From: Emticicia sp. CRIBPO
GTDB lineage: Bacteria > Bacteroidota > Bacteroidia > Cytophagales > Spirosomataceae
NCBI RefSeq assembly: GCF_009905725.1
Contig: NZ_JAAAKV010000013.1
Span: 1 to 64,000 of the forward strand
Length of the DNA: 64,000 bases
Direction of reading: 5' to 3'
Numbering within the stretch: the stretch's first letter is position 1; every line of letters starts with the position of its first letter. Made by a program: the position numbers and the translations under genes. This document shows positions 1 to 64,000 of the stretch, one piece after another. Under the pieces are notes generated by a model, which was given only the letters and a program-made list of their open reading frames with translations, did not search any database and had not been told where the DNA came from.

Positions 1-3000
1 GTTACAGGCATCGACAGCAGGGACTGCTGAGCTGATGGTGTACCCGTTCGGGTTGGCATTCTCCCCTTTGATGCGGATGGTCTGGGTTTGCTGGCGGGTA
101 CCGTTGATGGCCGACCCGCAGCCATTGTTACCCAGGGCCTGCAGATTCATTTTGGTACCGCTGACGAAGTCACAGGCTACGGTCCTGACTTTATAACGGA
201 TAGTGTATCCCTGGTTATAAGGCAGGTTGGCAGCCACAGAGGCCGGGATGGTGAAGGTGATGCTGGTGGCTGTTTCAGTGACCAGGGCATCGTTGTTCAC
301 ATTGGCCAGTGAGGCGGCGGCAGGCAATATGGTTGGCGAAAGCTGATAGCTGTTAGCGATGTAGGCTACCCCTGCAGGTTTCTGGACAGTAAACTTAAGG
401 TCGAAGGCTGTACCCTGGGCAGGGTTTTTGACTTCGGCGATGTATTCGAGTTCCTGGCACAGGTCCACAGTCCCGTCGGGATAAGTGGGGACAGGCTGGC
501 TGAGCAGACTCACCTGCAGGTTCGCAGGAGTCGGGATGACCGTCAGGTCGACTGTTTTCTTACAGGCAGCGGCATCGATAGAGGCAGGGTAATTCCCGCA
601 GACATAACCGACAGCCAGCGGAAGCACATCCTGACCACAGTTGGTAAAGCTGGCTGTGATCTTGTAATAGCGGCTTTCCTGTCCGTAAACGCCCAGTTCA
701 TAGATCCCCCCTGTGGCTGACAGAGCGGCACCAGAAGTAGTTCCTCCGAATCCTGTGATGGGTTCCACAGAAGTGATGGTGATACCGTTGGCCGGAGAGG
801 AGTTTTCACCCATCCAGACCTTCGGAGAAGTTCCCGGCTGGGTGTTGGCTACCTGAACTTCCCAGGTCACTGTATTGCCCGTCACGGTTTTGACAGGGGT
901 GGCAGCGTTGACGACTATGTTGGATTTGATTAAAGCAAGTGTGTTGCTTACTTCAGGCGTAAATTGTTTTTGGATATCTGAACCCGGAGGCAAAGTCTCT
1001 TTGAAATCTGTACCAGGGACAGTGAATAAGCTGAAATGATCCTGAGAACTGGTGGCTGATTCACAGGTAGGACGTAAAACAGATCTTGCATCTATAAAAT
1101 AACCTTCATCGGGCAAAAGCCATGGACCTCCCTGATCGGCAAATTTATTTCTTAGGTTATAGGTGTTGACATTTCCGCTGACGGCGTCAGGCGTTAGTAT
1201 CATCACAGGGGAAGTTACCTGACCGTATCCGGCCCCTCCTCTGCGATAGTTTACTCGGAATTCCTCAAGTATATAGCCTGCAGGTACTGTATATTCTAAT
1301 TTATCAGCTACGGCGATCTGTCTGTACTCATCTTTAAAGAAATTGACACCAGCTCCTCCATTGTTGATATGCTCCCCAACAATAAATCCTAAGGTTTGGC
1401 CTGAAGTAACTGTATTACATTCGTTAAATGAAAAAGTCTGACCATTGCTGCGATACGACATAATCCCGACCAGGGTAAATTCTCCCACGTAGTTATCACA
1501 GTACCACACGTCTGTACCTGCCGCTGTAGGGTTAGCGGCATTACTGAGATAGAACTTGGTAGCTACCGGTGTTACGACCAGGCGTCCTCCAAGATCATCT
1601 GTTACTTTCAGGTAAGCTTTCACAGTTACTTTGTCATCATTGCTGAAGGTAGTGTAACCAGCTGTTGCAAGTGCTGAAATGCTATAGTCGACTTCTGCGG
1701 TTGAGGTGCCTCCCGAGCTGGTGTATGCTACCGGCAGCCCGGTTTTGTTAACCTTTGTAACAGTTCCTGTGGCATCCGTGATTAACACATCAGCATATAA
1801 AGCTGAAAGGTGTGCCCCTGAGGTAGTGGGGAAGGAGAATCTTGCATAACCATACTGGAAATTAACCGGTGAGGCAGCCGCATTGTCAAACACATGCCCT
1901 TTAAACTCAAAAGAAAGGGTATCTCCACGCAAAGCCCAGTTGGTACGGGCATTGCTGCTTAGTGTGGTTCCATCCGGCTGTCCGTCATTGTTATTATCCG
2001 GTTGACCATAATTAATTCGTTTTACGGTAAAACCTTCATTTACCATGGCAGGATCCGGACAAGGGACCGGGCAATGAAGCTGAACAGATTTATCTGCACA
2101 ATACATCTCCTGGGTGCAGGCACATCCTGCGGAAGTCAAGAAAATCCGGGTATTAATAACATTTGCACCGCCGGCGGCAGCAGCACAATCTAGCATGATG
2201 CTGTTAACAGTCAGCAATGATTTGTTAGGTGAAAAGCCGATTGACGGCACAGTAAAGGTAATATCCAACACTTGCCCTGTCTGAACTACACTTGTTGGTG
2301 CCATGTTGGTTCCGTCACGAAGTAGCAGATTAACCGCATTAGGAGCAGAATAAACAAGACCGGCAGGCAAAGTGATCTGATACCGGATGGTGCTCCCGGC
2401 AAGGTAAGATCCCGGAGTCCAGGTGGCACGGGTACCTTCCCACTTAAAAGTATAGGCGGTACCTGCTATCATATCAGCAGGAAAATCTTCTTGAATGTCA
2501 TAAGATACTGTTGTGTAGCTTCTTAAAACAGTACCCTCTCCTGAATTGAGATTATTGAAGATCTGAATACCACAGGCATTGAAATAACGCAAACGAGCCA
2601 GGGAGCCAAGAGAAGGATTAATATCAATACCTGCAAAACAAGTAGTAGTACAGCAGGTGGTTTCTTCATATTGAAAATAGATAACTTCTCCCGCTGCCAG
2701 ATCGGGGATAACCAGGTCAAGTTCGGCAGGGGCACTTAATGCAGGCAGGCAGCTTGCAGGGGTATAATTTTTCTGGTTGTTGAGAGTAATTCCCGATCCC
2801 GCATTGACAGGCACAGTTACATAGGTGCCGGAAGCCCCGATTTTGTATTTGAATGTACCCTGAAGATATCCGGTCTGGTCTTGTATCGCCTTACCCAACT
2901 CATGGCCTGAAAGAGCATTACTAGTACCCCACAGGTGTATCAATCTTACTAATACATCCTTTGCCGTAGCTGTGCCCGTGTTGGTTATTTTAAACTCCTG

Positions 3001-4059
3001 TATAAAATTCTCTCCTTTGCAGGTCAAATTATTGGCTGTCACACTACTGATAACCAGGTTCGGCTGCTTGGAGTTATCAATCGCCAGAGCCGTAGTCTGG
3101 GTATCATTCTGTCCTGCACAAGCCTGTGGGTTAGGCCCTGTGCCAAACCAGGCGTTGAAGCTGGTGTTAACGTCTGTACAATTGGAAATTTGCAGGTTTT
3201 GAGTGAAAGTGAAGTATTCATTTTGCCCCAGGTGGTTATCCTGGGCGGTGCTGCTGACAATAAAGCGATACAAATAGGTGGTGTTGCTGCCCGAAGGCGT
3301 GCTTGAAATGAGGTCAACGGTGACAGTAGCCCCGTTGTTGGTCGCTGAAACAGAGTGGCTCAGGTGAGTGACCCCATTGCCGCTTATATCTGTCACATAA
3401 AGGGTATCAATATTTCCGAAACCGTCATTACTGATCCTGAAACTACGGGTGTAATTGTCGCCAACCACACCCGCTGTAGCCGGAGCATTGGCCAGGTTCG
3501 TGATGTTCAGTTTTGCATTGACGAGGTTAAAGGCATCACTGAGTTTTTCTGGCTGGGCAGACCCGCCTGAAGGGGTCAGCACATAAGAAGCCTGGTTTCC
3601 GGCTTCGCCTATGGCCCCGCAACTTGCACGGGCCTTATAGGTAAAGGTAGCATTGGTACCTGTGGCCGGAATACCGCTGAGATTCAAGGTGGCTGTATTG
3701 CCAGATACACTTGTTTGTGAAACGGTAAGACCTCCTGATCCGGTGGCCGAGCCTGATTCATAGACATACCCTGAAGGAAGCGTAACGACCAGTGAGCCTG
3801 AAGAGGTGGTGCCTCCAAGGACGGTGACGGTAAACTGCCGTGTGCCATTGGCTACTTCAAATGAAGCCGTAGGAGCTCCGGTACCGGACTGTATTTGCTG
3901 GGCATTGGCCCCGATCACAAATAATAATAAAAAGCTTAAAGTAAAATTGATAAAGGAGAATGATTTTCTCCCGGCTGGTAGAGCGAAGGGCGGTGAATCG
4001 TTACAAGGGCTAGGCCCTTTGGATGATTTTCCAAAGAAAAGTAGATGTGCTTGGTTCAT
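1..4059 (-). CDS. Very large secreted repeat protein with DUF11/CARDB-like modules (N-terminal part; C-terminus outside window)
   Basis: Reading the minus strand from the ATG at 4059 gives one uninterrupted frame of 1353 codons to the window edge. The N-terminus is unusual: about 30 polar residues (MNQAHLLFFGKSS...) precede a hydrophobic segment (residues ~34-51, ending IGANAQQ) that looks like a signal peptide. No other in-frame ATG lies near it, so I keep this start. The rest is rich in Thr, Ser, Asn, Gly and Val, with recurring beta-strand modules resembling DUF11/CARDB domains (phrases such as 'VNAATPVKTVTGNTVTWEVQVANTQ' in shortened form: K/T-V-T-W-x-V-x-V-x-N). Cysteines are scattered and probably paired. 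Such proteins in Bacteroidota are usually exported by type 9 secretion and end in a sorting or gliding-motility domain, which would lie outside the window. An adhesin or surface-layer role is inference only. Confidence 0.85.
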   Translation of the reverse strand, partial: MNQAHLLFFGKSSKGPSPCNDSPPFALPAGRKSFSFINFTLSFLLLFVIGANAQQIQSGTGAPTASFEVANGTRQFTVTVLGGTTSSGSLVVTLPSGYVYESGSATGSGGLTVSQTSVSGNTATLNLSGIPATGTNATFTYKARASCGAIGEAGNQASYVLTPSGGSAQPEKLSDAFNLVNAKLNITNLANAPATAGVVGDNYTRSFRISNDGFGNIDTLYVTDISGNGVTHLSHSVSATNNGATVTVDLISSTPSGSNTTYLYRFIVSSTAQDNHLGQNEYFTFTQNLQISNCTDVNTSFNAWFGTGPNPQACAGQNDTQTTALAIDNSKQPNLVISSVTANNLTCKGENFIQEFKITNTGTATAKDVLVRLIHLWGTSNALSGHELGKAIQDQTGYLQGTFKYKIGASGTYVTVPVNAGSGITLNNQKNYTPASCLPALSAPAELDLVIPDLAAGEVIYFQYEETTCCTTTCFAGIDINPSLGSLARLRYFNACGIQIFNNLNSGEGTVLRSYTTVSYDIQEDFPADMIAGTAYTFKWEGTRATWTPGSYLAGSTIRYQITLPAGLVYSAPNAVNLLLRDGTNMAPTSVVQTGQVLDITFTVPSIGFSPNKSLLTVNSIMLDCAAAAGGANVINTRIFLTSAGCACTQEMYCADKSVQLHCPVPCPDPAMVNEGFTVKRINYGQPDNNNDGQPDGTTLSSNARTNWALRGDTLSFEFKGHVFDNAAASPVNFQYGYARFSFPTTSGAHLSALYADVLITDATGTVTKVNKTGLPVAYTSSGGTSTAEVDYSISALATAGYTTFSNDDKVTVKAYLKVTDDLGGRLVVTPVATKFYLSNAANPTAAGTDVWYCDNYVGEFTLVGIMSYRSNGQTFSFNECNTVTSGQTLGFIVGEHINNGGAGVNFFKDEYRQIAVADKLEYTVPAGYILEEFRVNYRRGGAGYGQVTSPVMILTPDAVSGNVNTYNLRNKFADQGGPWLLPDEGYFIDARSVLRPTCESATSSQDHFSLFTVPGTDFKETLPPGSDIQKQFTPEVSNTLALIKSNIVVNAATPVKTVTGNTVTWEVQVANTQPGTSPKVWMGENSSPANGITITSVEPITGFGGTTSGAALSATGGIYELGVYGQESRYYKITASFTNCGQDVLPLAVGYVCGNYPASIDAAACKKTVDLTVIPTPANLQVSLLSQPVPTYPDGTVDLCQELEYIAEVKNPAQGTAFDLKFTVQKPAGVAYIANSYQLSPTILPAAASLANVNNDALVTETATSITFTIPASVAANLPYNQGYTIRYKVRTVACDFVSGTKMNLQALGNNGCGSAINGTRQQTQTIRIKGENANPNGYTISSAVPAVDACN

Positions 4060-4550
4060 TCTTTGCTTTTTGGATTACGAAATGTTAAAAATTGATCTGT
4101 ATCAATTTGTTATTGAGACGGAATAAAAACATCAAGGTCACAGTTACTCAAGCCGGTCGCCTCTTCACGCCTCCAACATATATGTCATCAGTTCAAAGAC
4201 ATGCCTGGTCTAACTATCTCAACTACAATCGCTTGCAACTGACTGGTAATCAATAATAAAAAAATAATAAAATTTTCAAAATCATCAGGATTTCGCGGAA
4301 TGACGGCAAACAGAATAATCAGCGGGGTGTTGTTGTGTTATGGAAATTGCTTTTCGGGGCCTGGCCAGAGGGCTTTCAGACCATCATAAACTGATAGAAA
4401 AGTAGGAAGGGACTGAATGTTTCCAGAACGGATAATCGCAGAAACATGGTTTATACGTGCTAAAAAACCTGAAAACCCAATGCTGTTCTTAAAATACTTT
4501 TTGCATATTTGCATGAAATTAAAATAGTATTTTTTTAAGAAACCAAAGGA
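4060..4550. other. Divergent intergenic region, 491 bases
   Basis: This AT-rich spacer separates the minus-strand repeat protein from the plus-strand comB-like gene and must hold both promoters. I found no convincing TAnnTTTG element with a -33 partner, no RNA gene and no strong hairpin. The short frames inside lack recognisable content. Confidence 0.6.
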
Positions 4551-5258
4551 ATGAAAAATATAGACGTTTGTCTTTCTCCCGAACTGATCCATCTTCACAA
4601 CCTCAACAATACCATCGTCGTAGTAACAGATATTTTCCGGGCCACTTCATGTATGGTCACCGGTTTTGCTCATGGTGTAAAAAGCATTATTCCGGTAGCT
4701 ACAGTGGAAGAATGCAAGAAATTGCAGGAGAGTGGTTTTATTGCTGCTGCTGAAAGAAACGCCAGCAAAGTAGAAGGCTTTGACCTGGATAATTCACCTT
4801 TTAGTTTTATGGATGAGCGTTTGGCGGGTAATAAGATCGCGATGACGACCACCAACGGTACTTTGTCGATTACCAAAGCCAAACCAACAGCTATCAAAGT
4901 ATTGGTAGGGGCTTTTCTGAACATCGGGGCGATTGTCAATTACCTGAAGAGCCAGCCTTATGATGTGCTCATTTTGTGTGCAGGCTGGAAAGGCAAGCCG
5001 AATCTTGAAGATACGCTTTTTGCCGGGGCGGTTACCGAGGCGTTGAAAGATGATTTTTTTGTTTCTGAAGACAGTGCTATCCTGGCGATGAGGGCTTACC
5101 AGCAAGCCCAGGCCAATCTTTTGGGATACCTGATGAATTCTTCTCATATCAGGCGTTTGCAGGGTTTGGGAATTCACAAAGACATCAACTATTGTCTTCA
5201 GAAAGACCTGTATGATGTGGTGCCTATTTTAAGAGGAAACGAGTTAGTGATATTATAA
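4551..5258 (+). CDS. comB: 2-phosphosulfolactate phosphatase family protein (ComB-like)
   Basis: The 235-residue protein matches the ComB family in length and pattern. It has an N-terminal 'VVVTDIFRATSCMVTGFAHG' type segment (residues ~23-42), a central 'ERNASKVEGFDLDNSP' stretch, and 'MTTTNGTLSITKAK' (residues ~98-111), where the TTNGT signature lies. Archaeal ComB removes phosphate from 2-phosphosulfolactate in coenzyme M synthesis, using Mg2+. In bacteria without coenzyme M the substrate is less certain, and sulfolactate metabolism or a side phosphatase activity are both possible. No signal peptide is seen, so it should be cytoplasmic. It starts at an ATG after an A-rich leader and is followed after 13 bases by the WYL regulator, which suggests cotranscription. 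No other coenzyme M genes are nearby. Confidence 0.85.
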   Translation: MKNIDVCLSPELIHLHNLNNTIVVVTDIFRATSCMVTGFAHGVKSIIPVATVEECKKLQESGFIAAAERNASKVEGFDLDNSPFSFMDERLAGNKIAMTTTNGTLSITKAKPTAIKVLVGAFLNIGAIVNYLKSQPYDVLILCAGWKGKPNLEDTLFAGAVTEALKDDFFVSEDSAILAMRAYQQAQANLLGYLMNSSHIRRLQGLGIHKDINYCLQKDLYDVVPILRGNELVIL

Positions 5259-5271
5259 ATGCATCCGGATT

Positions 5272-5988
5272 ATGGCTGACCAGGAAATTCCAAGACTTGC
5301 GAGGCTCACGGCCATACTCACCATGCTGCAGTCGAAAAGGCTGATTACCGCGGGGTATATAGCAGACAGATTTGGGATAAGTATCCGGACAGTTTATCGT
5401 GATATCCGGGCGTTGGAATCTTCCGGCGTTCCTGTTTTTACTGAAGATGGCAAGGGGTATTCGCTTATGGAAGATTACCGTATGGCCCCTGTGATGCTGA
5501 CTGAAGCCGAGTGCAATGCCCTCATCACGGCTGAAAGCATGGTGATCAAAAACAAGGATATTTCCTTTGTCAATAATTATGCGTCAGCCATCACGAAAAT
5601 CAAGGCACAGCTAAATCCTGCGACTAAGGACAAAATAGAAAAACTTTCAGGCCTGATTTCTTTCCGTCAGAACCTCAATCAGGACATTACCAGCCACTAT
5701 CTCTCCGAAATACAGCTGGCTATCACTAATTTTAACCCGGTGAAAATTGAATACCGGTCAGAAAACCAGACGGAGACGATAAGCAGGGTTATCGAGCCCC
5801 TGGCCATGTACAGTACCAATGAAAACTGGATACTGATTGCTTTTTGCAGACTTCGAGACGAAATACGGTCATTCAGGCTGGACAGAATTTCAAAATCAGA
5901 GGTGTTGCCGGAAACTTTTAAGTCGCATAATTTCGATTTTGAAGAATATTATGCTTATTATCGTAAAAAATATTTTGACAACCCCTGA
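5272..5988 (+). CDS. YafY-type transcriptional regulator (HTH + WYL domain)
   Basis: The 238-residue protein has an N-terminal DeoR-like helix-turn-helix (residues ~6-65: 'LARLTAILTMLQSK', then 'IADRFGISIRTVYRDIRALE' recognition region), a linker, and a C-terminal WYL-type ligand-binding domain (~130-225) with 'NPVKIEYRSE', 'PLAMYSTNENWILIAFC' and 'RSFRLDRISK'. These are hallmarks of the YafY/PafC family, cytoplasmic DNA-binding proteins that sense small ligands or nucleic acid. It lies 13 bases after comB and 51 bases before a GyrI-like effector-binding protein. WYL regulators of this size are commonly encoded next to GyrI-like or DUF1801 proteins, so it may control this small group. The ligand cannot be told from sequence. 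Confidence 0.92.
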   Translation: MADQEIPRLARLTAILTMLQSKRLITAGYIADRFGISIRTVYRDIRALESSGVPVFTEDGKGYSLMEDYRMAPVMLTEAECNALITAESMVIKNKDISFVNNYASAITKIKAQLNPATKDKIEKLSGLISFRQNLNQDITSHYLSEIQLAITNFNPVKIEYRSENQTETISRVIEPLAMYSTNENWILIAFCRLRDEIRSFRLDRISKSEVLPETFKSHNFDFEEYYAYYRKKYFDNP

Positions 5989-6039
5989 CATACTGGTGTC
6001 AAAAGACCGCTTTAGTTTTGTTGAAAAATAACAAAAAGT

Positions 6040-6498
6040 ATGGAGAACATTACACTGGGATCATTCAACGTGGTGGGGATAGCCATCAGAACAAGCAACG
6101 AAAAAGGACAGGCGACCAGAGACATCCCCGGTTTGTGGGAAAAATTTATGTCAGAAAATATGGCCTCTCAGATTCCTAACAGATCGGACCGGAACATCTA
6201 TTGTGTTTACACCGAGTATGAGGGAGATTTTACGCAGCCCTACACTACTGTTCTCGGGTGCAAAGTGGACCATGTGGGAGAAATTCCTGAAGGAATGAAA
6301 GCGATTGAAATTCCGCAGGCCAATTATCAGGTTTTCACGGCCAGGGGCAGACTGGAAGCCGGTATTGTGGTCCATGAATGGGTCAAAATCTGGAATTCAG
6401 GACTTGATCGTGCTTATGTCGCTGATTTTGAGATATATGGCGAAAAGGCCAGGAATGCGGAGCAGGCAGAAGTGGATATTCATATCGGTCTGAAATAA
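6040..6498 (+). CDS. GyrI-like / AraC effector-binding domain protein
   Basis: The 152-residue protein is a stand-alone GyrI-like small-molecule-binding (SHS2) domain. Supporting segments are 'VVGIAIRTSNEKGQATRDIPGLWEKFM' (split here: VVGIAIRTSN...LWEKF), 'IYCVYTEYEGDFTQPYTTVLG' near residues 48-68, and 'IPQANYQVFTARG' near 90-102, followed by a C-terminal 'YVADFEIYGEK'. Relatives bind planar or cationic compounds and form the effector half of AraC/MerR regulators, and some hydrolyse cyclopropanoid toxins. No signal peptide or DNA-binding domain is present, so it is a cytoplasmic binding protein. Its stop codon TAA is immediately followed by the ATG of the next gene, indicating translational coupling. 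It could work with the WYL regulator upstream, but that is inference. Confidence 0.82.
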   Translation: MENITLGSFNVVGIAIRTSNEKGQATRDIPGLWEKFMSENMASQIPNRSDRNIYCVYTEYEGDFTQPYTTVLGCKVDHVGEIPEGMKAIEIPQANYQVFTARGRLEAGIVVHEWVKIWNSGLDRAYVADFEIYGEKARNAEQAEVDIHIGLK

Positions 6499-6861
6499 AT
6501 GCTTAGCCCCATTGATCAGTATTTTTCTGAAAAAAATGAGCCTCTCAAAAGTTGTCTTCAGTTTTTGAGAGGCTTTATATTGAACTACAGTCCTGATATC
6601 CGTGAGGAGTGGCGGTATAGCATGCCCTTTTATACCTGGAAGACCAAAAGATTCTGTTACTTGTGGGTGCATAAAAAGTATGAATTGCCTTATGTCGGTT
6701 TCGTTGACGGCAATAAAATGGATCATTCTGGGCTTCTGACAGAAAAAAGGTCGCGGATGAAAATATGGCTGGTTGATTTGAATGAAGATGTGGATGTTGA
6801 GGTATTAAAAACACTGTTGATAGAGTCAATAAGTTTAATTCATCGAAAAGTGGAAAAATAG
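6499..6861 (+). CDS. DUF1801 domain protein (YdhG/YdeI-like)
   Basis: The 120-residue protein fits the DUF1801 family: an N-terminal helix 'IDQYFSEKNEP', a central 'IREEWRYSMPFYTWKTKRFCYL' stretch (residues ~36-57) with the typical W-x-x-PxY core, then 'YVGFVDGNKMDH' and a C-terminal helix. Family members are small cytoplasmic proteins of unclear biochemistry; the fold resembles frataxin-like or YdhG proteins. The ATG abuts the stop codon of the GyrI-like gene without any gap, so it is the last gene of the four-gene run. No strong terminator was seen after it. Confidence 0.8.
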   Translation: MLSPIDQYFSEKNEPLKSCLQFLRGFILNYSPDIREEWRYSMPFYTWKTKRFCYLWVHKKYELPYVGFVDGNKMDHSGLLTEKRSRMKIWLVDLNEDVDVEVLKTLLIESISLIHRKVEK

Positions 6862-7035
6862 AAGGTTTTTCTGAGATTCTAAACTTTTGAAATAAGGCCA
6901 GATAGCTGAATTCTTCCTAGTTCGAAAAATTATTTATTGAGAAGCAGACCGCATAACTTAATTGTGGTCAAACATGTTGCAAAAATAGCTAACCGTATCT
7001 TATAACGTCTTTTGCAATACTTGTTTTTGTTATGT

Positions 7036-7845
7036 TTATCTGTCAAACGCTATTTCTTCATTATTTACCATCGTCAGAAAGATTTGCTGAAAGAGGTTGT
7101 AAAAATCATTTATAGATTTATCGGCATTTTGCGGCAACTCTAAACCTAAGTACATATATCTGTTTTGTTCAGTATGATATTTACTTGGTCTGTCAATTGG
7201 TTTTTCATCGCTAACCAAACAACCACCAAAAAGCATCAGAAGGTGATTCATGTGAGTAAATTGCATTACCCCAACACCAAGGATCATTTGAATTAGTTGG
7301 CTTGTATTTATTGTTTTTTTTGAAAAAAAGCTTCTACTTAATACAATCTCTACAGGCTTTTTAAGTTCAAAAAGTAAACCGTTTTGTTGACGGTCAATGT
7401 TAATTTCTTCTCCTGAAATTTTCTTATCAAGAATAAACTTGATCATCATCGAATAAATTTCTCCTTTTTTGTAGCTGTCAAACGCAACTTGAGCAAGCCA
7501 GTTTTCGCATTTGGCTGAAATGGGATAATGAACGACTCCCAAACACCCAAAAGGCTGTGAATTTGCAACCGGGCAGTCCGTACATGTGGGGGATAAAGTA
7601 TCAAGAATGGAAGTTTTGGTTATGAGGTCGCTGATCTTGTGTGTTGAATTCTGAATTCCGTCGGGCGTCATTTTTTGGAGTGTAAATTCAAAGTTGTCAA
7701 TTTCTTCTTCGCTTTTCCCACCATCCATCAACATGTTTCGAACTGAGTAGGCTCGGTTCCTATCTTTAATTGTTTCAATAAGTCGCTCAGGAGGTAATTG
7801 ATCTTTGACTTTACAATCTTTTAAAATAAGGTAATCTACCGCCAT
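7036..7845 (-). CDS. Unrecognised cytoplasmic protein with a CX2CX9CX11C cysteine cluster
   Basis: I do not recognise this 269-residue protein. It has no signal peptide or membrane segment. Its most striking feature is a central cluster of four cysteines at residues 88, 91, 101 and 113 (pattern CTDC-P...FGC-LG...YPISAKC-ENWL), which could bind zinc or an iron-sulfur cluster. Around it are conserved-looking aromatic and proline residues. The C-terminal half is helical, with a hydrophobic run (ILGVGVMQFTHMNHLLMLFGG, residues ~188-208) and ends in a helix 'DFYNLFQQIFLTMV'. It stands alone between convergent and divergent spacers. It could be a ligand sensor or regulator, but no function can be assigned. 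Confidence 0.7.
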   Translation of the reverse strand: MAVDYLILKDCKVKDQLPPERLIETIKDRNRAYSVRNMLMDGGKSEEEIDNFEFTLQKMTPDGIQNSTHKISDLITKTSILDTLSPTCTDCPVANSQPFGCLGVVHYPISAKCENWLAQVAFDSYKKGEIYSMMIKFILDKKISGEEINIDRQQNGLLFELKKPVEIVLSRSFFSKKTINTSQLIQMILGVGVMQFTHMNHLLMLFGGCLVSDEKPIDRPSKYHTEQNRYMYLGLELPQNADKSINDFYNLFQQIFLTMVNNEEIAFDR

Positions 7846-8362
7846 AAATGTTCTGTATAAATTGTTTTCATTTCTTTGCCGCAGCTATATCTTGACCTAT
7901 CAGAGTGCAACAGAAGGACGAAAGTTAAGGTAAATTTCGAAATATACGAAAACAAAATAGGACTATTTTGTTAAATTTAGAGAGCGGGGTGTTTAGCCTT
8001 ACACTATACTTATATCTTTTGTTTATGCCGGAGTTTTTAACTCGCTTGATAAAAAAAAGTAAAAATGTACTATTTCTTAGCTCAAAGAAAGATGATTATA
8101 AAGTGTAAAGAGAACTCAAGGCTTGACGGACGGTTGAAACAATATGATATGCTTGGGGGAAATCAGAAAATGCCACTATCTGCAGAAATATCTTATCAGT
8201 ATGATAAAATGCGACTATAAAATAGACAGTCAGAAGTAGGAACACGTACTTTTTTCGCAGATATATTCGACTCCGCCGGGGTCAGCTGACGTCGAAAATG
8301 AATGGCTGAAGAATAGGAAACACCCCCTTTGTCCATTTTCCATCCTCCTTTCTCCAATAAAA
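7846..8362. other. AT-rich intergenic region, 517 bases
   Basis: This spacer lies between two minus-strand genes. It contains the promoter region of the cysteine-cluster gene and one short plus-strand frame at 8065-8220, listed separately. I saw no strong terminator hairpin, RNA gene or repeat. Confidence 0.5.
8065..8220 (+). CDS. Possible 51-residue small protein
   Basis: A short open frame starts at an ATG preceded by an A-rich stretch and encodes a basic peptide beginning MYYFLAQRKM and ending YQYDKMRL. It matches no family I know. In AT-rich spacer DNA a frame of this length can arise by chance, and no promoter is evident, so I give it little weight. Confidence 0.15.
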   Translation: MYYFLAQRKMIIKCKENSRLDGRLKQYDMLGGNQKMPLSAEISYQYDKMRL

Positions 8363-9523
8363 TTAGATTTCCTTCCTGATATTACTGGCCAGTAGTGTTG
8401 TGCCCAATCCAAGAATAGCTACAACTGCAAAAGCGATTCTCAGACCATATATTTCAGCCAGAAAACCGATTACCGGTGGTCCGATCAGGAATCCGAGGAA
8501 TCCGACAGAGGAAACCGTAGCCAGGGCCACACTTGGACTGATGTTTTTTGATTTCCCCGCCAGGCTGTAAGTCAGAGGTACTACTGATGAAACGCCTAAT
8601 CCGGCAATCAGCAGCCCGATAGTGGCCGGGAATACCTGAGGCAAAGCAACGGCAAACAATATGCCTGAAAGAATGGCTATGCCACTGCCTTTCAGCATGA
8701 TTTCGACTCCGAATCTGGTGATCAGATAATCGGCGGCAAATCTGCCCATGGCCATCGCACACATAAAAGCAACAAAACCCAGACGGCTCAGAGAACCGGG
8801 AGCTGCGATGACTTTCTCAAAATAAACCCCGCTCCAGTCGAACATCGTACCTTCACAGATCATACAGGCGAAAGCAATGCTGCCCAGGATGAGGATTGAT
8901 TTGTCCGGTTTGCTGAAGATGGAAGTCTTTGTCGTCTCTTTTGAACGGGTATCTCTCGGCAAAAGCGAGCGTTGAGCCAGGGACAACAGGAGCATATTGA
9001 TAAAGAAGATAATACAGAAATGAATAAGCGGAGAAAATCCCCTGGCAATCATCAAAGCTCCGATGATACCTCCGGCAAACCCGGCAAGGCTCCATAAACC
9101 ATGAAAACCAGCCATGATGCTGCGGCCGTAAAGCCCTTCAACGGCCACTGCCTGTGTGTTGATGGCAATATTGTAAAGATTACTGAACAAACCGAAAAGT
9201 GCCAGCACCCCGACAAGGTGAAGAGGGGTTTCAGCCAGGCCCAGGAGTATAAGAGAAGCCGGGTAAAGAACAGAAGAAACAGTCAGTACATTTTTGCTGC
9301 CAAAGCGGTTAACCAGGAATCCGGATAAGAAAATACCGATGATTTGTCCTATGGGCAAGGCCAGTAAAACGCCTCCCAAAGCTGCTTCACTTAGCTGCAA
9401 ACTGTTCTTAATGTCCGGAATACGGCTGGCCCAGCTGGCAAAAGTAAGACCCTGAATAAAGTAAAATACCGAGAGGCCGATTCTGTAGGCTTTCGGTGCC
9501 CTGAGTGATATGGAAAAAACCAT
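8363..9523 (-). CDS. Major facilitator superfamily transporter (YbjJ-like)
   Basis: The 386-residue protein has about twelve hydrophobic segments and belongs to the MFS. The early 'FASWASRIPDIK' motif (residues ~30-41), at the end of helix 1, is typical of the YbjJ/fucose-permease-like group. Further family features are 'LALPIGQIIGIFLSGFLVNRFG' in loop 2-3 with the GxLxxRxG-like motif, and 'GFHGLWSLAGFAGG' in helix 5. It probably moves a small solute across the inner membrane by proton coupling, either export or sugar/polyol uptake. The substrate is unknown. It is transcribed away from an Rrf2-type regulator gene 261 bases upstream and could be under its control, but the regulator's operator motif is not seen directly before this gene. 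Confidence 0.9.
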   Translation of the reverse strand: MVFSISLRAPKAYRIGLSVFYFIQGLTFASWASRIPDIKNSLQLSEAALGGVLLALPIGQIIGIFLSGFLVNRFGSKNVLTVSSVLYPASLILLGLAETPLHLVGVLALFGLFSNLYNIAINTQAVAVEGLYGRSIMAGFHGLWSLAGFAGGIIGALMIARGFSPLIHFCIIFFINMLLLSLAQRSLLPRDTRSKETTKTSIFSKPDKSILILGSIAFACMICEGTMFDWSGVYFEKVIAAPGSLSRLGFVAFMCAMAMGRFAADYLITRFGVEIMLKGSGIAILSGILFAVALPQVFPATIGLLIAGLGVSSVVPLTYSLAGKSKNISPSVALATVSSVGFLGFLIGPPVIGFLAEIYGLRIAFAVVAILGLGTTLLASNIRKEI

Positions 9524-9580
9524 GTGATGTCCTGTTTAGTGAAGAAATGAATTCCGGACGAGCCGAACCCCTGACTATAA

Positions 9581-9593
9581 AGGCGTTACGCCT
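9581..9593. promoter_or_regulatory. 13-bp palindrome in the MFS/Rrf2 divergent region
   Basis: AGGCGT-T-ACGCCT is a perfect 6-bp inverted repeat around one base, located 58-70 bases before the MFS start. It could be an operator for the transporter gene. It differs from the CTGTAAT motif before the Rrf2 gene, so a different protein would bind it. Confidence 0.35.
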
Positions 9594-9752
9594 GATAAAT
9601 TGTATTTAGTTTTCATTGCAAAATTATTTCATTTCCAAGACATGCGTATCGGTTTTGTTATGTTTTTTTGAATTTTGTTGGATTATTTTGAGATTTTCAC
9701 GGAAAAATGATAAAAAGTTTCAAACCTATTTTTTTTATTGCTACAAACCCTC

Positions 9753-9760
9753 TACTTTTG
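9753..9760 (+). promoter_or_regulatory. Bacteroidota-type -7 promoter element for the Rrf2 gene
   Basis: TACTTTTG matches TAnnTTTG at all defined positions and lies 25 bases before the proposed start at 9785. A -33 TTTG partner is not clear. It directly abuts the inverted repeat at 9763-9783, so a protein bound there would block initiation. Confidence 0.5.
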
Positions 9761-9762
9761 TA

Positions 9763-9783
9763 CTGTAATAAAAATAATTACAG
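9763..9783. promoter_or_regulatory. Candidate operator of the Rrf2-type regulator (copy 1)
   Basis: CTGTAAT-N7-ATTACAG is a perfect 7-bp inverted repeat just before the regulator's ATG at 9785. A near-identical copy precedes the reductase gene at 10209-10229 with the same N7 spacing. Rrf2 proteins bind such dyads and often control themselves. Confidence 0.65.
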
Positions 9784-9784
9784 A

Positions 9785-10192
9785 ATGAACAATGTAAGGT
9801 TTGCGACATCGCTGCATATTCTAACTCTGCTGCATCTGAGCGGGGAAGAGTTGTTGTCGTCTGACCATATCGCCGGAAGTGTCAATATCAACCCGGCCAT
9901 TATCAGGAAGGAAATCAGCAGCCTCAGAGAGCATAACCTGGTAGGGACAAGAGAAGGCAAGGGTGGGGGCACATATCTGAACAAAGCTGCCGGAGAAATC
10001 AGGCTTTCGCAGGTTTATGAGGCGGTGATCCAGTCGCCTTTACTGGGCAGGTCGAATACCCCGAATCCTAAGTGTCCGGTGGGGCGTCAGATCAACGGTG
10101 TGATAGAGAAGTTGTATACTGAAGCAGAAAAAGCCATGATCACCAGCCTTGACAAGATCACCCTGGAGGATTTTGCAAAAGATTTCAAATGA
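9785..10192 (+). CDS. Rrf2-family transcriptional regulator (YwnA-like, no Fe-S cysteines)
   Basis: The 135-residue protein has an N-terminal winged helix with 'LHILTLLHLSGEELLSSDHIAGSVNINPAIIRKEIS' (key parts: SSDHIA, NPAIIRKEIS) followed by 'GTREGKGGGTYLNKAAGEIRLSQVYEAV', the Rrf2 wing with its GKGGG-type loop. The single Cys in 'NPKCPVG' is where Fe-S Rrf2 proteins carry three cysteines, so this is a YwnA/YwgB-like member without a cluster, perhaps sensing electrophiles or thiols. I start at 9785 rather than the upstream in-frame codon at 9707, because the family begins with M-x-N-x-RFA and the promoter and operator lie between the two. It is followed by a NAD(P)-binding reductase, a typical redox-stress pairing. 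Confidence 0.85.
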   Translation: MNNVRFATSLHILTLLHLSGEELLSSDHIAGSVNINPAIIRKEISSLREHNLVGTREGKGGGTYLNKAAGEIRLSQVYEAVIQSPLLGRSNTPNPKCPVGRQINGVIEKLYTEAEKAMITSLDKITLEDFAKDFK

Positions 10193-10208
10193 TTTTTTTT
10201 GCACAAAA

Positions 10209-10229
10209 CTGTAATAAAATAAATGACAG
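10209..10229. promoter_or_regulatory. Candidate operator of the Rrf2-type regulator (copy 2)
   Basis: CTGTAAT-N7-ATGACAG repeats the motif at 9763-9783 with 13 of 14 arm bases identical and the same spacing; including flanks it reads ACTGT...ACAGT. It lies 45-65 bases before the reductase gene, which makes that gene the likely regulatory target. Confidence 0.65.
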
Positions 10230-10273
10230 TTATTATTGAGAATCAAATTTTTAACAATTAAATATATCATAAA

Positions 10274-10927
10274 ATGAAAGTAGCATTGATAGGAGCATCG
10301 GGATTTGTAGGCACGACCGTACTGAATGAATTATTAAGCAGAGGACACCAGGTGACGGGTATTGCCCGTGATTTGTCAAAAATTTCGGTTAAAAACGAAA
10401 ATCTGGAGCTCAAAGCCGGCGATGTCACTGATTCAGAAGGCTTAACAGAAATCCTTAAAGGTCATGATGCCGTAGTGAATTCATTTAATGCGGGATGGAC
10501 CAATCCGAATTTGTATGATGATTTCCTGGCAGGCTCAAAAGCCATTCAGGCAGCTGTGAAAGCAGCAGGAGTGAAGCGTTTCTTTACCATTGGCGGGGCC
10601 GGCAGTTTGTTTATTGCTCCCGGTTTGCAGTTGATCGATACCCCGGAATTCCCGGCAGATTACAAAGCGGGTGCCGGAGCGGCACGTGACTATCTGAATA
10701 TCCTGAGAGAAGAAGCCGAACTGGACTGGACTTTCCTGAGCCCGGCGATCGAGATGCACCAGGGTACTTCAGGCGTGAGAAAAGGACATTACAGAACCGG
10801 TCTGGAAAATCCAGTATTTGATGAAAACAACAGGAGCGTCATTTCAGCCGAAGACATGGCGATTGCGATTGTGGATGAACTGGAAAAACCTCAGTTTATC
10901 AAGCAAAGATTTACAGTAGCGTACTAA
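10274..10927 (+). CDS. NAD(P)-binding Rossmann oxidoreductase (NmrA/YwnB-like)
   Basis: The 217-residue protein opens with 'MKVALIGASGFVGTTVLNEL', a GxxGxxG dinucleotide-binding motif (residues 7-13), and continues with 'SRGHQVTGIARD', 'GDVTD' and 'GHDAVVNSFNAG'. It ends with a short C-terminal region typical of the atypical SDR / NmrA-like group (YwnB, RrrG-like). Such proteins use NAD(P)H to reduce quinones or act as redox sensors in the cytoplasm. The active-site Tyr of classical SDRs is not evident, so the reaction is uncertain. It follows the Rrf2 gene by 81 bases, and a copy of the presumed operator lies in that gap, so induction through the Rrf2 protein is likely. Confidence 0.88.
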   Translation: MKVALIGASGFVGTTVLNELLSRGHQVTGIARDLSKISVKNENLELKAGDVTDSEGLTEILKGHDAVVNSFNAGWTNPNLYDDFLAGSKAIQAAVKAAGVKRFFTIGGAGSLFIAPGLQLIDTPEFPADYKAGAGAARDYLNILREEAELDWTFLSPAIEMHQGTSGVRKGHYRTGLENPVFDENNRSVISAEDMAIAIVDELEKPQFIKQRFTVAY

Positions 10928-10946
10928 GCTTTTCATAGATAAGATG

Positions 10947-10979
10947 AAAGAGGCCTGGGGTATTCCGGGTCTTTTTTTG
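10947..10979. terminator. Terminator between convergent genes
   Basis: A 12-bp stem (10947-10958 with 10965-10976, a few G-U pairs, 6-base loop) is followed by a T run on the plus strand. It lies just after the reductase stop and just before the stop of the convergent Ig-like gene. Confidence 0.65.
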
Positions 10980-12905
10980 TCAGTAAAGCACCATCACACT
11001 CCCTTTCCTGCCGAATTTCGCCGATCTGAGAATGAAATTATAACGGCCGACGGGGACCATTTTTCCATTAAACCGGCCGTCCCAGAAGGTTTTGCTTTCG
11101 AAGATCTTATTGCCCCATCCGTCAAAGATAATCATTACACAGTCCGGGCATTTATGGTAATTGATGATTTCCCACACATCGTTTTCACCATCGTTATTCG
11201 GCGTGAAGCTGTTGGGAAAATGAAGCATATTCTGCGGGTTCATTGGGTCGCATGGAGGGTCATATTTAACGCTGAAAACTGCAGACAAAACATTACAAAG
11301 AATCCCCGCCCGGTCAACCCTCACTGTGTAATTTCCTTTTTCTTTGGCCTCATATCTGAATCTTTTGGCGTCGGTGCCGGTGAGGGCATTACCGTCTTTA
11401 AACCACTGGTATCTGTAGTCATTGTCGTTGACAGTTTCAAGAAAAACAGAACCATCCGGACAAAACGGGTATACAGGATCCGGAGCAGAGAGGACAGGCG
11501 GGGGATAGAATGTAAGGGTTACTTTATCTTCTACCACAGGGCAATTGGTTTGGCCGCCACCTTTTCTGACGATATATTCACCGCTCTGAGCGGCTACTAT
11601 TTCTTTACTGAAAGACAGGAACTGTGTGCCCTGGTACCAGTCGGGTATAACGGAAGGATCATCGGTATGTAATCTGATGGTTTGTCCTTCACAAGCCACC
11701 TTGGAATTGGTCATAATTCTGATGGGTGTACTGCCTGAGACCAGCCTGACTTTGAATTTTTCGGAATTGCTTTCTGCTGAGCAGGTGTTTTTTAAGCTGG
11801 CCACCACCACAAAAGTCCCGGTATCGCTCACGCTTACCCGGTTCATGGTGGCTCCGGGAATATTGACGCCGTTGTTTTGCCACTGGAAATTCCAGGCCGG
11901 ATTAGCGGCTGCTTCGAGCTCGGTAATCGCTCCTGCACAGACATCGAGTTCTTTTACAGTGCTTCCCCGGTAGGTAATGACAGGGGCTGCGGGTGGATTT
12001 CCGGGGCAGTTTTTGACGATGAGTGTATAATCCCGGCTGTTGGAACCGGTTTTTATGCCGTTTTCAAATTCTTCAACCCTGACGGCAAAGACATAAATGC
12101 CTTCCTTGGTGGGTGTCACCGACACCACCCCGGTTTTCGGGTCAATGGCCAGCGGTTTGCTGGCCGGGATCGGGTTGGCGGAGCTGAATCCCGTGTTCCA
12201 GTTAACCGGTGGCTGGCCCGCGAAAGTAAGAGGCGGGTTTGTGAGATTGGCGTTTCCATCTACAGTATAACCTCCCAAAGGAGTTGTCAAAGAAAATACA
12301 AGGTCTTTCTTTTCCGGATTCCTGACCATATAACTGACCTGGAACGGTTTGTTAACACACAGGTATTCTCCATTGGGAAACTGGAATTCTGTGGAGGCGT
12401 AGCCGGGGTTTTGTTTGAGGGAAGGGAATTCAAGAACGGTCGCAACTGCCGCATCTTTTGAATTGACAATGCTTGAAATATCTTTAGCTCTGCAGCATTT
12501 ATCGTGCACAAGCCGGTAGCCCTGGGGATCATCGTATATATTTGGATCCAGAAGGACCTCTCTTTCATAGCGGACGGCATAATGCTTGAGTCCGAACAAA
12601 TCGGCACATGCTTGGTTTTTAAAAGAGAGAAACACACTTGGTGTACCGTCAACAAGATCCGTCTGGGTCATCAGTTTTCCGTCGCTGATCCTGTAAATCT
12701 GGACGATCTGGTGGGATTCTCTGGAATTGCTGTGCCTGGTTTGATGGTCGATATACGAATTCAGCACGATCAGGAAATTGGCAAAGGACTTGTTGATCGG
12801 TATGATCGCCATATCTTCTCCTATTACATGGTCAGCGTATGCCTTCGGTGAGGAAAGCAGTAATAAAAAACAAAACCAGATAAGGAGTCGATTATTTGTC
12901 TTCAT
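10980..12905 (-). CDS. Secreted Ig-like-domain protein with gliding-motility/T9SS-type C-terminal domain
   Basis: The 641-residue protein begins with a signal peptide (NNRLLIWFCFLLLLSSPKAYA, cleavage near residue 24). Its N-terminal region is unfamiliar. It then carries putative Ig-like domains (residues ~210-305 with 'PLAIDPKTGVVSVTPTKEG', a cadherin/He_PIG pattern, and ~310-530 with repeated 'C-x-G-x-x' beta-sandwich modules). The C-terminus (~555-641) reads 'FPNSFTPNNDGENDVWEI...VMIIFDGWGNKIFES...WDGRFNGKMVPVGRYNFI', the gliding-motility-associated C-terminal domain (type B T9SS sorting signal). Such a protein is expected to cross the outer membrane via T9SS and stay on the cell surface or associate with SprF/PorP partners. 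Its ligand is unknown. It stands alone, convergent with the reductase gene. Confidence 0.88.
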   Translation of the reverse strand: MKTNNRLLIWFCFLLLLSSPKAYADHVIGEDMAIIPINKSFANFLIVLNSYIDHQTRHSNSRESHQIVQIYRISDGKLMTQTDLVDGTPSVFLSFKNQACADLFGLKHYAVRYEREVLLDPNIYDDPQGYRLVHDKCCRAKDISSIVNSKDAAVATVLEFPSLKQNPGYASTEFQFPNGEYLCVNKPFQVSYMVRNPEKKDLVFSLTTPLGGYTVDGNANLTNPPLTFAGQPPVNWNTGFSSANPIPASKPLAIDPKTGVVSVTPTKEGIYVFAVRVEEFENGIKTGSNSRDYTLIVKNCPGNPPAAPVITYRGSTVKELDVCAGAITELEAAANPAWNFQWQNNGVNIPGATMNRVSVSDTGTFVVVASLKNTCSAESNSEKFKVRLVSGSTPIRIMTNSKVACEGQTIRLHTDDPSVIPDWYQGTQFLSFSKEIVAAQSGEYIVRKGGGQTNCPVVEDKVTLTFYPPPVLSAPDPVYPFCPDGSVFLETVNDNDYRYQWFKDGNALTGTDAKRFRYEAKEKGNYTVRVDRAGILCNVLSAVFSVKYDPPCDPMNPQNMLHFPNSFTPNNDGENDVWEIINYHKCPDCVMIIFDGWGNKIFESKTFWDGRFNGKMVPVGRYNFILRSAKFGRKGSVMVLY

Positions 12906-13205
12906 TTCAAAGCTAAAAACCAGTTAGGCTTTCATCTGCAATTACTATGCCTCAGAAGATGTTGACAGAGAATTTAAAAATTGTTTAATGACTGTTTCGG
13001 ACAGTCTGCTGCTGTTTGAAGCGTTATCTGCAAAAAACATTTTACCTTCTGACACCTGCTAAAATCCCTAAAATCCCGTAATTTGGAAATTATTCGGAAG
13101 GCCTTTCAAAAATAGCACAATTATTGATTGTTATTTGGGAAGTACGTTAATACCAAAAAGTAACATTTTTTACAATTTATTCAATAAAAACCTTCATGGT
13201 GAACA
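12906..13205. other. Divergent intergenic region, 300 bases
   Basis: The spacer between the surface protein and the histidine kinase must contain both promoters. It is AT-rich, with no RNA gene, strong dyad or clear paired promoter element. Confidence 0.5.
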
Positions 13206-16031
13206 ATGTATAGTAAGAATACTTTGCACAAACATGTTATAATAACAAGAAAAAAAGCTTTCCTGTATTTAACTTTAATAACTTTCCTTTTTCTGGGAAC
13301 GACGATTGTCTATGCGGCCGATTTTAAAAACGGGGAAGCGGATTTCCGGAAAACAAATTTTGAAGATATCAATACTTCTGTTGAACTGACCGGGGAGTGG
13401 GCGTTTTACTGGAAGAAATTATTAAACCCGCATCAGATTTCTGAAGGAGTAAAACCGGATTATTACTCGAAACTGACCAAAACCTGGGACAAGCACGAGC
13501 AGCTGAATCTTCCTTTCAAGGCATTCGGTTATGCTACTTACTCGCTCGATGTTTATGTTGACCATAAAAAAAATCCTCAACTCGCTTTTTTTCTTCCTGC
13601 TACTTACTCAAGTTATAAACTCTGGATCAACGGAAAGGAATTTGCTAAAAACGGGATTGTAGCTGATAACAAAAAGGACTATAAAGCACACTGGTTACCC
13701 ATCAAAAAGTTATACATACCTTCTTCTGATACTCTTCACCTTGTTCTCCAAATTGCCAATTACGATCATTACCGCGGGGGGATTTCCCAGGCAATTATCA
13801 TGGGGAATGCCGACTATATAGAGCGGATGTGGGCAACTGAGCTGGCCATAACCCTCATATTGACAGGTATCCTGACGATGGTCACACTTATTTTCTTTGG
13901 TCTGTATTTTCTGGGACAAAGAGATGAGGTGGTGGTGTTTTTTGCGATGTACTGCTTCTTTTACATTTACCGGCTTATCGGGGTCGATAAGATCTATTAT
14001 GTGCATCAGTTGTTTCCCAATATTGACTTCAGGATTACCTTCTTCCTTGAATATTTTACCATTTTCTTTTGTATCTACCTTTTCACAAGATTCCTCAGGG
14101 CATTCTATTCGGGTAAAAACCTTGTCCTGAAATATATCGGATACATCAGCTTGTTTTATATCGGTCTTCTTATTTTGTGCCCGGTATACCTGATCTCTTA
14201 TTTGTCCCAGTTCTTCTTTTTTGTGATCCTGTTTTTTGTGGTGTATAATATTTACAGGTCTGCTATTGCAGTGTACAGAAAACGCAGAGGGTCTCTCTTC
14301 TCTTTATTGAGCATGCTTTCTATCGGCACGTCGGTGACGCTGAATATCCTGAGTTATTTTGGGTTCCTGGAACCGACCCCGCTTTACCTGTTCTTCGGAT
14401 ATTTCGGATTCATACTCTTTCAGACGCTCATTTTGTCTCACAGGTTTGTATTCTCGTTCCGGAAAGCCCGCCAGGAAGCGGAGCAGGGGGGGCGAGCTAA
14501 GTCGGAGTTCCTGGCCAATATGAGTCATGAAATCAGAACCCCGCTGAATGGCGTGATCGGATTCACGGACCTGCTGATGAAAACCAAGCTGGACAACACC
14601 CAGAAGCAGTACATGTCCACTGTTTTTCAGTCGGCCAATTCTCTTCTCGACATTATTAATGACATTCTCGATTTTTCAAAAATAGAAGCAGGTAAACTGG
14701 AGCTTTCGGTGGAGAAGTCTGATATACTTGAACTGGTAAGCCAGGTGGCTGACATGGTGGCTTTCCAGGCCAGTCAGAAAAACCTGGAGATGTTGCTCAA
14801 TATCCCTGCTGATATTCCGAGGTTTATCTGGGTGGATATCGTCAGGCTCAGGCAGATCCTGGTCAACCTGCTCAGCAACGCCGTTAAATTTACAGAAACA
14901 GGTGAGATTGAACTTAAAGTAGAGTTGCTCGAGGGTTCCAAGACACACCACAGGATATTCAGATTTTCAGTGACAGATACCGGTATTGGTATTGACCCCA
15001 AAAACCAGGAAAGGATTTTTAACGCTTTCTCGCAGGAAGACACCTCCACTACAAGAAAATTCGGAGGCACCGGCCTTGGTCTGACCATTTCCAATAAGCT
15101 GCTGGGACTCATGAAAAGTGAGTTGCATGTGGAGAGTGAACTTGGTAAAGGCACGAAGTTTTACTTTGACCTGAGTCTGAGATCGCAGCAGGGAGAGGTG
15201 GCCGAATGGGAAAACCAGGGGACTTTCAAAAATGTGCTGGTGGTAGATGACAACCAGAACAACAGGACACTGGTTAAAAATATGCTGGAGATCCAGGAAA
15301 TCAACTCTGTGGAAGCTGAAAACGGCAAGGTAGCCATAGAAATTCTGCAGAGCGGACAGAAGTTTGACCTTATGATCGTCGATTATCATATGCCTTATAT
15401 CGATGGTCTGGAAACCGTGAGGGAAATCCGGAAAAATCCGGAGTTCAGTGTGGAAAAACTGCCTGTGCTGATGCTCTACAGTTCGGCTTCGGATGATTAT
15501 ATCAGCCAGGAGAGTCAGAAACTTCAGATCGGGCAGACCATCGTGAAGCCGATCAAAATACAACAACTTTACCACGCCTTGTTTAAAATTTCGGGCCAGG
15601 GTGCCGATGATGAACAGGTAGTGGAAGCACCGAAACCCGAAAACTATGTCGATACGAGGGAACATACCCTGCTGATTGTGGAAGACAACCAGGTCAACAT
15701 GCTGTTTGCCAAAACAATCCTGAAGTCGATCTTCCCCAAATCAAGGATACTTTCGGCTGAAAACGGCAGAATAGCCGTGGATATGTTCAGAAAAGACCCT
15801 CCTGATATCATTTTTATGGATATGCAGATGCCGGAAATGAATGGTTATGAAGCCACGCTCGAAATCCGGAGCATAGAAAACAACAAATCAAGGGTGCCGA
15901 TCATTGCCCTTACGGCGGGGACGGTCAAAGGAGAAAAAGAAAAATGCCTGGAAGCAGGGATGGACGATTATATTACCAAGCCTTTTGTGAAGGATAACAT
16001 CGTGAAAGTCGTGCAGCAGCACCTGGTGTGA
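13206..16031 (+). CDS. Hybrid sensor histidine kinase: 7TMR-DISM sensor, HisKA, HATPase, two receiver domains
   Basis: The 941-residue protein has an N-terminal signal/anchor helix (~20-37), an extracytoplasmic 7TMR-DISMED2-like beta domain (~45-200), seven membrane helices (~210-415), then HisKA with 'SEFLANMSHEIRTPLNGVI' (phospho-accepting H441). The HATPase domain has 'NLLSNAVKFT' (N box) and 'GTGLGL' (G2). Two receiver domains follow, with phospho-acceptors D726 ('MIVDYHMP') and D872 ('FMDMQMP'). No Hpt domain is present, so an external phosphotransfer protein or separate response regulator would be needed. No partner lies next to it, so it is an orphan kinase. DISM extracellular domains are thought to bind carbohydrates. 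The gene ends convergent to the DinB gene with a strong terminator between. Confidence 0.94.
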   Translation: MYSKNTLHKHVIITRKKAFLYLTLITFLFLGTTIVYAADFKNGEADFRKTNFEDINTSVELTGEWAFYWKKLLNPHQISEGVKPDYYSKLTKTWDKHEQLNLPFKAFGYATYSLDVYVDHKKNPQLAFFLPATYSSYKLWINGKEFAKNGIVADNKKDYKAHWLPIKKLYIPSSDTLHLVLQIANYDHYRGGISQAIIMGNADYIERMWATELAITLILTGILTMVTLIFFGLYFLGQRDEVVVFFAMYCFFYIYRLIGVDKIYYVHQLFPNIDFRITFFLEYFTIFFCIYLFTRFLRAFYSGKNLVLKYIGYISLFYIGLLILCPVYLISYLSQFFFFVILFFVVYNIYRSAIAVYRKRRGSLFSLLSMLSIGTSVTLNILSYFGFLEPTPLYLFFGYFGFILFQTLILSHRFVFSFRKARQEAEQGGRAKSEFLANMSHEIRTPLNGVIGFTDLLMKTKLDNTQKQYMSTVFQSANSLLDIINDILDFSKIEAGKLELSVEKSDILELVSQVADMVAFQASQKNLEMLLNIPADIPRFIWVDIVRLRQILVNLLSNAVKFTETGEIELKVELLEGSKTHHRIFRFSVTDTGIGIDPKNQERIFNAFSQEDTSTTRKFGGTGLGLTISNKLLGLMKSELHVESELGKGTKFYFDLSLRSQQGEVAEWENQGTFKNVLVVDDNQNNRTLVKNMLEIQEINSVEAENGKVAIEILQSGQKFDLMIVDYHMPYIDGLETVREIRKNPEFSVEKLPVLMLYSSASDDYISQESQKLQIGQTIVKPIKIQQLYHALFKISGQGADDEQVVEAPKPENYVDTREHTLLIVEDNQVNMLFAKTILKSIFPKSRILSAENGRIAVDMFRKDPPDIIFMDMQMPEMNGYEATLEIRSIENNKSRVPIIALTAGTVKGEKEKCLEAGMDDYITKPFVKDNIVKVVQQHLV

Positions 16032-16113
16032 TTGAATAATTTTAGATGGTCGAATACCTGACGGAGCCAGGCTTCGGCCAACAGGGTTGAAAAGAATATT
16101 CAAATTAACATAA

Positions 16114-16149
16114 AAAAGCCGGGGCTGTGCCGTCACAACCCCGGCTTTT
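16114..16149. terminator. Strong bidirectional terminator
   Basis: AAAAGCCGGGG (16114-16124) pairs perfectly with CCCCGGCTTTT (16139-16149), with an inner TGTG/CACA stem. The T-rich and A-rich flanks on both strands suit the convergent kinase and DinB genes. Confidence 0.9.
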
Positions 16150-16163
16150 ATTTATGATACTGA

Positions 16164-16694
16164 TCAGAACAATTTCTCCTGTGGTGGTTTTGCTCCTGCC
16201 AGACGGATGTAAACGGTAGACTGCCCTCTGTGATGAGTCTGGTGTTCAAAGCATTTGTCTATGGCCTGCAGCTTTGTCATTTCAAATCTTCCGAACAGTT
16301 TTGTTGTTTCAGCCAATTGGGCCGGGGTCATTTTTTTGATTCCGTTAATAACAAAATCGTAGCCGTCCAATACCAGTTTTGTAACAGTAGCTTTAGATTT
16401 ATCCGTCGATTTTTCAAGAGAATTCATCCCGTTGGGGTTTTCTACTCCGAAAGCCGCCGAACCGAATGCGTAGCTGGCATCTGTAAAGTGAAGCATCTGA
16501 TCGGCAAACGATCTCATTTCGGGTGTTGGCTTGAGAGCATAACCTGATTCCGGCATGGCGTCGAGGTATTCCTTTGTGTAGGCTTTGGCCCTTTCCCAGT
16601 CTTTAATCATCTGATCTGTGCCGGCCTGTGCAAAGGCAAAGTTCATCATGCCCATCAGCATGAATACCAGGGGTAAACGTTTAAGTGTTTTCAT
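16164..16694 (-). CDS. Secreted DinB-family protein
   Basis: The 176-residue protein starts at 16694 (MKTLKRLPLVFMLMGMMNFAFAQ), where the signal peptide begins and an A-rich leader precedes the ATG; the upstream in-frame start at 16796 would add 34 residues that do not fit. After cleavage near residue 23, the DinB/YfiT four-helix bundle shows 'FADQMLHFTDASYAF' (one metal-ligand His) and 'CFEHQTHHRGQSTVYIRLAG' near the C-terminus (His ligands in the HxxHH pattern). Cytoplasmic relatives are bacillithiol or other thiol transferases using a metal ion. A periplasmic form is common in Bacteroidota, but its substrate is unknown. Confidence 0.87.
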   Translation of the reverse strand: MKTLKRLPLVFMLMGMMNFAFAQAGTDQMIKDWERAKAYTKEYLDAMPESGYALKPTPEMRSFADQMLHFTDASYAFGSAAFGVENPNGMNSLEKSTDKSKATVTKLVLDGYDFVINGIKKMTPAQLAETTKLFGRFEMTKLQAIDKCFEHQTHHRGQSTVYIRLAGAKPPQEKLF

Positions 16695-16997
16695 AAAAGG
16701 TAATTGATTTGTTTTGTTAAATTTTGTTATTGCATCAGTGATGAACCGACGACTCCTGTATGGGGTAAAAGTAAATCTAAAAAATATGGAAAACAAGAGA
16801 CCGGCCCTAAGGCTAAATGGTGTAGCAAAATCAGATCAGTAAAGGGCAGGTTTTCTTTTTAAAGGGCGGATTGTTTTAGCTGTCCTCTTTAAGTATTTGA
16901 CGCAAGTTTTGGATTAAGCTTAAAAAATGGGCTAACTTTATCCACTGTTTTAAAATCAGGAATTCGTCTCGCAATAACCTGTCTCAGAAAGTATTTT
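16695..16997. other. Divergent intergenic region with a candidate promoter for the DUF6377 gene
   Basis: A plausible Bacteroidota promoter reads TTTG at 16908-16911, a 21-base spacer, then TAACTTTA at 16933-16940 (one mismatch to TAnnTTTG), 57 bases before the plus-strand gene. A short direct repeat AAAGGGC occurs at about 16842 and 16861. Confidence 0.4.
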
Positions 16998-18617
16998 ATG
17001 AAAAAAACAATCGCTTCATTTTTAGTTTGTCTGATGCTTTCCTCCACTGTTTTGGCTGGTAAAACGGATTCTTTACTCCATATCCTGGATAAGGCCATCG
17101 CCGCCCGCCCTCAGTACAATAAGATCAGGGAAACAAAAATTGACAGCCTAAAGCGGTTATCAGCCTCCAGCACAGATGGTGCTGAGAAATATCGCCTGTA
17201 TTTCCAGATATTCAGAGAATACAGAAGCTATAATATGGACTCTGCCATGAAAGTGGCGAGAGAGAAGAAGATCATTGCCGGCCAGTCCGGCAATCAGCAA
17301 AATATCTATGAATCCGAAATGAACATTTCGGAGATACTCGGAATCATGGGCATGTACAAGGAGTCGATTGACATCCTGGACAAAATAGACAAACAAAAGC
17401 TGGACAAGGCACAGAAGACTTTTTATTTCCACCTGCATCATTCCTTGTATATCCGGCTTTCTGAAATTGCCGTTTCTGCGAATGAAAAAGAATATTATGC
17501 AACACTTTTAAGCCATTACAAAGATTCATTGCTGCTGTTTAACGAACCGGGTACTTCGGGAGCTTATTTTGCCGAAGCGGGCAAATTAGCGGAACAGGAA
17601 AGATATGATGAGGCTTTAAAAATTCTCCACGAATCCCTGGTGAAATTCGGAGACAGCCCCTCTTTGGTCGGCATGTTTGCCTATGAACTGTCGGAAGTGT
17701 ACAGAAAAAAGGGGGACGAAGAGAATGAGAAGAAATACCTGATCATATCATCTATATCAGACATTAAAAGAGCCGCGAAAACCTATGTGGCCCTGCGAAA
17801 ACTGGCCATTTTATTGTATCAGGACGGTGATGTGGACCGGGCATACCAGTACATCAAATGTGCGATGGAAGATGCCACCTTTTGCAAAGCGAGATTCCGG
17901 ACACTTCAGATATCCGAGACTTTGCCCATCATTGTGGCTGCCTATGACAAAAAAATGAACCAGGAAAAGGAAAATCTGTTTAAATACCTCATCCTGATTT
18001 CCCTGCTTTCTGTGGTGTTGATTGTCAGTATTCTGTTCATTTACCGCCAGATGAATAAACTCTCTGCGGCCAGGCAGGCTCTCAACAAGATGTATGAGGA
18101 CGTGAAAGGGATGAATTCCAATCTCAATGATCTGAATAAAAAACTATCCGAATCCAATCACATCAAAGAAGAATACATCGGATTTATATTCAATCTCTGC
18201 TCGAGCTATATCGACAAAATGGAAGCTTACCGGAAAAATATCAACAGAAAGCTGAAGTCGGGGCAAATCGAAGAAGCTTCAAAAATAACTAATTCAACCT
18301 CCCTTGTCTTCGATGAGCTGAAGGAGTTCTTCCGGAATTTTGACGCGATTTTTTTAAATATCTATCCCAATTTTGTGGAAGAGTTCAACGAGCTTCTGCA
18401 GGAAGGAGAAAAAATAACACCTAAGGCCGGAGACCTGCTTTCGCCCGAACTCAGGGTATTTGCCCTCGTAAGACTGGGCATTACAGAGAGCAGTAAGATC
18501 GCCAATTTCTTACATTATTCACCCCAGACGGTTTACAATTACAACCTTAAAGTAAAGAGTAAACTGGCCATTTCTAAGGAAGAATTCTCTGAAGCCATCC
18601 AGCAAATTGGCAAATAA
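16998..18617 (+). CDS. Membrane-spanning one-component regulator with TPR and DUF6377/HTH
   Basis: The 539-residue protein has a signal peptide (MKKTIASFLVCLMLSSTVLAG), a periplasmic TPR-like helical region (~60-320), one membrane helix (~330-350, 'LILISLLSVVLIVSILFIY'), a coiled coil (~352-395) and a cytoplasmic C-terminus. The end carries 'LSPELRVFALVRLGITESSKIANFL' then 'SPQTVYNYNLKVKSKL', a LuxR/GerE-like helix-turn-helix. This is the DUF6377 architecture found only in Bacteroidota, thought to couple periplasmic sensing directly to transcription without phosphorylation. It lies 291 bases before a susC/susD/phosphatase operon on the same strand, and is the obvious candidate for its regulator. 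The periplasmic ligand is unknown, possibly an organophosphate or a SusD-bound intermediate. Confidence 0.85.
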   Translation: MKKTIASFLVCLMLSSTVLAGKTDSLLHILDKAIAARPQYNKIRETKIDSLKRLSASSTDGAEKYRLYFQIFREYRSYNMDSAMKVAREKKIIAGQSGNQQNIYESEMNISEILGIMGMYKESIDILDKIDKQKLDKAQKTFYFHLHHSLYIRLSEIAVSANEKEYYATLLSHYKDSLLLFNEPGTSGAYFAEAGKLAEQERYDEALKILHESLVKFGDSPSLVGMFAYELSEVYRKKGDEENEKKYLIISSISDIKRAAKTYVALRKLAILLYQDGDVDRAYQYIKCAMEDATFCKARFRTLQISETLPIIVAAYDKKMNQEKENLFKYLILISLLSVVLIVSILFIYRQMNKLSAARQALNKMYEDVKGMNSNLNDLNKKLSESNHIKEEYIGFIFNLCSSYIDKMEAYRKNINRKLKSGQIEEASKITNSTSLVFDELKEFFRNFDAIFLNIYPNFVEEFNELLQEGEKITPKAGDLLSPELRVFALVRLGITESSKIANFLHYSPQTVYNYNLKVKSKLAISKEEFSEAIQQIGK

Positions 18618-18713
18618 TTGTAGATATTGTCCTACTTTCCGGGCTTTGAAAATCTACTTATTTCGCTGAAAGGGTGTTTGTGTATGGTGCTTATTATGAG
18701 TGCTTTATATTCT

Positions 18714-18721
18714 TAATTTTG
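18714..18721 (+). promoter_or_regulatory. Candidate -7 promoter element before the phosphatase-locus susC
   Basis: TAATTTTG matches TAnnTTTG perfectly and lies 188 bases before the susC start. No good -33 partner is seen at the usual spacing. It would leave a long 5' leader. Confidence 0.4.
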
Positions 18722-18908
18722 ATTTTCAAATCTACTATCTGCTTCTCCCCGGCATACAAAAGCCGTTTATCTGAAATAGCTTTGCAGTGGAATTCCCTCA
18801 CCGACATGCGGCCCTGACTCAGATTTAAATGCATCCTGAAAACTGCTTTCAGCCGGTTTTGGTGATTCCTGCTTTATACTTTAACCTTTATTTAAAATCA
18901 ATTCTTTT

Positions 18909-21884
18909 ATGAAATTAAAATCTCTTATTCAAAAGAGGAATTACAAGACACTCCTGCTGTTTGTGTTTGGAATGTTTTTGTTTTCAGGCTTGTCTGCTCA
19001 AACCCCCGTCAAAGTAAAAGGCAAGGTAATAGAGAGCGATACAAAAGAGGCGGTCATCGGTGCCACCGTCAGACTAAAAGAAGGTTTGAAAGGAACGATG
19101 ACGGATGTTGACGGTAACTTCGAAATAGAGGTTCCGTCCAATGCGACCCTGGTTATCTCATTTATCGGGTTTGACCTTAAGGAAGTACCGCTCAACGGAG
19201 CTTCTGTTGTTAATGTTGAATTGGTCAAAAATGCCAGTTTGCTGAGTGAAGTGGTGGTGATCGGCTACGGACAGGTCAAAAAAAGTGATGCGACAGGCTC
19301 TGTGCTGGCCATCAAACCTGATCAGCTCAACAGAGGACTCCAGGTAAACGCCCAGGAAGCCCTGATGGGGAAAATGGCCGGTGTTAACATCGTTCCGGCC
19401 AGCGGAGCTCCCGGCAGCGGAGCCACCATCAGAATCAGGATGGGAGCCTCCTTATCGGCCAGTAATGACCCGCTGATTGTAATTGACGGCGTACCTGCGG
19501 ACAACAGTTCTCTTAATTCCATCAATCCCAATGACATTGAAACCTACACCGTTCTGAAAGATGCATCTGCCACGGCTATTTATGGTTCGAGAGCGTCAAA
19601 TGGTGTGTTGATCATCACCACCAAAAAAGGGAACCTTGCCGGAGGGGGCAAGCCCAGGATCAGTTACAACACCAATCTTTCTCTGAGCCATGTGCAGAAT
19701 TACTATGAGTTGTTGTCCGCTGACGAATACCGCGATGCTTTTAAAAAATATGCGACTTCTGCCCCTGCGAGTTTCCAGCTGGGAAATGCTTCTACCGACT
19801 GGCAAAGGCAAATCTACAGAACGGCCGTAGGACATGACCATAACCTTTCATTGACAGGTTCTTCGAAAAGTACGCCCTACAGGGTTTCTGCAGGATATAC
19901 CAGCCAGGACGGGATCATCAAGGAAAACAATTATCAGAGGGCCAACGGAAGTATCGGTTTATCTCCTAAATTTTTTGACAAACACCTGACCGTAGACATT
20001 AACCTGAAAGGGAGTATTGAAAGAAACAGGCCTGTGTCTACCGGAGTGATCGGCAGTGCGATTTCTTTTGATCCGACAAGGCCTGTGCATGAAACTTATC
20101 CCAATAACGTTGGACTGGGCTATTATACCTGGATGGACACCGGCAAGCCGATCGTACTGGCCCCGAGCAATCCGGTAGCTGACCTGCAGTTGAACAACAT
20201 GCTGGACAAGGTCAACAGATCCATAGGAAACGTGGCATTGGATTACAAAATCCACGGGTTTGAAGATTTGCATCTGAACGCCAATTTCGGGTATGATGTC
20301 AGAAACAACAGTTACAGCGAATCTATACCGCAGTTTGCCCCTTCCATGTATACTTCAAATCAGAATAACGGGACCGGAAGGCTGTATAACAGGGAGAGCA
20401 AAAACAGGAACTACCTGATGGACCTTTACGCTACCTATAATAAAGAGCTGGGCAAGAAACAGAGTATCAATGCCATGGCCGGATACGGATGGCAGCGATT
20501 CTGGTACAGCACCAATGATAAGGCCACAGATCACCTGGGCAAAGAACTGGCGGGCGTACAACCCACACAAGGCGAGGGTGAATTGTACCTCCTGTCGTTC
20601 TTCGGCCGCTTAAATTATGCTTATGCCGATAAATTGCTGGTGACAGCCACTTTGAGGTCGGATGCTTCTTCAAGATTTGCGGCTGAAAACCGCTGGGGCT
20701 ATTTTCCTTCTGTGGCAGTCGGATACCGTCTGAGCGAGGAGAGTTTTCTGAAGGACGTAAGATCACTTTCTGACTTAAAACTCCGTGTAAGTTACGGACA
20801 AACCGGGCAGCAGGATATCGGGAGCTATTATGAACATATGGCTACCTATACTGCTTCTTACAACAATGCTATGTATGCTTTCGGAGATGAGTGGCTGACG
20901 GTTTATCGTCCGAACGGCTATGATCCGAATATCAAATGGGAAACCACGAGTACTTATAACTTCGGACTTGATTATGGTTTTCTTAACAACCGGATTTACG
21001 GTAGCGTAGATCTGTATACCCGGAAAACGAAAGATTTGCTCAACAAAATCTTCGTGCCTGCCGGAAGCAACTTTACCAACGTGTTAAATACCAACATCGG
21101 TGACATGGAAAGTAAAGGGATAGAACTGGCGGTGAGCGGGGTGCCTGTAAAAACCAAGGGATGGGAATGGACGCTGAGCGGCAATTTCACTTACGGAACT
21201 TCCAGGATAACAAAACTGAACACGATTGACACCGACAATAACTTTGTGAAAACCGGTAACGCCGGAGGAACAGGCAGGTATCTGCAGGTGCATAAGATCG
21301 GAGAAACCCCTTACACTTTCTTCCTGCTGCAGCAGGCTTACGATGAGAAGGGAAAACCATTGGACGGAAAGTACATTGCCAAAGACGGCGGTATAACTTC
21401 AAGTGAGGCCGATGCCAACAAATATGTAACAGGAAAAAGCTCCCAGATTCCTTATTACTATGGTTTGTCGACGCGGGTTACACATAAAAACTGGGATCTG
21501 GGTCTCAACGGACACGGAAGTTTCGGAAACTATGTGTACAACTATCAGAAAGCTTCTGAGTCGCTGGACGACTTGTTCAGTGCCAACAAAGTATCCAGCA
21601 ATATCGCCAGGGCTACGCTTGACAACGCTTTTGTACTGCAGCGGATTTATTCCGATTATTTCCTTGAAAACGGGGCTTTCTTTAAGGTGGACAACATTAC
21701 CCTGGGTCATTCTTTCAGCCATCTGTGGAATTCTTCGAGTTCACTGAGGCTGGCTCTGAGTGCCCAGAACATTGTAACCCTTACCAAATATTCAGGGGTG
21801 GAACCGGAAGTTTACAGCGGGATCGACAGAAATGTTTACCAGCGTCCGAGAATTTACACCTTATCCTTAAATCTTAATTTTTAA
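18909..21884 (+). CDS. SusC-type TonB-dependent outer-membrane transporter (phosphatase locus)
   Basis: The 991-residue protein has a signal peptide (to about residue 31, 'FSGLSAQ'), a carboxypeptidase-regulatory-like domain (~35-110: 'VKGKVIESDTKEAVIGATV'), a TonB-box-like 'EVVVIGYGQVKKSDATGSV' segment (~114-132), a plug domain with 'IRIRMGASLSASNDPLIVIDG' and 'AIYGSRASNGVLIITTKKG', and a long beta barrel ending in 'YTLSLNLNF' with a terminal Phe. It is a standard SusC, slightly short of the average for the family. With the SusD lipoprotein 5 bases downstream and a secreted histidine phosphatase in the same operon, the cargo may be an organophosphate or its product such as inositol, rather than a glycan. 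There is no FecR/sigma pair nearby. Confidence 0.95.
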   Translation: MKLKSLIQKRNYKTLLLFVFGMFLFSGLSAQTPVKVKGKVIESDTKEAVIGATVRLKEGLKGTMTDVDGNFEIEVPSNATLVISFIGFDLKEVPLNGASVVNVELVKNASLLSEVVVIGYGQVKKSDATGSVLAIKPDQLNRGLQVNAQEALMGKMAGVNIVPASGAPGSGATIRIRMGASLSASNDPLIVIDGVPADNSSLNSINPNDIETYTVLKDASATAIYGSRASNGVLIITTKKGNLAGGGKPRISYNTNLSLSHVQNYYELLSADEYRDAFKKYATSAPASFQLGNASTDWQRQIYRTAVGHDHNLSLTGSSKSTPYRVSAGYTSQDGIIKENNYQRANGSIGLSPKFFDKHLTVDINLKGSIERNRPVSTGVIGSAISFDPTRPVHETYPNNVGLGYYTWMDTGKPIVLAPSNPVADLQLNNMLDKVNRSIGNVALDYKIHGFEDLHLNANFGYDVRNNSYSESIPQFAPSMYTSNQNNGTGRLYNRESKNRNYLMDLYATYNKELGKKQSINAMAGYGWQRFWYSTNDKATDHLGKELAGVQPTQGEGELYLLSFFGRLNYAYADKLLVTATLRSDASSRFAAENRWGYFPSVAVGYRLSEESFLKDVRSLSDLKLRVSYGQTGQQDIGSYYEHMATYTASYNNAMYAFGDEWLTVYRPNGYDPNIKWETTSTYNFGLDYGFLNNRIYGSVDLYTRKTKDLLNKIFVPAGSNFTNVLNTNIGDMESKGIELAVSGVPVKTKGWEWTLSGNFTYGTSRITKLNTIDTDNNFVKTGNAGGTGRYLQVHKIGETPYTFFLLQQAYDEKGKPLDGKYIAKDGGITSSEADANKYVTGKSSQIPYYYGLSTRVTHKNWDLGLNGHGSFGNYVYNYQKASESLDDLFSANKVSSNIARATLDNAFVLQRIYSDYFLENGAFFKVDNITLGHSFSHLWNSSSSLRLALSAQNIVTLTKYSGVEPEVYSGIDRNVYQRPRIYTLSLNLNF

Positions 21885-21889
21885 GCATC

Positions 21890-23569
21890 ATGAAATTCAA
21901 ATCTCTTTATATACTGGCATTTTTTGCCTCCATGTCGCTGCTTACTTCCTGTTTTGATGACCTTGACACGGTTCCGCTGAGTGATAACCAGCTCACCGGT
22001 GAAAATGTCTATAAAACGGCCCAGGGTTATAAGGGAGTATTGGCAAAATGTTATTCATCCCTGATTCTGACCGGGCAGGAGGGACCATCGGGCAATGGAG
22101 ATGTACCCAACATTGATGAAGGTTACAGTGGTTTTACCAGGGCTCTTTTTTATCTCCAGGAAGCTACCACGGATGAAATCGTGCTGCACGCCGGGAGTTC
22201 TCACGGAACCACCTCACTTTTGCTGATGGGCTGGGACCCGTCTACCATGGTGGTGAGCTATCCTTATTACAGGTTGTATATGTCCATTAACTATTGCAAT
22301 GAGTTTCTGAGGGAGTCGACAGATGAGAAACTGAAAGCCAGAGGTGTTTACGAAGAAATGAAAGGAGAACTGGCCTATTACAGGGCGGAAGCGAGGTTCA
22401 TCAGGGCCTATTGCTATTCCATGATCTGCGATTTGTATGGTTCCGGGCCGTTTGTGGACGAAGCCATGGATGTGGGAACAATACCTCAGCAGAAAACACG
22501 GGAAGAAATATACAATTATGTCGTGTCGGAAGGCGAAGCAGTGGCTTCCGCTCTTAAAGTTCCAGGTTCCAATGTTTATGGCAGGGTCGATCAGGCCGCG
22601 GCCTGGTTTTTATTGTCGAGGGTTTACCTCAATGCCCAGACCTGGGCCAACAGCAATCAATATGAAAAAGCATATCAGTATGCCAAAAAGCTGATTGACA
22701 GCAGGGCCTATCCTTTGGCTTCGGATTACCGTCATATATTTTTAGCGGATAACAACACCTGCAGGGAAATTGTCTGGCCGCTTGTTCAGAATTTTGATAA
22801 ATCGCCGAGCCATGCCGGCACCAACTTCCTCGTAAAAGCCCTTGTCAACGGGGTAATGAACAATTACTATCCTTTAGGAGTAAACAACAGCTGGGGTAAT
22901 GCCAGGGTAAAAACCCAGCTCGTGGATAAATTTGAGCTGACAGACCAGGCATTTGATCCGAAAGATACATGGGGTGACAACAAAAAGGATAAAAGAGCCC
23001 AGTTTTTCAGCATTGGCCACACCAAAGAAACCTGGGTGGCAGGAAAGGCGTTTCAGAGAGACTTTAACAATGGGTATGCGACCATGAAGTGGCGTAACGT
23101 GAATAAAAACAGGACTGAGCTGACGCCGGGAGGAACGACTTATACCTCTATCAACTATCCGATGTTCAGAACGGCAGACGCTTATCTGATGGCCGCCGAA
23201 GCCATACTCAGGGGAGCCAGCGGTCCGAAATCAGCGGCACTGGAATATGTCAATGAAATCAGGGACCGAGCTTATCTGTCAGGAGCTTATGGTCCGGGCG
23301 TATCGGGCAGGATAACGGAAGCCCAGCTGACCCTTGATTTTATCCTGGATGAAAGAGCGAGGGAATTGCATACCGAATCGGTTCGCCGCACCGACCTGAT
23401 CCGTTTTAATAAATTTACCAAAAACTACAACTGGGACTGGAAAGGCAGTGACGGAAATGCCGGCAATTATGTGGGTAGGGATGTCAATGATAAATACAAG
23501 CTTTTCCCGATTCCGCAGGATGAGTTTACGGTAAACCCTTATCTGAAACAAAACCCTGATTTTAAATAA
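21890..23569 (+). CDS. SusD/RagB-type outer-membrane binding lipoprotein (phosphatase locus)
   Basis: The 559-residue protein has a lipoprotein signal (LAFFASMSLLTSC, acylated Cys21) and the TPR-rich SusD fold: 'YRLYMSINYCNEFLRES', 'LAYYRAEARFIRAYCYSMICDLYG' (family signature for helix pairs), 'AAWFLLSRVYLNAQTW' and the C-terminal 'LDFILDERARELHTESVRRTDLIRFNKF' followed by 'YKLFPIPQDEFTVNPYLKQNP'. It would cap the SusC barrel at the cell surface. It starts 5 bases after susC. A hairpin separates it from the downstream phosphatase gene, which may adjust relative expression. Confidence 0.95.
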   Translation: MKFKSLYILAFFASMSLLTSCFDDLDTVPLSDNQLTGENVYKTAQGYKGVLAKCYSSLILTGQEGPSGNGDVPNIDEGYSGFTRALFYLQEATTDEIVLHAGSSHGTTSLLLMGWDPSTMVVSYPYYRLYMSINYCNEFLRESTDEKLKARGVYEEMKGELAYYRAEARFIRAYCYSMICDLYGSGPFVDEAMDVGTIPQQKTREEIYNYVVSEGEAVASALKVPGSNVYGRVDQAAAWFLLSRVYLNAQTWANSNQYEKAYQYAKKLIDSRAYPLASDYRHIFLADNNTCREIVWPLVQNFDKSPSHAGTNFLVKALVNGVMNNYYPLGVNNSWGNARVKTQLVDKFELTDQAFDPKDTWGDNKKDKRAQFFSIGHTKETWVAGKAFQRDFNNGYATMKWRNVNKNRTELTPGGTTYTSINYPMFRTADAYLMAAEAILRGASGPKSAALEYVNEIRDRAYLSGAYGPGVSGRITEAQLTLDFILDERARELHTESVRRTDLIRFNKFTKNYNWDWKGSDGNAGNYVGRDVNDKYKLFPIPQDEFTVNPYLKQNPDFK

Positions 23570-23580
23570 TGTAAAGCTTT

Positions 23581-23605
23581 GTGGGTGGGATCCTGTCTCA
23601 CCCAC
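23581..23605 (+). other. Intercistronic hairpin between susD and the phosphatase gene
   Basis: GTGGGTGGGA pairs with TCTCACCCAC (10 bp, one G-U) around a 5-base loop. No T run follows, so it looks more like an mRNA-stabilising or attenuating element than a full terminator. Confidence 0.5.
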
Positions 23606-23625
23606 ATTCATTTAATCACTTAAAT

Positions 23626-24906
23626 ATGTATAAAAACAATTGGGTGTTTATCGGTTTGTTATTCAGCATGACTTCACTGTTTGCACAAACCACCCGACAG
23701 GAAATATGGGATAACCCTGAAAAATCGGCCGGGGTTTATTATGCTTATCCTGAAGGGGATATTGTAGCTCAAACCCCTGCACCGAAGGGTTATGAGCCTT
23801 TTTATATCTCTCACTTCGGTCGTCATGGCTCAAGATACCTGATCAATGATTCGGAATATAAATGGATCCTTGATCTGTTGGAGGATGCCGGGAAAAATTG
23901 TGCTCTCACACCTTTGGGTACTGATGTACTGGGGAGGTTGAGGGAAGTATGGAAGGAAGTGGAGTGGCATGGTGGCGATCTGTCGCCCTTTGGTGTCCGT
24001 CAGCACCGGGATATCGCAGAGCGGATGTATAAATCATACCCGCAGGTTTTTACGAATAATGTGGAGATCGAAGCGAGGTCTACGACTGTCGTTCGATGCG
24101 TTCTGAGTATGGACGCATTTTGTGAGCGGCTTAAGGAGCTGAACCCCGAACTGAAAATTACCCGTGAATCAAGTTTAAAATACCAGAGGTATCTCAACCA
24201 TCACACAGAAGAAGCGGTGGCTTTCCGGTCTGCACCCGACACCTGGCGGGAAGAATACCGGAAATTTGAAGAAAAACACATAAAGCCCGGAAGGCTTATG
24301 GCGGGTTTGTTCTCAGACCAGACCTACGTGCTGAAAAAAGTAAATCCCAATGCCCTGATGCTGGGTTTGTTTACCGTAGCCGGAGGAATGCAGAACATAG
24401 ACACGAAGCAGACATTCTACGATATTTTCCAAAAAGAAGAGCTTTTTGATTTGTGGCAGCTTAAAAACTATCGATTGTATGTCAATGACGCCAATTATGC
24501 TTTAAATGGCGGCTTGATGTTTGAAAACTCCAAGCCCGTATTGCGAAACATCCTTGAAAACGCCGGTAAGGTGATACAAGCCGGGGCTAAAGGGGCTACA
24601 CTGAGGTTTGCCCATGACGGTAACATCATTCCGCTGGCATTGCTGCTGCACCTGGAAAATACCTATAACAGTGTGTCCGAACCCGTTGATTTTTATAAAG
24701 CCTGGAGTGATTTCAAAGTGGCTCCTATGGCCGGAAACATCCAGATGGTATTTTTCAGGAAGCCGGGTTCTGATGACATCCTTGTTAAATTTTTACTTCA
24801 TGAAAAAGAAGTCAAAGTGCCCACCATTAAAAGTAATGTTCTGCCCTATTATCATTGGAAAGATGTGGAGGCGTATTATAACGGACTTTTGAACGAAAAG
24901 AAGTAG
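23626..24906 (+). CDS. Secreted histidine acid phosphatase (phytase / MINPP-like)
   Basis: The 426-residue protein starts at 23626 (MYKNNWVFIGLLFSMTSLFAQ), a clean signal peptide; the in-frame codon at 23581 lies inside the upstream hairpin and is unlikely. It has the branch-2 histidine phosphatase motif 'HFGRHGSR' (RHGxR, nucleophile His67) and the acid motif 'LRFAHDGN' (H330, D331). These match histidine acid phosphatases, including phytases and multiple inositol polyphosphate phosphatases (MINPP), for which the HAE/HD element is the proton donor. It probably acts in the periplasm or outside the cell on inositol phosphates or other phosphomonoesters. As the third gene after susC and susD, it suggests a Sus-like route for phosphorylated compounds. 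Confidence 0.85.
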   Translation: MYKNNWVFIGLLFSMTSLFAQTTRQEIWDNPEKSAGVYYAYPEGDIVAQTPAPKGYEPFYISHFGRHGSRYLINDSEYKWILDLLEDAGKNCALTPLGTDVLGRLREVWKEVEWHGGDLSPFGVRQHRDIAERMYKSYPQVFTNNVEIEARSTTVVRCVLSMDAFCERLKELNPELKITRESSLKYQRYLNHHTEEAVAFRSAPDTWREEYRKFEEKHIKPGRLMAGLFSDQTYVLKKVNPNALMLGLFTVAGGMQNIDTKQTFYDIFQKEELFDLWQLKNYRLYVNDANYALNGGLMFENSKPVLRNILENAGKVIQAGAKGATLRFAHDGNIIPLALLLHLENTYNSVSEPVDFYKAWSDFKVAPMAGNIQMVFFRKPGSDDILVKFLLHEKEVKVPTIKSNVLPYYHWKDVEAYYNGLLNEKK

Positions 24907-24916
24907 TAGCCAAAAG

Positions 24917-24944
24917 AAGAGGCCGCTCAACTGAGCGGCCTCTT
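24917..24944 (+). terminator. Strong hairpin after the phosphatase gene
   Basis: AAGAGGCCGCTCA pairs perfectly with TGAGCGGCCTCTT (13 bp, 2-base loop), 10 bases past the stop. The downstream T run is short, but the stem is very stable and lies between convergent genes. Confidence 0.8.
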
Positions 24945-24994
24945 GCTGGTTGCCTAGCAGAGGTTTGCGGCCTCTTGTTGATAGTAATGTCCAC

Positions 24995-25327
24995 TTACAT
25001 TTCTCTTTTGATCACTTTCACCACTTTGTAATCGGCGATTCCCCCGGTAATGATATTGACCAGGATGTTTGATTTGGATTCAATGGTGTAAGACTTTGTC
25101 CCGAGTTCTTCCGCCATCTTTTTGGCATCGCTGTTCCGGATATTGATACCGAGCAGATGGAGGTCCCAGTCTTTTTTGAATTCAACGCCTTTTGTTTTTT
25201 CACCCCAGACTTTACCTCCGTTCTGAAAAGGACTGACCTGGGTGTTGACCGCGAATTGCTGAACGGAACACGAACTCAGGAGGGCAACACCGGAAAGGGC
25301 GGTTAAAAATTTTACTGCTTTTTTCAT
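24995..25327 (-). CDS. Small lipoprotein, remotely Bor-like
   Basis: The protein of 110 residues starts at 25327 (MKKAVKFLTALSGVALLSSC, acylated Cys20); an upstream in-frame ATG at 25336 is an alternative, and the longer frame from 25435 adds residues overlapping the upstream gene. After the Cys comes 'SVQQFAVNTQ', and the C-terminus has 'ESKSNILVNIITGGI-ADYKVVKV'. This order of a Q-rich start and a G-rich hydrophobic patch recalls the Bor/iss lipoproteins, but the similarity is weak. It follows a 62-residue gene in the same direction, with 16 to 25 bases between them. Role unknown. Confidence 0.65.
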   Translation of the reverse strand: MKKAVKFLTALSGVALLSSCSVQQFAVNTQVSPFQNGGKVWGEKTKGVEFKKDWDLHLLGINIRNSDAKKMAEELGTKSYTIESKSNILVNIITGGIADYKVVKVIKREM

Positions 25328-25352
25328 TTTGAGCATTGGTTTGATTATCAGA

Positions 25353-25541
25353 TTATAAATAAATCCTGTAGAGTAAATTCGGGAAGGTACCGAGCTGTTT
25401 GACGTAGCCCGTGGAGCCGGGTTTGGTTTTGTCATAATACTCTGTTAACCTGCTGTCATTGTCCGGTACCGTGCCCCTGATGGCCAGCCCGATGTGGCTG
25501 ACGGTAATCAGAAATATGAGTTTTTTTAAAAGCTTTTTCAT
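25353..25541 (-). CDS. Small putative exported protein, 62 residues
   Basis: The protein begins MKKLLKKLIFLITVSHIGLAIRG, a strongly basic then hydrophobic N-terminus that would serve as signal peptide or membrane anchor, followed by a polar stretch (TVPDNDSRLTEYYDKTKPGSTG) and a short 'FPNLLYRIYL' tail. I do not recognise the family. It is directly upstream of the small lipoprotein gene and probably cotranscribed with it, which supports it as a real gene despite its size. Confidence 0.5.
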   Translation of the reverse strand: MKKLLKKLIFLITVSHIGLAIRGTVPDNDSRLTEYYDKTKPGSTGYVKQLGTFPNLLYRIYL

Positions 25542-25765
25542 AAATAAGTGTTTTAGGATAAATCAGTCTGAAAGAAACGCAAAGGTACCCCTTCGGTTTT
25601 TGTCCCGCGTTGACTTAAGTTAAGAAATGAAAAAGCCTCGCTTATAACGATTTCCTTGCAACACAGCGGCCGGCCCTGAGTATTTTCAGATGATTTGTTT
25701 TATCTTTGAATGTCTCCGGTTGAGATGATTTATGTAATGCTGTAGAAAAGCCTTTTCCGGGAGTA

Positions 25766-26341
25766 ATGATGATGAAACAAAAACTGGTCGATTATTTTTC
25801 TAAAATTATACCGCTTACTGACGAAGAAGCCGGGGCAATCCTGGAAAGCATCGTGACCAAGACATTTAAAAAGGGCGATATTCTGCTCAGGGAAGGACAG
25901 GTTTCCACGGAAGTTTATTTTGTGCTGGAAGGATGCGTGAGACAATATTATCTGAAAGAAGGAGAGGAGGTTACCAATGGTTTTTTTACGGAAGAGCAGT
26001 GGGTGATATCCATCAACAGCTTATCTCAGAAGGTTCCGGCAGATCATTACTGGGTATGCAGTGAAGATACTACTGTGGTGATAGGCAATGAACAGAAAGA
26101 AAACGACCTGTACTGCCGTTTTCCGAGATTTGAGACGATCTCACGGAAGGTGATGGAAAAGGTATTCGGTGAGCAGCAGAAGCTAAACGTTTCCTATTTT
26201 ACCGCTACTCCCGAAGAACGGTACCTGAGACTGATGAACACCAGACCGGACCTGTTCCAGAGGATACCGCAGTATCAGATAGCCAGTTACATAGGTGTTA
26301 AACCCGAATCATTGAGCCGGATAAGAAGAAGGATACGCTGA
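25766..26341 (+). CDS. Crp/Fnr-family transcriptional regulator
   Basis: The 191-residue protein has a cyclic-nucleotide-binding-like beta roll (residues ~15-115: 'KKGDILLREGQVSTEVYFVLEGCVRQYY' in broken form, i.e. GDILLREGQ...YFVLEGCVR) and a short C-terminal helix-turn-helix ('IPQYQIASYIGVKPESLSRIRRRI'). It lacks the RxS phosphate-binding signature of true cAMP receptors. This shape is common in Bacteroidota, where such genes often sit beside efflux or stress genes. ATG codons at 25766 and 25769 both fit. It is transcribed away from the small-protein operon 224 bases upstream and may control it, but no dyad supports this. Confidence 0.88.
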   Translation: MMMKQKLVDYFSKIIPLTDEEAGAILESIVTKTFKKGDILLREGQVSTEVYFVLEGCVRQYYLKEGEEVTNGFFTEEQWVISINSLSQKVPADHYWVCSEDTTVVIGNEQKENDLYCRFPRFETISRKVMEKVFGEQQKLNVSYFTATPEERYLRLMNTRPDLFQRIPQYQIASYIGVKPESLSRIRRRIR

Positions 26342-26445
26342 AGCAGTTTTCCAGCGTCTTCAGATGCACCGGAAGGCGTAATGAGGTCTCTGACCTATGG
26401 CTGTTTTGGTATCCTGAATAGCAATATCTCACCTCACGAGCTCTA

Positions 26446-26490
26446 AATTGGAGCCCTGACCCTCCAAATCCGGGCTTCGGAGCTCCAATT
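26446..26490. terminator. Inverted repeat between convergent genes
   Basis: AATTGGAGC (26446-26454) pairs with GCTCCAATT (26482-26490) over a GC-rich inner loop that can fold further. It lies between the convergent Crp-type and TPR genes and probably ends transcription. Pairing is weaker than in the other terminators of the window. Confidence 0.4.
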
Positions 26491-26525
26491 GATTCATTTG
26501 CTTCCGGGTTACTTTTTTATCATCA

Positions 26526-28241
26526 TCATCTGATAATACTGGATGATGAGGCGATTTTCATGTCGGCGTATTTCCACGCTTTGTCAAAATCGGATCTGGC
26601 CGATTGTGCTCCTTTGTCATTTTTCTGAAGAGCCAGCGAATTGTATAACCCGATCAGTGCCCAGCCGTTTTTCCTCCATGTTCGCAGATCTTCCTGGTAT
26701 ACTTTTTCTGCTTCACTGTATTTCCCGGCTTTAAGATATACTGCTCCCAGATGATGCCTGACGGAGAAAAACCAGTCCGGCGGTTCATTGTAATTGAGAA
26801 GGTCTTCAATCGCAACCGCCTGTTTAAGCAAGGTGATAGATTGTTCAAGGTTGTTTTGTCTTGCCGCTACACCTGCTGCCAGTACTTTCGAGGCAATCTG
26901 CACAAGGTCGGCCGTGGTGTTGATGCCCCAGATGGTCAGCTGCTGCAGCGTGGTATCTGTCGCTAATCTGTTGAGGGTGTTCAGTTCCAGTTTGGCATTC
27001 GGCAGATCATCTTTGCCCAGGTAAGCCATCCCTCTGGCGTAGTGCCATACCGCCTGCGGATACACGAGGTCCTTCGGTGGAGGTGGCAGCGAAAACAATG
27101 CATCCCACATCGATAATTTTGCCCCTACATAATACGGGATAGTATAATAGTGCTGCAACGTGCCCCATTCGGGCAGGTGCATAATGTCTTTTGCCGTATG
27201 TTTTTGTAATTCGATGGCCGCTTTCCACGCCAATGCCGAATTACCTTCCAGGGTAGCCGTGGCAGTTAAAAAATGATAATTATGAGGATAATAACTCAAA
27301 GGATAAATGCCCTGAGCGTGACAGGCTGTGGTATACAGGCTGTCTGCTTCTACAGCCCTGATATTGGAAAGCGTGCCAAGGTGATAGTCACCCGTGTTAA
27401 TATAAATATGTGAGGGCATGTGTAGCAGGTGTCCTGATCCCGGTACCAGGGTGTCCAGTAATTTTGCACTCGCCAGGGCTCTTTCAGGAGTCGCGGAGGC
27501 TTCGAGAGCGTGTATATAAAAATGGTGGGAACCGGGATGTCTGGGATTGGTCTTCATCAGGTGTTCCAATACCGACGTCAGATCCGGGGTCCAGGGCCTG
27601 GGCTTTTTTGTTTCCTTATCATATAAATCCCAGGGGTGGAGGTCCATCATGGCTTCAGCATAAAGTGCACCGATATCCGGGTCGGAAGGAAACTGAGCAT
27701 ACACTTTTTTCATCGCCTCAGAATAGGCTACGTCCAGTGCACTGCGGTCTTCGGGTGGGTTGGCAGCATAGCGGACTGTCAACGCATTGATCAGTGCCTT
27801 TTCTTTTGGTGTACAGTTCTTTGAAAGGGATTTTGCTTTGACAACGGCATCGTAGGCCCGTTGAAAGTTGTCTTTTTCCATGCCGCCGTTATAGTTGGGT
27901 CCCAGCACATAAGCATAGCCCCAGTAGGCCATGGCACAGGAGGAATCCAGCCGGGTAGCTTCAAAAAACGACCTTGCTGCTTCTGCATGGTTGAAGCCGT
28001 AAGCCAGCATTAATCCCTGGTTAAAATAGTATTGCACTTCTTCATTACCTGTTGAGATTTTGAAGTCAAGGCCTTCCAGACCTTTGAATTTCGGGGCTTT
28101 TTTGCCGGAGGTGTACCAGTCCTGATCGGTAGTGACGGTGTTATAGCATCCGGTAATCTGGGATTCTTTTTCTTTGGCTTCTTTTTTCGGGGTACAGGCA
28201 AAGAGTAATAAAATGGAAAGTGAGGTAAAAATCCTGGCCAT
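26526..28241 (-). CDS. TPR-repeat lipoprotein of unknown role
   Basis: The 571-residue protein has a lipobox at the N-terminus (IFTSLSILLLFAC, Cys16) followed by a Lys/Glu-rich linker. The body is helical TPR repeats: 'VQYYFNQGLMLAYGFNHAEAARSFFEA' begins the first clear pair (~70-96), and C-terminal repeats include 'HHLGAVYLKAGKYSEAEKVYQEDL' (~505-528). Between them lies a conserved-looking region with 'HPGSHHFYIHALEAS', 'LLHMPSHIYINTGDY' and 'HNYHFL', rich in histidine. Proteins of this type are widespread in Bacteroidota and proteobacteria, but their job is unknown. The His-rich central part could bind a metal. It is alone in its operon. Confidence 0.8.
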   Translation of the reverse strand: MARIFTSLSILLLFACTPKKEAKEKESQITGCYNTVTTDQDWYTSGKKAPKFKGLEGLDFKISTGNEEVQYYFNQGLMLAYGFNHAEAARSFFEATRLDSSCAMAYWGYAYVLGPNYNGGMEKDNFQRAYDAVVKAKSLSKNCTPKEKALINALTVRYAANPPEDRSALDVAYSEAMKKVYAQFPSDPDIGALYAEAMMDLHPWDLYDKETKKPRPWTPDLTSVLEHLMKTNPRHPGSHHFYIHALEASATPERALASAKLLDTLVPGSGHLLHMPSHIYINTGDYHLGTLSNIRAVEADSLYTTACHAQGIYPLSYYPHNYHFLTATATLEGNSALAWKAAIELQKHTAKDIMHLPEWGTLQHYYTIPYYVGAKLSMWDALFSLPPPPKDLVYPQAVWHYARGMAYLGKDDLPNAKLELNTLNRLATDTTLQQLTIWGINTTADLVQIASKVLAAGVAARQNNLEQSITLLKQAVAIEDLLNYNEPPDWFFSVRHHLGAVYLKAGKYSEAEKVYQEDLRTWRKNGWALIGLYNSLALQKNDKGAQSARSDFDKAWKYADMKIASSSSIIR

Positions 28242-28706
28242 GGCAATAATCCGGTTTATTCATGTTACTAAAAACTCGCACGGCGTTTCGGCGGCCCGGT
28301 GAAACAAGGGAACAGGAATGAGAACTTTGATCAGGCTGGCAAAACGGCTTAACTCTCACTAAATTAGGGAAATAAAAGCAAAAATCAAGTGTTTTGATGG
28401 TAAAAGCACAAAAAAACAAGAGGCTGAAGGCGATTTTCTTTAAGCAGATGTTGCCTGATGATGAGGTCTTAAACAAAAATTGCCCCAAACCAGTGGAGCA
28501 ATTTTGCAATTTTCTCATTATTCAATCTATTACCCCGTCCCTTTCGGAATTCAGGGCATCTAACCACCTGATTAATTTCAGATTGAGAAGCGACTCTCAA
28601 AATGTGATAATCCAGTATTTTCTAACCCGCGTCCAAGGGTTCTTTTTTTATATGATTCTGCAACAAAAGTGAATACCCCTGTTGATGTTTTCACTTATTT
28701 TTTCAT

Positions 28707-28724
28707 TGTACAATCGATTGCACA
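28707..28724. promoter_or_regulatory. LacI-type operator candidate (orphan copy)
   Basis: TGTaCAATCGATTGcACA is symmetric at 16 of 18 positions and resembles LacI-family operators with a central CG. The core TnCAATCGATTGnA recurs at 31522-31535 before the GH95 operon. The nearest regulator gene is the LacI-type gene ending 330 bases downstream. Confidence 0.55.
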
Positions 28725-28838
28725 TTTAAATAATGCAATTTTTCATCCTTTTAACATGAAACAAGGGTTCTTAATACTTATACCTGTATTTGACCTGAAG
28801 TGAATCTATTATCTATTCGTGTATTGCCCAAATAACAA

Positions 28839-28855
28839 AGTGTCAATTTTACACA
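28839..28855. promoter_or_regulatory. AraR-type operator candidate (orphan copy)
   Basis: AGTGT-N7-ACACA matches the TGTGT-N7-ACACA motif at nine of ten arm positions with the same spacing. No gene starts nearby on either strand, and a terminator-like hairpin lies 12 bases further on. Confidence 0.5.
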
Positions 28856-28867
28856 ATTTAAAGCATG

Positions 28868-28898
28868 AAAACTACCGGATACCTTTCCGGTAGTTTTT
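28868..28898 (+). terminator. Rho-independent terminator-like hairpin
   Basis: AAAACTACCGGA pairs perfectly with TCCGGTAGTTTT (12 bp, 6-base loop) and is followed by T on the plus strand. No plus-strand gene precedes it. It might instead end minus-strand transcription from the LacI-type gene, though the T run is poorer in that direction. Confidence 0.7.
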
Positions 28899-29053
28899 AT
28901 ATCGGTAATTTTAAGAATTTTTTTAATGCCGGCGTGTCAATGACAGCGTTTCAGTTAAGCAGTCATAAAAGAAGTCTGAGGGGGATATTACGGAGGAGTT
29001 TCACAGAAAAGTACAATTGAACTCCGGAGCGGAGAGGTTTGTGACAGTATACT

Positions 29054-30085
29054 TCAGAGTATAAGCTTCATAGAGCTTTCCCTGATCAATATTTCACTTT
29101 GTATAATCTCTTCTTTTAAGTCTGTCGCACTACTTCCCTTGTGCAGAAGAAAGTCAAAGTAAATCTGTGCGGCTTGTTTGCCGAGAGCTTTACTTCTCTG
29201 ATCCACGGATGAAAGAGAAGGTTCGATGATCGGGGTGAATTCTTCGTTGGCAAAACCAAAGATCCCGAGGTTTTCAGGTACCTTTATGCCTAAATCTCTC
29301 GCAACATGCCAGACACCCAGCGACTGGTGGTCTGAGGTGGTGAAGAAAGCATCCGGCGGGTGGCTTACCGACATTAATTCCCGGGCAGCTTCCGTAGCTT
29401 TTTCCTGTGAGAGGACATCGTCAATAATAAAATTTTCAGGTATCTGTAAATCATATTCCTCTATAGCCTGGATATAGCCTTCCTTCCGTCTCCTGAAAGT
29501 GGTAAGATGGCTGGGGCCTCCCAGAAAGGCGATTCTGCGGTAACCTTGTTCAATCAGGAGCCTGGCAATGCTGTAGGAAACTTCCTTGTTGTCATTAAGA
29601 ACCTTGTAGCTGTTTACCTCATCCATGCACCTGTCAAACTGGATCAGATCAATATTGTGTTTTCTGATGTTTTCCAGATGTGATACGGACTGTGTTTCAG
29701 CGGATACGGAGATCATGATGCAATTCACTCCCTGGTGGATAAGGGTATCTATGGCTTTACACTCCTGGGAGAAAGACTCATGCGACTGGCAGATGATCAG
29801 GCTGTAATTGTTTTTAAAGCACACTTCTTCAATGCCGGCGATGGCTTCTGAGAAAAAATACCGGTTGATATGCGGGACAATAACCCCGATAGTATTGGAA
29901 GAGCCCTGACGCAGGTTAGCGGCCTGCGAATTGTGTTTGTAATTCAGCTCCTGTGCTTTTTTCTTTACCCTGTCTATGACTTTTTTATTAATAGAAGGGT
30001 GATCATTCAAAGCCCTTGAAATGTATGAGGGTGAAATGTCCAGCTCCCTGGCCAGATCATAAATGGTGATTCTCTTTCGGCTCAT
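29054..30085 (-). CDS. LacI/GalR-family transcriptional regulator
   Basis: The 343-residue protein has the LacI N-terminal DNA-binding domain ('ITIYDLARELDISPSYISRALN', residues ~5-26, hinge helix 'AANLRQGSSNTIGVIVPHI') and a periplasmic-binding-like effector domain with 'YFFSEAIAGIEEVC', 'GGPSHLTTFRRRKEGY' and 'DAFFTTSDHQSLGV'. It binds a sugar or sugar derivative and represses or activates transcription. It is transcribed away from the zinc dehydrogenase and the glycoside hydrolase run, and a CG-centred dyad typical of this family lies before GH95 (31522) and in the interval downstream (28707). A local regulator of the hydrolase operon is therefore likely. The effector could be L-galactose, D-xylose or a derived acid. 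Confidence 0.92.
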   Translation of the reverse strand: MSRKRITIYDLARELDISPSYISRALNDHPSINKKVIDRVKKKAQELNYKHNSQAANLRQGSSNTIGVIVPHINRYFFSEAIAGIEEVCFKNNYSLIICQSHESFSQECKAIDTLIHQGVNCIMISVSAETQSVSHLENIRKHNIDLIQFDRCMDEVNSYKVLNDNKEVSYSIARLLIEQGYRRIAFLGGPSHLTTFRRRKEGYIQAIEEYDLQIPENFIIDDVLSQEKATEAARELMSVSHPPDAFFTTSDHQSLGVWHVARDLGIKVPENLGIFGFANEEFTPIIEPSLSSVDQRSKALGKQAAQIYFDFLLHKGSSATDLKEEIIQSEILIRESSMKLIL

Positions 30086-30366
30086 GTAAGCGGTTTGTCC
30101 TGGAACGGAATTCCTAAAGTGGCTATCTTTGGAAACGACCTGATGCTATCTGTTGAATAATACACCAAATATAAGATGTTTTGAGAATATTTACCCGATA
30201 TATTTAATATAAATACCCGCATAAAGGTATTTAAAGCGTAACTGAATTAGCTGTTTTCCGGTCAGTTTGAATCTGATTTGAGTAAAAGCGGCCTCAGCAC
30301 CGGGTGAGAAATTACAAGGCCTTCAAATTTGTAATTATTTATGTATTATATATTAATTATTGTATT

Positions 30367-30374
30367 TATATTTG
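30367..30374 (+). promoter_or_regulatory. -7 promoter element of the dehydrogenase gene
   Basis: TATATTTG matches TAnnTTTG at every defined position, 103 bases before the start codon. Its last two bases overlap the operator-like dyad at 30373-30389, so binding there would block initiation. No clear -33 element is seen. Confidence 0.5.
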
Positions 30375-30389
30375 TGTTTAATTGACACA
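30373..30389. promoter_or_regulatory. AraR-type operator candidate (dehydrogenase gene)
   Basis: TGTGT-TTAATTG-ACACA is a perfect 5-bp inverted repeat with a 7-base spacer. The same arrangement precedes araB and the arabinose-locus susC, which points to one regulator, most simply the AraR protein encoded at 61498. Confidence 0.65.
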
Positions 30390-30476
30390 TATTAATTTGT
30401 TACTTAAACGTCCGGATCATCATCAATATTGGCCGGAAACGGAGGAGGTTTCTTTCACTATTTATAGAAAATAAAG

Positions 30477-31505
30477 ATGAAAGCATTGGTTTGTAATCAA
30501 CCTGGTGAGTTCGAATATAGTATTAAAGCCAGGCCTGAGCTTGATAAGGGAAAAGCTATTATTAAAATAAAGCGTATCGGAATCTGCGGAACAGATTTGC
30601 ATGCCTACGAGGGGACCCAGCCTTTTTTTACTTATCCCAGGATATTGGGTCATGAGCTTTCGGGCTTACTGGTAGACTTTGACGGGGTTCAGGGGTTTAA
30701 CGGCGGCGAGGCTGTTACTTTTTTGCCGTATTTCAATTGTGGTGAATGTGTAGCCTGCAGGGCAGGAAAGCCTAATTGCTGTACTCAGATTCAGGTATGT
30801 GGTGTGCATGTGGACGGTGGGATGACGGAGTATATTGCTGTGCCATCTTCTTCTTTAGTACATGGTGAAGGGCTGAGTTATGACGAACTGGCACTTGTGG
30901 AGCCTCTGGCTATCGGAGCTCATGGCGTGAAAAGGGCAGATATAAAAAACGGGGAATTTGTACTTGTGATAGGTGCAGGTCCCATAGGCCTGGGCACCAT
31001 GGAATTTGTGAGGATTGCCGGAGGAAAAACCATTGCGATGGATGTGAACGAACATCGTCTGCAGTTTTGCCGGGAAAACCTGGATGTGCGTCATACCGTA
31101 AATGCCGGGTCCGAAAATGTAACGGAGCAACTGATGCAAATAACCAATGGTGATATGCCTACAGTTATCATTGATGCAACGGGCAACCTCAATGCCATAA
31201 ACAATGCTTTTCAATACATGGCCCATGGGGCAAGGTATGTTCTGGTCGGACTTCAGAAAGGAGATATCTCATTTGCACATCCTGAATTTCATAAGAGGGA
31301 AGGCACCTTAATGAGTAGCCGGAATGCTACGCGACAGGACTTTGAACATGTCATAAGCTGCCTGAAGAAGAAAAAAATAGACCCGACAAAATACATTACC
31401 CACAGGGTGAAGTTTGATGAAGTCAAGCACGAATTTGAAAACTGGCTTAACCCTGAAAATGGTGTGATCAAGGCCATGATTGAGATGCCGAATTCGCCTA
31501 TATAA
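30477..31505 (+). CDS. Zinc-dependent alcohol/polyol dehydrogenase (L-galactonate dehydrogenase-like)
   Basis: The 342-residue protein is a medium-chain dehydrogenase. Catalytic zinc ligands are C37 (GICGTD) and H59-E60 (GHE); a structural zinc site is formed by C88, C91, C94 and C102; the Rossmann motif GAGPIGLG lies at ~165-172. It lacks a signal peptide and is cytoplasmic. Overall sequence resembles the sugar-acid/polyol oxidoreductase branch (L-galactonate or L-gulonate 5-dehydrogenase, YjjN-like). It could oxidise a product of L-galactose or L-fucose released by the GH95 enzyme, or an arabinose/xylose-derived polyol. It lies between the LacI-type gene and GH95 and has its own AraR-type dyad, so it belongs to the arabinose-responsive set. 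Confidence 0.85.
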   Translation: MKALVCNQPGEFEYSIKARPELDKGKAIIKIKRIGICGTDLHAYEGTQPFFTYPRILGHELSGLLVDFDGVQGFNGGEAVTFLPYFNCGECVACRAGKPNCCTQIQVCGVHVDGGMTEYIAVPSSSLVHGEGLSYDELALVEPLAIGAHGVKRADIKNGEFVLVIGAGPIGLGTMEFVRIAGGKTIAMDVNEHRLQFCRENLDVRHTVNAGSENVTEQLMQITNGDMPTVIIDATGNLNAINNAFQYMAHGARYVLVGLQKGDISFAHPEFHKREGTLMSSRNATRQDFEHVISCLKKKKIDPTKYITHRVKFDEVKHEFENWLNPENGVIKAMIEMPNSPI

Positions 31506-31521
31506 TTTTTGTATTCAATTA

Positions 31522-31535
31522 TTCAATCGATTGTA
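31522..31535. promoter_or_regulatory. LacI-type operator candidate (GH95 operon)
   Basis: The core CAATCGATTG is a perfect 10-bp palindrome flanked by symmetric T and A, as in the copy at 28707-28724. It lies about 100 bases before the GH95 start and is the only dyad seen before the five-gene hydrolase run. Confidence 0.6.
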
Positions 31536-31635
31536 AATAACGATACGAAGGCTTGCATTTAGATTTAGCCAAACTAACCGGGGCTACAGGACTGCAATAA
31601 AAATTAAAAAACAACCCGACCTTAAAATTAATTGT

Positions 31636-34095
31636 ATGAGAAAAACTATCTTTTTTTGTCTTCTTCTGACTTCTGCAGCTTGTTTTGGTCAAGAGAGCAA
31701 AAGACTGAAGCTTTGGTACACACAGCCTGCAGGTCAGACCTGGGAAAATGCACTTCCGATAGGCAACGGCCGGCAAGGGGCCATGATTTATGGTAATGTC
31801 GAAAAAGAGGTGATCCAGCTGAATGAGCATACTGTGTGGAGTGGTGGGCCTAACCGGAATGATAACCCTGCTGCATTGGCTTCTTTGCCTGAAATCCGGA
31901 AACTGATTTTTGATGGGAAACACAAAGAGGCGGAAACGCTGGCCAATAAGACCATCATCACCAAAAAATCCCATGGACAAATGTTTCAGCCGGTAGGCCA
32001 TCTTAACCTGACTTTTACAGGGCATGAAAATTTTACTGATTATTACCGTGAACTGGACATAGAGAAAGCGATCAGTAAAACAACTTATAAGGTCAACGGG
32101 GTCACTTATACCCGTGAAGCCATTGCTTCTTTTGGCGACAGGGTAATTGTCGTGAAAATTTCCTCAAGTAAACCCGGGAGTGTCTCTTTCTCTGCTCACT
32201 ATAGCTCCGCTCAGCGAAACAAAGCTTATGCCGTAAGCCCGTCCGGAGACCTTACCATCTCAGGGACGACCAGTGACCACGAAGGCGTAAAAAGCCAGAT
32301 CAGGTTTAAGGGAATGACACGGATTAAAACGGAAGGGGGGAAAGTAAGTACTACAGATACCTCATTGAATGTTTCGGGAGCCGATGCTGCTTTTTTGTTT
32401 ATCTCTATCGCTACGAACTTCAATAATTACCACGATGTCAGCGGGGATGAAAAAAAGAGGGCAAATGACTTTCTTGATAAATCTTCCGGAAAGAAATATG
32501 CTGCTATTCTCAGTGCTCATATTGCCGGGTACCAAAAATACTTTAACAGGGTGAAAATCGACCTGGGGAATACGACGGCCGCTGATTTGCCTACGGACCA
32601 GCGTCTGAAAAACTTCAGAACTGCTGATGACCCGGCACTGGTTTCACTTTACTATCAGTATGGCAGATACCTGCTGATTTCCTCTTCGCAGCCCGGCGGA
32701 CAGGCTGCCAACCTGCAGGGAATCTGGAACAGCCGGATCAATCCTCCGTGGGACAGTAAGTACACCATTAATATCAATGCCCAGATGAATTACTGGCCGG
32801 CCGAGAAAACCAATCTCCCGGAACTACACGAGCCTTTCCTTCAATTGATCAAGGAACTGTCAGAAACAGGCCGGGAAACAGCCAGGGAAATGTACGGAGC
32901 AAGAGGCTGGATGGCCCATCATAATACAGACATCTGGCGTGCCACCGGAGCAATCGACGGGGCTTTCTGGGGAATGTGGACAGGTGGCGGAGGCTGGTTA
33001 AGCCAGCATTTATGGGAACATTACCTTTATAACGGGGATAAAAATTATTTAACGTCTGTTTATCCCGCCATTAAAGGGGCGGCTCTCTTTTATGTGGATT
33101 TCCTGGTTGAACATCCGCAATACAAATGGCTCGTAGTGAATCCGGGCAGTTCACCTGAAAACGCCCCGAAAATCCATGGCGGCTCTTCGCTTGATGCCGG
33201 AACTACCATGGACAACCAGATTGTATACGACGCCTTCAGCACAGCCATCCGGGCTGCAGGAATACTCGGGAAAGATGCGGGTTTTGCAGATACATTGAAA
33301 CAATGGAGAAGCCGTCTGCCTCCAATGCACATCGGGCAGCATAATCAGCTACAGGAATGGCTCGATGATGTGGATGACCCCGAGGATCATCACCGACACG
33401 TATCCCACCTTTACGGCTTGTATCCATCCAATCAGATTTCGGCATACAATACCCCGGAATTATTTGCCGCCAGTCGCAACACCCTGATTCAGCGTGGGGA
33501 TGTGTCTACCGGCTGGAGCATGGGGTGGAAAGTAAACTGGTGGGCAAAAATGCAGGACGGAAACCACGCCTATCGGCTGATCCAGAACCAGCTTACACCT
33601 CTTGGGGTGAATCCTGGTGGCGGAGGTACTTACAATAACCTGTTTGATGCCCATCCGCCTTTTCAGATAGACGGCAATTTTGGTTGTACTTCCGGGATCA
33701 CTGAAATGCTCATGCAGAGTTCTGACGGAGCGATTCACCTGCTTCCCGCCCTTCCTGACGCCTGGCCTTCCGGTAGTATCACAGGGCTGCGGGCCATTGG
33801 CGGTTTTGAGATCGTCGAGATGCAGTGGAAGCAATCCAAACTGGTAAAACTCGTGGTAAAATCCAATCTGGGAGGAAATCTGAGGTTACGCCTGCCGAAT
33901 GCATTGAAACAAACAAACGGTTCGGGTATTAAAATGGCCAAAGGAACTAACACCAACCCTTTTTATTATACCGAAAAAACATCCGCCCCGGTCATATCAG
34001 ACAAATCAACCATCAAGCCGCTGCAGTTAAAAGAAACAGTGCTGGTGGACGTGGAAACTGCTAAAGGGAAATTATACACATTTATTTCAAAATGA
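31636..34095 (+). CDS. GH95 alpha-L-fucosidase / alpha-L-galactosidase
   Basis: The 819-residue protein has a signal peptide (FFCLLLTSAACFGQ) and the full GH95 layout: an N-terminal beta domain starting 'LWYTQPAGQTWENALPIGNGRQGAM', an (alpha/alpha)6 barrel and a C-terminal beta domain. Key barrel segments are 'NINAQMNYWPAEKTNL' (Asn residues that activate water), 'NPGSSPENAP' with the general acid E508, and 'FQIDGNFGCTSGI' with a conserved Asp. It inverts alpha-1,2-fucosyl or, in plant-glycan loci, alpha-L-galactosyl linkages. In an arabinose-centred locus a terminal L-galactose on arabinoxylan side chains is a plausible target. It leads the hydrolase run (15-base gap to the next gene) and has a LacI-type dyad upstream. 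Confidence 0.94.
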   Translation: MRKTIFFCLLLTSAACFGQESKRLKLWYTQPAGQTWENALPIGNGRQGAMIYGNVEKEVIQLNEHTVWSGGPNRNDNPAALASLPEIRKLIFDGKHKEAETLANKTIITKKSHGQMFQPVGHLNLTFTGHENFTDYYRELDIEKAISKTTYKVNGVTYTREAIASFGDRVIVVKISSSKPGSVSFSAHYSSAQRNKAYAVSPSGDLTISGTTSDHEGVKSQIRFKGMTRIKTEGGKVSTTDTSLNVSGADAAFLFISIATNFNNYHDVSGDEKKRANDFLDKSSGKKYAAILSAHIAGYQKYFNRVKIDLGNTTAADLPTDQRLKNFRTADDPALVSLYYQYGRYLLISSSQPGGQAANLQGIWNSRINPPWDSKYTININAQMNYWPAEKTNLPELHEPFLQLIKELSETGRETAREMYGARGWMAHHNTDIWRATGAIDGAFWGMWTGGGGWLSQHLWEHYLYNGDKNYLTSVYPAIKGAALFYVDFLVEHPQYKWLVVNPGSSPENAPKIHGGSSLDAGTTMDNQIVYDAFSTAIRAAGILGKDAGFADTLKQWRSRLPPMHIGQHNQLQEWLDDVDDPEDHHRHVSHLYGLYPSNQISAYNTPELFAASRNTLIQRGDVSTGWSMGWKVNWWAKMQDGNHAYRLIQNQLTPLGVNPGGGGTYNNLFDAHPPFQIDGNFGCTSGITEMLMQSSDGAIHLLPALPDAWPSGSITGLRAIGGFEIVEMQWKQSKLVKLVVKSNLGGNLRLRLPNALKQTNGSGIKMAKGTNTNPFYYTEKTSAPVISDKSTIKPLQLKETVLVDVETAKGKLYTFISK

Positions 34096-34110
34096 TTTTT
34101 TTAACACCTA

Positions 34111-35808
34111 ATGATTTCAGAAATGAGAAATTCTAAAGTTAAAACATGGCTGGTATGTCTGGTCACCATGATCGCAGTACAGGCAGCTTACTCCCAGACA
34201 ACCATTACCAATCCCATACTGACAGGTTTTTACCCTGACCCGAGCATAGTCAAGGTGGGGCCTGATTATTATCTCGTTAATTCAACGTTCTCTTATTTTC
34301 CCGGGCTGCCTGTTATGCACAGCAAAGACCTGAAAAACTGGAAGCAGATTGGAAACGTGATAGACCGCCCTTCCCAGATGGATTTTATGGGTGAAAGGAT
34401 AACGAGGGGTTTATTTGCTCCGGCTATCAGCTATTACAAAGGTGTTTTTTATGTGACCTGTACGGATATAGACCACGACGGGAATTTTGTCGTAACGGCC
34501 ACCAATCCGGCCGGGCCGTGGAGCAACCCTGTTAAAATACCACAGGTGAGAGGCATTGACCCATCCATTTATTTTGACGAGGAAGAAGACAAAGCGTATA
34601 TCATTTATAACAGTGATGCACCTGATTATAAGCCCCTCTATTCCGGGCACAGGACGATCAGGATGTATGAGTTTGATTACAAGACACTCAAGGTCAAAGG
34701 TGAAGAAAAACAACTGGTGAACGGGGGAGTAGATCTTTCCAAAAAGCCGGTGTGGATTGAAGGACCGCATATTTTCAAAAGAAACAACTGGTATTATCTG
34801 TATGCTGCAGAGGGTGGAACTTCAGTAAACCACTCAGAGGTAATACTCAGGAGCAAATCAATTTGGGGACCCTATGTGCCTTATGAAGGCAACCCGATTC
34901 TGACACAGAGAGATTTGCCTGCCGACAGAAAACATCCCATAACGTCAGCCGGTCATGCCCAGTTTGTGGAAGGTCCTGACGGTAAAATGTATTCTATTTT
35001 CCTGGCGGTAAGGCCTTACGAAGGCGATTTTTACAACACAGGCCGTGAAACATTTATTGCTCCTGTGGAATGGATAGGCGATTGGCCTATGATAGAACAC
35101 GGCGAGAAAGCACTTCCGTATACCTATAATACCCAGATTAAAGAGGTCAAACAAAAGGGAGCTTTGCCTCATTCAGGTAATTTTCAATATACCATGTTAT
35201 TTGATAAAGGCCTCGATCTCTCAATGCTGTTTATGAGGACCGTCGACAGCAGTTCTTTCTCGGTTTCCAAGAAAAAAGGACTTACTTTGAAACTGAAGCC
35301 TGAAACCATTTCTGAACTCGGGAATCCTTCCTTCATCGGGAAACGTCAGCAACATCTGTACAGCGTAGCTGAAACGGAGCTTGATTTCACCGCCAATTCC
35401 CCTGCCGAAAAGGCGGGTCTGGTAGCTTTCCAGGATGAGCGTCATTTCTATTTTATTGCCAGAACAAAGAATAATGAGGGCAAGGATGTAATCCAGCTGC
35501 TGAAAAGTAAGCCAAAGGAAAAGTCAATGGAGGTACTTGCGGAGTTTCCACTAGGCCCGAAAACAGGCAAGGTAGGCCTGCGGATCAAATCAGAAGGAGA
35601 TGCGTACAGCTTTTATTATACCACAGATTCCAAAAAATGGATTGTGCTGAAAGAAAAAGAGGATGGTAAATTTCTGAGTACAAAAGTAGCGGGAGGATTT
35701 ACAGGCTCACTGTATGGGATGTATGCTACTTCTTCGGGCGAAAAGGCCGGCGGAGAAGCTTCGTTCAGGTATTTGAAATACAGCGGGAATGATCCTATGT
35801 ATAAGTAA
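34111..35808 (+). CDS. GH43 family beta-xylosidase/alpha-L-arabinofuranosidase (subfamily 12-like) with C-terminal beta-sandwich
   Basis: The 565-residue protein has a signal peptide (WLVCLVTMIAVQAAYSQ) and a five-bladed propeller with 'FYPDPSIVKVGPDYYLVNSTF' (general base Asp) and 'PGLPVMHSKDLKNW', the pattern of GH43 subfamily 11/12. The Asp and Glu of the other blades follow ('GIDPSIYFDEE', 'WIEGPHIFK'). Residues ~350-565 form the GH43_C2-type beta-sandwich. It would remove terminal arabinofuranosyl or xylosyl units. An ATG at 34123 (MRNSKVK) is an alternative start closer to the signal core. It sits 15 bases after GH95 and 23 before GH127, so one transcript is likely. Confidence 0.92.
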   Translation: MISEMRNSKVKTWLVCLVTMIAVQAAYSQTTITNPILTGFYPDPSIVKVGPDYYLVNSTFSYFPGLPVMHSKDLKNWKQIGNVIDRPSQMDFMGERITRGLFAPAISYYKGVFYVTCTDIDHDGNFVVTATNPAGPWSNPVKIPQVRGIDPSIYFDEEEDKAYIIYNSDAPDYKPLYSGHRTIRMYEFDYKTLKVKGEEKQLVNGGVDLSKKPVWIEGPHIFKRNNWYYLYAAEGGTSVNHSEVILRSKSIWGPYVPYEGNPILTQRDLPADRKHPITSAGHAQFVEGPDGKMYSIFLAVRPYEGDFYNTGRETFIAPVEWIGDWPMIEHGEKALPYTYNTQIKEVKQKGALPHSGNFQYTMLFDKGLDLSMLFMRTVDSSSFSVSKKKGLTLKLKPETISELGNPSFIGKRQQHLYSVAETELDFTANSPAEKAGLVAFQDERHFYFIARTKNNEGKDVIQLLKSKPKEKSMEVLAEFPLGPKTGKVGLRIKSEGDAYSFYYTTDSKKWIVLKEKEDGKFLSTKVAGGFTGSLYGMYATSSGEKAGGEASFRYLKYSGNDPMYK

Positions 35809-35831
35809 CTACCCGGATATTTTTACAGCAT

Positions 35832-38123
35832 ATGAAATCATTGAAAGCGAAACTGTTACCTATAATATTGTTTATTGTCCTGGGTGTACGGGCCTCAGCA
35901 CAGATGCAGACGTTTGGACTGCAGGAGGTACGGCTTACAGCAGGAAATTTTAAAAATGCCGGTGAGGTTGACAGGAAATATATCCTGGCACTAAACCCTG
36001 ACCGGTTGCTGGCTCCCTATCTCATTGATGCGGGCTTGCCTGTAAGAAGCAACCGCTACGGCAACTGGGAAAGTATCGGTCTTGACGGGCATATCGGCGG
36101 ACATTATTTGTCCGCGTTGTCCATGATGTATGCTTCTACCGGAGATGCGGAGTTAAAAAGACGCCTGGATTATATGGTTGGTGAACTGGCCCGTTGCCAG
36201 GAAAAGAACGGGAATGGTTACGTAGGCGGTATCCCGCAGGGAAAAGTATTCTGGGAACGCATCCGTAAAGGAGACATTGACGGAAGCAGTTTCGGGCTCA
36301 ATAATACCTGGGTGCCTTTGTATAATATTCATAAGCTTTTTGCGGGTTTACATGATGCCTGGCAATACACAGGGAATCAGCAGGCCAGGACAGTGCTGAT
36401 CGGACTCGGCAACTGGTTTAATGACCTGATTGAACCGCTTTCGCAAGACCAGATCCAGCAGGTTCTACGTACTGAGCATGGAGGTATGAACGAAGTGTTC
36501 GCTGACTTGTATGTACTTACCAGGGACAAAAAGTTTCTTGATGCCGCTCAGAAATTGAGTCACAAAGCCATTCTCGAGCCATTGCTTCTGAAACAGGACC
36601 GCCTTACCGGCCTTCATGCCAATACGCAGATCCCTAAGGTAATCGGATTTGAAAAAACTGCCCTGTTAACCGGGAATAAAGCCTGGTCTGAGGCGGCAAG
36701 ATACTTCTGGTATAATGTTTCCCATACCCGCAGTGTGGCTTTCGGAGGTAATAGTGTGCGTGAGCACTTTAACCCGGTTAATGATTTCGGACAGATGATA
36801 AAGTCGAATCAGGGGCCTGAAACCTGCAATTCGTACAACATGCTGCGGTTGACCAGGGCTTTGTTTCTTGATAATAATGATGTGAGCTATCTCGATTATT
36901 ATGAACGCACGCTTTACAATCACATTCTTTCGAGTCAGCATCCTGAAAAGGGGGGCTTTGTTTATTTCACGCCTATCCGCCCTAATCATTACAGGGTTTA
37001 TTCGCAGCCGGAAACCAGCATGTGGTGCTGTGTCGGTTCAGGAATTGAGAATCATGCCAAATATGGTGAACTGATCTACAGCCATTCGTCAGAGGATATT
37101 TTTGTCAATCTTTTCATTCCTTCAGTGCTTAACTGGAAAGACAAGGGAGTTCAGCTGACCCAGAAGACGGATTTTCCCTATAAAAATGAGACAGAAATAG
37201 TCCTGAGCCTGAAAAAGGCAAAAACATTTACATTTAATATCCGTCGTCCGGAGTGGGCAGAAAGCTTTGAAATCTTCGTGAACGGGAAAATTCAGGCCAT
37301 TGAAAGTAAACCTTCGTCCTATATTCCCCTGCATAGAAAATGGAAAACCGGTGACACCATATCGATCAGGTTTAAGACCACCACCCGCCTGGAATATCTT
37401 CCCGACAAGTCAAACTGGGCGGCTTTTGTGCATGGTCCGATTGTACTGGCAGCCAAAACCTCTGTTAAAAACCTGGACGGGCTTTTTGCAGACGACAGCC
37501 GGATGGGGCATGAAGCGGGCGGCAGGTTGTACCCTCTGAATGAAGCCCACGCTTTAGTAGGGAAACCTTCTTCCTATGTTTCACGACTTGATCCGTCTGG
37601 TCCGCTTCAGTTCAGGTTAGATTCGCTGACACTGCAGCCGTTTTTTGAGATTCATGAGGCCAGGTACCAGATGTATTTCCAGACCTACAGCCCGGAGGAA
37701 TATCAGGCCCGGAAAGCCGCTCTTAAACAAGAAGAGGCAGCGGCACTGGCACTGGAATCCCGTACCCTGGATAAAGTGAATTGCGGTGAACAGCAACCTG
37801 AAGTGGATCACCTTTACAGGGGTGAAAAAAGTGTAAGCGGTAGTGACGAAGGCCTTTTCTGGAGGATGACCCGCTCTTATATAGCCTATCAGTTCCGGAA
37901 CAAAAATCAGGAAGGTAAATGGATGGAAATAAGTGTCTTGGACAATCTGAAGCCTGATGCCATTAAGGTGGAAATCAATGGCGGTCCGGCAGACATTATT
38001 TTATCAGCAGATAAAATGATCAGGATAAAAATTGAAGGTATGGAAGTAATTGACCTGAAAATTACAGCTCTTAACGGATCTGTTTCGCCGCGTTTTCACC
38101 AGATCAGAATCTTAAAGAATTAA
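35832..38123 (+). CDS. GH127 beta-L-arabinofuranosidase
   Basis: The 763-residue protein has a signal peptide (LLPIILFIVLGVRASAQ) and an (alpha/alpha)6 barrel (DUF1680) with 'SYNMLRLTRALF' preceded by E-T-C, and 'SMWCCVGSGIENHAKYGE' carrying C399 and C400. In the characterised enzyme HypBA1 the nucleophile is a Cys of this pair within a zinc site of Cys and Glu, and both elements are present here. The final ~120 residues form a DUF6805-like beta domain. It removes beta-L-arabinofuranose, known from hydroxyproline-rich plant glycoproteins and some pectic side chains. Its presence indicates a target more elaborate than plain arabinoxylan or arabinan. Confidence 0.93.
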   Translation: MKSLKAKLLPIILFIVLGVRASAQMQTFGLQEVRLTAGNFKNAGEVDRKYILALNPDRLLAPYLIDAGLPVRSNRYGNWESIGLDGHIGGHYLSALSMMYASTGDAELKRRLDYMVGELARCQEKNGNGYVGGIPQGKVFWERIRKGDIDGSSFGLNNTWVPLYNIHKLFAGLHDAWQYTGNQQARTVLIGLGNWFNDLIEPLSQDQIQQVLRTEHGGMNEVFADLYVLTRDKKFLDAAQKLSHKAILEPLLLKQDRLTGLHANTQIPKVIGFEKTALLTGNKAWSEAARYFWYNVSHTRSVAFGGNSVREHFNPVNDFGQMIKSNQGPETCNSYNMLRLTRALFLDNNDVSYLDYYERTLYNHILSSQHPEKGGFVYFTPIRPNHYRVYSQPETSMWCCVGSGIENHAKYGELIYSHSSEDIFVNLFIPSVLNWKDKGVQLTQKTDFPYKNETEIVLSLKKAKTFTFNIRRPEWAESFEIFVNGKIQAIESKPSSYIPLHRKWKTGDTISIRFKTTTRLEYLPDKSNWAAFVHGPIVLAAKTSVKNLDGLFADDSRMGHEAGGRLYPLNEAHALVGKPSSYVSRLDPSGPLQFRLDSLTLQPFFEIHEARYQMYFQTYSPEEYQARKAALKQEEAAALALESRTLDKVNCGEQQPEVDHLYRGEKSVSGSDEGLFWRMTRSYIAYQFRNKNQEGKWMEISVLDNLKPDAIKVEINGGPADIILSADKMIRIKIEGMEVIDLKITALNGSVSPRFHQIRILKN

Positions 38124-38139
38124 TCTTTTCCAAAGCTAA

Positions 38140-39756
38140 ATGAAAAATAAAATCTTAATCATTACTTCCGGGTTCTTCCGGTCCCTGGTCTTCATTTTTT
38201 TAGCGGCCACAAGTGTAAAGGCTCAAAAAAATGATGGTGTGTCTCCGCAGCAAAAGCAAGCCCGTAATCCAGTCATATTCGCTGATGTGCCTGATATCGC
38301 TATTATCCGTGTGGGCAAAACCTATTATATGAGCAGCACCACCATGCACATGAGTCCTGGGCTGCCGGTCATGAAATCTCAGGACCTGGTTAACTGGCAA
38401 ATGGTGAGCTATGCTTACGACACCCTGGCTGATGTAGACGCTCTGAACCTGAGCAATGGTAAAAGCACCTATGGACGAGGGTCATGGGCCAGCAGTTTTC
38501 GTTATCATAAAGGGAAGTTTTATTTGACGACTTTTGCTCAGACTACGGGCAAAACCTATGTTTTTACTACTGATAACGTAGAAAAAGGGCCATGGAAAGA
38601 AGTCTCATTTAAGCCGTCCTATCATGATCATACCCTGTTTTTTGACGATGATGGCCGCGTGTACATGATTTATGGTGCGGGGAAACTTAAAATGATAGAA
38701 CTCAATGAAGATCTTTCGGGGATAAAGCCCGGAACAAGTGAAACTGTACTTATCGAAAACGCCAGTACGCCATCAGGAACACAGGGCGGGCTGCCTGCTG
38801 AAGGTTCACAATTGTTTAAAGTGAATGGGAAATACTATCTGTTTAATATTTCTTGGCCGCGGGGGGGAATGCGTACCGTGTTGATCCACCGGGCCGACAA
38901 AATCACAGGCCCCTGGGAAGGCAGGGTGGCTCTTCAGGACCTGGGAGTAGCCCAGGGAGGGTTGATCGACACGCCGGATGGCAAATGGTTTGCCTATCTT
39001 TTCAGAGATTACGGTGGTGTGGGTCGTATCCCTTACCTCGTACCCGTGGTCTGGAAAGACGGCTGGCCGGTGTTGGGAGAAAACGGTAAGGTGCCTGAAT
39101 CGCTTGATCTGCCTGTCGGGAAAGGATTGATTCCCGGTATTGTAGCCTCTGACGAATTTAACAGGAAGAAGAAGGAAAAGGAACTGCCGCTAGTCTGGCA
39201 ATGGAATCACAATCCGGATAACAGCCTGTGGTCAGTCAGGGAAAGGCCGGGTTTTATGCGTCTCAAAACAGGCAGAACTGATACCTCTTTTGTGATGGCC
39301 AGGAATACACTGACACAGCGGACCATCGGGCCCGAAAGTTCGGCCAGCACTCTTGTTGATGTTACTAAAATGAAAGCAGGCGATTTTGCAGGTTTGTGCC
39401 TGCTGCAGAAAAACTTCGGACAGGTAGGAGTGAAGGTAGGTAACGGCACTAAATCTATTGTTATGGTCAGTGCAAACACCGGAAAACCTGTAGAGATTTC
39501 TACGATACCACTGAATCAGAACACAGTGTATTTTAAGGCAGAGTGTAACTTTAAGGATCGAAAAGACACTGGCCGTTTCTTTTACAGCCTGGACGGCAAA
39601 ACCTGGGTGTTCATCGGTGAACCGCTTAAAATGCCTTACACCATTCCTCATTTTATGGGGTATCGTTTTGGATTATTCAACTACGCCACCCAAAATACAG
39701 GCGGACATGCCGACTTTGATTATTTCCGGATAGAAGACAGAATTTCTGAAAATTAA
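38140..39756 (+). CDS. Second GH43 enzyme (subfamily 12-like)
   Basis: The 538-residue protein starts with a signal peptide (SGFFRSLVFIFLAATSVKAQ). Its propeller begins 'VIFADVPDIAIIRVGKTYYMSSTTMHMSPGLPVM' (shown here in parts: DVPDIAIIRVGKTYYMSS), the GH43_12 variant in which the catalytic base Asp lies in 'DVPD'. Later residues include 'SYHDHTLFFDDDGRVYMIYG' and 'GLPAEGSQLFKVNGKYYL' with the general acid Glu. The C-terminal ~190 residues are a beta-sandwich. It is 27% or so different in pattern from the other GH43 here by eye, so the two likely cleave different linkages; no exact identity was computed. Gaps of 16 and 31 bases join it to its neighbours. Confidence 0.9.
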   Translation: MKNKILIITSGFFRSLVFIFLAATSVKAQKNDGVSPQQKQARNPVIFADVPDIAIIRVGKTYYMSSTTMHMSPGLPVMKSQDLVNWQMVSYAYDTLADVDALNLSNGKSTYGRGSWASSFRYHKGKFYLTTFAQTTGKTYVFTTDNVEKGPWKEVSFKPSYHDHTLFFDDDGRVYMIYGAGKLKMIELNEDLSGIKPGTSETVLIENASTPSGTQGGLPAEGSQLFKVNGKYYLFNISWPRGGMRTVLIHRADKITGPWEGRVALQDLGVAQGGLIDTPDGKWFAYLFRDYGGVGRIPYLVPVVWKDGWPVLGENGKVPESLDLPVGKGLIPGIVASDEFNRKKKEKELPLVWQWNHNPDNSLWSVRERPGFMRLKTGRTDTSFVMARNTLTQRTIGPESSASTLVDVTKMKAGDFAGLCLLQKNFGQVGVKVGNGTKSIVMVSANTGKPVEISTIPLNQNTVYFKAECNFKDRKDTGRFFYSLDGKTWVFIGEPLKMPYTIPHFMGYRFGLFNYATQNTGGHADFDYFRIEDRISEN

Positions 39757-39787
39757 CCAACCTTGATACGTTTAACAGCCCTGAAAA

Positions 39788-41743
39788 ATGAAAGTATTAA
39801 AACTTACTCTTTTGATAATGATGGCAGGTATCTTACTTGCCAATGCACAAAACAACACGTGGACACTCAGCAGTCCCGACAGTCAACTAAAGGTATCAGT
39901 AAGCCTTGAAAACGGCAGGCCTTCGTATCAGGTATTTTTAAACGATGAACTTTTCCTGGACAAATCACCGCTTGGCCTCAGAACCAACGCAGGAGATTTT
40001 ACGGAAGGCTTGACGGTCAGAGAGGATATTGTCCGTAATAAAATTGATAATGCGTATGAATTACCCCATATCAAGCAAAGCAAAGTCCGTTATGAGGCCA
40101 ATGAAGGGGTGTTTTCTTTCACCAAAGACGGAAGAGCTGCCATAGACATCATTTTCAGGGTAAGCAACAGGGATGTGGCATTCCGGTACAAAGTTTACCC
40201 GCAAAAGAGTACGTTCTCCTGTGTGGTAAATGAAGAGGTTTCCGGGTTTTTGTTTCCCGCCGGAACCACTACTTTTCTTTCTGCACAAAGCAAGGCGATG
40301 GTCGGTTTTGCCAGAACTATGCCGAGTTATGAAGTTCCCTATACCCTTAACGACACGCTTGGAGAAAACGGCAGAAATAACGGGTACACATTCCCTTGCT
40401 TATTTAAAGTAAACAATAATGGATGGGTGCTGATTTCTGAAACCGGTGTAGACAGCCGCTATTGTGCCTCCAGGTTAATTGGTCATTCTGAAGGATTGTA
40501 TTCCATAGGTTTCCCGATGCCGGACGAGAACAATGGTAACGGGACTTCTTCTCCCGGTATCTCTTTACCGGGGGGCACTCCCTGGCGTACGATTACCGTT
40601 GGCAAGACACTTGCCCCAATCATAGAGACTACCGTCCCTTTTGACCTGGTGGAGCCCAGGTATGAGGCGTCTCAGAAGTACGAATATACCAAAGGGTCAT
40701 GGAGCTGGATTATCGGAATGGACAGAAGTACAGTTTATGACGAGCAGATCAGGTACATTGATTTCAGTGCGGCTATGGGTTACCAGACAGTTCTGATTGA
40801 TGCCCTTTGGGATACTCAGATAGGCCGGGAGAAAATAGCAGAGTTAGCCAGATACGGGGCATCAAAAGGCGTGAGTTTATATTTATGGTATAATTCCAAC
40901 GGTTATTGGAATGATGCCCCTCAAAGCCCGAGAGGCATTATGGACAATACGATCGCCCGTCGCAAAGAGATGGCATGGATGAAAAGCATAGGAGTCAAAG
41001 GGATCAAGGTTGACTTCTTCGGAGGAGATAAGCAGGAAACCATGAAGGTGTATGAAGACATATTATATGACGCCAATGATTTCGGTATCATGTGTATTTT
41101 TCACGGTTGTACATTGCCCAGGGGATGGGAAAGAATGTATCCGAATTATGTTTCAAGCGAGGCCGTACTGGCCAGCGAAAACATGGCTTTTTCGCAGAGA
41201 AACTGCGATTATGAAGCTTTTAATGCCACCATACATCCTTTTATCCGGAATACGGTGGGAAGTATGGACTTCGGAGGCAGTACTTTAAATAAGTTTTACA
41301 ACAGCAAGAATTCAGCAGGCAGAGGCACAAAACGCATTACCTCAGATGTATTTGCTTTGGCTACAGCAGTATTGTTCCAAAGCGGTGTTCAGCATTTTGC
41401 CCTGGCTCCGAATAACCTGACAGATGCCCCTGAATGGGCCATAAACTTTATGAAAGAAGTGCCCACAACATGGGATGAGGTAAAGTTTCTGGATGGTTAT
41501 CCGGGAAAATATGTGATTTTGGCCCGTCGTAAAGGTATCAAATGGTACATTGCCGGTATAAATGCCCAAAAGGAAACACTTAAAATCAGGTTAAAGCTTC
41601 CGATGTTCACCTCGGACACGGAGTTCAGACAATACAGTGACGATGAACAATTGAACGGGAAAACCGGTACAATAAAACTCAGAAAGAACCAGGAGATTGA
41701 ATTATCGATTCCTTGCCACGGAGGTGCCCTTTTGGTGAATTGA
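39788..41743 (+). CDS. GH97 alpha-glycosidase (retaining type)
   Basis: The 651-residue protein has a signal peptide (LLIMMAGILLANAQ), the GH97 N-terminal beta domain ('SPDSQLKVSVSLENGRPSYQV', residues ~30-280), a TIM barrel with 'KGIKVDFFGGDKQ' (candidate nucleophile D409) and 'GIMCIFHGCTLPRGWER', and a C-terminal beta domain. In GH97 the retaining enzymes use an Asp at this place and include alpha-galactosidases and beta-L-arabinopyranosidases, whereas inverting alpha-glucosidases lack it. In this locus beta-L-arabinopyranose or alpha-galactose are the best guesses. It is the last gene of the hydrolase run, 168 bases before the two-domain esterase. Confidence 0.93.
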   Translation: MKVLKLTLLIMMAGILLANAQNNTWTLSSPDSQLKVSVSLENGRPSYQVFLNDELFLDKSPLGLRTNAGDFTEGLTVREDIVRNKIDNAYELPHIKQSKVRYEANEGVFSFTKDGRAAIDIIFRVSNRDVAFRYKVYPQKSTFSCVVNEEVSGFLFPAGTTTFLSAQSKAMVGFARTMPSYEVPYTLNDTLGENGRNNGYTFPCLFKVNNNGWVLISETGVDSRYCASRLIGHSEGLYSIGFPMPDENNGNGTSSPGISLPGGTPWRTITVGKTLAPIIETTVPFDLVEPRYEASQKYEYTKGSWSWIIGMDRSTVYDEQIRYIDFSAAMGYQTVLIDALWDTQIGREKIAELARYGASKGVSLYLWYNSNGYWNDAPQSPRGIMDNTIARRKEMAWMKSIGVKGIKVDFFGGDKQETMKVYEDILYDANDFGIMCIFHGCTLPRGWERMYPNYVSSEAVLASENMAFSQRNCDYEAFNATIHPFIRNTVGSMDFGGSTLNKFYNSKNSAGRGTKRITSDVFALATAVLFQSGVQHFALAPNNLTDAPEWAINFMKEVPTTWDEVKFLDGYPGKYVILARRKGIKWYIAGINAQKETLKIRLKLPMFTSDTEFRQYSDDEQLNGKTGTIKLRKNQEIELSIPCHGGALLVN

Positions 41744-41860
41744 CGGAAAATGCATGAACTGGCGACCCCTGGCAAGGGCAGATAAGGCTTTTATTTAATC
41801 CAGGCAGAAGAGGTTCTCAGGGCCTGTTTTAGTTTTTTGTGAGGGTTTCGCAATTATTGA

Positions 41861-43606
<1,746 letters not shown>

Positions 43607-43682
43607 GGGAGTTGTAGAGTACTTCTCCTGCTATTTGATGTTTTTTACCCATTTCTAATGACATTTGTAAATTTTCAGACAC

Positions 43683-46600
43683 ATGAAACTTGTCAAAAAT
43701 AATTTTATATTCGCCGGTAAACTTGCATTTTTCGCGGGTATGGCGTTCTCAGCACTGTCTTCCTGCAGTGAAAAGAATGACAGGCTCTTTCAAAAAATTG
43801 ACTCCGTAAGTTCCGGAATCCATTTCCAGAATAAGCTGCAAGCCAGACAGGATCTGAATGCGTTTAATTTTACCAATTTTTATAATGGCGGCGGAGTAGG
43901 AATAGGGGACTTTAACAACGATGGCCTGCCGGATGTATTTTTTACGGCAAACCAGGTAAATTCAGAGTTATACCTGAATGAAGGAGAATTTAAATTCAAA
44001 AATATCACCGTGCAGTCGGGTATCAAAACAGACCGTTGGTGCAATGGCGTAAGTATAATTGATATTAATAATGACGGGTGGGATGATATCTACATAAGTG
44101 TGGCCAGCCATCCGTCCATGCCCCTGACAGCGAATCTTCTATATATAAATAAAAAAACCGCCATTCCTTCATTTGACGAAAGGGCAGCAGAATATGGCCT
44201 GGATTTCAAAGGATATTCTACTCAGTCCGCTTTCCTGGATTTTGATCTGGACGGCGACCTGGACGTTTTTCTTCTTAATACGAGTCCTGACCTCAGCAAT
44301 CCTTCCGTTCACAGGCAACCCGTAAATAACGGAACGCATCCTTCTTCGGGCAAGCTTTTCAGGAATGATGGAATGAAAAACGGCCATCCTTTTTTCGTGG
44401 ATGTGTCGATTGCTGCGGGAATAAATTATGAAGGGCTCGGACTGGGTGTTACGGTATCTGACTTTAATAATGACGGATATCCGGATATTTACTGTTCAAA
44501 TGATTTCATGAGCAATGATATTCTGTATATGAACCAGGGCGACGGCACTTTTATAAATACAGTTAAGGAATCATTGCCTCATACAAGCTATTATGGGATG
44601 GGTGTCAGTGCCGCAGATATCAATAATGACGGACTTTCGGATATTTTCCAGTTAGACATGCTGCCGGGGGATAATGCCCGCCAGAAGCAAATGCTCACTC
44701 GCCATGATTATGATAAAAAGGAAGCCAGCCTCAGAGAACCGTTCTCCTACGAAATGCAGTACATGCGTAATACGCTGCAACTCAATCAGGGCAGTAACGG
44801 GAAAATACAATTTTTCGGAGATATCGGTTTAATGTCGGGAGTAGCTAAAACGGATTGGAGCTGGAGCGGGATAGTTGCCGATCTGAACAATGACGGATTT
44901 AAGGACCTGTTCATTTCAAATGGTTATCGTAAAAATGTAACAGATCTTGACTTCATCAGTTCGTACCGGGATAACAACATGTTCGGCTCTGATACCTATA
45001 AAACCGAAAACCGGCTTAAAATTCTGGAAAAGGTTCCTGAGATCAAACTCAAAAACTACGCATATCTTAATAAGGACGGTATAAGCTTTGAAGATGTTAG
45101 TGCCGATTGGGGTCTTGATGAGGCTTCTTATGCCAGTGGTGCAGCTTATGCAGATTTTGACAATGACGGAGATCTTGACCTGGTGATCAATAATATAGAT
45201 GAGGAGGCGTCACTTTACAGGAATCAGACGGTTGAAAAGAGCGGCCGGGTAATGACAAAAGTGCTTTTCAAAGGTATGGCTGGAAACACTCAGGGTATTG
45301 GTGTAAAAATAAAGGCTTTTTTCGGAGATTCCCTGCAATATTTTGAACACTTTCCTACTACGTCGTATCTCTCTACGATGGAAAAAGGTGTATTTATAGG
45401 CGTACCTGCGGGACGAAAAATTGACTCTATGACTGTGATCTGGCCGGGAAACCGCTTTCAGACACTCTACAACAGTGAACCCGCAAAAACCCTCACTCTT
45501 TCTTATTCCGACGCAAAAGAAATGCCTGATTTTAACCGGCGGTTTGAAAATACCCTCTTTAGACTCACGGATGTAAAATCCGGCTTCATACATCAGGAAT
45601 CCGGTTATGTAGATTTTAATGATCACCCGGCAATACATAAAATGCTCTCGCATGGCGGGCCCGCTGTTGCAAAAGGAGACCTTAACGGCGACGGATTGGA
45701 GGATATAGTGGTAGGAGGGGCCTTAAATGGAAGCAAAACGACCCTGTTGATTCAGCATTTAAGTGGCGGGTTTACTCAGAAAGCAGCTCCTGAATCCAAA
45801 GATATGGAAGTGGGTGCCATTGCCATTTTTGATGCAGACAACGATGGGGATAATGACATGATTCTGGCGGCTGGTAGCTGCGAACGCCCCTTTTCTGTTA
45901 AGGAAGCCTATAAGGCCCAGTTATGGCTCAATAACGGGAAAGCCGTTTTTAGCCTGGCAGATAATTTCCCTGAGCTCATAGTCAGTGCAGGGCAGGTCGT
46001 CCCGTTTGATATGGATGCTGACGGCGATACCGATCTTTTTGTTGCCGGAAGGCAGTTACCCGGGCAATATCCTTTTCCGCCAGCAAGTTTTTTGCTTGAA
46101 AACAAAAACGGTATTTATGCAGATGTTACAGAAAAAAAAGCACCCTTTCTGAAAAACCTTGGAATGGTTACTGCTGCTGTGGCGGCAGACATAGACAACG
46201 ACCGTGATCAGGACCTTTTGATAGGCGGTGAATGGATGCCTGTCAGCGTTATGATAAACAACGGTAAAAGTTTTCAGCTTAAAAGTTACGACAACATGAG
46301 CGGCTGGTGGCAGAGTATCGCTGCTGCCGACTTTGACAGGGATGGTGACATGGACTTTATATTGGGTAATGAAGGGCTTAACTCATTCTACAGGGCAAGT
46401 TCAGACGAACCCGTATTTATGTATGCCCTGGATTTTGATAAAAATGGCAAAACTGACCCGATAATGGGTCACTATCTGCAACATAAAAAAGTGCCGGCGT
46501 TACCCCGCGAAAGCCTTAACCAGCAGATGGTGCAATTCCGGAAAAAATTCATCACTTATAAAGATTATTCTGAAGCACTCTTTGACGACCTCTTTTCAAA

Positions 46601-47015
46601 AGAAGAATTGGGCAATGCCTTGCATCTACAGGCCAGGGAGTTGCGTCATATGTACGCTGAAAACAAAAACGGTACACTGGTATTTACGCCCTTGCCGATG
46701 GAATCACAGCTTGCTCCGGCAAACAACACCCTTATCGGCGACTTCGACCGGGACGGCAAGCTGGATGCGATTGTGACCGGAGGTTTTTTTCCTAATGAGG
46801 CACACCAGGGCAGGCAGGATGCATCAAGAGGTATATTCCTGAAAGGCAGTGGTAACGGCACTTTCCGGTCCGTCCCTAATTATAGATCAGGACTGTACTT
46901 ATCAGGAGACGTCAGGCACAGTATATTTCTGGAAAAATCGGGATTAATGATCTCTTTCCGTAACAACAGTTCCTGGTTGTGGCACAAGCTCAATACGCTT
47001 ACAGGTAGGAAATAA
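43683..47015 (+). CDS. Surface lipoprotein with FG-GAP/VCBS repeats and ASPIC/UnbV domain
   Basis: The 1110-residue protein has a lipobox (FSALSSC, Cys28) and many calcium-binding FG-GAP/VCBS repeats, each with a D-x-N-x-D-G-x-x-D core, e.g. 'DFNNDGLPDVFF', 'DINNDGWDDIYI', 'DFDRDGDMDFIL'. They form one or two seven-bladed propellers (residues ~60-500 and ~640-1080) around an ASPIC/UnbV segment ('GNTQGIGVKIKAFFGDSLQYFEHFPTTSYLS' region, ~515-600). Proteins of this type (CRTAC1-like) occur in many Bacteroidota glycan loci, but their role is unknown; glycan or protein binding on the surface is likely. It lies just before the arabinose-locus susC. Confidence 0.9.
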   Translation: MKLVKNNFIFAGKLAFFAGMAFSALSSCSEKNDRLFQKIDSVSSGIHFQNKLQARQDLNAFNFTNFYNGGGVGIGDFNNDGLPDVFFTANQVNSELYLNEGEFKFKNITVQSGIKTDRWCNGVSIIDINNDGWDDIYISVASHPSMPLTANLLYINKKTAIPSFDERAAEYGLDFKGYSTQSAFLDFDLDGDLDVFLLNTSPDLSNPSVHRQPVNNGTHPSSGKLFRNDGMKNGHPFFVDVSIAAGINYEGLGLGVTVSDFNNDGYPDIYCSNDFMSNDILYMNQGDGTFINTVKESLPHTSYYGMGVSAADINNDGLSDIFQLDMLPGDNARQKQMLTRHDYDKKEASLREPFSYEMQYMRNTLQLNQGSNGKIQFFGDIGLMSGVAKTDWSWSGIVADLNNDGFKDLFISNGYRKNVTDLDFISSYRDNNMFGSDTYKTENRLKILEKVPEIKLKNYAYLNKDGISFEDVSADWGLDEASYASGAAYADFDNDGDLDLVINNIDEEASLYRNQTVEKSGRVMTKVLFKGMAGNTQGIGVKIKAFFGDSLQYFEHFPTTSYLSTMEKGVFIGVPAGRKIDSMTVIWPGNRFQTLYNSEPAKTLTLSYSDAKEMPDFNRRFENTLFRLTDVKSGFIHQESGYVDFNDHPAIHKMLSHGGPAVAKGDLNGDGLEDIVVGGALNGSKTTLLIQHLSGGFTQKAAPESKDMEVGAIAIFDADNDGDNDMILAAGSCERPFSVKEAYKAQLWLNNGKAVFSLADNFPELIVSAGQVVPFDMDADGDTDLFVAGRQLPGQYPFPPASFLLENKNGIYADVTEKKAPFLKNLGMVTAAVAADIDNDRDQDLLIGGEWMPVSVMINNGKSFQLKSYDNMSGWWQSIAAADFDRDGDMDFILGNEGLNSFYRASSDEPVFMYALDFDKNGKTDPIMGHYLQHKKVPALPRESLNQQMVQFRKKFITYKDYSEALFDDLFSKEELGNALHLQARELRHMYAENKNGTLVFTPLPMESQLAPANNTLIGDFDRDGKLDAIVTGGFFPNEAHQGRQDASRGIFLKGSGNGTFRSVPNYRSGLYLSGDVRHSIFLEKSGLMISFRNNSSWLWHKLNTLTGRK

Positions 47016-47130
47016 CCGGGAATTATACATTTAATTTTAGGTATTCCGACGACTTTTTCTCCGAAAAAAGCAGATTAATATTATTTTTTGCAAAAAAAGT
47101 AATATTTCTATGAAGTTTAATTTTTTTGAG

Positions 47131-47138
47131 TAATTTTG
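47131..47138 (+). promoter_or_regulatory. -7 promoter element before the arabinose-locus susC
   Basis: TAATTTTG matches TAnnTTTG perfectly and lies 13 bases before the first of two tandem operator-like dyads, 113 bases before the susC start. The dyads would cover the transcription start region. Confidence 0.5.
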
Positions 47139-47151
47139 TGATTAATCAAAT

Positions 47152-47168
47152 TGTGTAGAATCGACACT
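47152..47168. promoter_or_regulatory. AraR-type operator candidate (susC, site 1)
   Basis: TGTGT-N7-ACACT matches the shared motif at nine of ten arm positions. It is followed by a perfect copy whose centre is 22 bp away, two helical turns. Confidence 0.6.
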
Positions 47169-47173
47169 TAAAT

Positions 47174-47190
47174 TGTGTGAAACTGACACA
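47174..47190. promoter_or_regulatory. AraR-type operator candidate (susC, site 2)
   Basis: TGTGT-GAAACTG-ACACA is a perfect copy of the shared motif. Together with site 1 it forms a tandem arrangement on one face of the helix just downstream of the candidate promoter, as expected for strong repression. Confidence 0.65.
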
Positions 47191-47251
47191 ATGAGGCTTG
47201 ATTTTTCGACCCGTGTTAAAATAATTTTAAACATTTAACCATTTTTTTCTT

Positions 47252-50200
47252 ATGTTAAGAGTCAAATTTACATCGCAAAGTTTCAACAGCAAAATGCGGA
47301 AGTCGATCAGACTGTTCTCGCTCATGCCGCTGTTGCTGCTTTTGAGCGTTAGTGCTTTTTCCCAGATAAAGGGGACGGTTTTGAATGAAAAGAACGAACC
47401 TCTGCCTGGTGTTTCCGTATCGCTTAAAGGAACTCAGCAGGGAGTATCGACCGACAAGGATGGCCGTTATAGTTTGAATGTTGGAGGAAGCGGAACACTT
47501 ATATTCAGCTTCATAGGTTTCGCCCCTCTGGAAGTAGCGATAAATGGAAGGACCTTGATAGACGTCACGCTTGCTGAAGACGAGAAAATACTAGATGAGA
47601 TCGTTGTCGTAGGATATGGTACCCAGAAGAAATCTTCTTTGACCGGTGCTGTTTCTTCTGTTTCGTCGAAAGACCTTACGGCTCTCCCTGTGATCAACGC
47701 CGCCCAGGCTATACAGGGCAGGGTAGCAGGTGTATCGATCGTAAACAACAGTAGCCCCGGAGGTGATCCTGTGGTAAGGGTCAGAGGTGTAGGGTCTATC
47801 AGCCTTAATCCTAACCCTTTGTACGTTATTGACGGCGTTCCTGCCGGTGGTCTTAATAGTATTGCCCCTTCGGATATCGAGTCTGTTGAGGTGTTAAAGG
47901 ATGCCAGTGCTGCTGCAATATATGGTTCGCGTGCTGCCAATGGCGTGATCCTGATCACGACCAAGAGCGGAGCTTCCGGAAAAATGAATATTAATTTTAA
48001 TTCTTACTATGGCGTTCAGTCGGCATGGAAAAAGCTGGATCTGCTAAACAGCCAGGAATATATCAAATACGGCACAGCTCTTCTTACTGCTTCAGGACAA
48101 CCGGTGCCGGGAAGATTTAGTAATATGAATACACCTGTATATGACGGAGCTACAACCACTTTTGCCCAGACAGACAACGACTGGCAGGACGTGATGTTCA
48201 GGAATGCTCCGGTGAATGACAACCAGCTCTCTATTTCCGGTGGAACAGATAAATCAAAGATTTACTTTTCCTTAGGTCATTTTAAGCAGGAAGGTATCAT
48301 CCCGTTCACAGACTATAGCCGCCAGAGTATCAGGATCAATTCAGACCATAAGCTGGCAGGATTTCTGTCTGTAGGGCAGACCTTGATGGTGTCTACTGAC
48401 GAACGCAGGGCAGAGAGAGACGGCGGTGGAAGGAGTATACTCATGAACACGATGAGAATGGTACCTTACTGGCCGGTATCTGACCCTACAAAGGTGGGTG
48501 GATACAGTACCACAGCACAGGGACTTGACGCAACTGACCCTGAGAATCCAATGCGTATAGCTGATCATATTCAGGGTAATCAGATAGACAGAGGGTACAA
48601 AATGCTGGGAACATTCTTTGCCAATGTTAAGATCACGGATTGGCTGAAATATAAGTTTACCCTGGGTGGTGACTATTCCAATTCAATATATACAGGATTC
48701 AGCCCGATATATAATGATGGAAACAGAAGTAGTATTAATGCTACATTGAATGAAAACAGAGGGCAGTACTTTTCTTCCATTATAACCAATCAGCTGACTT
48801 TTGACAAGACAATAGGCAAGCATGTCATTAATCTTACGGCTGTTTCCGAAACTCAGAAGGCGAGATATAAAGGTATTGCTTTGAGCGGGCAGCGGCCGGA
48901 TAATAATATCAAACAGATACAGGGAGCCTCAAACGTAAACGGTACCACTGATCTGTCTGAAAGTGCCTTAATTTCTTATGTTGGCCGTTTAAATTATGAA
49001 TATAGCGGAAAATATCTCTTGGGAGCCACCATCCGGAGGGACGGTTCTTCCAAGTTTGCTCCGGGCAACAAGTGGGGGACATTCCCGTCAGTGTCTGCTG
49101 GATGGAGAATCAGTGAGGAAGAGTTTATGAAATCCATTCCTGCTATCACTGAGTTGAAAATCAGGGGGAGTATCGGGGTAACCGGTTACAACTCTATAGG
49201 TGACTATGACTGGCAGCCGCTTATCCAGGCAAGTAACACGATTTATCCTTTCGGCAATGCTTCACAGCTGGGATCTTATTTCAACAGGCTTGGTAACACA
49301 GGACTGAGCTGGGAAGAGACTGTCATGAAGAATATTGGTATTGATCTTTCCCTGTTTAACAACAGTATCAATGTGACAACAGAATTTTATACCCGCAAAA
49401 CCGACGGTTTGTTGCTGAGCGTTCCTTTGCCTGAATCGGTGGGGTATTCTCAAAGTCCGCTGGCTAACGTAGGAAGTATGAAAAATACAGGGTTTGAACT
49501 CAGCCTGGGTTACAATATTAGTAAAAGGAAGCTGAGGTCTACGCTGACAGGTACATTTGATCTTGTTAGAAACGAAGTGTTAAGTCTTTCAACTCCAAAT
49601 GCTACAATCAATGCCGGTAACAGTTCTGACTTTGGAGGTTTTGACATTACAAGAACTGAAGTAGGACACCCTATACAATCATTCTACGGATGGCAGGTAG
49701 AAGGTATTTTTCAGAATGAAAGTGAAGTTGCAGCAGCCAACGGAAAAGACGGAAATGCCGCTACGCCTTATCAGAATGCCGGAACAGCAGCGGGCGACAT
49801 TAAATTCAGAGACCTGAACAATGACGGAAAAATTGATTCTGATGACCGGACATACCTTGGAAGTTTTATGCCGAAATTCTCTTACGGTCTTAACTGGAGT
49901 GGTACTTATCAGAATTTTGACTTCACGGTATTCTTCCAGGGAGTGCAGGGCAACAAGGTTTATAGTGGTACAAAAGTCATAGGGCAAGGGATGCTTCGTC
50001 TGTTTAATGCAACTACCGATGTATTAAATGCATGGACGCCAACCAATACAGATACGGACGTGCCGAGGGCTGTTAGTGGTGATCCTAATCAGAATTCCAG
50101 GACATCTGACAGGTTTCTTGAAGATGGTTCATACCTGAGACTTAAGAACCTGAGTATAGGATATACCATACCATCCGACAAGATCAAGTCGCTTACCGGC

Positions 50201-50380
50201 AATGTGCTTTCTAAAGCGAGGATCTATGTTTCGAGCCAGAATTTACTGACACTTACCAAGTATTCAGGTTACGATCCTGAGGTAGCCAACCGCGGTAATA
50301 TTCTGACGAATGGCGTTGATTACGGAAGTTATCCCCAGGTCAGAACTATGTCAGTAGGGATAAACTTAGGATTTAATTAA
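47252..50380 (+). CDS. SusC-type TonB-dependent outer-membrane transporter (arabinose locus)
   Basis: The 1042-residue protein carries a signal peptide (KSIRLFSLMPLLLLLSVSAFSQ), a carboxypeptidase-regulatory-like domain ('IKGTVLNEKNEPLPGVSVS'), 'EIVVVGYGTQKKSSLTGAV', a plug with 'VRVRGVGSISLNPNPLYVIDG' and 'AIYGSRAANGVILITTKSG', and a 22-strand barrel ending 'TMSVGINLGFN'. The ATG at 47294 (MRKSIRLF) would give a more normal signal peptide and is an alternative. It imports oligosaccharides released at the surface by the esterases and hydrolases of this locus, using TonB energy. Two tandem dyads of the AraR type lie in its promoter region, so it should be strongly induced by L-arabinose. Confidence 0.96.
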   Translation: MLRVKFTSQSFNSKMRKSIRLFSLMPLLLLLSVSAFSQIKGTVLNEKNEPLPGVSVSLKGTQQGVSTDKDGRYSLNVGGSGTLIFSFIGFAPLEVAINGRTLIDVTLAEDEKILDEIVVVGYGTQKKSSLTGAVSSVSSKDLTALPVINAAQAIQGRVAGVSIVNNSSPGGDPVVRVRGVGSISLNPNPLYVIDGVPAGGLNSIAPSDIESVEVLKDASAAAIYGSRAANGVILITTKSGASGKMNINFNSYYGVQSAWKKLDLLNSQEYIKYGTALLTASGQPVPGRFSNMNTPVYDGATTTFAQTDNDWQDVMFRNAPVNDNQLSISGGTDKSKIYFSLGHFKQEGIIPFTDYSRQSIRINSDHKLAGFLSVGQTLMVSTDERRAERDGGGRSILMNTMRMVPYWPVSDPTKVGGYSTTAQGLDATDPENPMRIADHIQGNQIDRGYKMLGTFFANVKITDWLKYKFTLGGDYSNSIYTGFSPIYNDGNRSSINATLNENRGQYFSSIITNQLTFDKTIGKHVINLTAVSETQKARYKGIALSGQRPDNNIKQIQGASNVNGTTDLSESALISYVGRLNYEYSGKYLLGATIRRDGSSKFAPGNKWGTFPSVSAGWRISEEEFMKSIPAITELKIRGSIGVTGYNSIGDYDWQPLIQASNTIYPFGNASQLGSYFNRLGNTGLSWEETVMKNIGIDLSLFNNSINVTTEFYTRKTDGLLLSVPLPESVGYSQSPLANVGSMKNTGFELSLGYNISKRKLRSTLTGTFDLVRNEVLSLSTPNATINAGNSSDFGGFDITRTEVGHPIQSFYGWQVEGIFQNESEVAAANGKDGNAATPYQNAGTAAGDIKFRDLNNDGKIDSDDRTYLGSFMPKFSYGLNWSGTYQNFDFTVFFQGVQGNKVYSGTKVIGQGMLRLFNATTDVLNAWTPTNTDTDVPRAVSGDPNQNSRTSDRFLEDGSYLRLKNLSIGYTIPSDKIKSLTGNVLSKARIYVSSQNLLTLTKYSGYDPEVANRGNILTNGVDYGSYPQVRTMSVGINLGFN

Positions 50381-50409
50381 AAAATCGGTTATAAAAACGA
50401 ATTTGTACG

Positions 50410-51954
50410 ATGAAGAAAAATATTTATTTAGCAGTTATGTTGACGCTGTTCTCCATTTCTGCGTGCGACGATAAAATACTTGATAAGGTAAATCCGAACG
50501 GTGTCACATTTGACACTTATTTCACAAACGACAGCGAATTGCTGGCAGGTGTAAACTCGGTTTATGCTGGGACGCAAGGCCTTGGTCTGGCGGCCAGAGA
50601 ATGGTTTTTTACCCATGACCTTAGAGGTGACGAAATGGCCACAGGCGGTGGTCAGCTGGAAACTCCACGTAATCAGTTGCTTATAGGTGTAAATGATCCG
50701 GGAAACTCCGTGTCGTCCTCTGTATGGACAGGCTGGTTTCGCGTGATCCACAGAGCCAATGTAGTCCTTGAGTCTACAACTAAGAATGTAGCTTTTTCAG
50801 ATGAAATAAAAAAGAGAGCCACAGGCGAAGCCAAATTTCTACGGGCGATGGCTTACTATGAATTGGGTACCTTGTGGGGTGGAGTGCCAATCTACACCGA
50901 ATTTGTAAAATCTGTAGAAAACAGCCTTCCCCGCTCTTCACAGACGGATGTATATGCCCAGGTGCTTAAAGACCTGAAAGATGCTGAGACCCTTCTTCCG
51001 GCTACCTACCCCGCCAAAGAGCTGGGAAGGGCTACCAAAGCTGCTGTTCAGACCTTAATGGCCAGAACCTATCTTCAGCAGGGAAATTATACGCTGGCTA
51101 AAGCGGAATTGGAGAAAGTTGTAAGCTCAGGGCTTTACAGCCTCGCAGCCAATTACCTGGACGTGTCAAACGAAGAGGGTGAGTTTAATTCGGAGTCGAT
51201 ATTTGAAATTGTTTTTTCGCCTTCAGGGGGATCGTTTAACTGGAGCGGGCCGGACGGTGATGGAAACTCTCTTCAGGAAGAGACGGTAAGAACACAGGAA
51301 TACTCAGCCATCGGATGGAGGAACCTTATCCCTTCCAATAAAATTCTGAATGAATACGAAAGACCAAGTAAAGGAGATGCCAAGCTGGATCCGCGTTATG
51401 ATATGTCTTTCTGGAAAGCCGGTGATAAGTTTAACAACGGAGCCAATACCATGACTGATGACATCGTTCAGGGTAACTCTTCTGTAGTAGATGGCAAAAC
51501 TATGAAAGTAAGCTGGAGGAAATATTCAGTTCTTTACAAATCTATGGAAGGTTTTGCTACCAGTGGTATTAACATGAGGGTCATGAGATATGCAGATGTT
51601 CTGTTGATGTTAGCTGAATGTGAGAACGAAGTAGGGACTGCGGCAAAAGCCATTCAGTTGCTGAACCAGGTAAGAAGCCGTCCTACTGTGGCTATGCCTG
51701 CCTATCCGACGGCTAACTATCCGGTTTCCAGCAAAGCTGAAATATTTAAGGCTATTCAGCATGAGAGGTTCGTAGAACTTTCGGCTGAGCAGGTCAGAAA
51801 CTTTGATATTATCAGATGGAGAAAAAATGGTAAGCTCACTGCCGAACCTTTGTCGTATTTTGTAAAAGGAAAACATGAATTGTTGCCTATTCCGCAAACA
51901 GAAATAGACAATAACCCAAAAATTGAAAATAAGGATCAGAATCCGGGATATTAA
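50410..51954 (+). CDS. SusD/RagB-type outer-membrane binding lipoprotein (arabinose locus)
   Basis: The 514-residue protein has a lipobox (MLTLFSISAC, Cys19) and SusD features: 'RVIHRANVVLE', 'RATGEAKFLRAMAYYELGTLWGGVPIY' (helix-pair signature), 'LMARTYLQQGNYTLAKAELEK', and C-terminal 'IFKAIQHERFVELSAEQVRNFDIIRW' followed by 'HELLPIPQTEIDNNPK'. It caps the SusC barrel and binds the glycan at the cell surface. It starts 29 bases after susC, and a strong terminator follows its stop, so susC and susD form a two-gene unit separate from the esterases. Confidence 0.96.
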   Translation: MKKNIYLAVMLTLFSISACDDKILDKVNPNGVTFDTYFTNDSELLAGVNSVYAGTQGLGLAAREWFFTHDLRGDEMATGGGQLETPRNQLLIGVNDPGNSVSSSVWTGWFRVIHRANVVLESTTKNVAFSDEIKKRATGEAKFLRAMAYYELGTLWGGVPIYTEFVKSVENSLPRSSQTDVYAQVLKDLKDAETLLPATYPAKELGRATKAAVQTLMARTYLQQGNYTLAKAELEKVVSSGLYSLAANYLDVSNEEGEFNSESIFEIVFSPSGGSFNWSGPDGDGNSLQEETVRTQEYSAIGWRNLIPSNKILNEYERPSKGDAKLDPRYDMSFWKAGDKFNNGANTMTDDIVQGNSSVVDGKTMKVSWRKYSVLYKSMEGFATSGINMRVMRYADVLLMLAECENEVGTAAKAIQLLNQVRSRPTVAMPAYPTANYPVSSKAEIFKAIQHERFVELSAEQVRNFDIIRWRKNGKLTAEPLSYFVKGKHELLPIPQTEIDNNPKIENKDQNPGY

Positions 51955-51972
51955 TGTGATGGACTGATTTTC

Positions 51973-52008
51973 AAGGAAGGTGACCTGCTTTAGCCGGTCG
52001 CCTTCCTT
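51973..52008 (+). terminator. Terminator after susD
   Basis: AAGGAAGGTGACC pairs with GGTCGCCTTCCTT (13 bp, one G-U) over a 10-base loop, 19 bases past the susD stop. The T run is weak, so some read-through into the esterase genes is possible. Confidence 0.75.
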
Positions 52009-52077
52009 TACCTTAAAACCTGATACGAAAGAGTATTTTTTGCCTTAGTTTAAAAGAAGACAGTTAAATGTAACGAT

Positions 52078-53238
52078 ATGAAAATTATAATCCTGATGCG
52101 GTCTCTGATCTTTTTTGGAGTGTTCAGTTTTCCATTTTTCGTCAAAAGTCAGCCTCCCAGAGGCCCTTTGGTCGTATCTCCCCAGATAAATCCCGACAAA
52201 ACGATTACATTCCGGTACCTGGCACCCGCCGCTAAGGAGGTGAAGCTGAGTGCCCAGTTTGAAAAATCACCTGTGCCGATGACAAAAGATGCACAGGGGA
52301 TATGGAGTGTCACCTTAGGTCCGGTAAAACCGGATATATACCCTTACAGTTTTCAGGTAGACGGTGTGACCGTCATGGATCCGGCCAATGTCGGCTTTTT
52401 TCCGAATGAGCGTTTCAAGGCCAGCCTTGCAGATATACCGGGTGATGTGCCACTTATGCATGCGATGAGGGACGTTCCTCACGGTACAGTCAGTTATGAG
52501 TATTATTCTTCTATGGAAGGATCTACAGGTTCCCTGGTGGTTTATACTCCTCCCGGCTATGAAAAAGAAACTTCAAAAAAATACCCTGTTTTTTACCTGA
52601 TCAGCGGGACTACCGATACCGAAGAAACTTTTTTTAAAGTAGGGCGTATCAATTTTATTCTTGATAACCTGATAGCCGATGGGAAAGCCAAACCAATGAT
52701 TATTGTGATGCCGTACGGTAATCCTTTGGCCAGGATTGCTGAACAGAAGGGGAAGCCCAAACCTGCCGACCTGGTATCACGTGAAGGAGCAGATGCCATC
52801 AGCAGGGCAAAGGTCTTTGAAACGGACCTGATGACCAGGGTAATTCCTCATGTGGAAAAGAATTACAGAGCCCTTAGTGACAGGGAGAGTCGTGCTATCG
52901 GCGGTTTTTCAAGAGGCGGGGGCCAGACCCTCAGGGCCGCATTTGGGAACCTGGATAAATTTGCCTGGATAAACTGCTACAGTTCTTACTTGTCTCCGGC
53001 TGAAATGGAGAGCAATTACAACAATATCATCAGCAAGCCTGAAGTGACGAACAAAAACCTGAAGCTGTTTTGGATAGGAGTGGGAGATGAGGATTTCCTT
53101 TATAAGCCCGCCGTTGAGTTTATGGATTATATGAAGTCCAAAAATATAAATTATAAAAGCCTTATTTCCTCCGGTGGGCATACCTGGATGAATGTTAAGG
53201 CTTATGTGGCTGAGAGCACGCCTTTGCTGTTCCGGTAG
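52078..53238 (+). CDS. CE1-type esterase with N-terminal E-set domain (first of three in the locus)
   Basis: The 386-residue protein has a signal peptide (LIFFGVFSFPFFVKSQ), an N-terminal E-set/CBM48-like beta domain (~30-120, 'TITFRYLAPAAKEVKLSAQF' to 'DIYPYSFQVDG') and an alpha/beta hydrolase of the esterase D/CE1 family. Catalytic elements are 'GGFSRGGGQ' (nucleophile Ser), 'GVGDEDFLY' (Asp) and 'SSGGHTWMN' (His). CE1 includes feruloyl and acetylxylan esterases, and the E-set/CE1 layout is common in Bacteroidota plant-glycan loci. The nucleophile elbow has an Arg (GFSRGG) where most relatives have Met, which may alter substrate choice. It should be periplasmic or on the surface. Confidence 0.9.
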   Translation: MKIIILMRSLIFFGVFSFPFFVKSQPPRGPLVVSPQINPDKTITFRYLAPAAKEVKLSAQFEKSPVPMTKDAQGIWSVTLGPVKPDIYPYSFQVDGVTVMDPANVGFFPNERFKASLADIPGDVPLMHAMRDVPHGTVSYEYYSSMEGSTGSLVVYTPPGYEKETSKKYPVFYLISGTTDTEETFFKVGRINFILDNLIADGKAKPMIIVMPYGNPLARIAEQKGKPKPADLVSREGADAISRAKVFETDLMTRVIPHVEKNYRALSDRESRAIGGFSRGGGQTLRAAFGNLDKFAWINCYSSYLSPAEMESNYNNIISKPEVTNKNLKLFWIGVGDEDFLYKPAVEFMDYMKSKNINYKSLISSGGHTWMNVKAYVAESTPLLFR

Positions 53239-53454
53239 GGTGCAGATGATGAAAAACAGGGCCGGCCATTGCTTTAGCCTCGTTTTTTGAAGTATTCCCG
53301 GACGCTTTCGTTGCATAGGTGATCAAGCCACTGTTGTCTTCGCTGTGGAATGGTTCTCAGAATGGGGGCTGCGTATTCTCTGCCGGATAATTTTCCTGCG
53401 GGAATTTCTCAGGGTTTCAGCAGTAAAACAGATTTTCTAAAAAGTCAGATATGA

Positions 53455-54552
<1,098 letters not shown>

Positions 54553-54559
54553 TTATTTT

Positions 54560-56503
54560 ATGAAGAGACTTGGCGGATACGGAATCCTGACGCTCCTGTT
54601 TTTATTCCTGACTATTTGTGCGGATGCCAGCATACGTCTACCTAAGCTTATTTCCGACGGAATGGTTTTGCAGCGGGATGCCCCTCTGAAAATTTGGGGT
54701 TGGGCTGACACAGGTGAAAAAATTTCCATCAACTTTAACGGGAAAACCTATAAGACCAAGGCTTCTGCTGACGGCAAATGGCTCGTCACCTTACCGGCCC
54801 AAAAGGCGGGAGGTCCTTACACGATGGATATTTCCGGAAGCAATTTGATCACCATCAGGGATATCATGATCGGTGATGTCTGGTTTTGTAGCGGGCAAAG
54901 CAACATGGTACACCAGATGGAACTACACAGCGTCACTTACGCCCGGGACATTCTGGAGGCGAACAACACAAACATCAGACACTTCTGGATCCCGACAGCT
55001 ACCAGGTTTGATGGCCCGGCCGACGATTTTAAAGTCGCGTCCTGGAAAGTATGTAATCCTGAAAACGTACGGCAGTTTTCGGCCGTAGCCTATTTTTTTG
55101 CCAGTAAGATTTACAAAAAAAACAAAGTAGCCATCGGCCTGATCAATGCCAGTGTGGGAGGTACACCTATTGAAGCCTGGACGAGTGAATCAGGCCTGAA
55201 AGATTTTGAAGCGATGCAGAAAGCCATTGCTAAAAATAAAGACACGGCCTTTGTCAATAGCTTCAATCGCAGAGTGGGAAGCAATTTTACGCCGCCTGCA
55301 ATTAAGGATAAGGGATTAACAGGTGCCGTAACCTGGTTTGATAAAAGCTATGTGCCCAAAGGCTGGAAGACCATCAATGTGCCGGGCTATTGGGAAGATC
55401 AGGGCATTAAAGACCTGAATGGTACGGTATGGTACCGCAAAGAACTTGATTTGCCTGCGAGCATGACAGCCAATGCCGCCAGGGTATTTTTAGGACGGAT
55501 CATTGATGCTGATGAGCTCTACATTAACGGGGTAAAAGTTGGCAGCACAAGCTATCAGTATCCGCAAAGGAGGTACAACGTGCCTGCCGGTTTGTTGAAA
55601 GCAGGCAGGAATTTATTCGTCGTAAAAGTGACCAATACCAACGGTAAAGGCGGCTTTGTGCCGGATAAGCCATATTGTATTTTCAGCGGTAAAGACACGG
55701 TGGATCTGAAAGGGACCTGGCAATATAAAGTCGGCGAAGTATTTGTGCCGAGGACATTTGGTAGCGGAATGGCCGGTAACGGACCGCCTCCCGGTCAGAA
55801 CTCCCCGGCATCACTTTTCAATGCCATGGTAGCCCCCGCCCTTAACTACGCCATTAGAGGCTGGCTTTGGTACCAGGGCGAAAGCAACAGCAGCCGCGGG
55901 GCCGAATATGCCAGACTTCAACCTGCACAAATATCAGATTGGAGGAGTAAGTGGCAACTGGGCGAATTGCCGTTTTTGTTTGTTCAATTGCCCAATTTTA
56001 TGGATGCTAACTATCTTCCCGGTGAGAGCCAGTGGGCAGAGCTGCGGGAAGCACAATTGCAAAGTCTGTCAGTACCCAATACTGCTATGGCTGTTGGCAT
56101 TGATGCCGGAGAATGGAACGATATCCACCCGGACAATAAAAAAATAATCGGGGAAAGGCTGGCTATCGCGGCAAGTAAAATTGCCTATAAAGAGGACATT
56201 GTTTATTCAGGCCCCCTGTTTGAATCAGCTTTGGTGCAGGGCAATAAGATCGTGGTTTCGTTCAGTCAGACCGGCGGGGGGCTGGTGACCAATGACGGGG
56301 AAGACCTGCGGGAATTTGCCATAGCAGGTGCGGATAAAAAATTTGTCTGGGCAACAGCCAGAATTGCTGGAGATAAAATAGAAGTTTCAAGTCCTGAGGT
56401 CCCTTCGCCGGTGTATGTACGCTATGCCTGGGCTGATAACCCCGATGTGAATTTTTATAACAAAGAAGGATTGCCTGCCTCTCCTTTCAGAACGGATAAA
56501 TAG
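54560..56503 (+). CDS. Sialate O-acetylesterase-like acetylesterase with GH2-type insert
   Basis: The 647-residue protein has a signal peptide (GILTLLFLFLTICADA) and a 'LPKLISDGMVLQRDAPLKIWGWA' start typical of the family. The SGNH catalytic domain has 'WFCSGQSNM' (nucleophile Ser), 'WYQGESN' and 'WNDIHPDNK' (Asp-His). Between the halves, at residues ~245-385, sits a GH2-like jelly roll ('VPGYWEDQ...GTVWYRKELDLPA...GRIIDADELYINGVKVG'), as in many Bacteroidota members. The family name comes from sialic acid, but homologues in plant-glycan loci remove acetyl groups from xylan or pectin; that role fits here. It follows the second CE1 gene by 7 bases. Confidence 0.92.
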   Translation: MKRLGGYGILTLLFLFLTICADASIRLPKLISDGMVLQRDAPLKIWGWADTGEKISINFNGKTYKTKASADGKWLVTLPAQKAGGPYTMDISGSNLITIRDIMIGDVWFCSGQSNMVHQMELHSVTYARDILEANNTNIRHFWIPTATRFDGPADDFKVASWKVCNPENVRQFSAVAYFFASKIYKKNKVAIGLINASVGGTPIEAWTSESGLKDFEAMQKAIAKNKDTAFVNSFNRRVGSNFTPPAIKDKGLTGAVTWFDKSYVPKGWKTINVPGYWEDQGIKDLNGTVWYRKELDLPASMTANAARVFLGRIIDADELYINGVKVGSTSYQYPQRRYNVPAGLLKAGRNLFVVKVTNTNGKGGFVPDKPYCIFSGKDTVDLKGTWQYKVGEVFVPRTFGSGMAGNGPPPGQNSPASLFNAMVAPALNYAIRGWLWYQGESNSSRGAEYARLQPAQISDWRSKWQLGELPFLFVQLPNFMDANYLPGESQWAELREAQLQSLSVPNTAMAVGIDAGEWNDIHPDNKKIIGERLAIAASKIAYKEDIVYSGPLFESALVQGNKIVVSFSQTGGGLVTNDGEDLREFAIAGADKKFVWATARIAGDKIEVSSPEVPSPVYVRYAWADNPDVNFYNKEGLPASPFRTDK

Positions 56504-56516
56504 TTTTTTAAATTAA

Positions 56517-57653
<1,137 letters not shown>

Positions 57654-57696
57654 AAACGGGGCCTCTCTGAGATTTGCTTTTAAAAACTAAAAATAA

Positions 57697-59634
<1,938 letters not shown>

Positions 59635-59790
59635 AATGACTTTATAGCCAGGAAGAGTAATGTGCTTGTTTAAGATAGCCTGCCTTCAGGAAGAATATTT
59701 TAGCAAGCCATTACATGACAAATGAACATGCCGGACAGGCAGGTTAATTCAAAAAAGCATTTCGTATCTAAACTAAAACAGTGATTAATT

Positions 59791-61332
59791 ATGAAAATGA
59801 GGTTTTTTTTATCTGTTCTGCTATTTGCCGGTCTGACCGCCGGTGCCCAGACCAAGATTACATTTAATACAGACTTAACCGGCCCACGGATCAATAAACA
59901 CATTTACGGGCATTTTGCGGAACACCTCGGGAAATGTATTTATGGGGGCATATATGTAGGAGAAAATAATACCAAAATTCCGAATGTACAGGGAATCCGG
60001 AACGATGTGGTTCAGGCTCTTAAAGAACTGAAAGTGCCTAATTTAAGATGGCCTGGCGGATGTTTTGCCGATACCTATCAGTGGAAAGATGGTATCGGGC
60101 CTAAAGCAGACCGGCCTAAAATGGTGAATGTCTGGTGGGGCGGTGTTACTGAAGACAACAGCTTCGGGACACACGATTTCCTGGATCTCTGTGAACGCAT
60201 CGGGGCAGAGCCCTACCTGGCCGGAAATGTCGGAAGCGGCACGGTAAAGGATCTGTCAGACTGGGTATCATACGTGAACAATCCCGGTGGAAGCCCGATG
60301 TCTGAACTCAGGAAGAAAAATGGCCGCGAAAAACCATGGAACGTTAAGTTGTGGGGTGTCGGGAATGAGGCCTGGGGTTGCGGGGGAAATATGACCGCCG
60401 AATACTATGCAAATATCTATCGCCAGTATGCTACGTTCATGACTGACTGGGATAACAACGCTAAACTTTACAAAATTGCGTCCGGGGCCACTGACGGTGA
60501 TTATGGCTGGACAGAAACCCTTATGAAAAATATTCCTCATAAAATGCTTGCTGGGGTGGCATTGCATCATTACTCGGTTTTAAGCTGGGAAGATAAGGGT
60601 CCGTCGGTAGATTTTACAGAAGCCCAGTATTTTAAAAGCATGCAGGAAGCATCGCAAATGGACGAATTTATCACAGGCCACAGCACAATCATGGATAAAT
60701 ATGACCCTGAAAAAAAGGTAGCCCTGATTGTCGATGAATGGGGTGGGTGGTATAACGTTGAGCCAGGTACAAACCCCGGGTTTTTATATCAGCAAAACAC
60801 CATGAGAGATGCTGTGATTGCCGGTTTAACACTGAATATTTTCAATAACCATGCGGATCGTGTGCGTGGAGCAAACCTGGCCCAGGTGGTGAATGTGCTG
60901 CAATCGGTGATTCTTACCAATGAAGAAAAAATGCTGCTTACTCCTACCTATCATGTGATGAAAATGTACAATGTCCACCAGGATGCAGCCCTCGTACCGA
61001 TAAATATAGAGTCGCCTTTATATGAATTCCAGGGTAAGGCCTTGAAAGCAGTGTCATCGTCAGCTTCCAAAGATGAGTCAGGGGCTATAAATATTTCATT
61101 GACCAACATTGATTACAGCAAAGCTCATGAGGTGGTTATCAACCTGAGAGGTGAAAGTTTTGCCAGGGTTTCAGGGCAAATCCTGAGTGCTGCAAAGATA
61201 AGAGATCACAATACTTTCGAGAACCCTCAGAAGGTTTCAATAAAGTCATTTTCAGGAGCTGTACTGGATAAAGGAATACTGAAACTGGTGATTCCGGCTT
61301 ATTCTGTAATCACTTTGAAGGTAACGAAATAA
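59791..61332 (+). CDS. GH51 alpha-L-arabinofuranosidase, secreted
   Basis: The 513-residue protein has a signal peptide (FFLSVLLFAGLTAGAQ), a TIM barrel with 'PNLRWPGGCFADTYQW', the general acid/base in 'WGVGNEAWGCGG' and the nucleophile in 'IVDEWGGWYN', and a C-terminal beta-sandwich. These are diagnostic of GH51. It releases terminal alpha-L-arabinofuranose from arabinan or arabinoxylan oligosaccharides in a retaining reaction, probably in the periplasm. It is close to its family's usual length of about 500. It lies just before the AraR gene, with a perfect inverted repeat between them. It supplies arabinose, the likely inducer and the substrate of the araBA genes downstream. Confidence 0.96.
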   Translation: MKMRFFLSVLLFAGLTAGAQTKITFNTDLTGPRINKHIYGHFAEHLGKCIYGGIYVGENNTKIPNVQGIRNDVVQALKELKVPNLRWPGGCFADTYQWKDGIGPKADRPKMVNVWWGGVTEDNSFGTHDFLDLCERIGAEPYLAGNVGSGTVKDLSDWVSYVNNPGGSPMSELRKKNGREKPWNVKLWGVGNEAWGCGGNMTAEYYANIYRQYATFMTDWDNNAKLYKIASGATDGDYGWTETLMKNIPHKMLAGVALHHYSVLSWEDKGPSVDFTEAQYFKSMQEASQMDEFITGHSTIMDKYDPEKKVALIVDEWGGWYNVEPGTNPGFLYQQNTMRDAVIAGLTLNIFNNHADRVRGANLAQVVNVLQSVILTNEEKMLLTPTYHVMKMYNVHQDAALVPINIESPLYEFQGKALKAVSSSASKDESGAINISLTNIDYSKAHEVVINLRGESFARVSGQILSAAKIRDHNTFENPQKVSIKSFSGAVLDKGILKLVIPAYSVITLKVTK

Positions 61333-61418
61333 GTCATTATCCGGAGAGGTTGAAATACTTTCGATTTATGCTGATTTCTATGAATTGGAATCGGCTGAAT
61401 TGAAAGGTTAATATTGTG

Positions 61419-61451
61419 AAATTCGTGAAAGTCTTTGATTTTCACGAATTT
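61419..61451. promoter_or_regulatory. Perfect 12-bp inverted repeat between GH51 and the AraR gene
   Basis: AAATTCGTGAAA pairs perfectly with TTTCACGAATTT over a 9-base loop, 87 bases past the GH51 stop and 47 before the regulator start. It may be a terminator, though the trailing T run is poor, or an operator. Its sequence differs from the TGTGT-N7-ACACA motif. Confidence 0.5.
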
Positions 61452-61497
61452 AAAATTGGATATATATTTATTCAATTTTTTTGTGCATTTTTAGGCA

Positions 61498-62211
61498 ATG
61501 AATAACGTATTGATGAAAAAATATCCTCACTCGACCAGGATACTTGTTGCTTTGGATTGCATAGTTTTTGGTTTCGATGGAGAACAGCTGAAGTTGCTTC
61601 TGATAAAAAGGAATTTTGAACCTGAAATGGGCAAATGGTCATTAATGGGTGGTTTTTTAGAATCAAATGAAGACCTCGAGGTGGCAACTAACCGCATTTT
61701 ATATGACCTGACAGGGTTAAAGGATATTTACTTTGAGGAAATTAAGAGTTTTGGAAAGGTTGACAGGGACCCGGTGGAGCGGACGCTTTCCGTCTGTTTT
61801 TTTGCATTGATTAATATCCATGCCCACGATCAGGATTCAGCCCGGGCCCAGAATGCCTATTGGATTGATTTAAAGAGCCGGCCGGATCTTATTTTTGACC
61901 ACAATGAGATGGTCAATATCGCCCTGGAAAGATTACGCTACAAGGCCGCATTGCACCCAATCGGCTTCGAGTTGCTGCCGGAACAATTTACCATTCCCCA
62001 GCTGCAGAAATTATATGAAGCCATTTATGATAGCCCGCTTGACAGGCGTAACTTCAGTCGTAAAATCCTTTCTACCCACCTGTTAATTGATACCGGGGAA
62101 AAGAACCAATACGGAACGACAAAAAAGGCAATCCTGTACAAGCTGGACAAAGAAAAATATCAAAGACAGTTTAATGCTTTCCATTATTTTATCTCAGATT
62201 CAATGAGATAA
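61498..62211 (+). CDS. araR: AraR: NUDIX-type transcriptional regulator of arabinose use
   Basis: The 237-residue protein has an N-terminal NUDIX-like domain (~10-140) and a C-terminal winged helix (~155-230, 'FTIPQLQKLYEAIYDSPLDRRNFSRKI'). The Nudix box is degenerate: 'GGFLESNEDLEVATNRILYDLTG' lacks the REUxEE catalytic glutamates, so it should bind rather than cleave a ligand. This is the NrtR/AraR branch; in Bacteroides AraR represses arabinose genes until L-arabinose binds. Genes for GH51 (upstream) and AraB/AraA (downstream, 73-base gap) fit this. A TGTGT-N7-ACACA dyad between it and araB, repeated elsewhere in the locus, is the best operator candidate. It is cytoplasmic, with no signal peptide. 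Confidence 0.9.
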   Translation: MNNVLMKKYPHSTRILVALDCIVFGFDGEQLKLLLIKRNFEPEMGKWSLMGGFLESNEDLEVATNRILYDLTGLKDIYFEEIKSFGKVDRDPVERTLSVCFFALINIHAHDQDSARAQNAYWIDLKSRPDLIFDHNEMVNIALERLRYKAALHPIGFELLPEQFTIPQLQKLYEAIYDSPLDRRNFSRKILSTHLLIDTGEKNQYGTTKKAILYKLDKEKYQRQFNAFHYFISDSMR

Positions 62212-62260
62212 AATATTTTTTTTGAAAAAAGACCGGTTTTAAAAAATAATTGAATTAAAT

Positions 62261-62277
62261 TGTGTCATTTTAACACA
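62261..62277. promoter_or_regulatory. AraR-type operator candidate (araB)
   Basis: TGTGT-CATTTTA-ACACA is a perfect 5-bp inverted repeat with a 7-base spacer, ending 7 bases before the araB start. Binding there would block transcription or translation initiation of araBA. Confidence 0.7.
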
Positions 62278-62284
62278 GACATGG

Positions 62285-63922
62285 ATGAAGAGTACATTTA
62301 CGATAGGAGTTGATTTCGGGACAGATTCAGTCAGGGCATTGATAGTCAATACTCAAAGTGGTGAATGTATAGGCAGCGGGGTACATTATTACAGGCGTTG
62401 GGGACAGGGATTATTCTGTGATCCTTCGGTTTCTCAGTTCAGACAACACCCTTTGGATTATCTTGAGGGCTTGGAGGCTTCCATTAAAGAAGCATTGTCC
62501 GCATCAGATGAAGTGACCAGAAAAAATATAGTGGGGATATCTGTGGATACCACAGGCTCAACCCCTGTGGCAGTTGATGCAAACGGAACGCCATTGGCTT
62601 TGCTTGAGGGGTTTGAAGAAAATCCCAATGCTATGTTTGTGCTTTGGAAAGATCACACGTCTAATCTTGAAGCACAGGAAATCAACGATCTTGCACATCA
62701 CTGGAATATTGATTATACAAAATATGTAGGCGGTATTTATTCTTCAGAATGGTATTGGGCTAAAATCCTGCACATTTTGAGGACAGACGAAGAGGTTCGC
62801 GAAAAGGCATGGTCCTGGGTAGAGCATTGCGACTGGGTTTCGGCGGTTCTTACAGGGAATACTGATCCGCTTATCATGAAGCGGTCCAGGTGTGCTGCGG
62901 GCCATAAGGCTATGTGGCATGAAGAATTCGAAGGACTGCCCTCGGAAGAATTCCTTTCAAAACTTGATCCGCTTTTAAGTGGCCTGCGTGCCAGACTTTT
63001 CAGGGATACCTACACTTCGGACACTCCAATGGGTAAAATTTCGCAGGAATGGGCCTTGAAATTAGGCATTCCTGAAGAGGTTATTATTGGTGTAGGGGCT
63101 TTTGATTGTCATATGGGTGCGGTAGGGGCTGAAATTCAGCCCTATGATTTTGTGCGTGTCATGGGGACTTCGACCTGCGACATGCTCATCGCTCCGAATG
63201 AAGAAATCGGGCATTTGCTGATCAAAGGAATTTGCGGGCAGGTAGATGGTTCTATCGTACCTGGCATGTTGGGCATGGAGGCCGGACAATCGGCGTACGG
63301 CGATTATTATGCGTGGTTTCAGCAGATCATTACCGAACCGGTCCGCGAGCTTCTGGGAGATGCCGCTGCCGATGAATTAGCCTCAAGGCTTATCCCGCAT
63401 CTGTCTGAGAAGGCGGCACTTTTACCCTTGTCTGACAGTGACCCGGTAGCCACCGACTGGATCAATGGCCGCAGAACCCCTGATGCCAACCATGCCCTGA
63501 AAGCAGGATTTACAGGATTAAGTTTAGGGACAGATGCCGTCAGGTTTTTCAAGATGGTTGTTGAAGCCACCGCCTTTGGTTCCAGAGCTATAGTTGACAG
63601 GTTTCAGCAGGAAGGGGTACCTATCAGGCAGGTGATTGCGATCGGAGGGGTGGCAAAAAAATCACCTTTCGTGATGCAGACCCTTTGTGACGTATTGGAC
63701 ATGCCTATTAAAGTGGCAAGTTCAGATCAGGCTTGTGCGTTGGGAGCAGCAATGAACGCTTCCGTGGCGGCAGGTATTCATCCTCATATTTCCAGGGCCC
63801 AGGAGGCCATGGGCTCAGGTTTTGATGCCAGTTATCAACCCCGGGCTCAGTATGTGAAGATTTACCGGAAGCTATATGAAAAGTATCAGAAAATAGGAAA
63901 ATTTATAGAAAACAATGCTTGA
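62285..63922 (+). CDS. araB: L-ribulokinase
   Basis: The 545-residue protein is an FGGY-family kinase with the N-terminal ATPase core '[16 protein letters not shown]' (phosphate loop), '[13 protein letters not shown]' and a C-terminal half with '[22 protein letters not shown]' and '[22 protein letters not shown]', followed by '[20 protein letters not shown]'. Length and motifs fit AraB, which phosphorylates L-ribulose to L-ribulose 5-phosphate with ATP in the cytoplasm. The start at 62285 puts the phosphate loop near residue 9 as expected; an ATG four bases earlier is in another frame. It overlaps the araA start by 8 bases, so the two are translationally coupled. Confidence 0.96.
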
Positions 63923-64000
63923 TTTAAAATCGTTTGAAGTTTGGTTCGTAACTGGCAGCCAACATTTATACGGGGAGGAAACTCTCCGGAAGGTTGATGA
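63915..64000 (+). CDS. araA: L-arabinose isomerase, N-terminal fragment
   Basis: The 28 codons before the window ends read [20 protein letters not shown] and continue EETLRKVD, the characteristic N-terminus of AraA ([14 protein letters not shown]-x-L). AraA interconverts L-arabinose and L-ribulose in the cytoplasm, the first step of the pathway, and provides the substrate for AraB. The ATG overlaps the end of araB (ATGCTTGA). The remainder, about 470 residues, lies outside the window. Confidence 0.93.

Follow-up and report, generated by a model that had tools for sequence, protein, structure and literature searches.

The TGTGT-N7-ACACA dyads at the arabinose locus of this Emticicia strain are in all probability (roughly 0.93 by our estimate) operators of an L-arabinose-responsive NrtR-family repressor, AraR, encoded at 61498-62211, which would govern the gene runs of the locus by release with arabinose. 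They lie in a window of 64,000 nucleotides on contig C5 (Table 1). What this study establishes is the presence and clustering of the sites, the way they are conserved beside araR, and the membership of the protein in AraR by sequence.

Both the operator and the regulon type are already known from Bacteroides; the host group is new, and some local details are added. The published account of the AraR of Bacteroides thetaiotaomicron (BtAraR, BT0354) describes crystal structures, shows operator binding by EMSA and finds that L-arabinose releases the protein (Chang et al. 2015, PMC4666351). The operators given there are AGTGT-ATTTGAT-ACACC, AGTGT-TACTTTT-ACACC and AGTGT-AAAAAAG-ACACT, and AraR is reported from 17 Bacteroides and 15 Prevotella species (PMC4666351). 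The original prediction had offered the assignment of the motif to AraR as its own deduction. The reading holds, but the operator had been in print since 2015 (PMC4666351). A search of one library, judged by titles, turned up no work on AraR operators from Cytophagales.

Predicted operator sites in the window and in the genome

A scan of the window for TGTGT-N7-ACACA with up to one mismatch returned exactly five sites: 28839 (1 mismatch), 30373 (0), 47152 (1), 47174 (0) and 62261 (0). These are the same five positions, three perfect and two with one mismatch, that had been predicted. Taken by themselves, five such sites are weak evidence, as 1.63 are expected and 3 of 100 shuffles reach five. 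The three perfect copies are strong evidence against chance (0.04 expected; none of 100 shuffles reached three). The core GTGT-N7-ACAC occurs six times in the window versus 0.57 expected (0/100 shuffles). The extra core match, at 55152, lies inside the gene 54560-56503, has a poor matrix score and was set aside as probably a chance match. C5:77876 was also rejected as an operator because of its position inside a gene and its low matrix score. A sixth site of the locus was found outside the window at C5:76732, before a second susC (C5:76882).

The two "mismatched" copies, 28839 and 47152, keep GTGT-N7-ACAC intact, and the base that varies is the fifth of the arm. The informative core is GTGT-N7-ACAC, with a conserved arm of 4 bp (GTGT/ACAC). 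Of the predicted architecture, the 7-base spacer is retained, being the one favoured in relatives, and the 5-bp arm is shortened by one base. A matrix was built from 94 distinct 23-mers taken from the named relatives' loci described below, with the consensus AATTGTGTCAAATTGACACAATT. Its training scores have a median of 24.6 and a minimum of -7.4, and the latter implies that some probable chance sites are in the training set. By core start, the locus sites score 25.1 (28840), 25.4 (30374), 20.0 (47153), 25.2 (47175), 22.5 (62262) and 23.7 (76732); no other match in the scanned stretches of C5:1-95000 reaches a score of 8. A looser consensus, GTGTCAATTTGACAC with up to three mismatches, gave 68 forward matches versus 52 in the control and led little further.

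The whole genome (6,060,486 bases, or 6.06 Mb, in 39 contigs) was also scanned. Here the expected restriction to arabinose genes was borne out for the perfect 17-mer, all three copies of which are at the arabinose locus, but not for the looser forms: neither the motif with up to one mismatch (79 versus 94 for the reversed control) nor the core (34 versus 49) was enriched genome-wide. Counts alone thus do not define the motif; position and conservation do. When the 34 genomic cores were scored over 15 bp, the locus sites ranked 1, 2, 3, 4, 6 and 15. Rank 5 was taken by C37:383507. The features that depart from chance are the clustering at the locus, the rank of the matrix scores and the conservation beside araR.

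A TAnnTTTG box, which we take to be the consensus of a -7-like promoter box, was seen before three of the six operators, with one box common to the tandem pair; these are too few to fix promoters.

Table 1. Features of the arabinose locus (window positions)
Feature	Position	Strand	Remarks
Promoter remnant	28690..28910	-	alignable with the region before susC at C5:76882
LacI-type palindrome CAATCGATTG	28711..28720		within orphan promoter
AraR operator (predicted)	28839..28855 (core 28840-28854)		orphan susC-type promoter, minus-strand sense; score 25.1; aligns with C5:76732 promoter
LacI-family regulator	29054..30085	-	candidate reader of CAATCGATTG
AraR operator (predicted)	30373..30389		overlaps TAnnTTTG (-7-like) box 30367-30374; core end 88 bp upstream of dehydrogenase
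Zinc-dependent dehydrogenase (ADH_N/ADH_zinc_N)	30477..31505	+	heads glycoside hydrolase gene run
LacI-type palindrome CAATCGATTG	31524..31533		between dehydrogenase and GH95
GH95, GH43, GH127, GH43, GH97, esterase, FG-GAP genes	31636..47015	+	behind dehydrogenase
AraR operator (predicted), first of tandem pair	47152..47168		behind TAnnTTTG box 47131-47138; starts 22 bp apart
AraR operator (predicted), second of tandem pair	47174..47190		core end 62 bp upstream of susC
SusC/RagA outer-membrane transporter	47252..50380	+	
SusD-like protein	50410..51954	+	
Alpha-L-arabinofuranosidase (GH51-type C-terminal domain)	59791..61332	+	
AraR: Nudix domain and NrtR/AraR winged helix	61498..62211	+	upstream gap without GTGT-N7-ACAC core
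AraR operator (predicted)	62261..62277		core end 8 bp upstream of araB
L-ribulokinase AraB	62285..63922	+	

The AraR protein

The protein exceeds the cut-offs of PF00293, PF21906 and PF19368, that is, a Nudix domain followed by an AraR/NrtR winged helix. Its best solved relative is BtAraR (5bs6; 234.8 bits versus 102.7 for the Shewanella NrtR, SoNrtR, 3gz5), with which it shares 44% identity. In the alignment to BtAraR, the L-arabinose-binding residues R34, R86 and H131 are kept. In the hydrophobic pocket, Y5, F36, G47, G48, F49 and F129 are kept and V92T is changed. R86 and H131 are also retained in SoNrtR and in paralogs, and therefore have little discriminating value. The Nudix signature is impaired, with three of its four glutamates replaced (protein read by eye). 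The published account calls all six base-contacting residues absolutely conserved across AraR orthologues (PMC4666351). Strict identity at these residues (K179, R180, N181, K184, K204, R205 in BtAraR) was not found here: R180 and N181 are identical (2/6), K179R, K184R and R205K are conservative, and K204T is not. On its sequence, the Nudix/winged-helix protein of the window is assigned to AraR. Its gene is clustered with arabinose catabolism; downstream of araB, beyond the window, follow araA, araD, transaldolase, transketolase halves, an SSF symporter and an aldose epimerase.

Conservation in related genomes

For each of araR, the dehydrogenase and an AraR-like paralog on contig C34, 200 genomes of the family were searched for related loci. 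The named araR loci are the best 80 of 170 (1,493,573 bases) and include Emticicia, Arcicella, Flectobacillus, Runella, Dyadobacter, Lacihabitans, Spirosoma and others. GTGT-N7-ACAC occurs in 78 of these 80 loci, at 106 sites. Fifteen other spacers between 0 and 15 gave 3-15 sites each, in 3-13 loci of the same best 80 of 170. Six AT-rich 4-mer dyads exceed GTGT at spacer 7 by raw count, and none reaches as many loci in that set. In the two remaining loci, L136 and L143, the core was absent and no good variant was found. Within 1.5 kb on either side of araR, the core is present in all 30 family loci compared, one of which is in the window (the best 30 from 160 genomes); this set overlaps with the 80 loci and is not independent of it.

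By crude ORF calls, 9 of the 106 core sites in the best 80 of 170 araR loci fall inside called ORFs and 97 outside, and 96 of these 97 have a gene start in reach. As had been foreseen, the core matches of related genomes stand mainly before arabinose genes: AraB (50), AraR (25) and GH51 (11), followed by AraA (2), GH95 (1) and a susC/LacI pair (1). The remaining sites have AraB or AraR to one side with an unknown gene opposite (4), an unknown gene alone (2) or no gene start in reach (1). Five of the 11 GH51 genes resemble the GH51 of the window at only 21-24%. An operator before araR itself, frequent in relatives, is absent from the upstream gap of the window araR, so that autoregulation would have to be indirect. 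Across the 200 family genomes, the longer form TTGTGT-N7-ACACAA shows a modest excess over the control (92 sites in 59 genomes versus 60 sites in 53 genomes).

Alternative explanations

It is barely conceivable that the dyads are chance repeats, or hairpins of mRNA or terminators, and not operators. Such a reading could draw on the shuffles that match the five sites with up to one mismatch (3/100) and on the genome counts, which are at or below the control. It is opposed by the three perfect copies, not reached in 100 shuffles, and by the spacer fixed at 7 bp with its gene context kept in 78 of 80 relatives (best 80 of 170 araR loci), and these two results led us to reject a chance origin. By eye, moreover, the dyads at the operon heads have short arms with no T run behind them.

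It is highly improbable that another NrtR-family regulator encoded in this genome reads the sites, the foremost candidate being the AraR-like paralog at C34:313 kb. The genome holds six NrtR-type winged helices, window AraR included. The C34 paralog, the closest one to window AraR (52.7% identity), shares 43.4% identity with BtAraR; it keeps K179, R180 and N181, and its recognition helix is slightly nearer to that of BtAraR than is that of window AraR. However, GTGT-N7-ACAC tracks araR (the 30/30 and 78/80 loci above, best 30 of 160 genomes and best 80 of 170 loci) and is absent from all 30 family loci compared for the C34 paralog (within 1.5 kb on either side; the best 30 among 118 genomes with a match). 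Nor did stretches of 16-17 kb surrounding each of the genome's five other NrtR genes contain the core. The paralog was rejected as reader on these two absences, and its arabinose pocket has a tryptophan for F49 and an isoleucine for F36. A search for an alternative dyad near it gave nothing usable; arms of two letters, such as TGTGT, were excluded from that search, which is therefore no control for the AraR motif. Window AraR is the preferred reader, and the predicted identity of the dyad with the AraR motif is supported: core and spacer are those published for BtAraR, the protein is AraR by sequence, and in the loci compared the motif accompanies araR and not the paralog.

The zinc dehydrogenase

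The original prediction tied the zinc dehydrogenase to the regulon, and this link was recovered in the window and in a second genome of the same genus (G022). There, a homologue with 75% identity has an operator scoring 28.7 at 49 bp upstream and heads GH95, an esterase, two GH43, a fucosidase and another esterase, in an order different from that of the window. In contrast, the 28 other homologue loci contain no core, with a best matrix score of 6.3 (best 30 loci of 178 genomes). The tie thus appears limited to two genomes of one genus. In Lacihabitans soyangensis (L179) and Jiulongibacter sediminis (L158), it is GH95 that has the operator upstream, and no dehydrogenase homologue separates the two. 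Against NCBIfam, no model exceeded its cut-off for the dehydrogenase; the best was PRK10083 (207.6 bits versus 376).

The gene-less site and the LacI-type palindrome

The site at 28839 had been listed as a regulon site in an interval without genes. Its operator is indeed intact; as a free-standing member of the regulon it does not hold, as it lies within a susC-type promoter that has no gene. Read on the minus strand, positions 28910 to 28690 can be aligned with the upstream region of susC C5:76882; the aligned elements are a hairpin, the operator and, immediately preceding the ATG, a LacI-type palindrome. BLASTN gave E = 1.7e-7 for the best piece of 74 columns. The local alignment score of the 220-bp stretch to the susC promoter was 105, versus a maximum of 50 in 500 dinucleotide shuffles; the global score without the operator was 154 versus a maximum of 108 in 500 shuffles. 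The operator-to-ATG gap is 133 bp at 28839 and 135 bp at C5:76732. The remnant ATG (28706-28704) meets a stop after two further codons, and TBLASTN with the C5:76882 SusC found no SusC coding sequence in the region (one meaningless match, E = 6.8). The C5:76732 promoter is common to Emticicia aquatilis (L111). We read the 28839 operator as sitting in a probable duplicate of the C5:76882 susC promoter whose gene was lost. It is unlikely that 28839 is instead a working regulon member with a short RNA, or the minus-strand TPR gene 28241-26526, under its control. The high score of the intact operator (25.1) and a plus-strand hairpin with a T run just behind the site (by eye) would suit such a role; the alignment above all 500 shuffles, also without the operator, the near-equal gaps and the missing SusC coding sequence speak for an orphan promoter, and Rfam gave no match in the window at the gathering threshold.

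The palindrome CAATCGATTG has three genomic copies, each of them on contig C5 (28711, 31524 and 85953), and none in the reversed control. At 85953 it precedes a gene run of GH10, an MFS sugar transporter and GH43, and a shorter form, AATCGATT, is found at 76869, before susC C5:76882. The 10-mer CAATCGATTG has only 4 occurrences across the named relatives' araR loci (best 80 of 170), and AATCGATT has one among eight individually inspected loci of relatives; this rarity marks the palindrome as a local element. Its shape and neighbours suggest a LacI operator. The LacI-type regulators at 29054-30085 and C5:75398-76561, 32% identical to each other, are both candidate readers. CAATCGATTG may add a second layer of control at the locus. 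A more elaborate scheme, in which AraR (arabinose) and a LacI-type regulator (CAATCGATTG, probably with a xylan-derived signal) repress jointly and the promoter copy at 28.7-28.9 kb, which kept both operators but has no gene, is a decoy titrating both, seems quite improbable.

Comparison with known systems and proposed mechanism

As far as the published account of BtAraR goes, the two systems are alike in several respects. Both have an NrtR-family repressor gene within an arabinose locus, an operator core GTGT-N7-ACAC with a 7-bp spacer, tandem operators before a main operon and an impaired Nudix signature. SusCD, GH43, GH51, GH97 and araBAD functions are under control there and, judging from the DNA alone, would be so here. 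The described hosts are Bacteroides and Prevotella, whereas the host here is of Spirosomataceae type, by its relatives. The tandem pair of BtAraR stands before araM with starts 24 bp apart, versus 22 bp before susC here; the window araR has no operator of its own, and four of the six base-contacting residues of BtAraR are changed in window AraR. Bacteroides is reported to use dual control by AraR with HTCS (PMC4666351), whereas a LacI-type element is nearby here; AraR and LacI control would be a local variation on that arrangement. XylR (BT0791) of Bacteroides, from another NrtR branch, is likewise a pentose-pathway sugar regulator in Bacteroidota but belongs to the xylose pathway (PMC3878776, PMC4666351); the comparison with it is by role. 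SoNrtR (3gz5/3gz6) is also a DNA-binding dimer of Nudix and winged-helix domains, but is described as answering to ADP-ribose and NAD metabolism and has 34% identity to the window protein.

From Bacteroides, we infer the operon limits and the binding and repression by AraR in the Emticicia host. Without arabinose, an AraR dimer would occupy GTGT-N7-ACAC, at a position overlapping the promoter or immediately after it, and would block the dehydrogenase-GH95-GH43-GH127, susCD-esterase-GH51 and araB-araA-araD runs and susC C5:76882. Arabinose in the Nudix domain would draw the two winged helices together, so that AraR leaves the DNA, and uptake, side-chain cleavage and catabolism would be induced jointly.

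In sum, the operator published for Bacteroides and Prevotella is extended to a distant branch of Bacteroidota, with the longer consensus derived here. The zinc dehydrogenase joins the regulon in two genomes of a single genus, and what looks like a regulon site with no gene can prove to be a leftover promoter. An AraR-type switch over a plant-fibre-degrading gene cluster in a distant relative of gut Bacteroides is expected and is useful for regulon reading, as it allows arabinose regulons to be read from DNA in Emticicia, Dyadobacter, Runella, Lacihabitans and their relatives.

A local LacI-type palindrome

A scan of the 6.06 Mb genome recovered the palindrome CAATCGATTG only three times, and every copy lies on the contig that carries the window. 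These copies likely mark a local LacI-type regulon.

Copies of the LacI-type palindrome (G000, the window's own genome; C5, the contig carrying the window; unprefixed positions are those of the window)
Sequence	Position	Location
CAATCGATTG	28711-28720	in gene-less promoter
CAATCGATTG	31524-31533	before GH95
CAATCGATTG	G000:C5:85953-85962	before GH10/MFS/GH43 gene run

The gene-less promoter itself (window 28690-28910, minus strand) is a susC upstream region without its gene, a copy of the promoter at C5:76.7 kb.

Neighboring genes

A LacI-family regulator at G000:C5:75398-76561 (L016:15398-16561) carries an N-terminal extension with a weak match to the zinc-binding ends of IS1/IS256 transposases. 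Downstream of araD, after a short transaldolase, the transketolase is split into two overlapping halves (G000:C5:67010-68828). Close to the cluster, window 25766-26341 encodes a protein with a cyclic-nucleotide-binding domain.

AraR and its relatives

Besides the window AraR (61498-62211), the genome encodes another NrtR protein that resembles AraR, on a different contig (G000:C34:313251-313985). The two share 52.7% identity, and matches to the second protein at E<=1e-90 were found in 118 of 200 family genomes; no obvious sugar cluster was seen among its scanned neighbors. The window AraR is 85-90% identical to proteins from 9 of the 11 genomes sampled from another genus (g27), but just 66-78% identical to those from the genus to which its own genome is assigned, represented by nine genomes. 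This pattern may reflect horizontal transfer of the ara locus.
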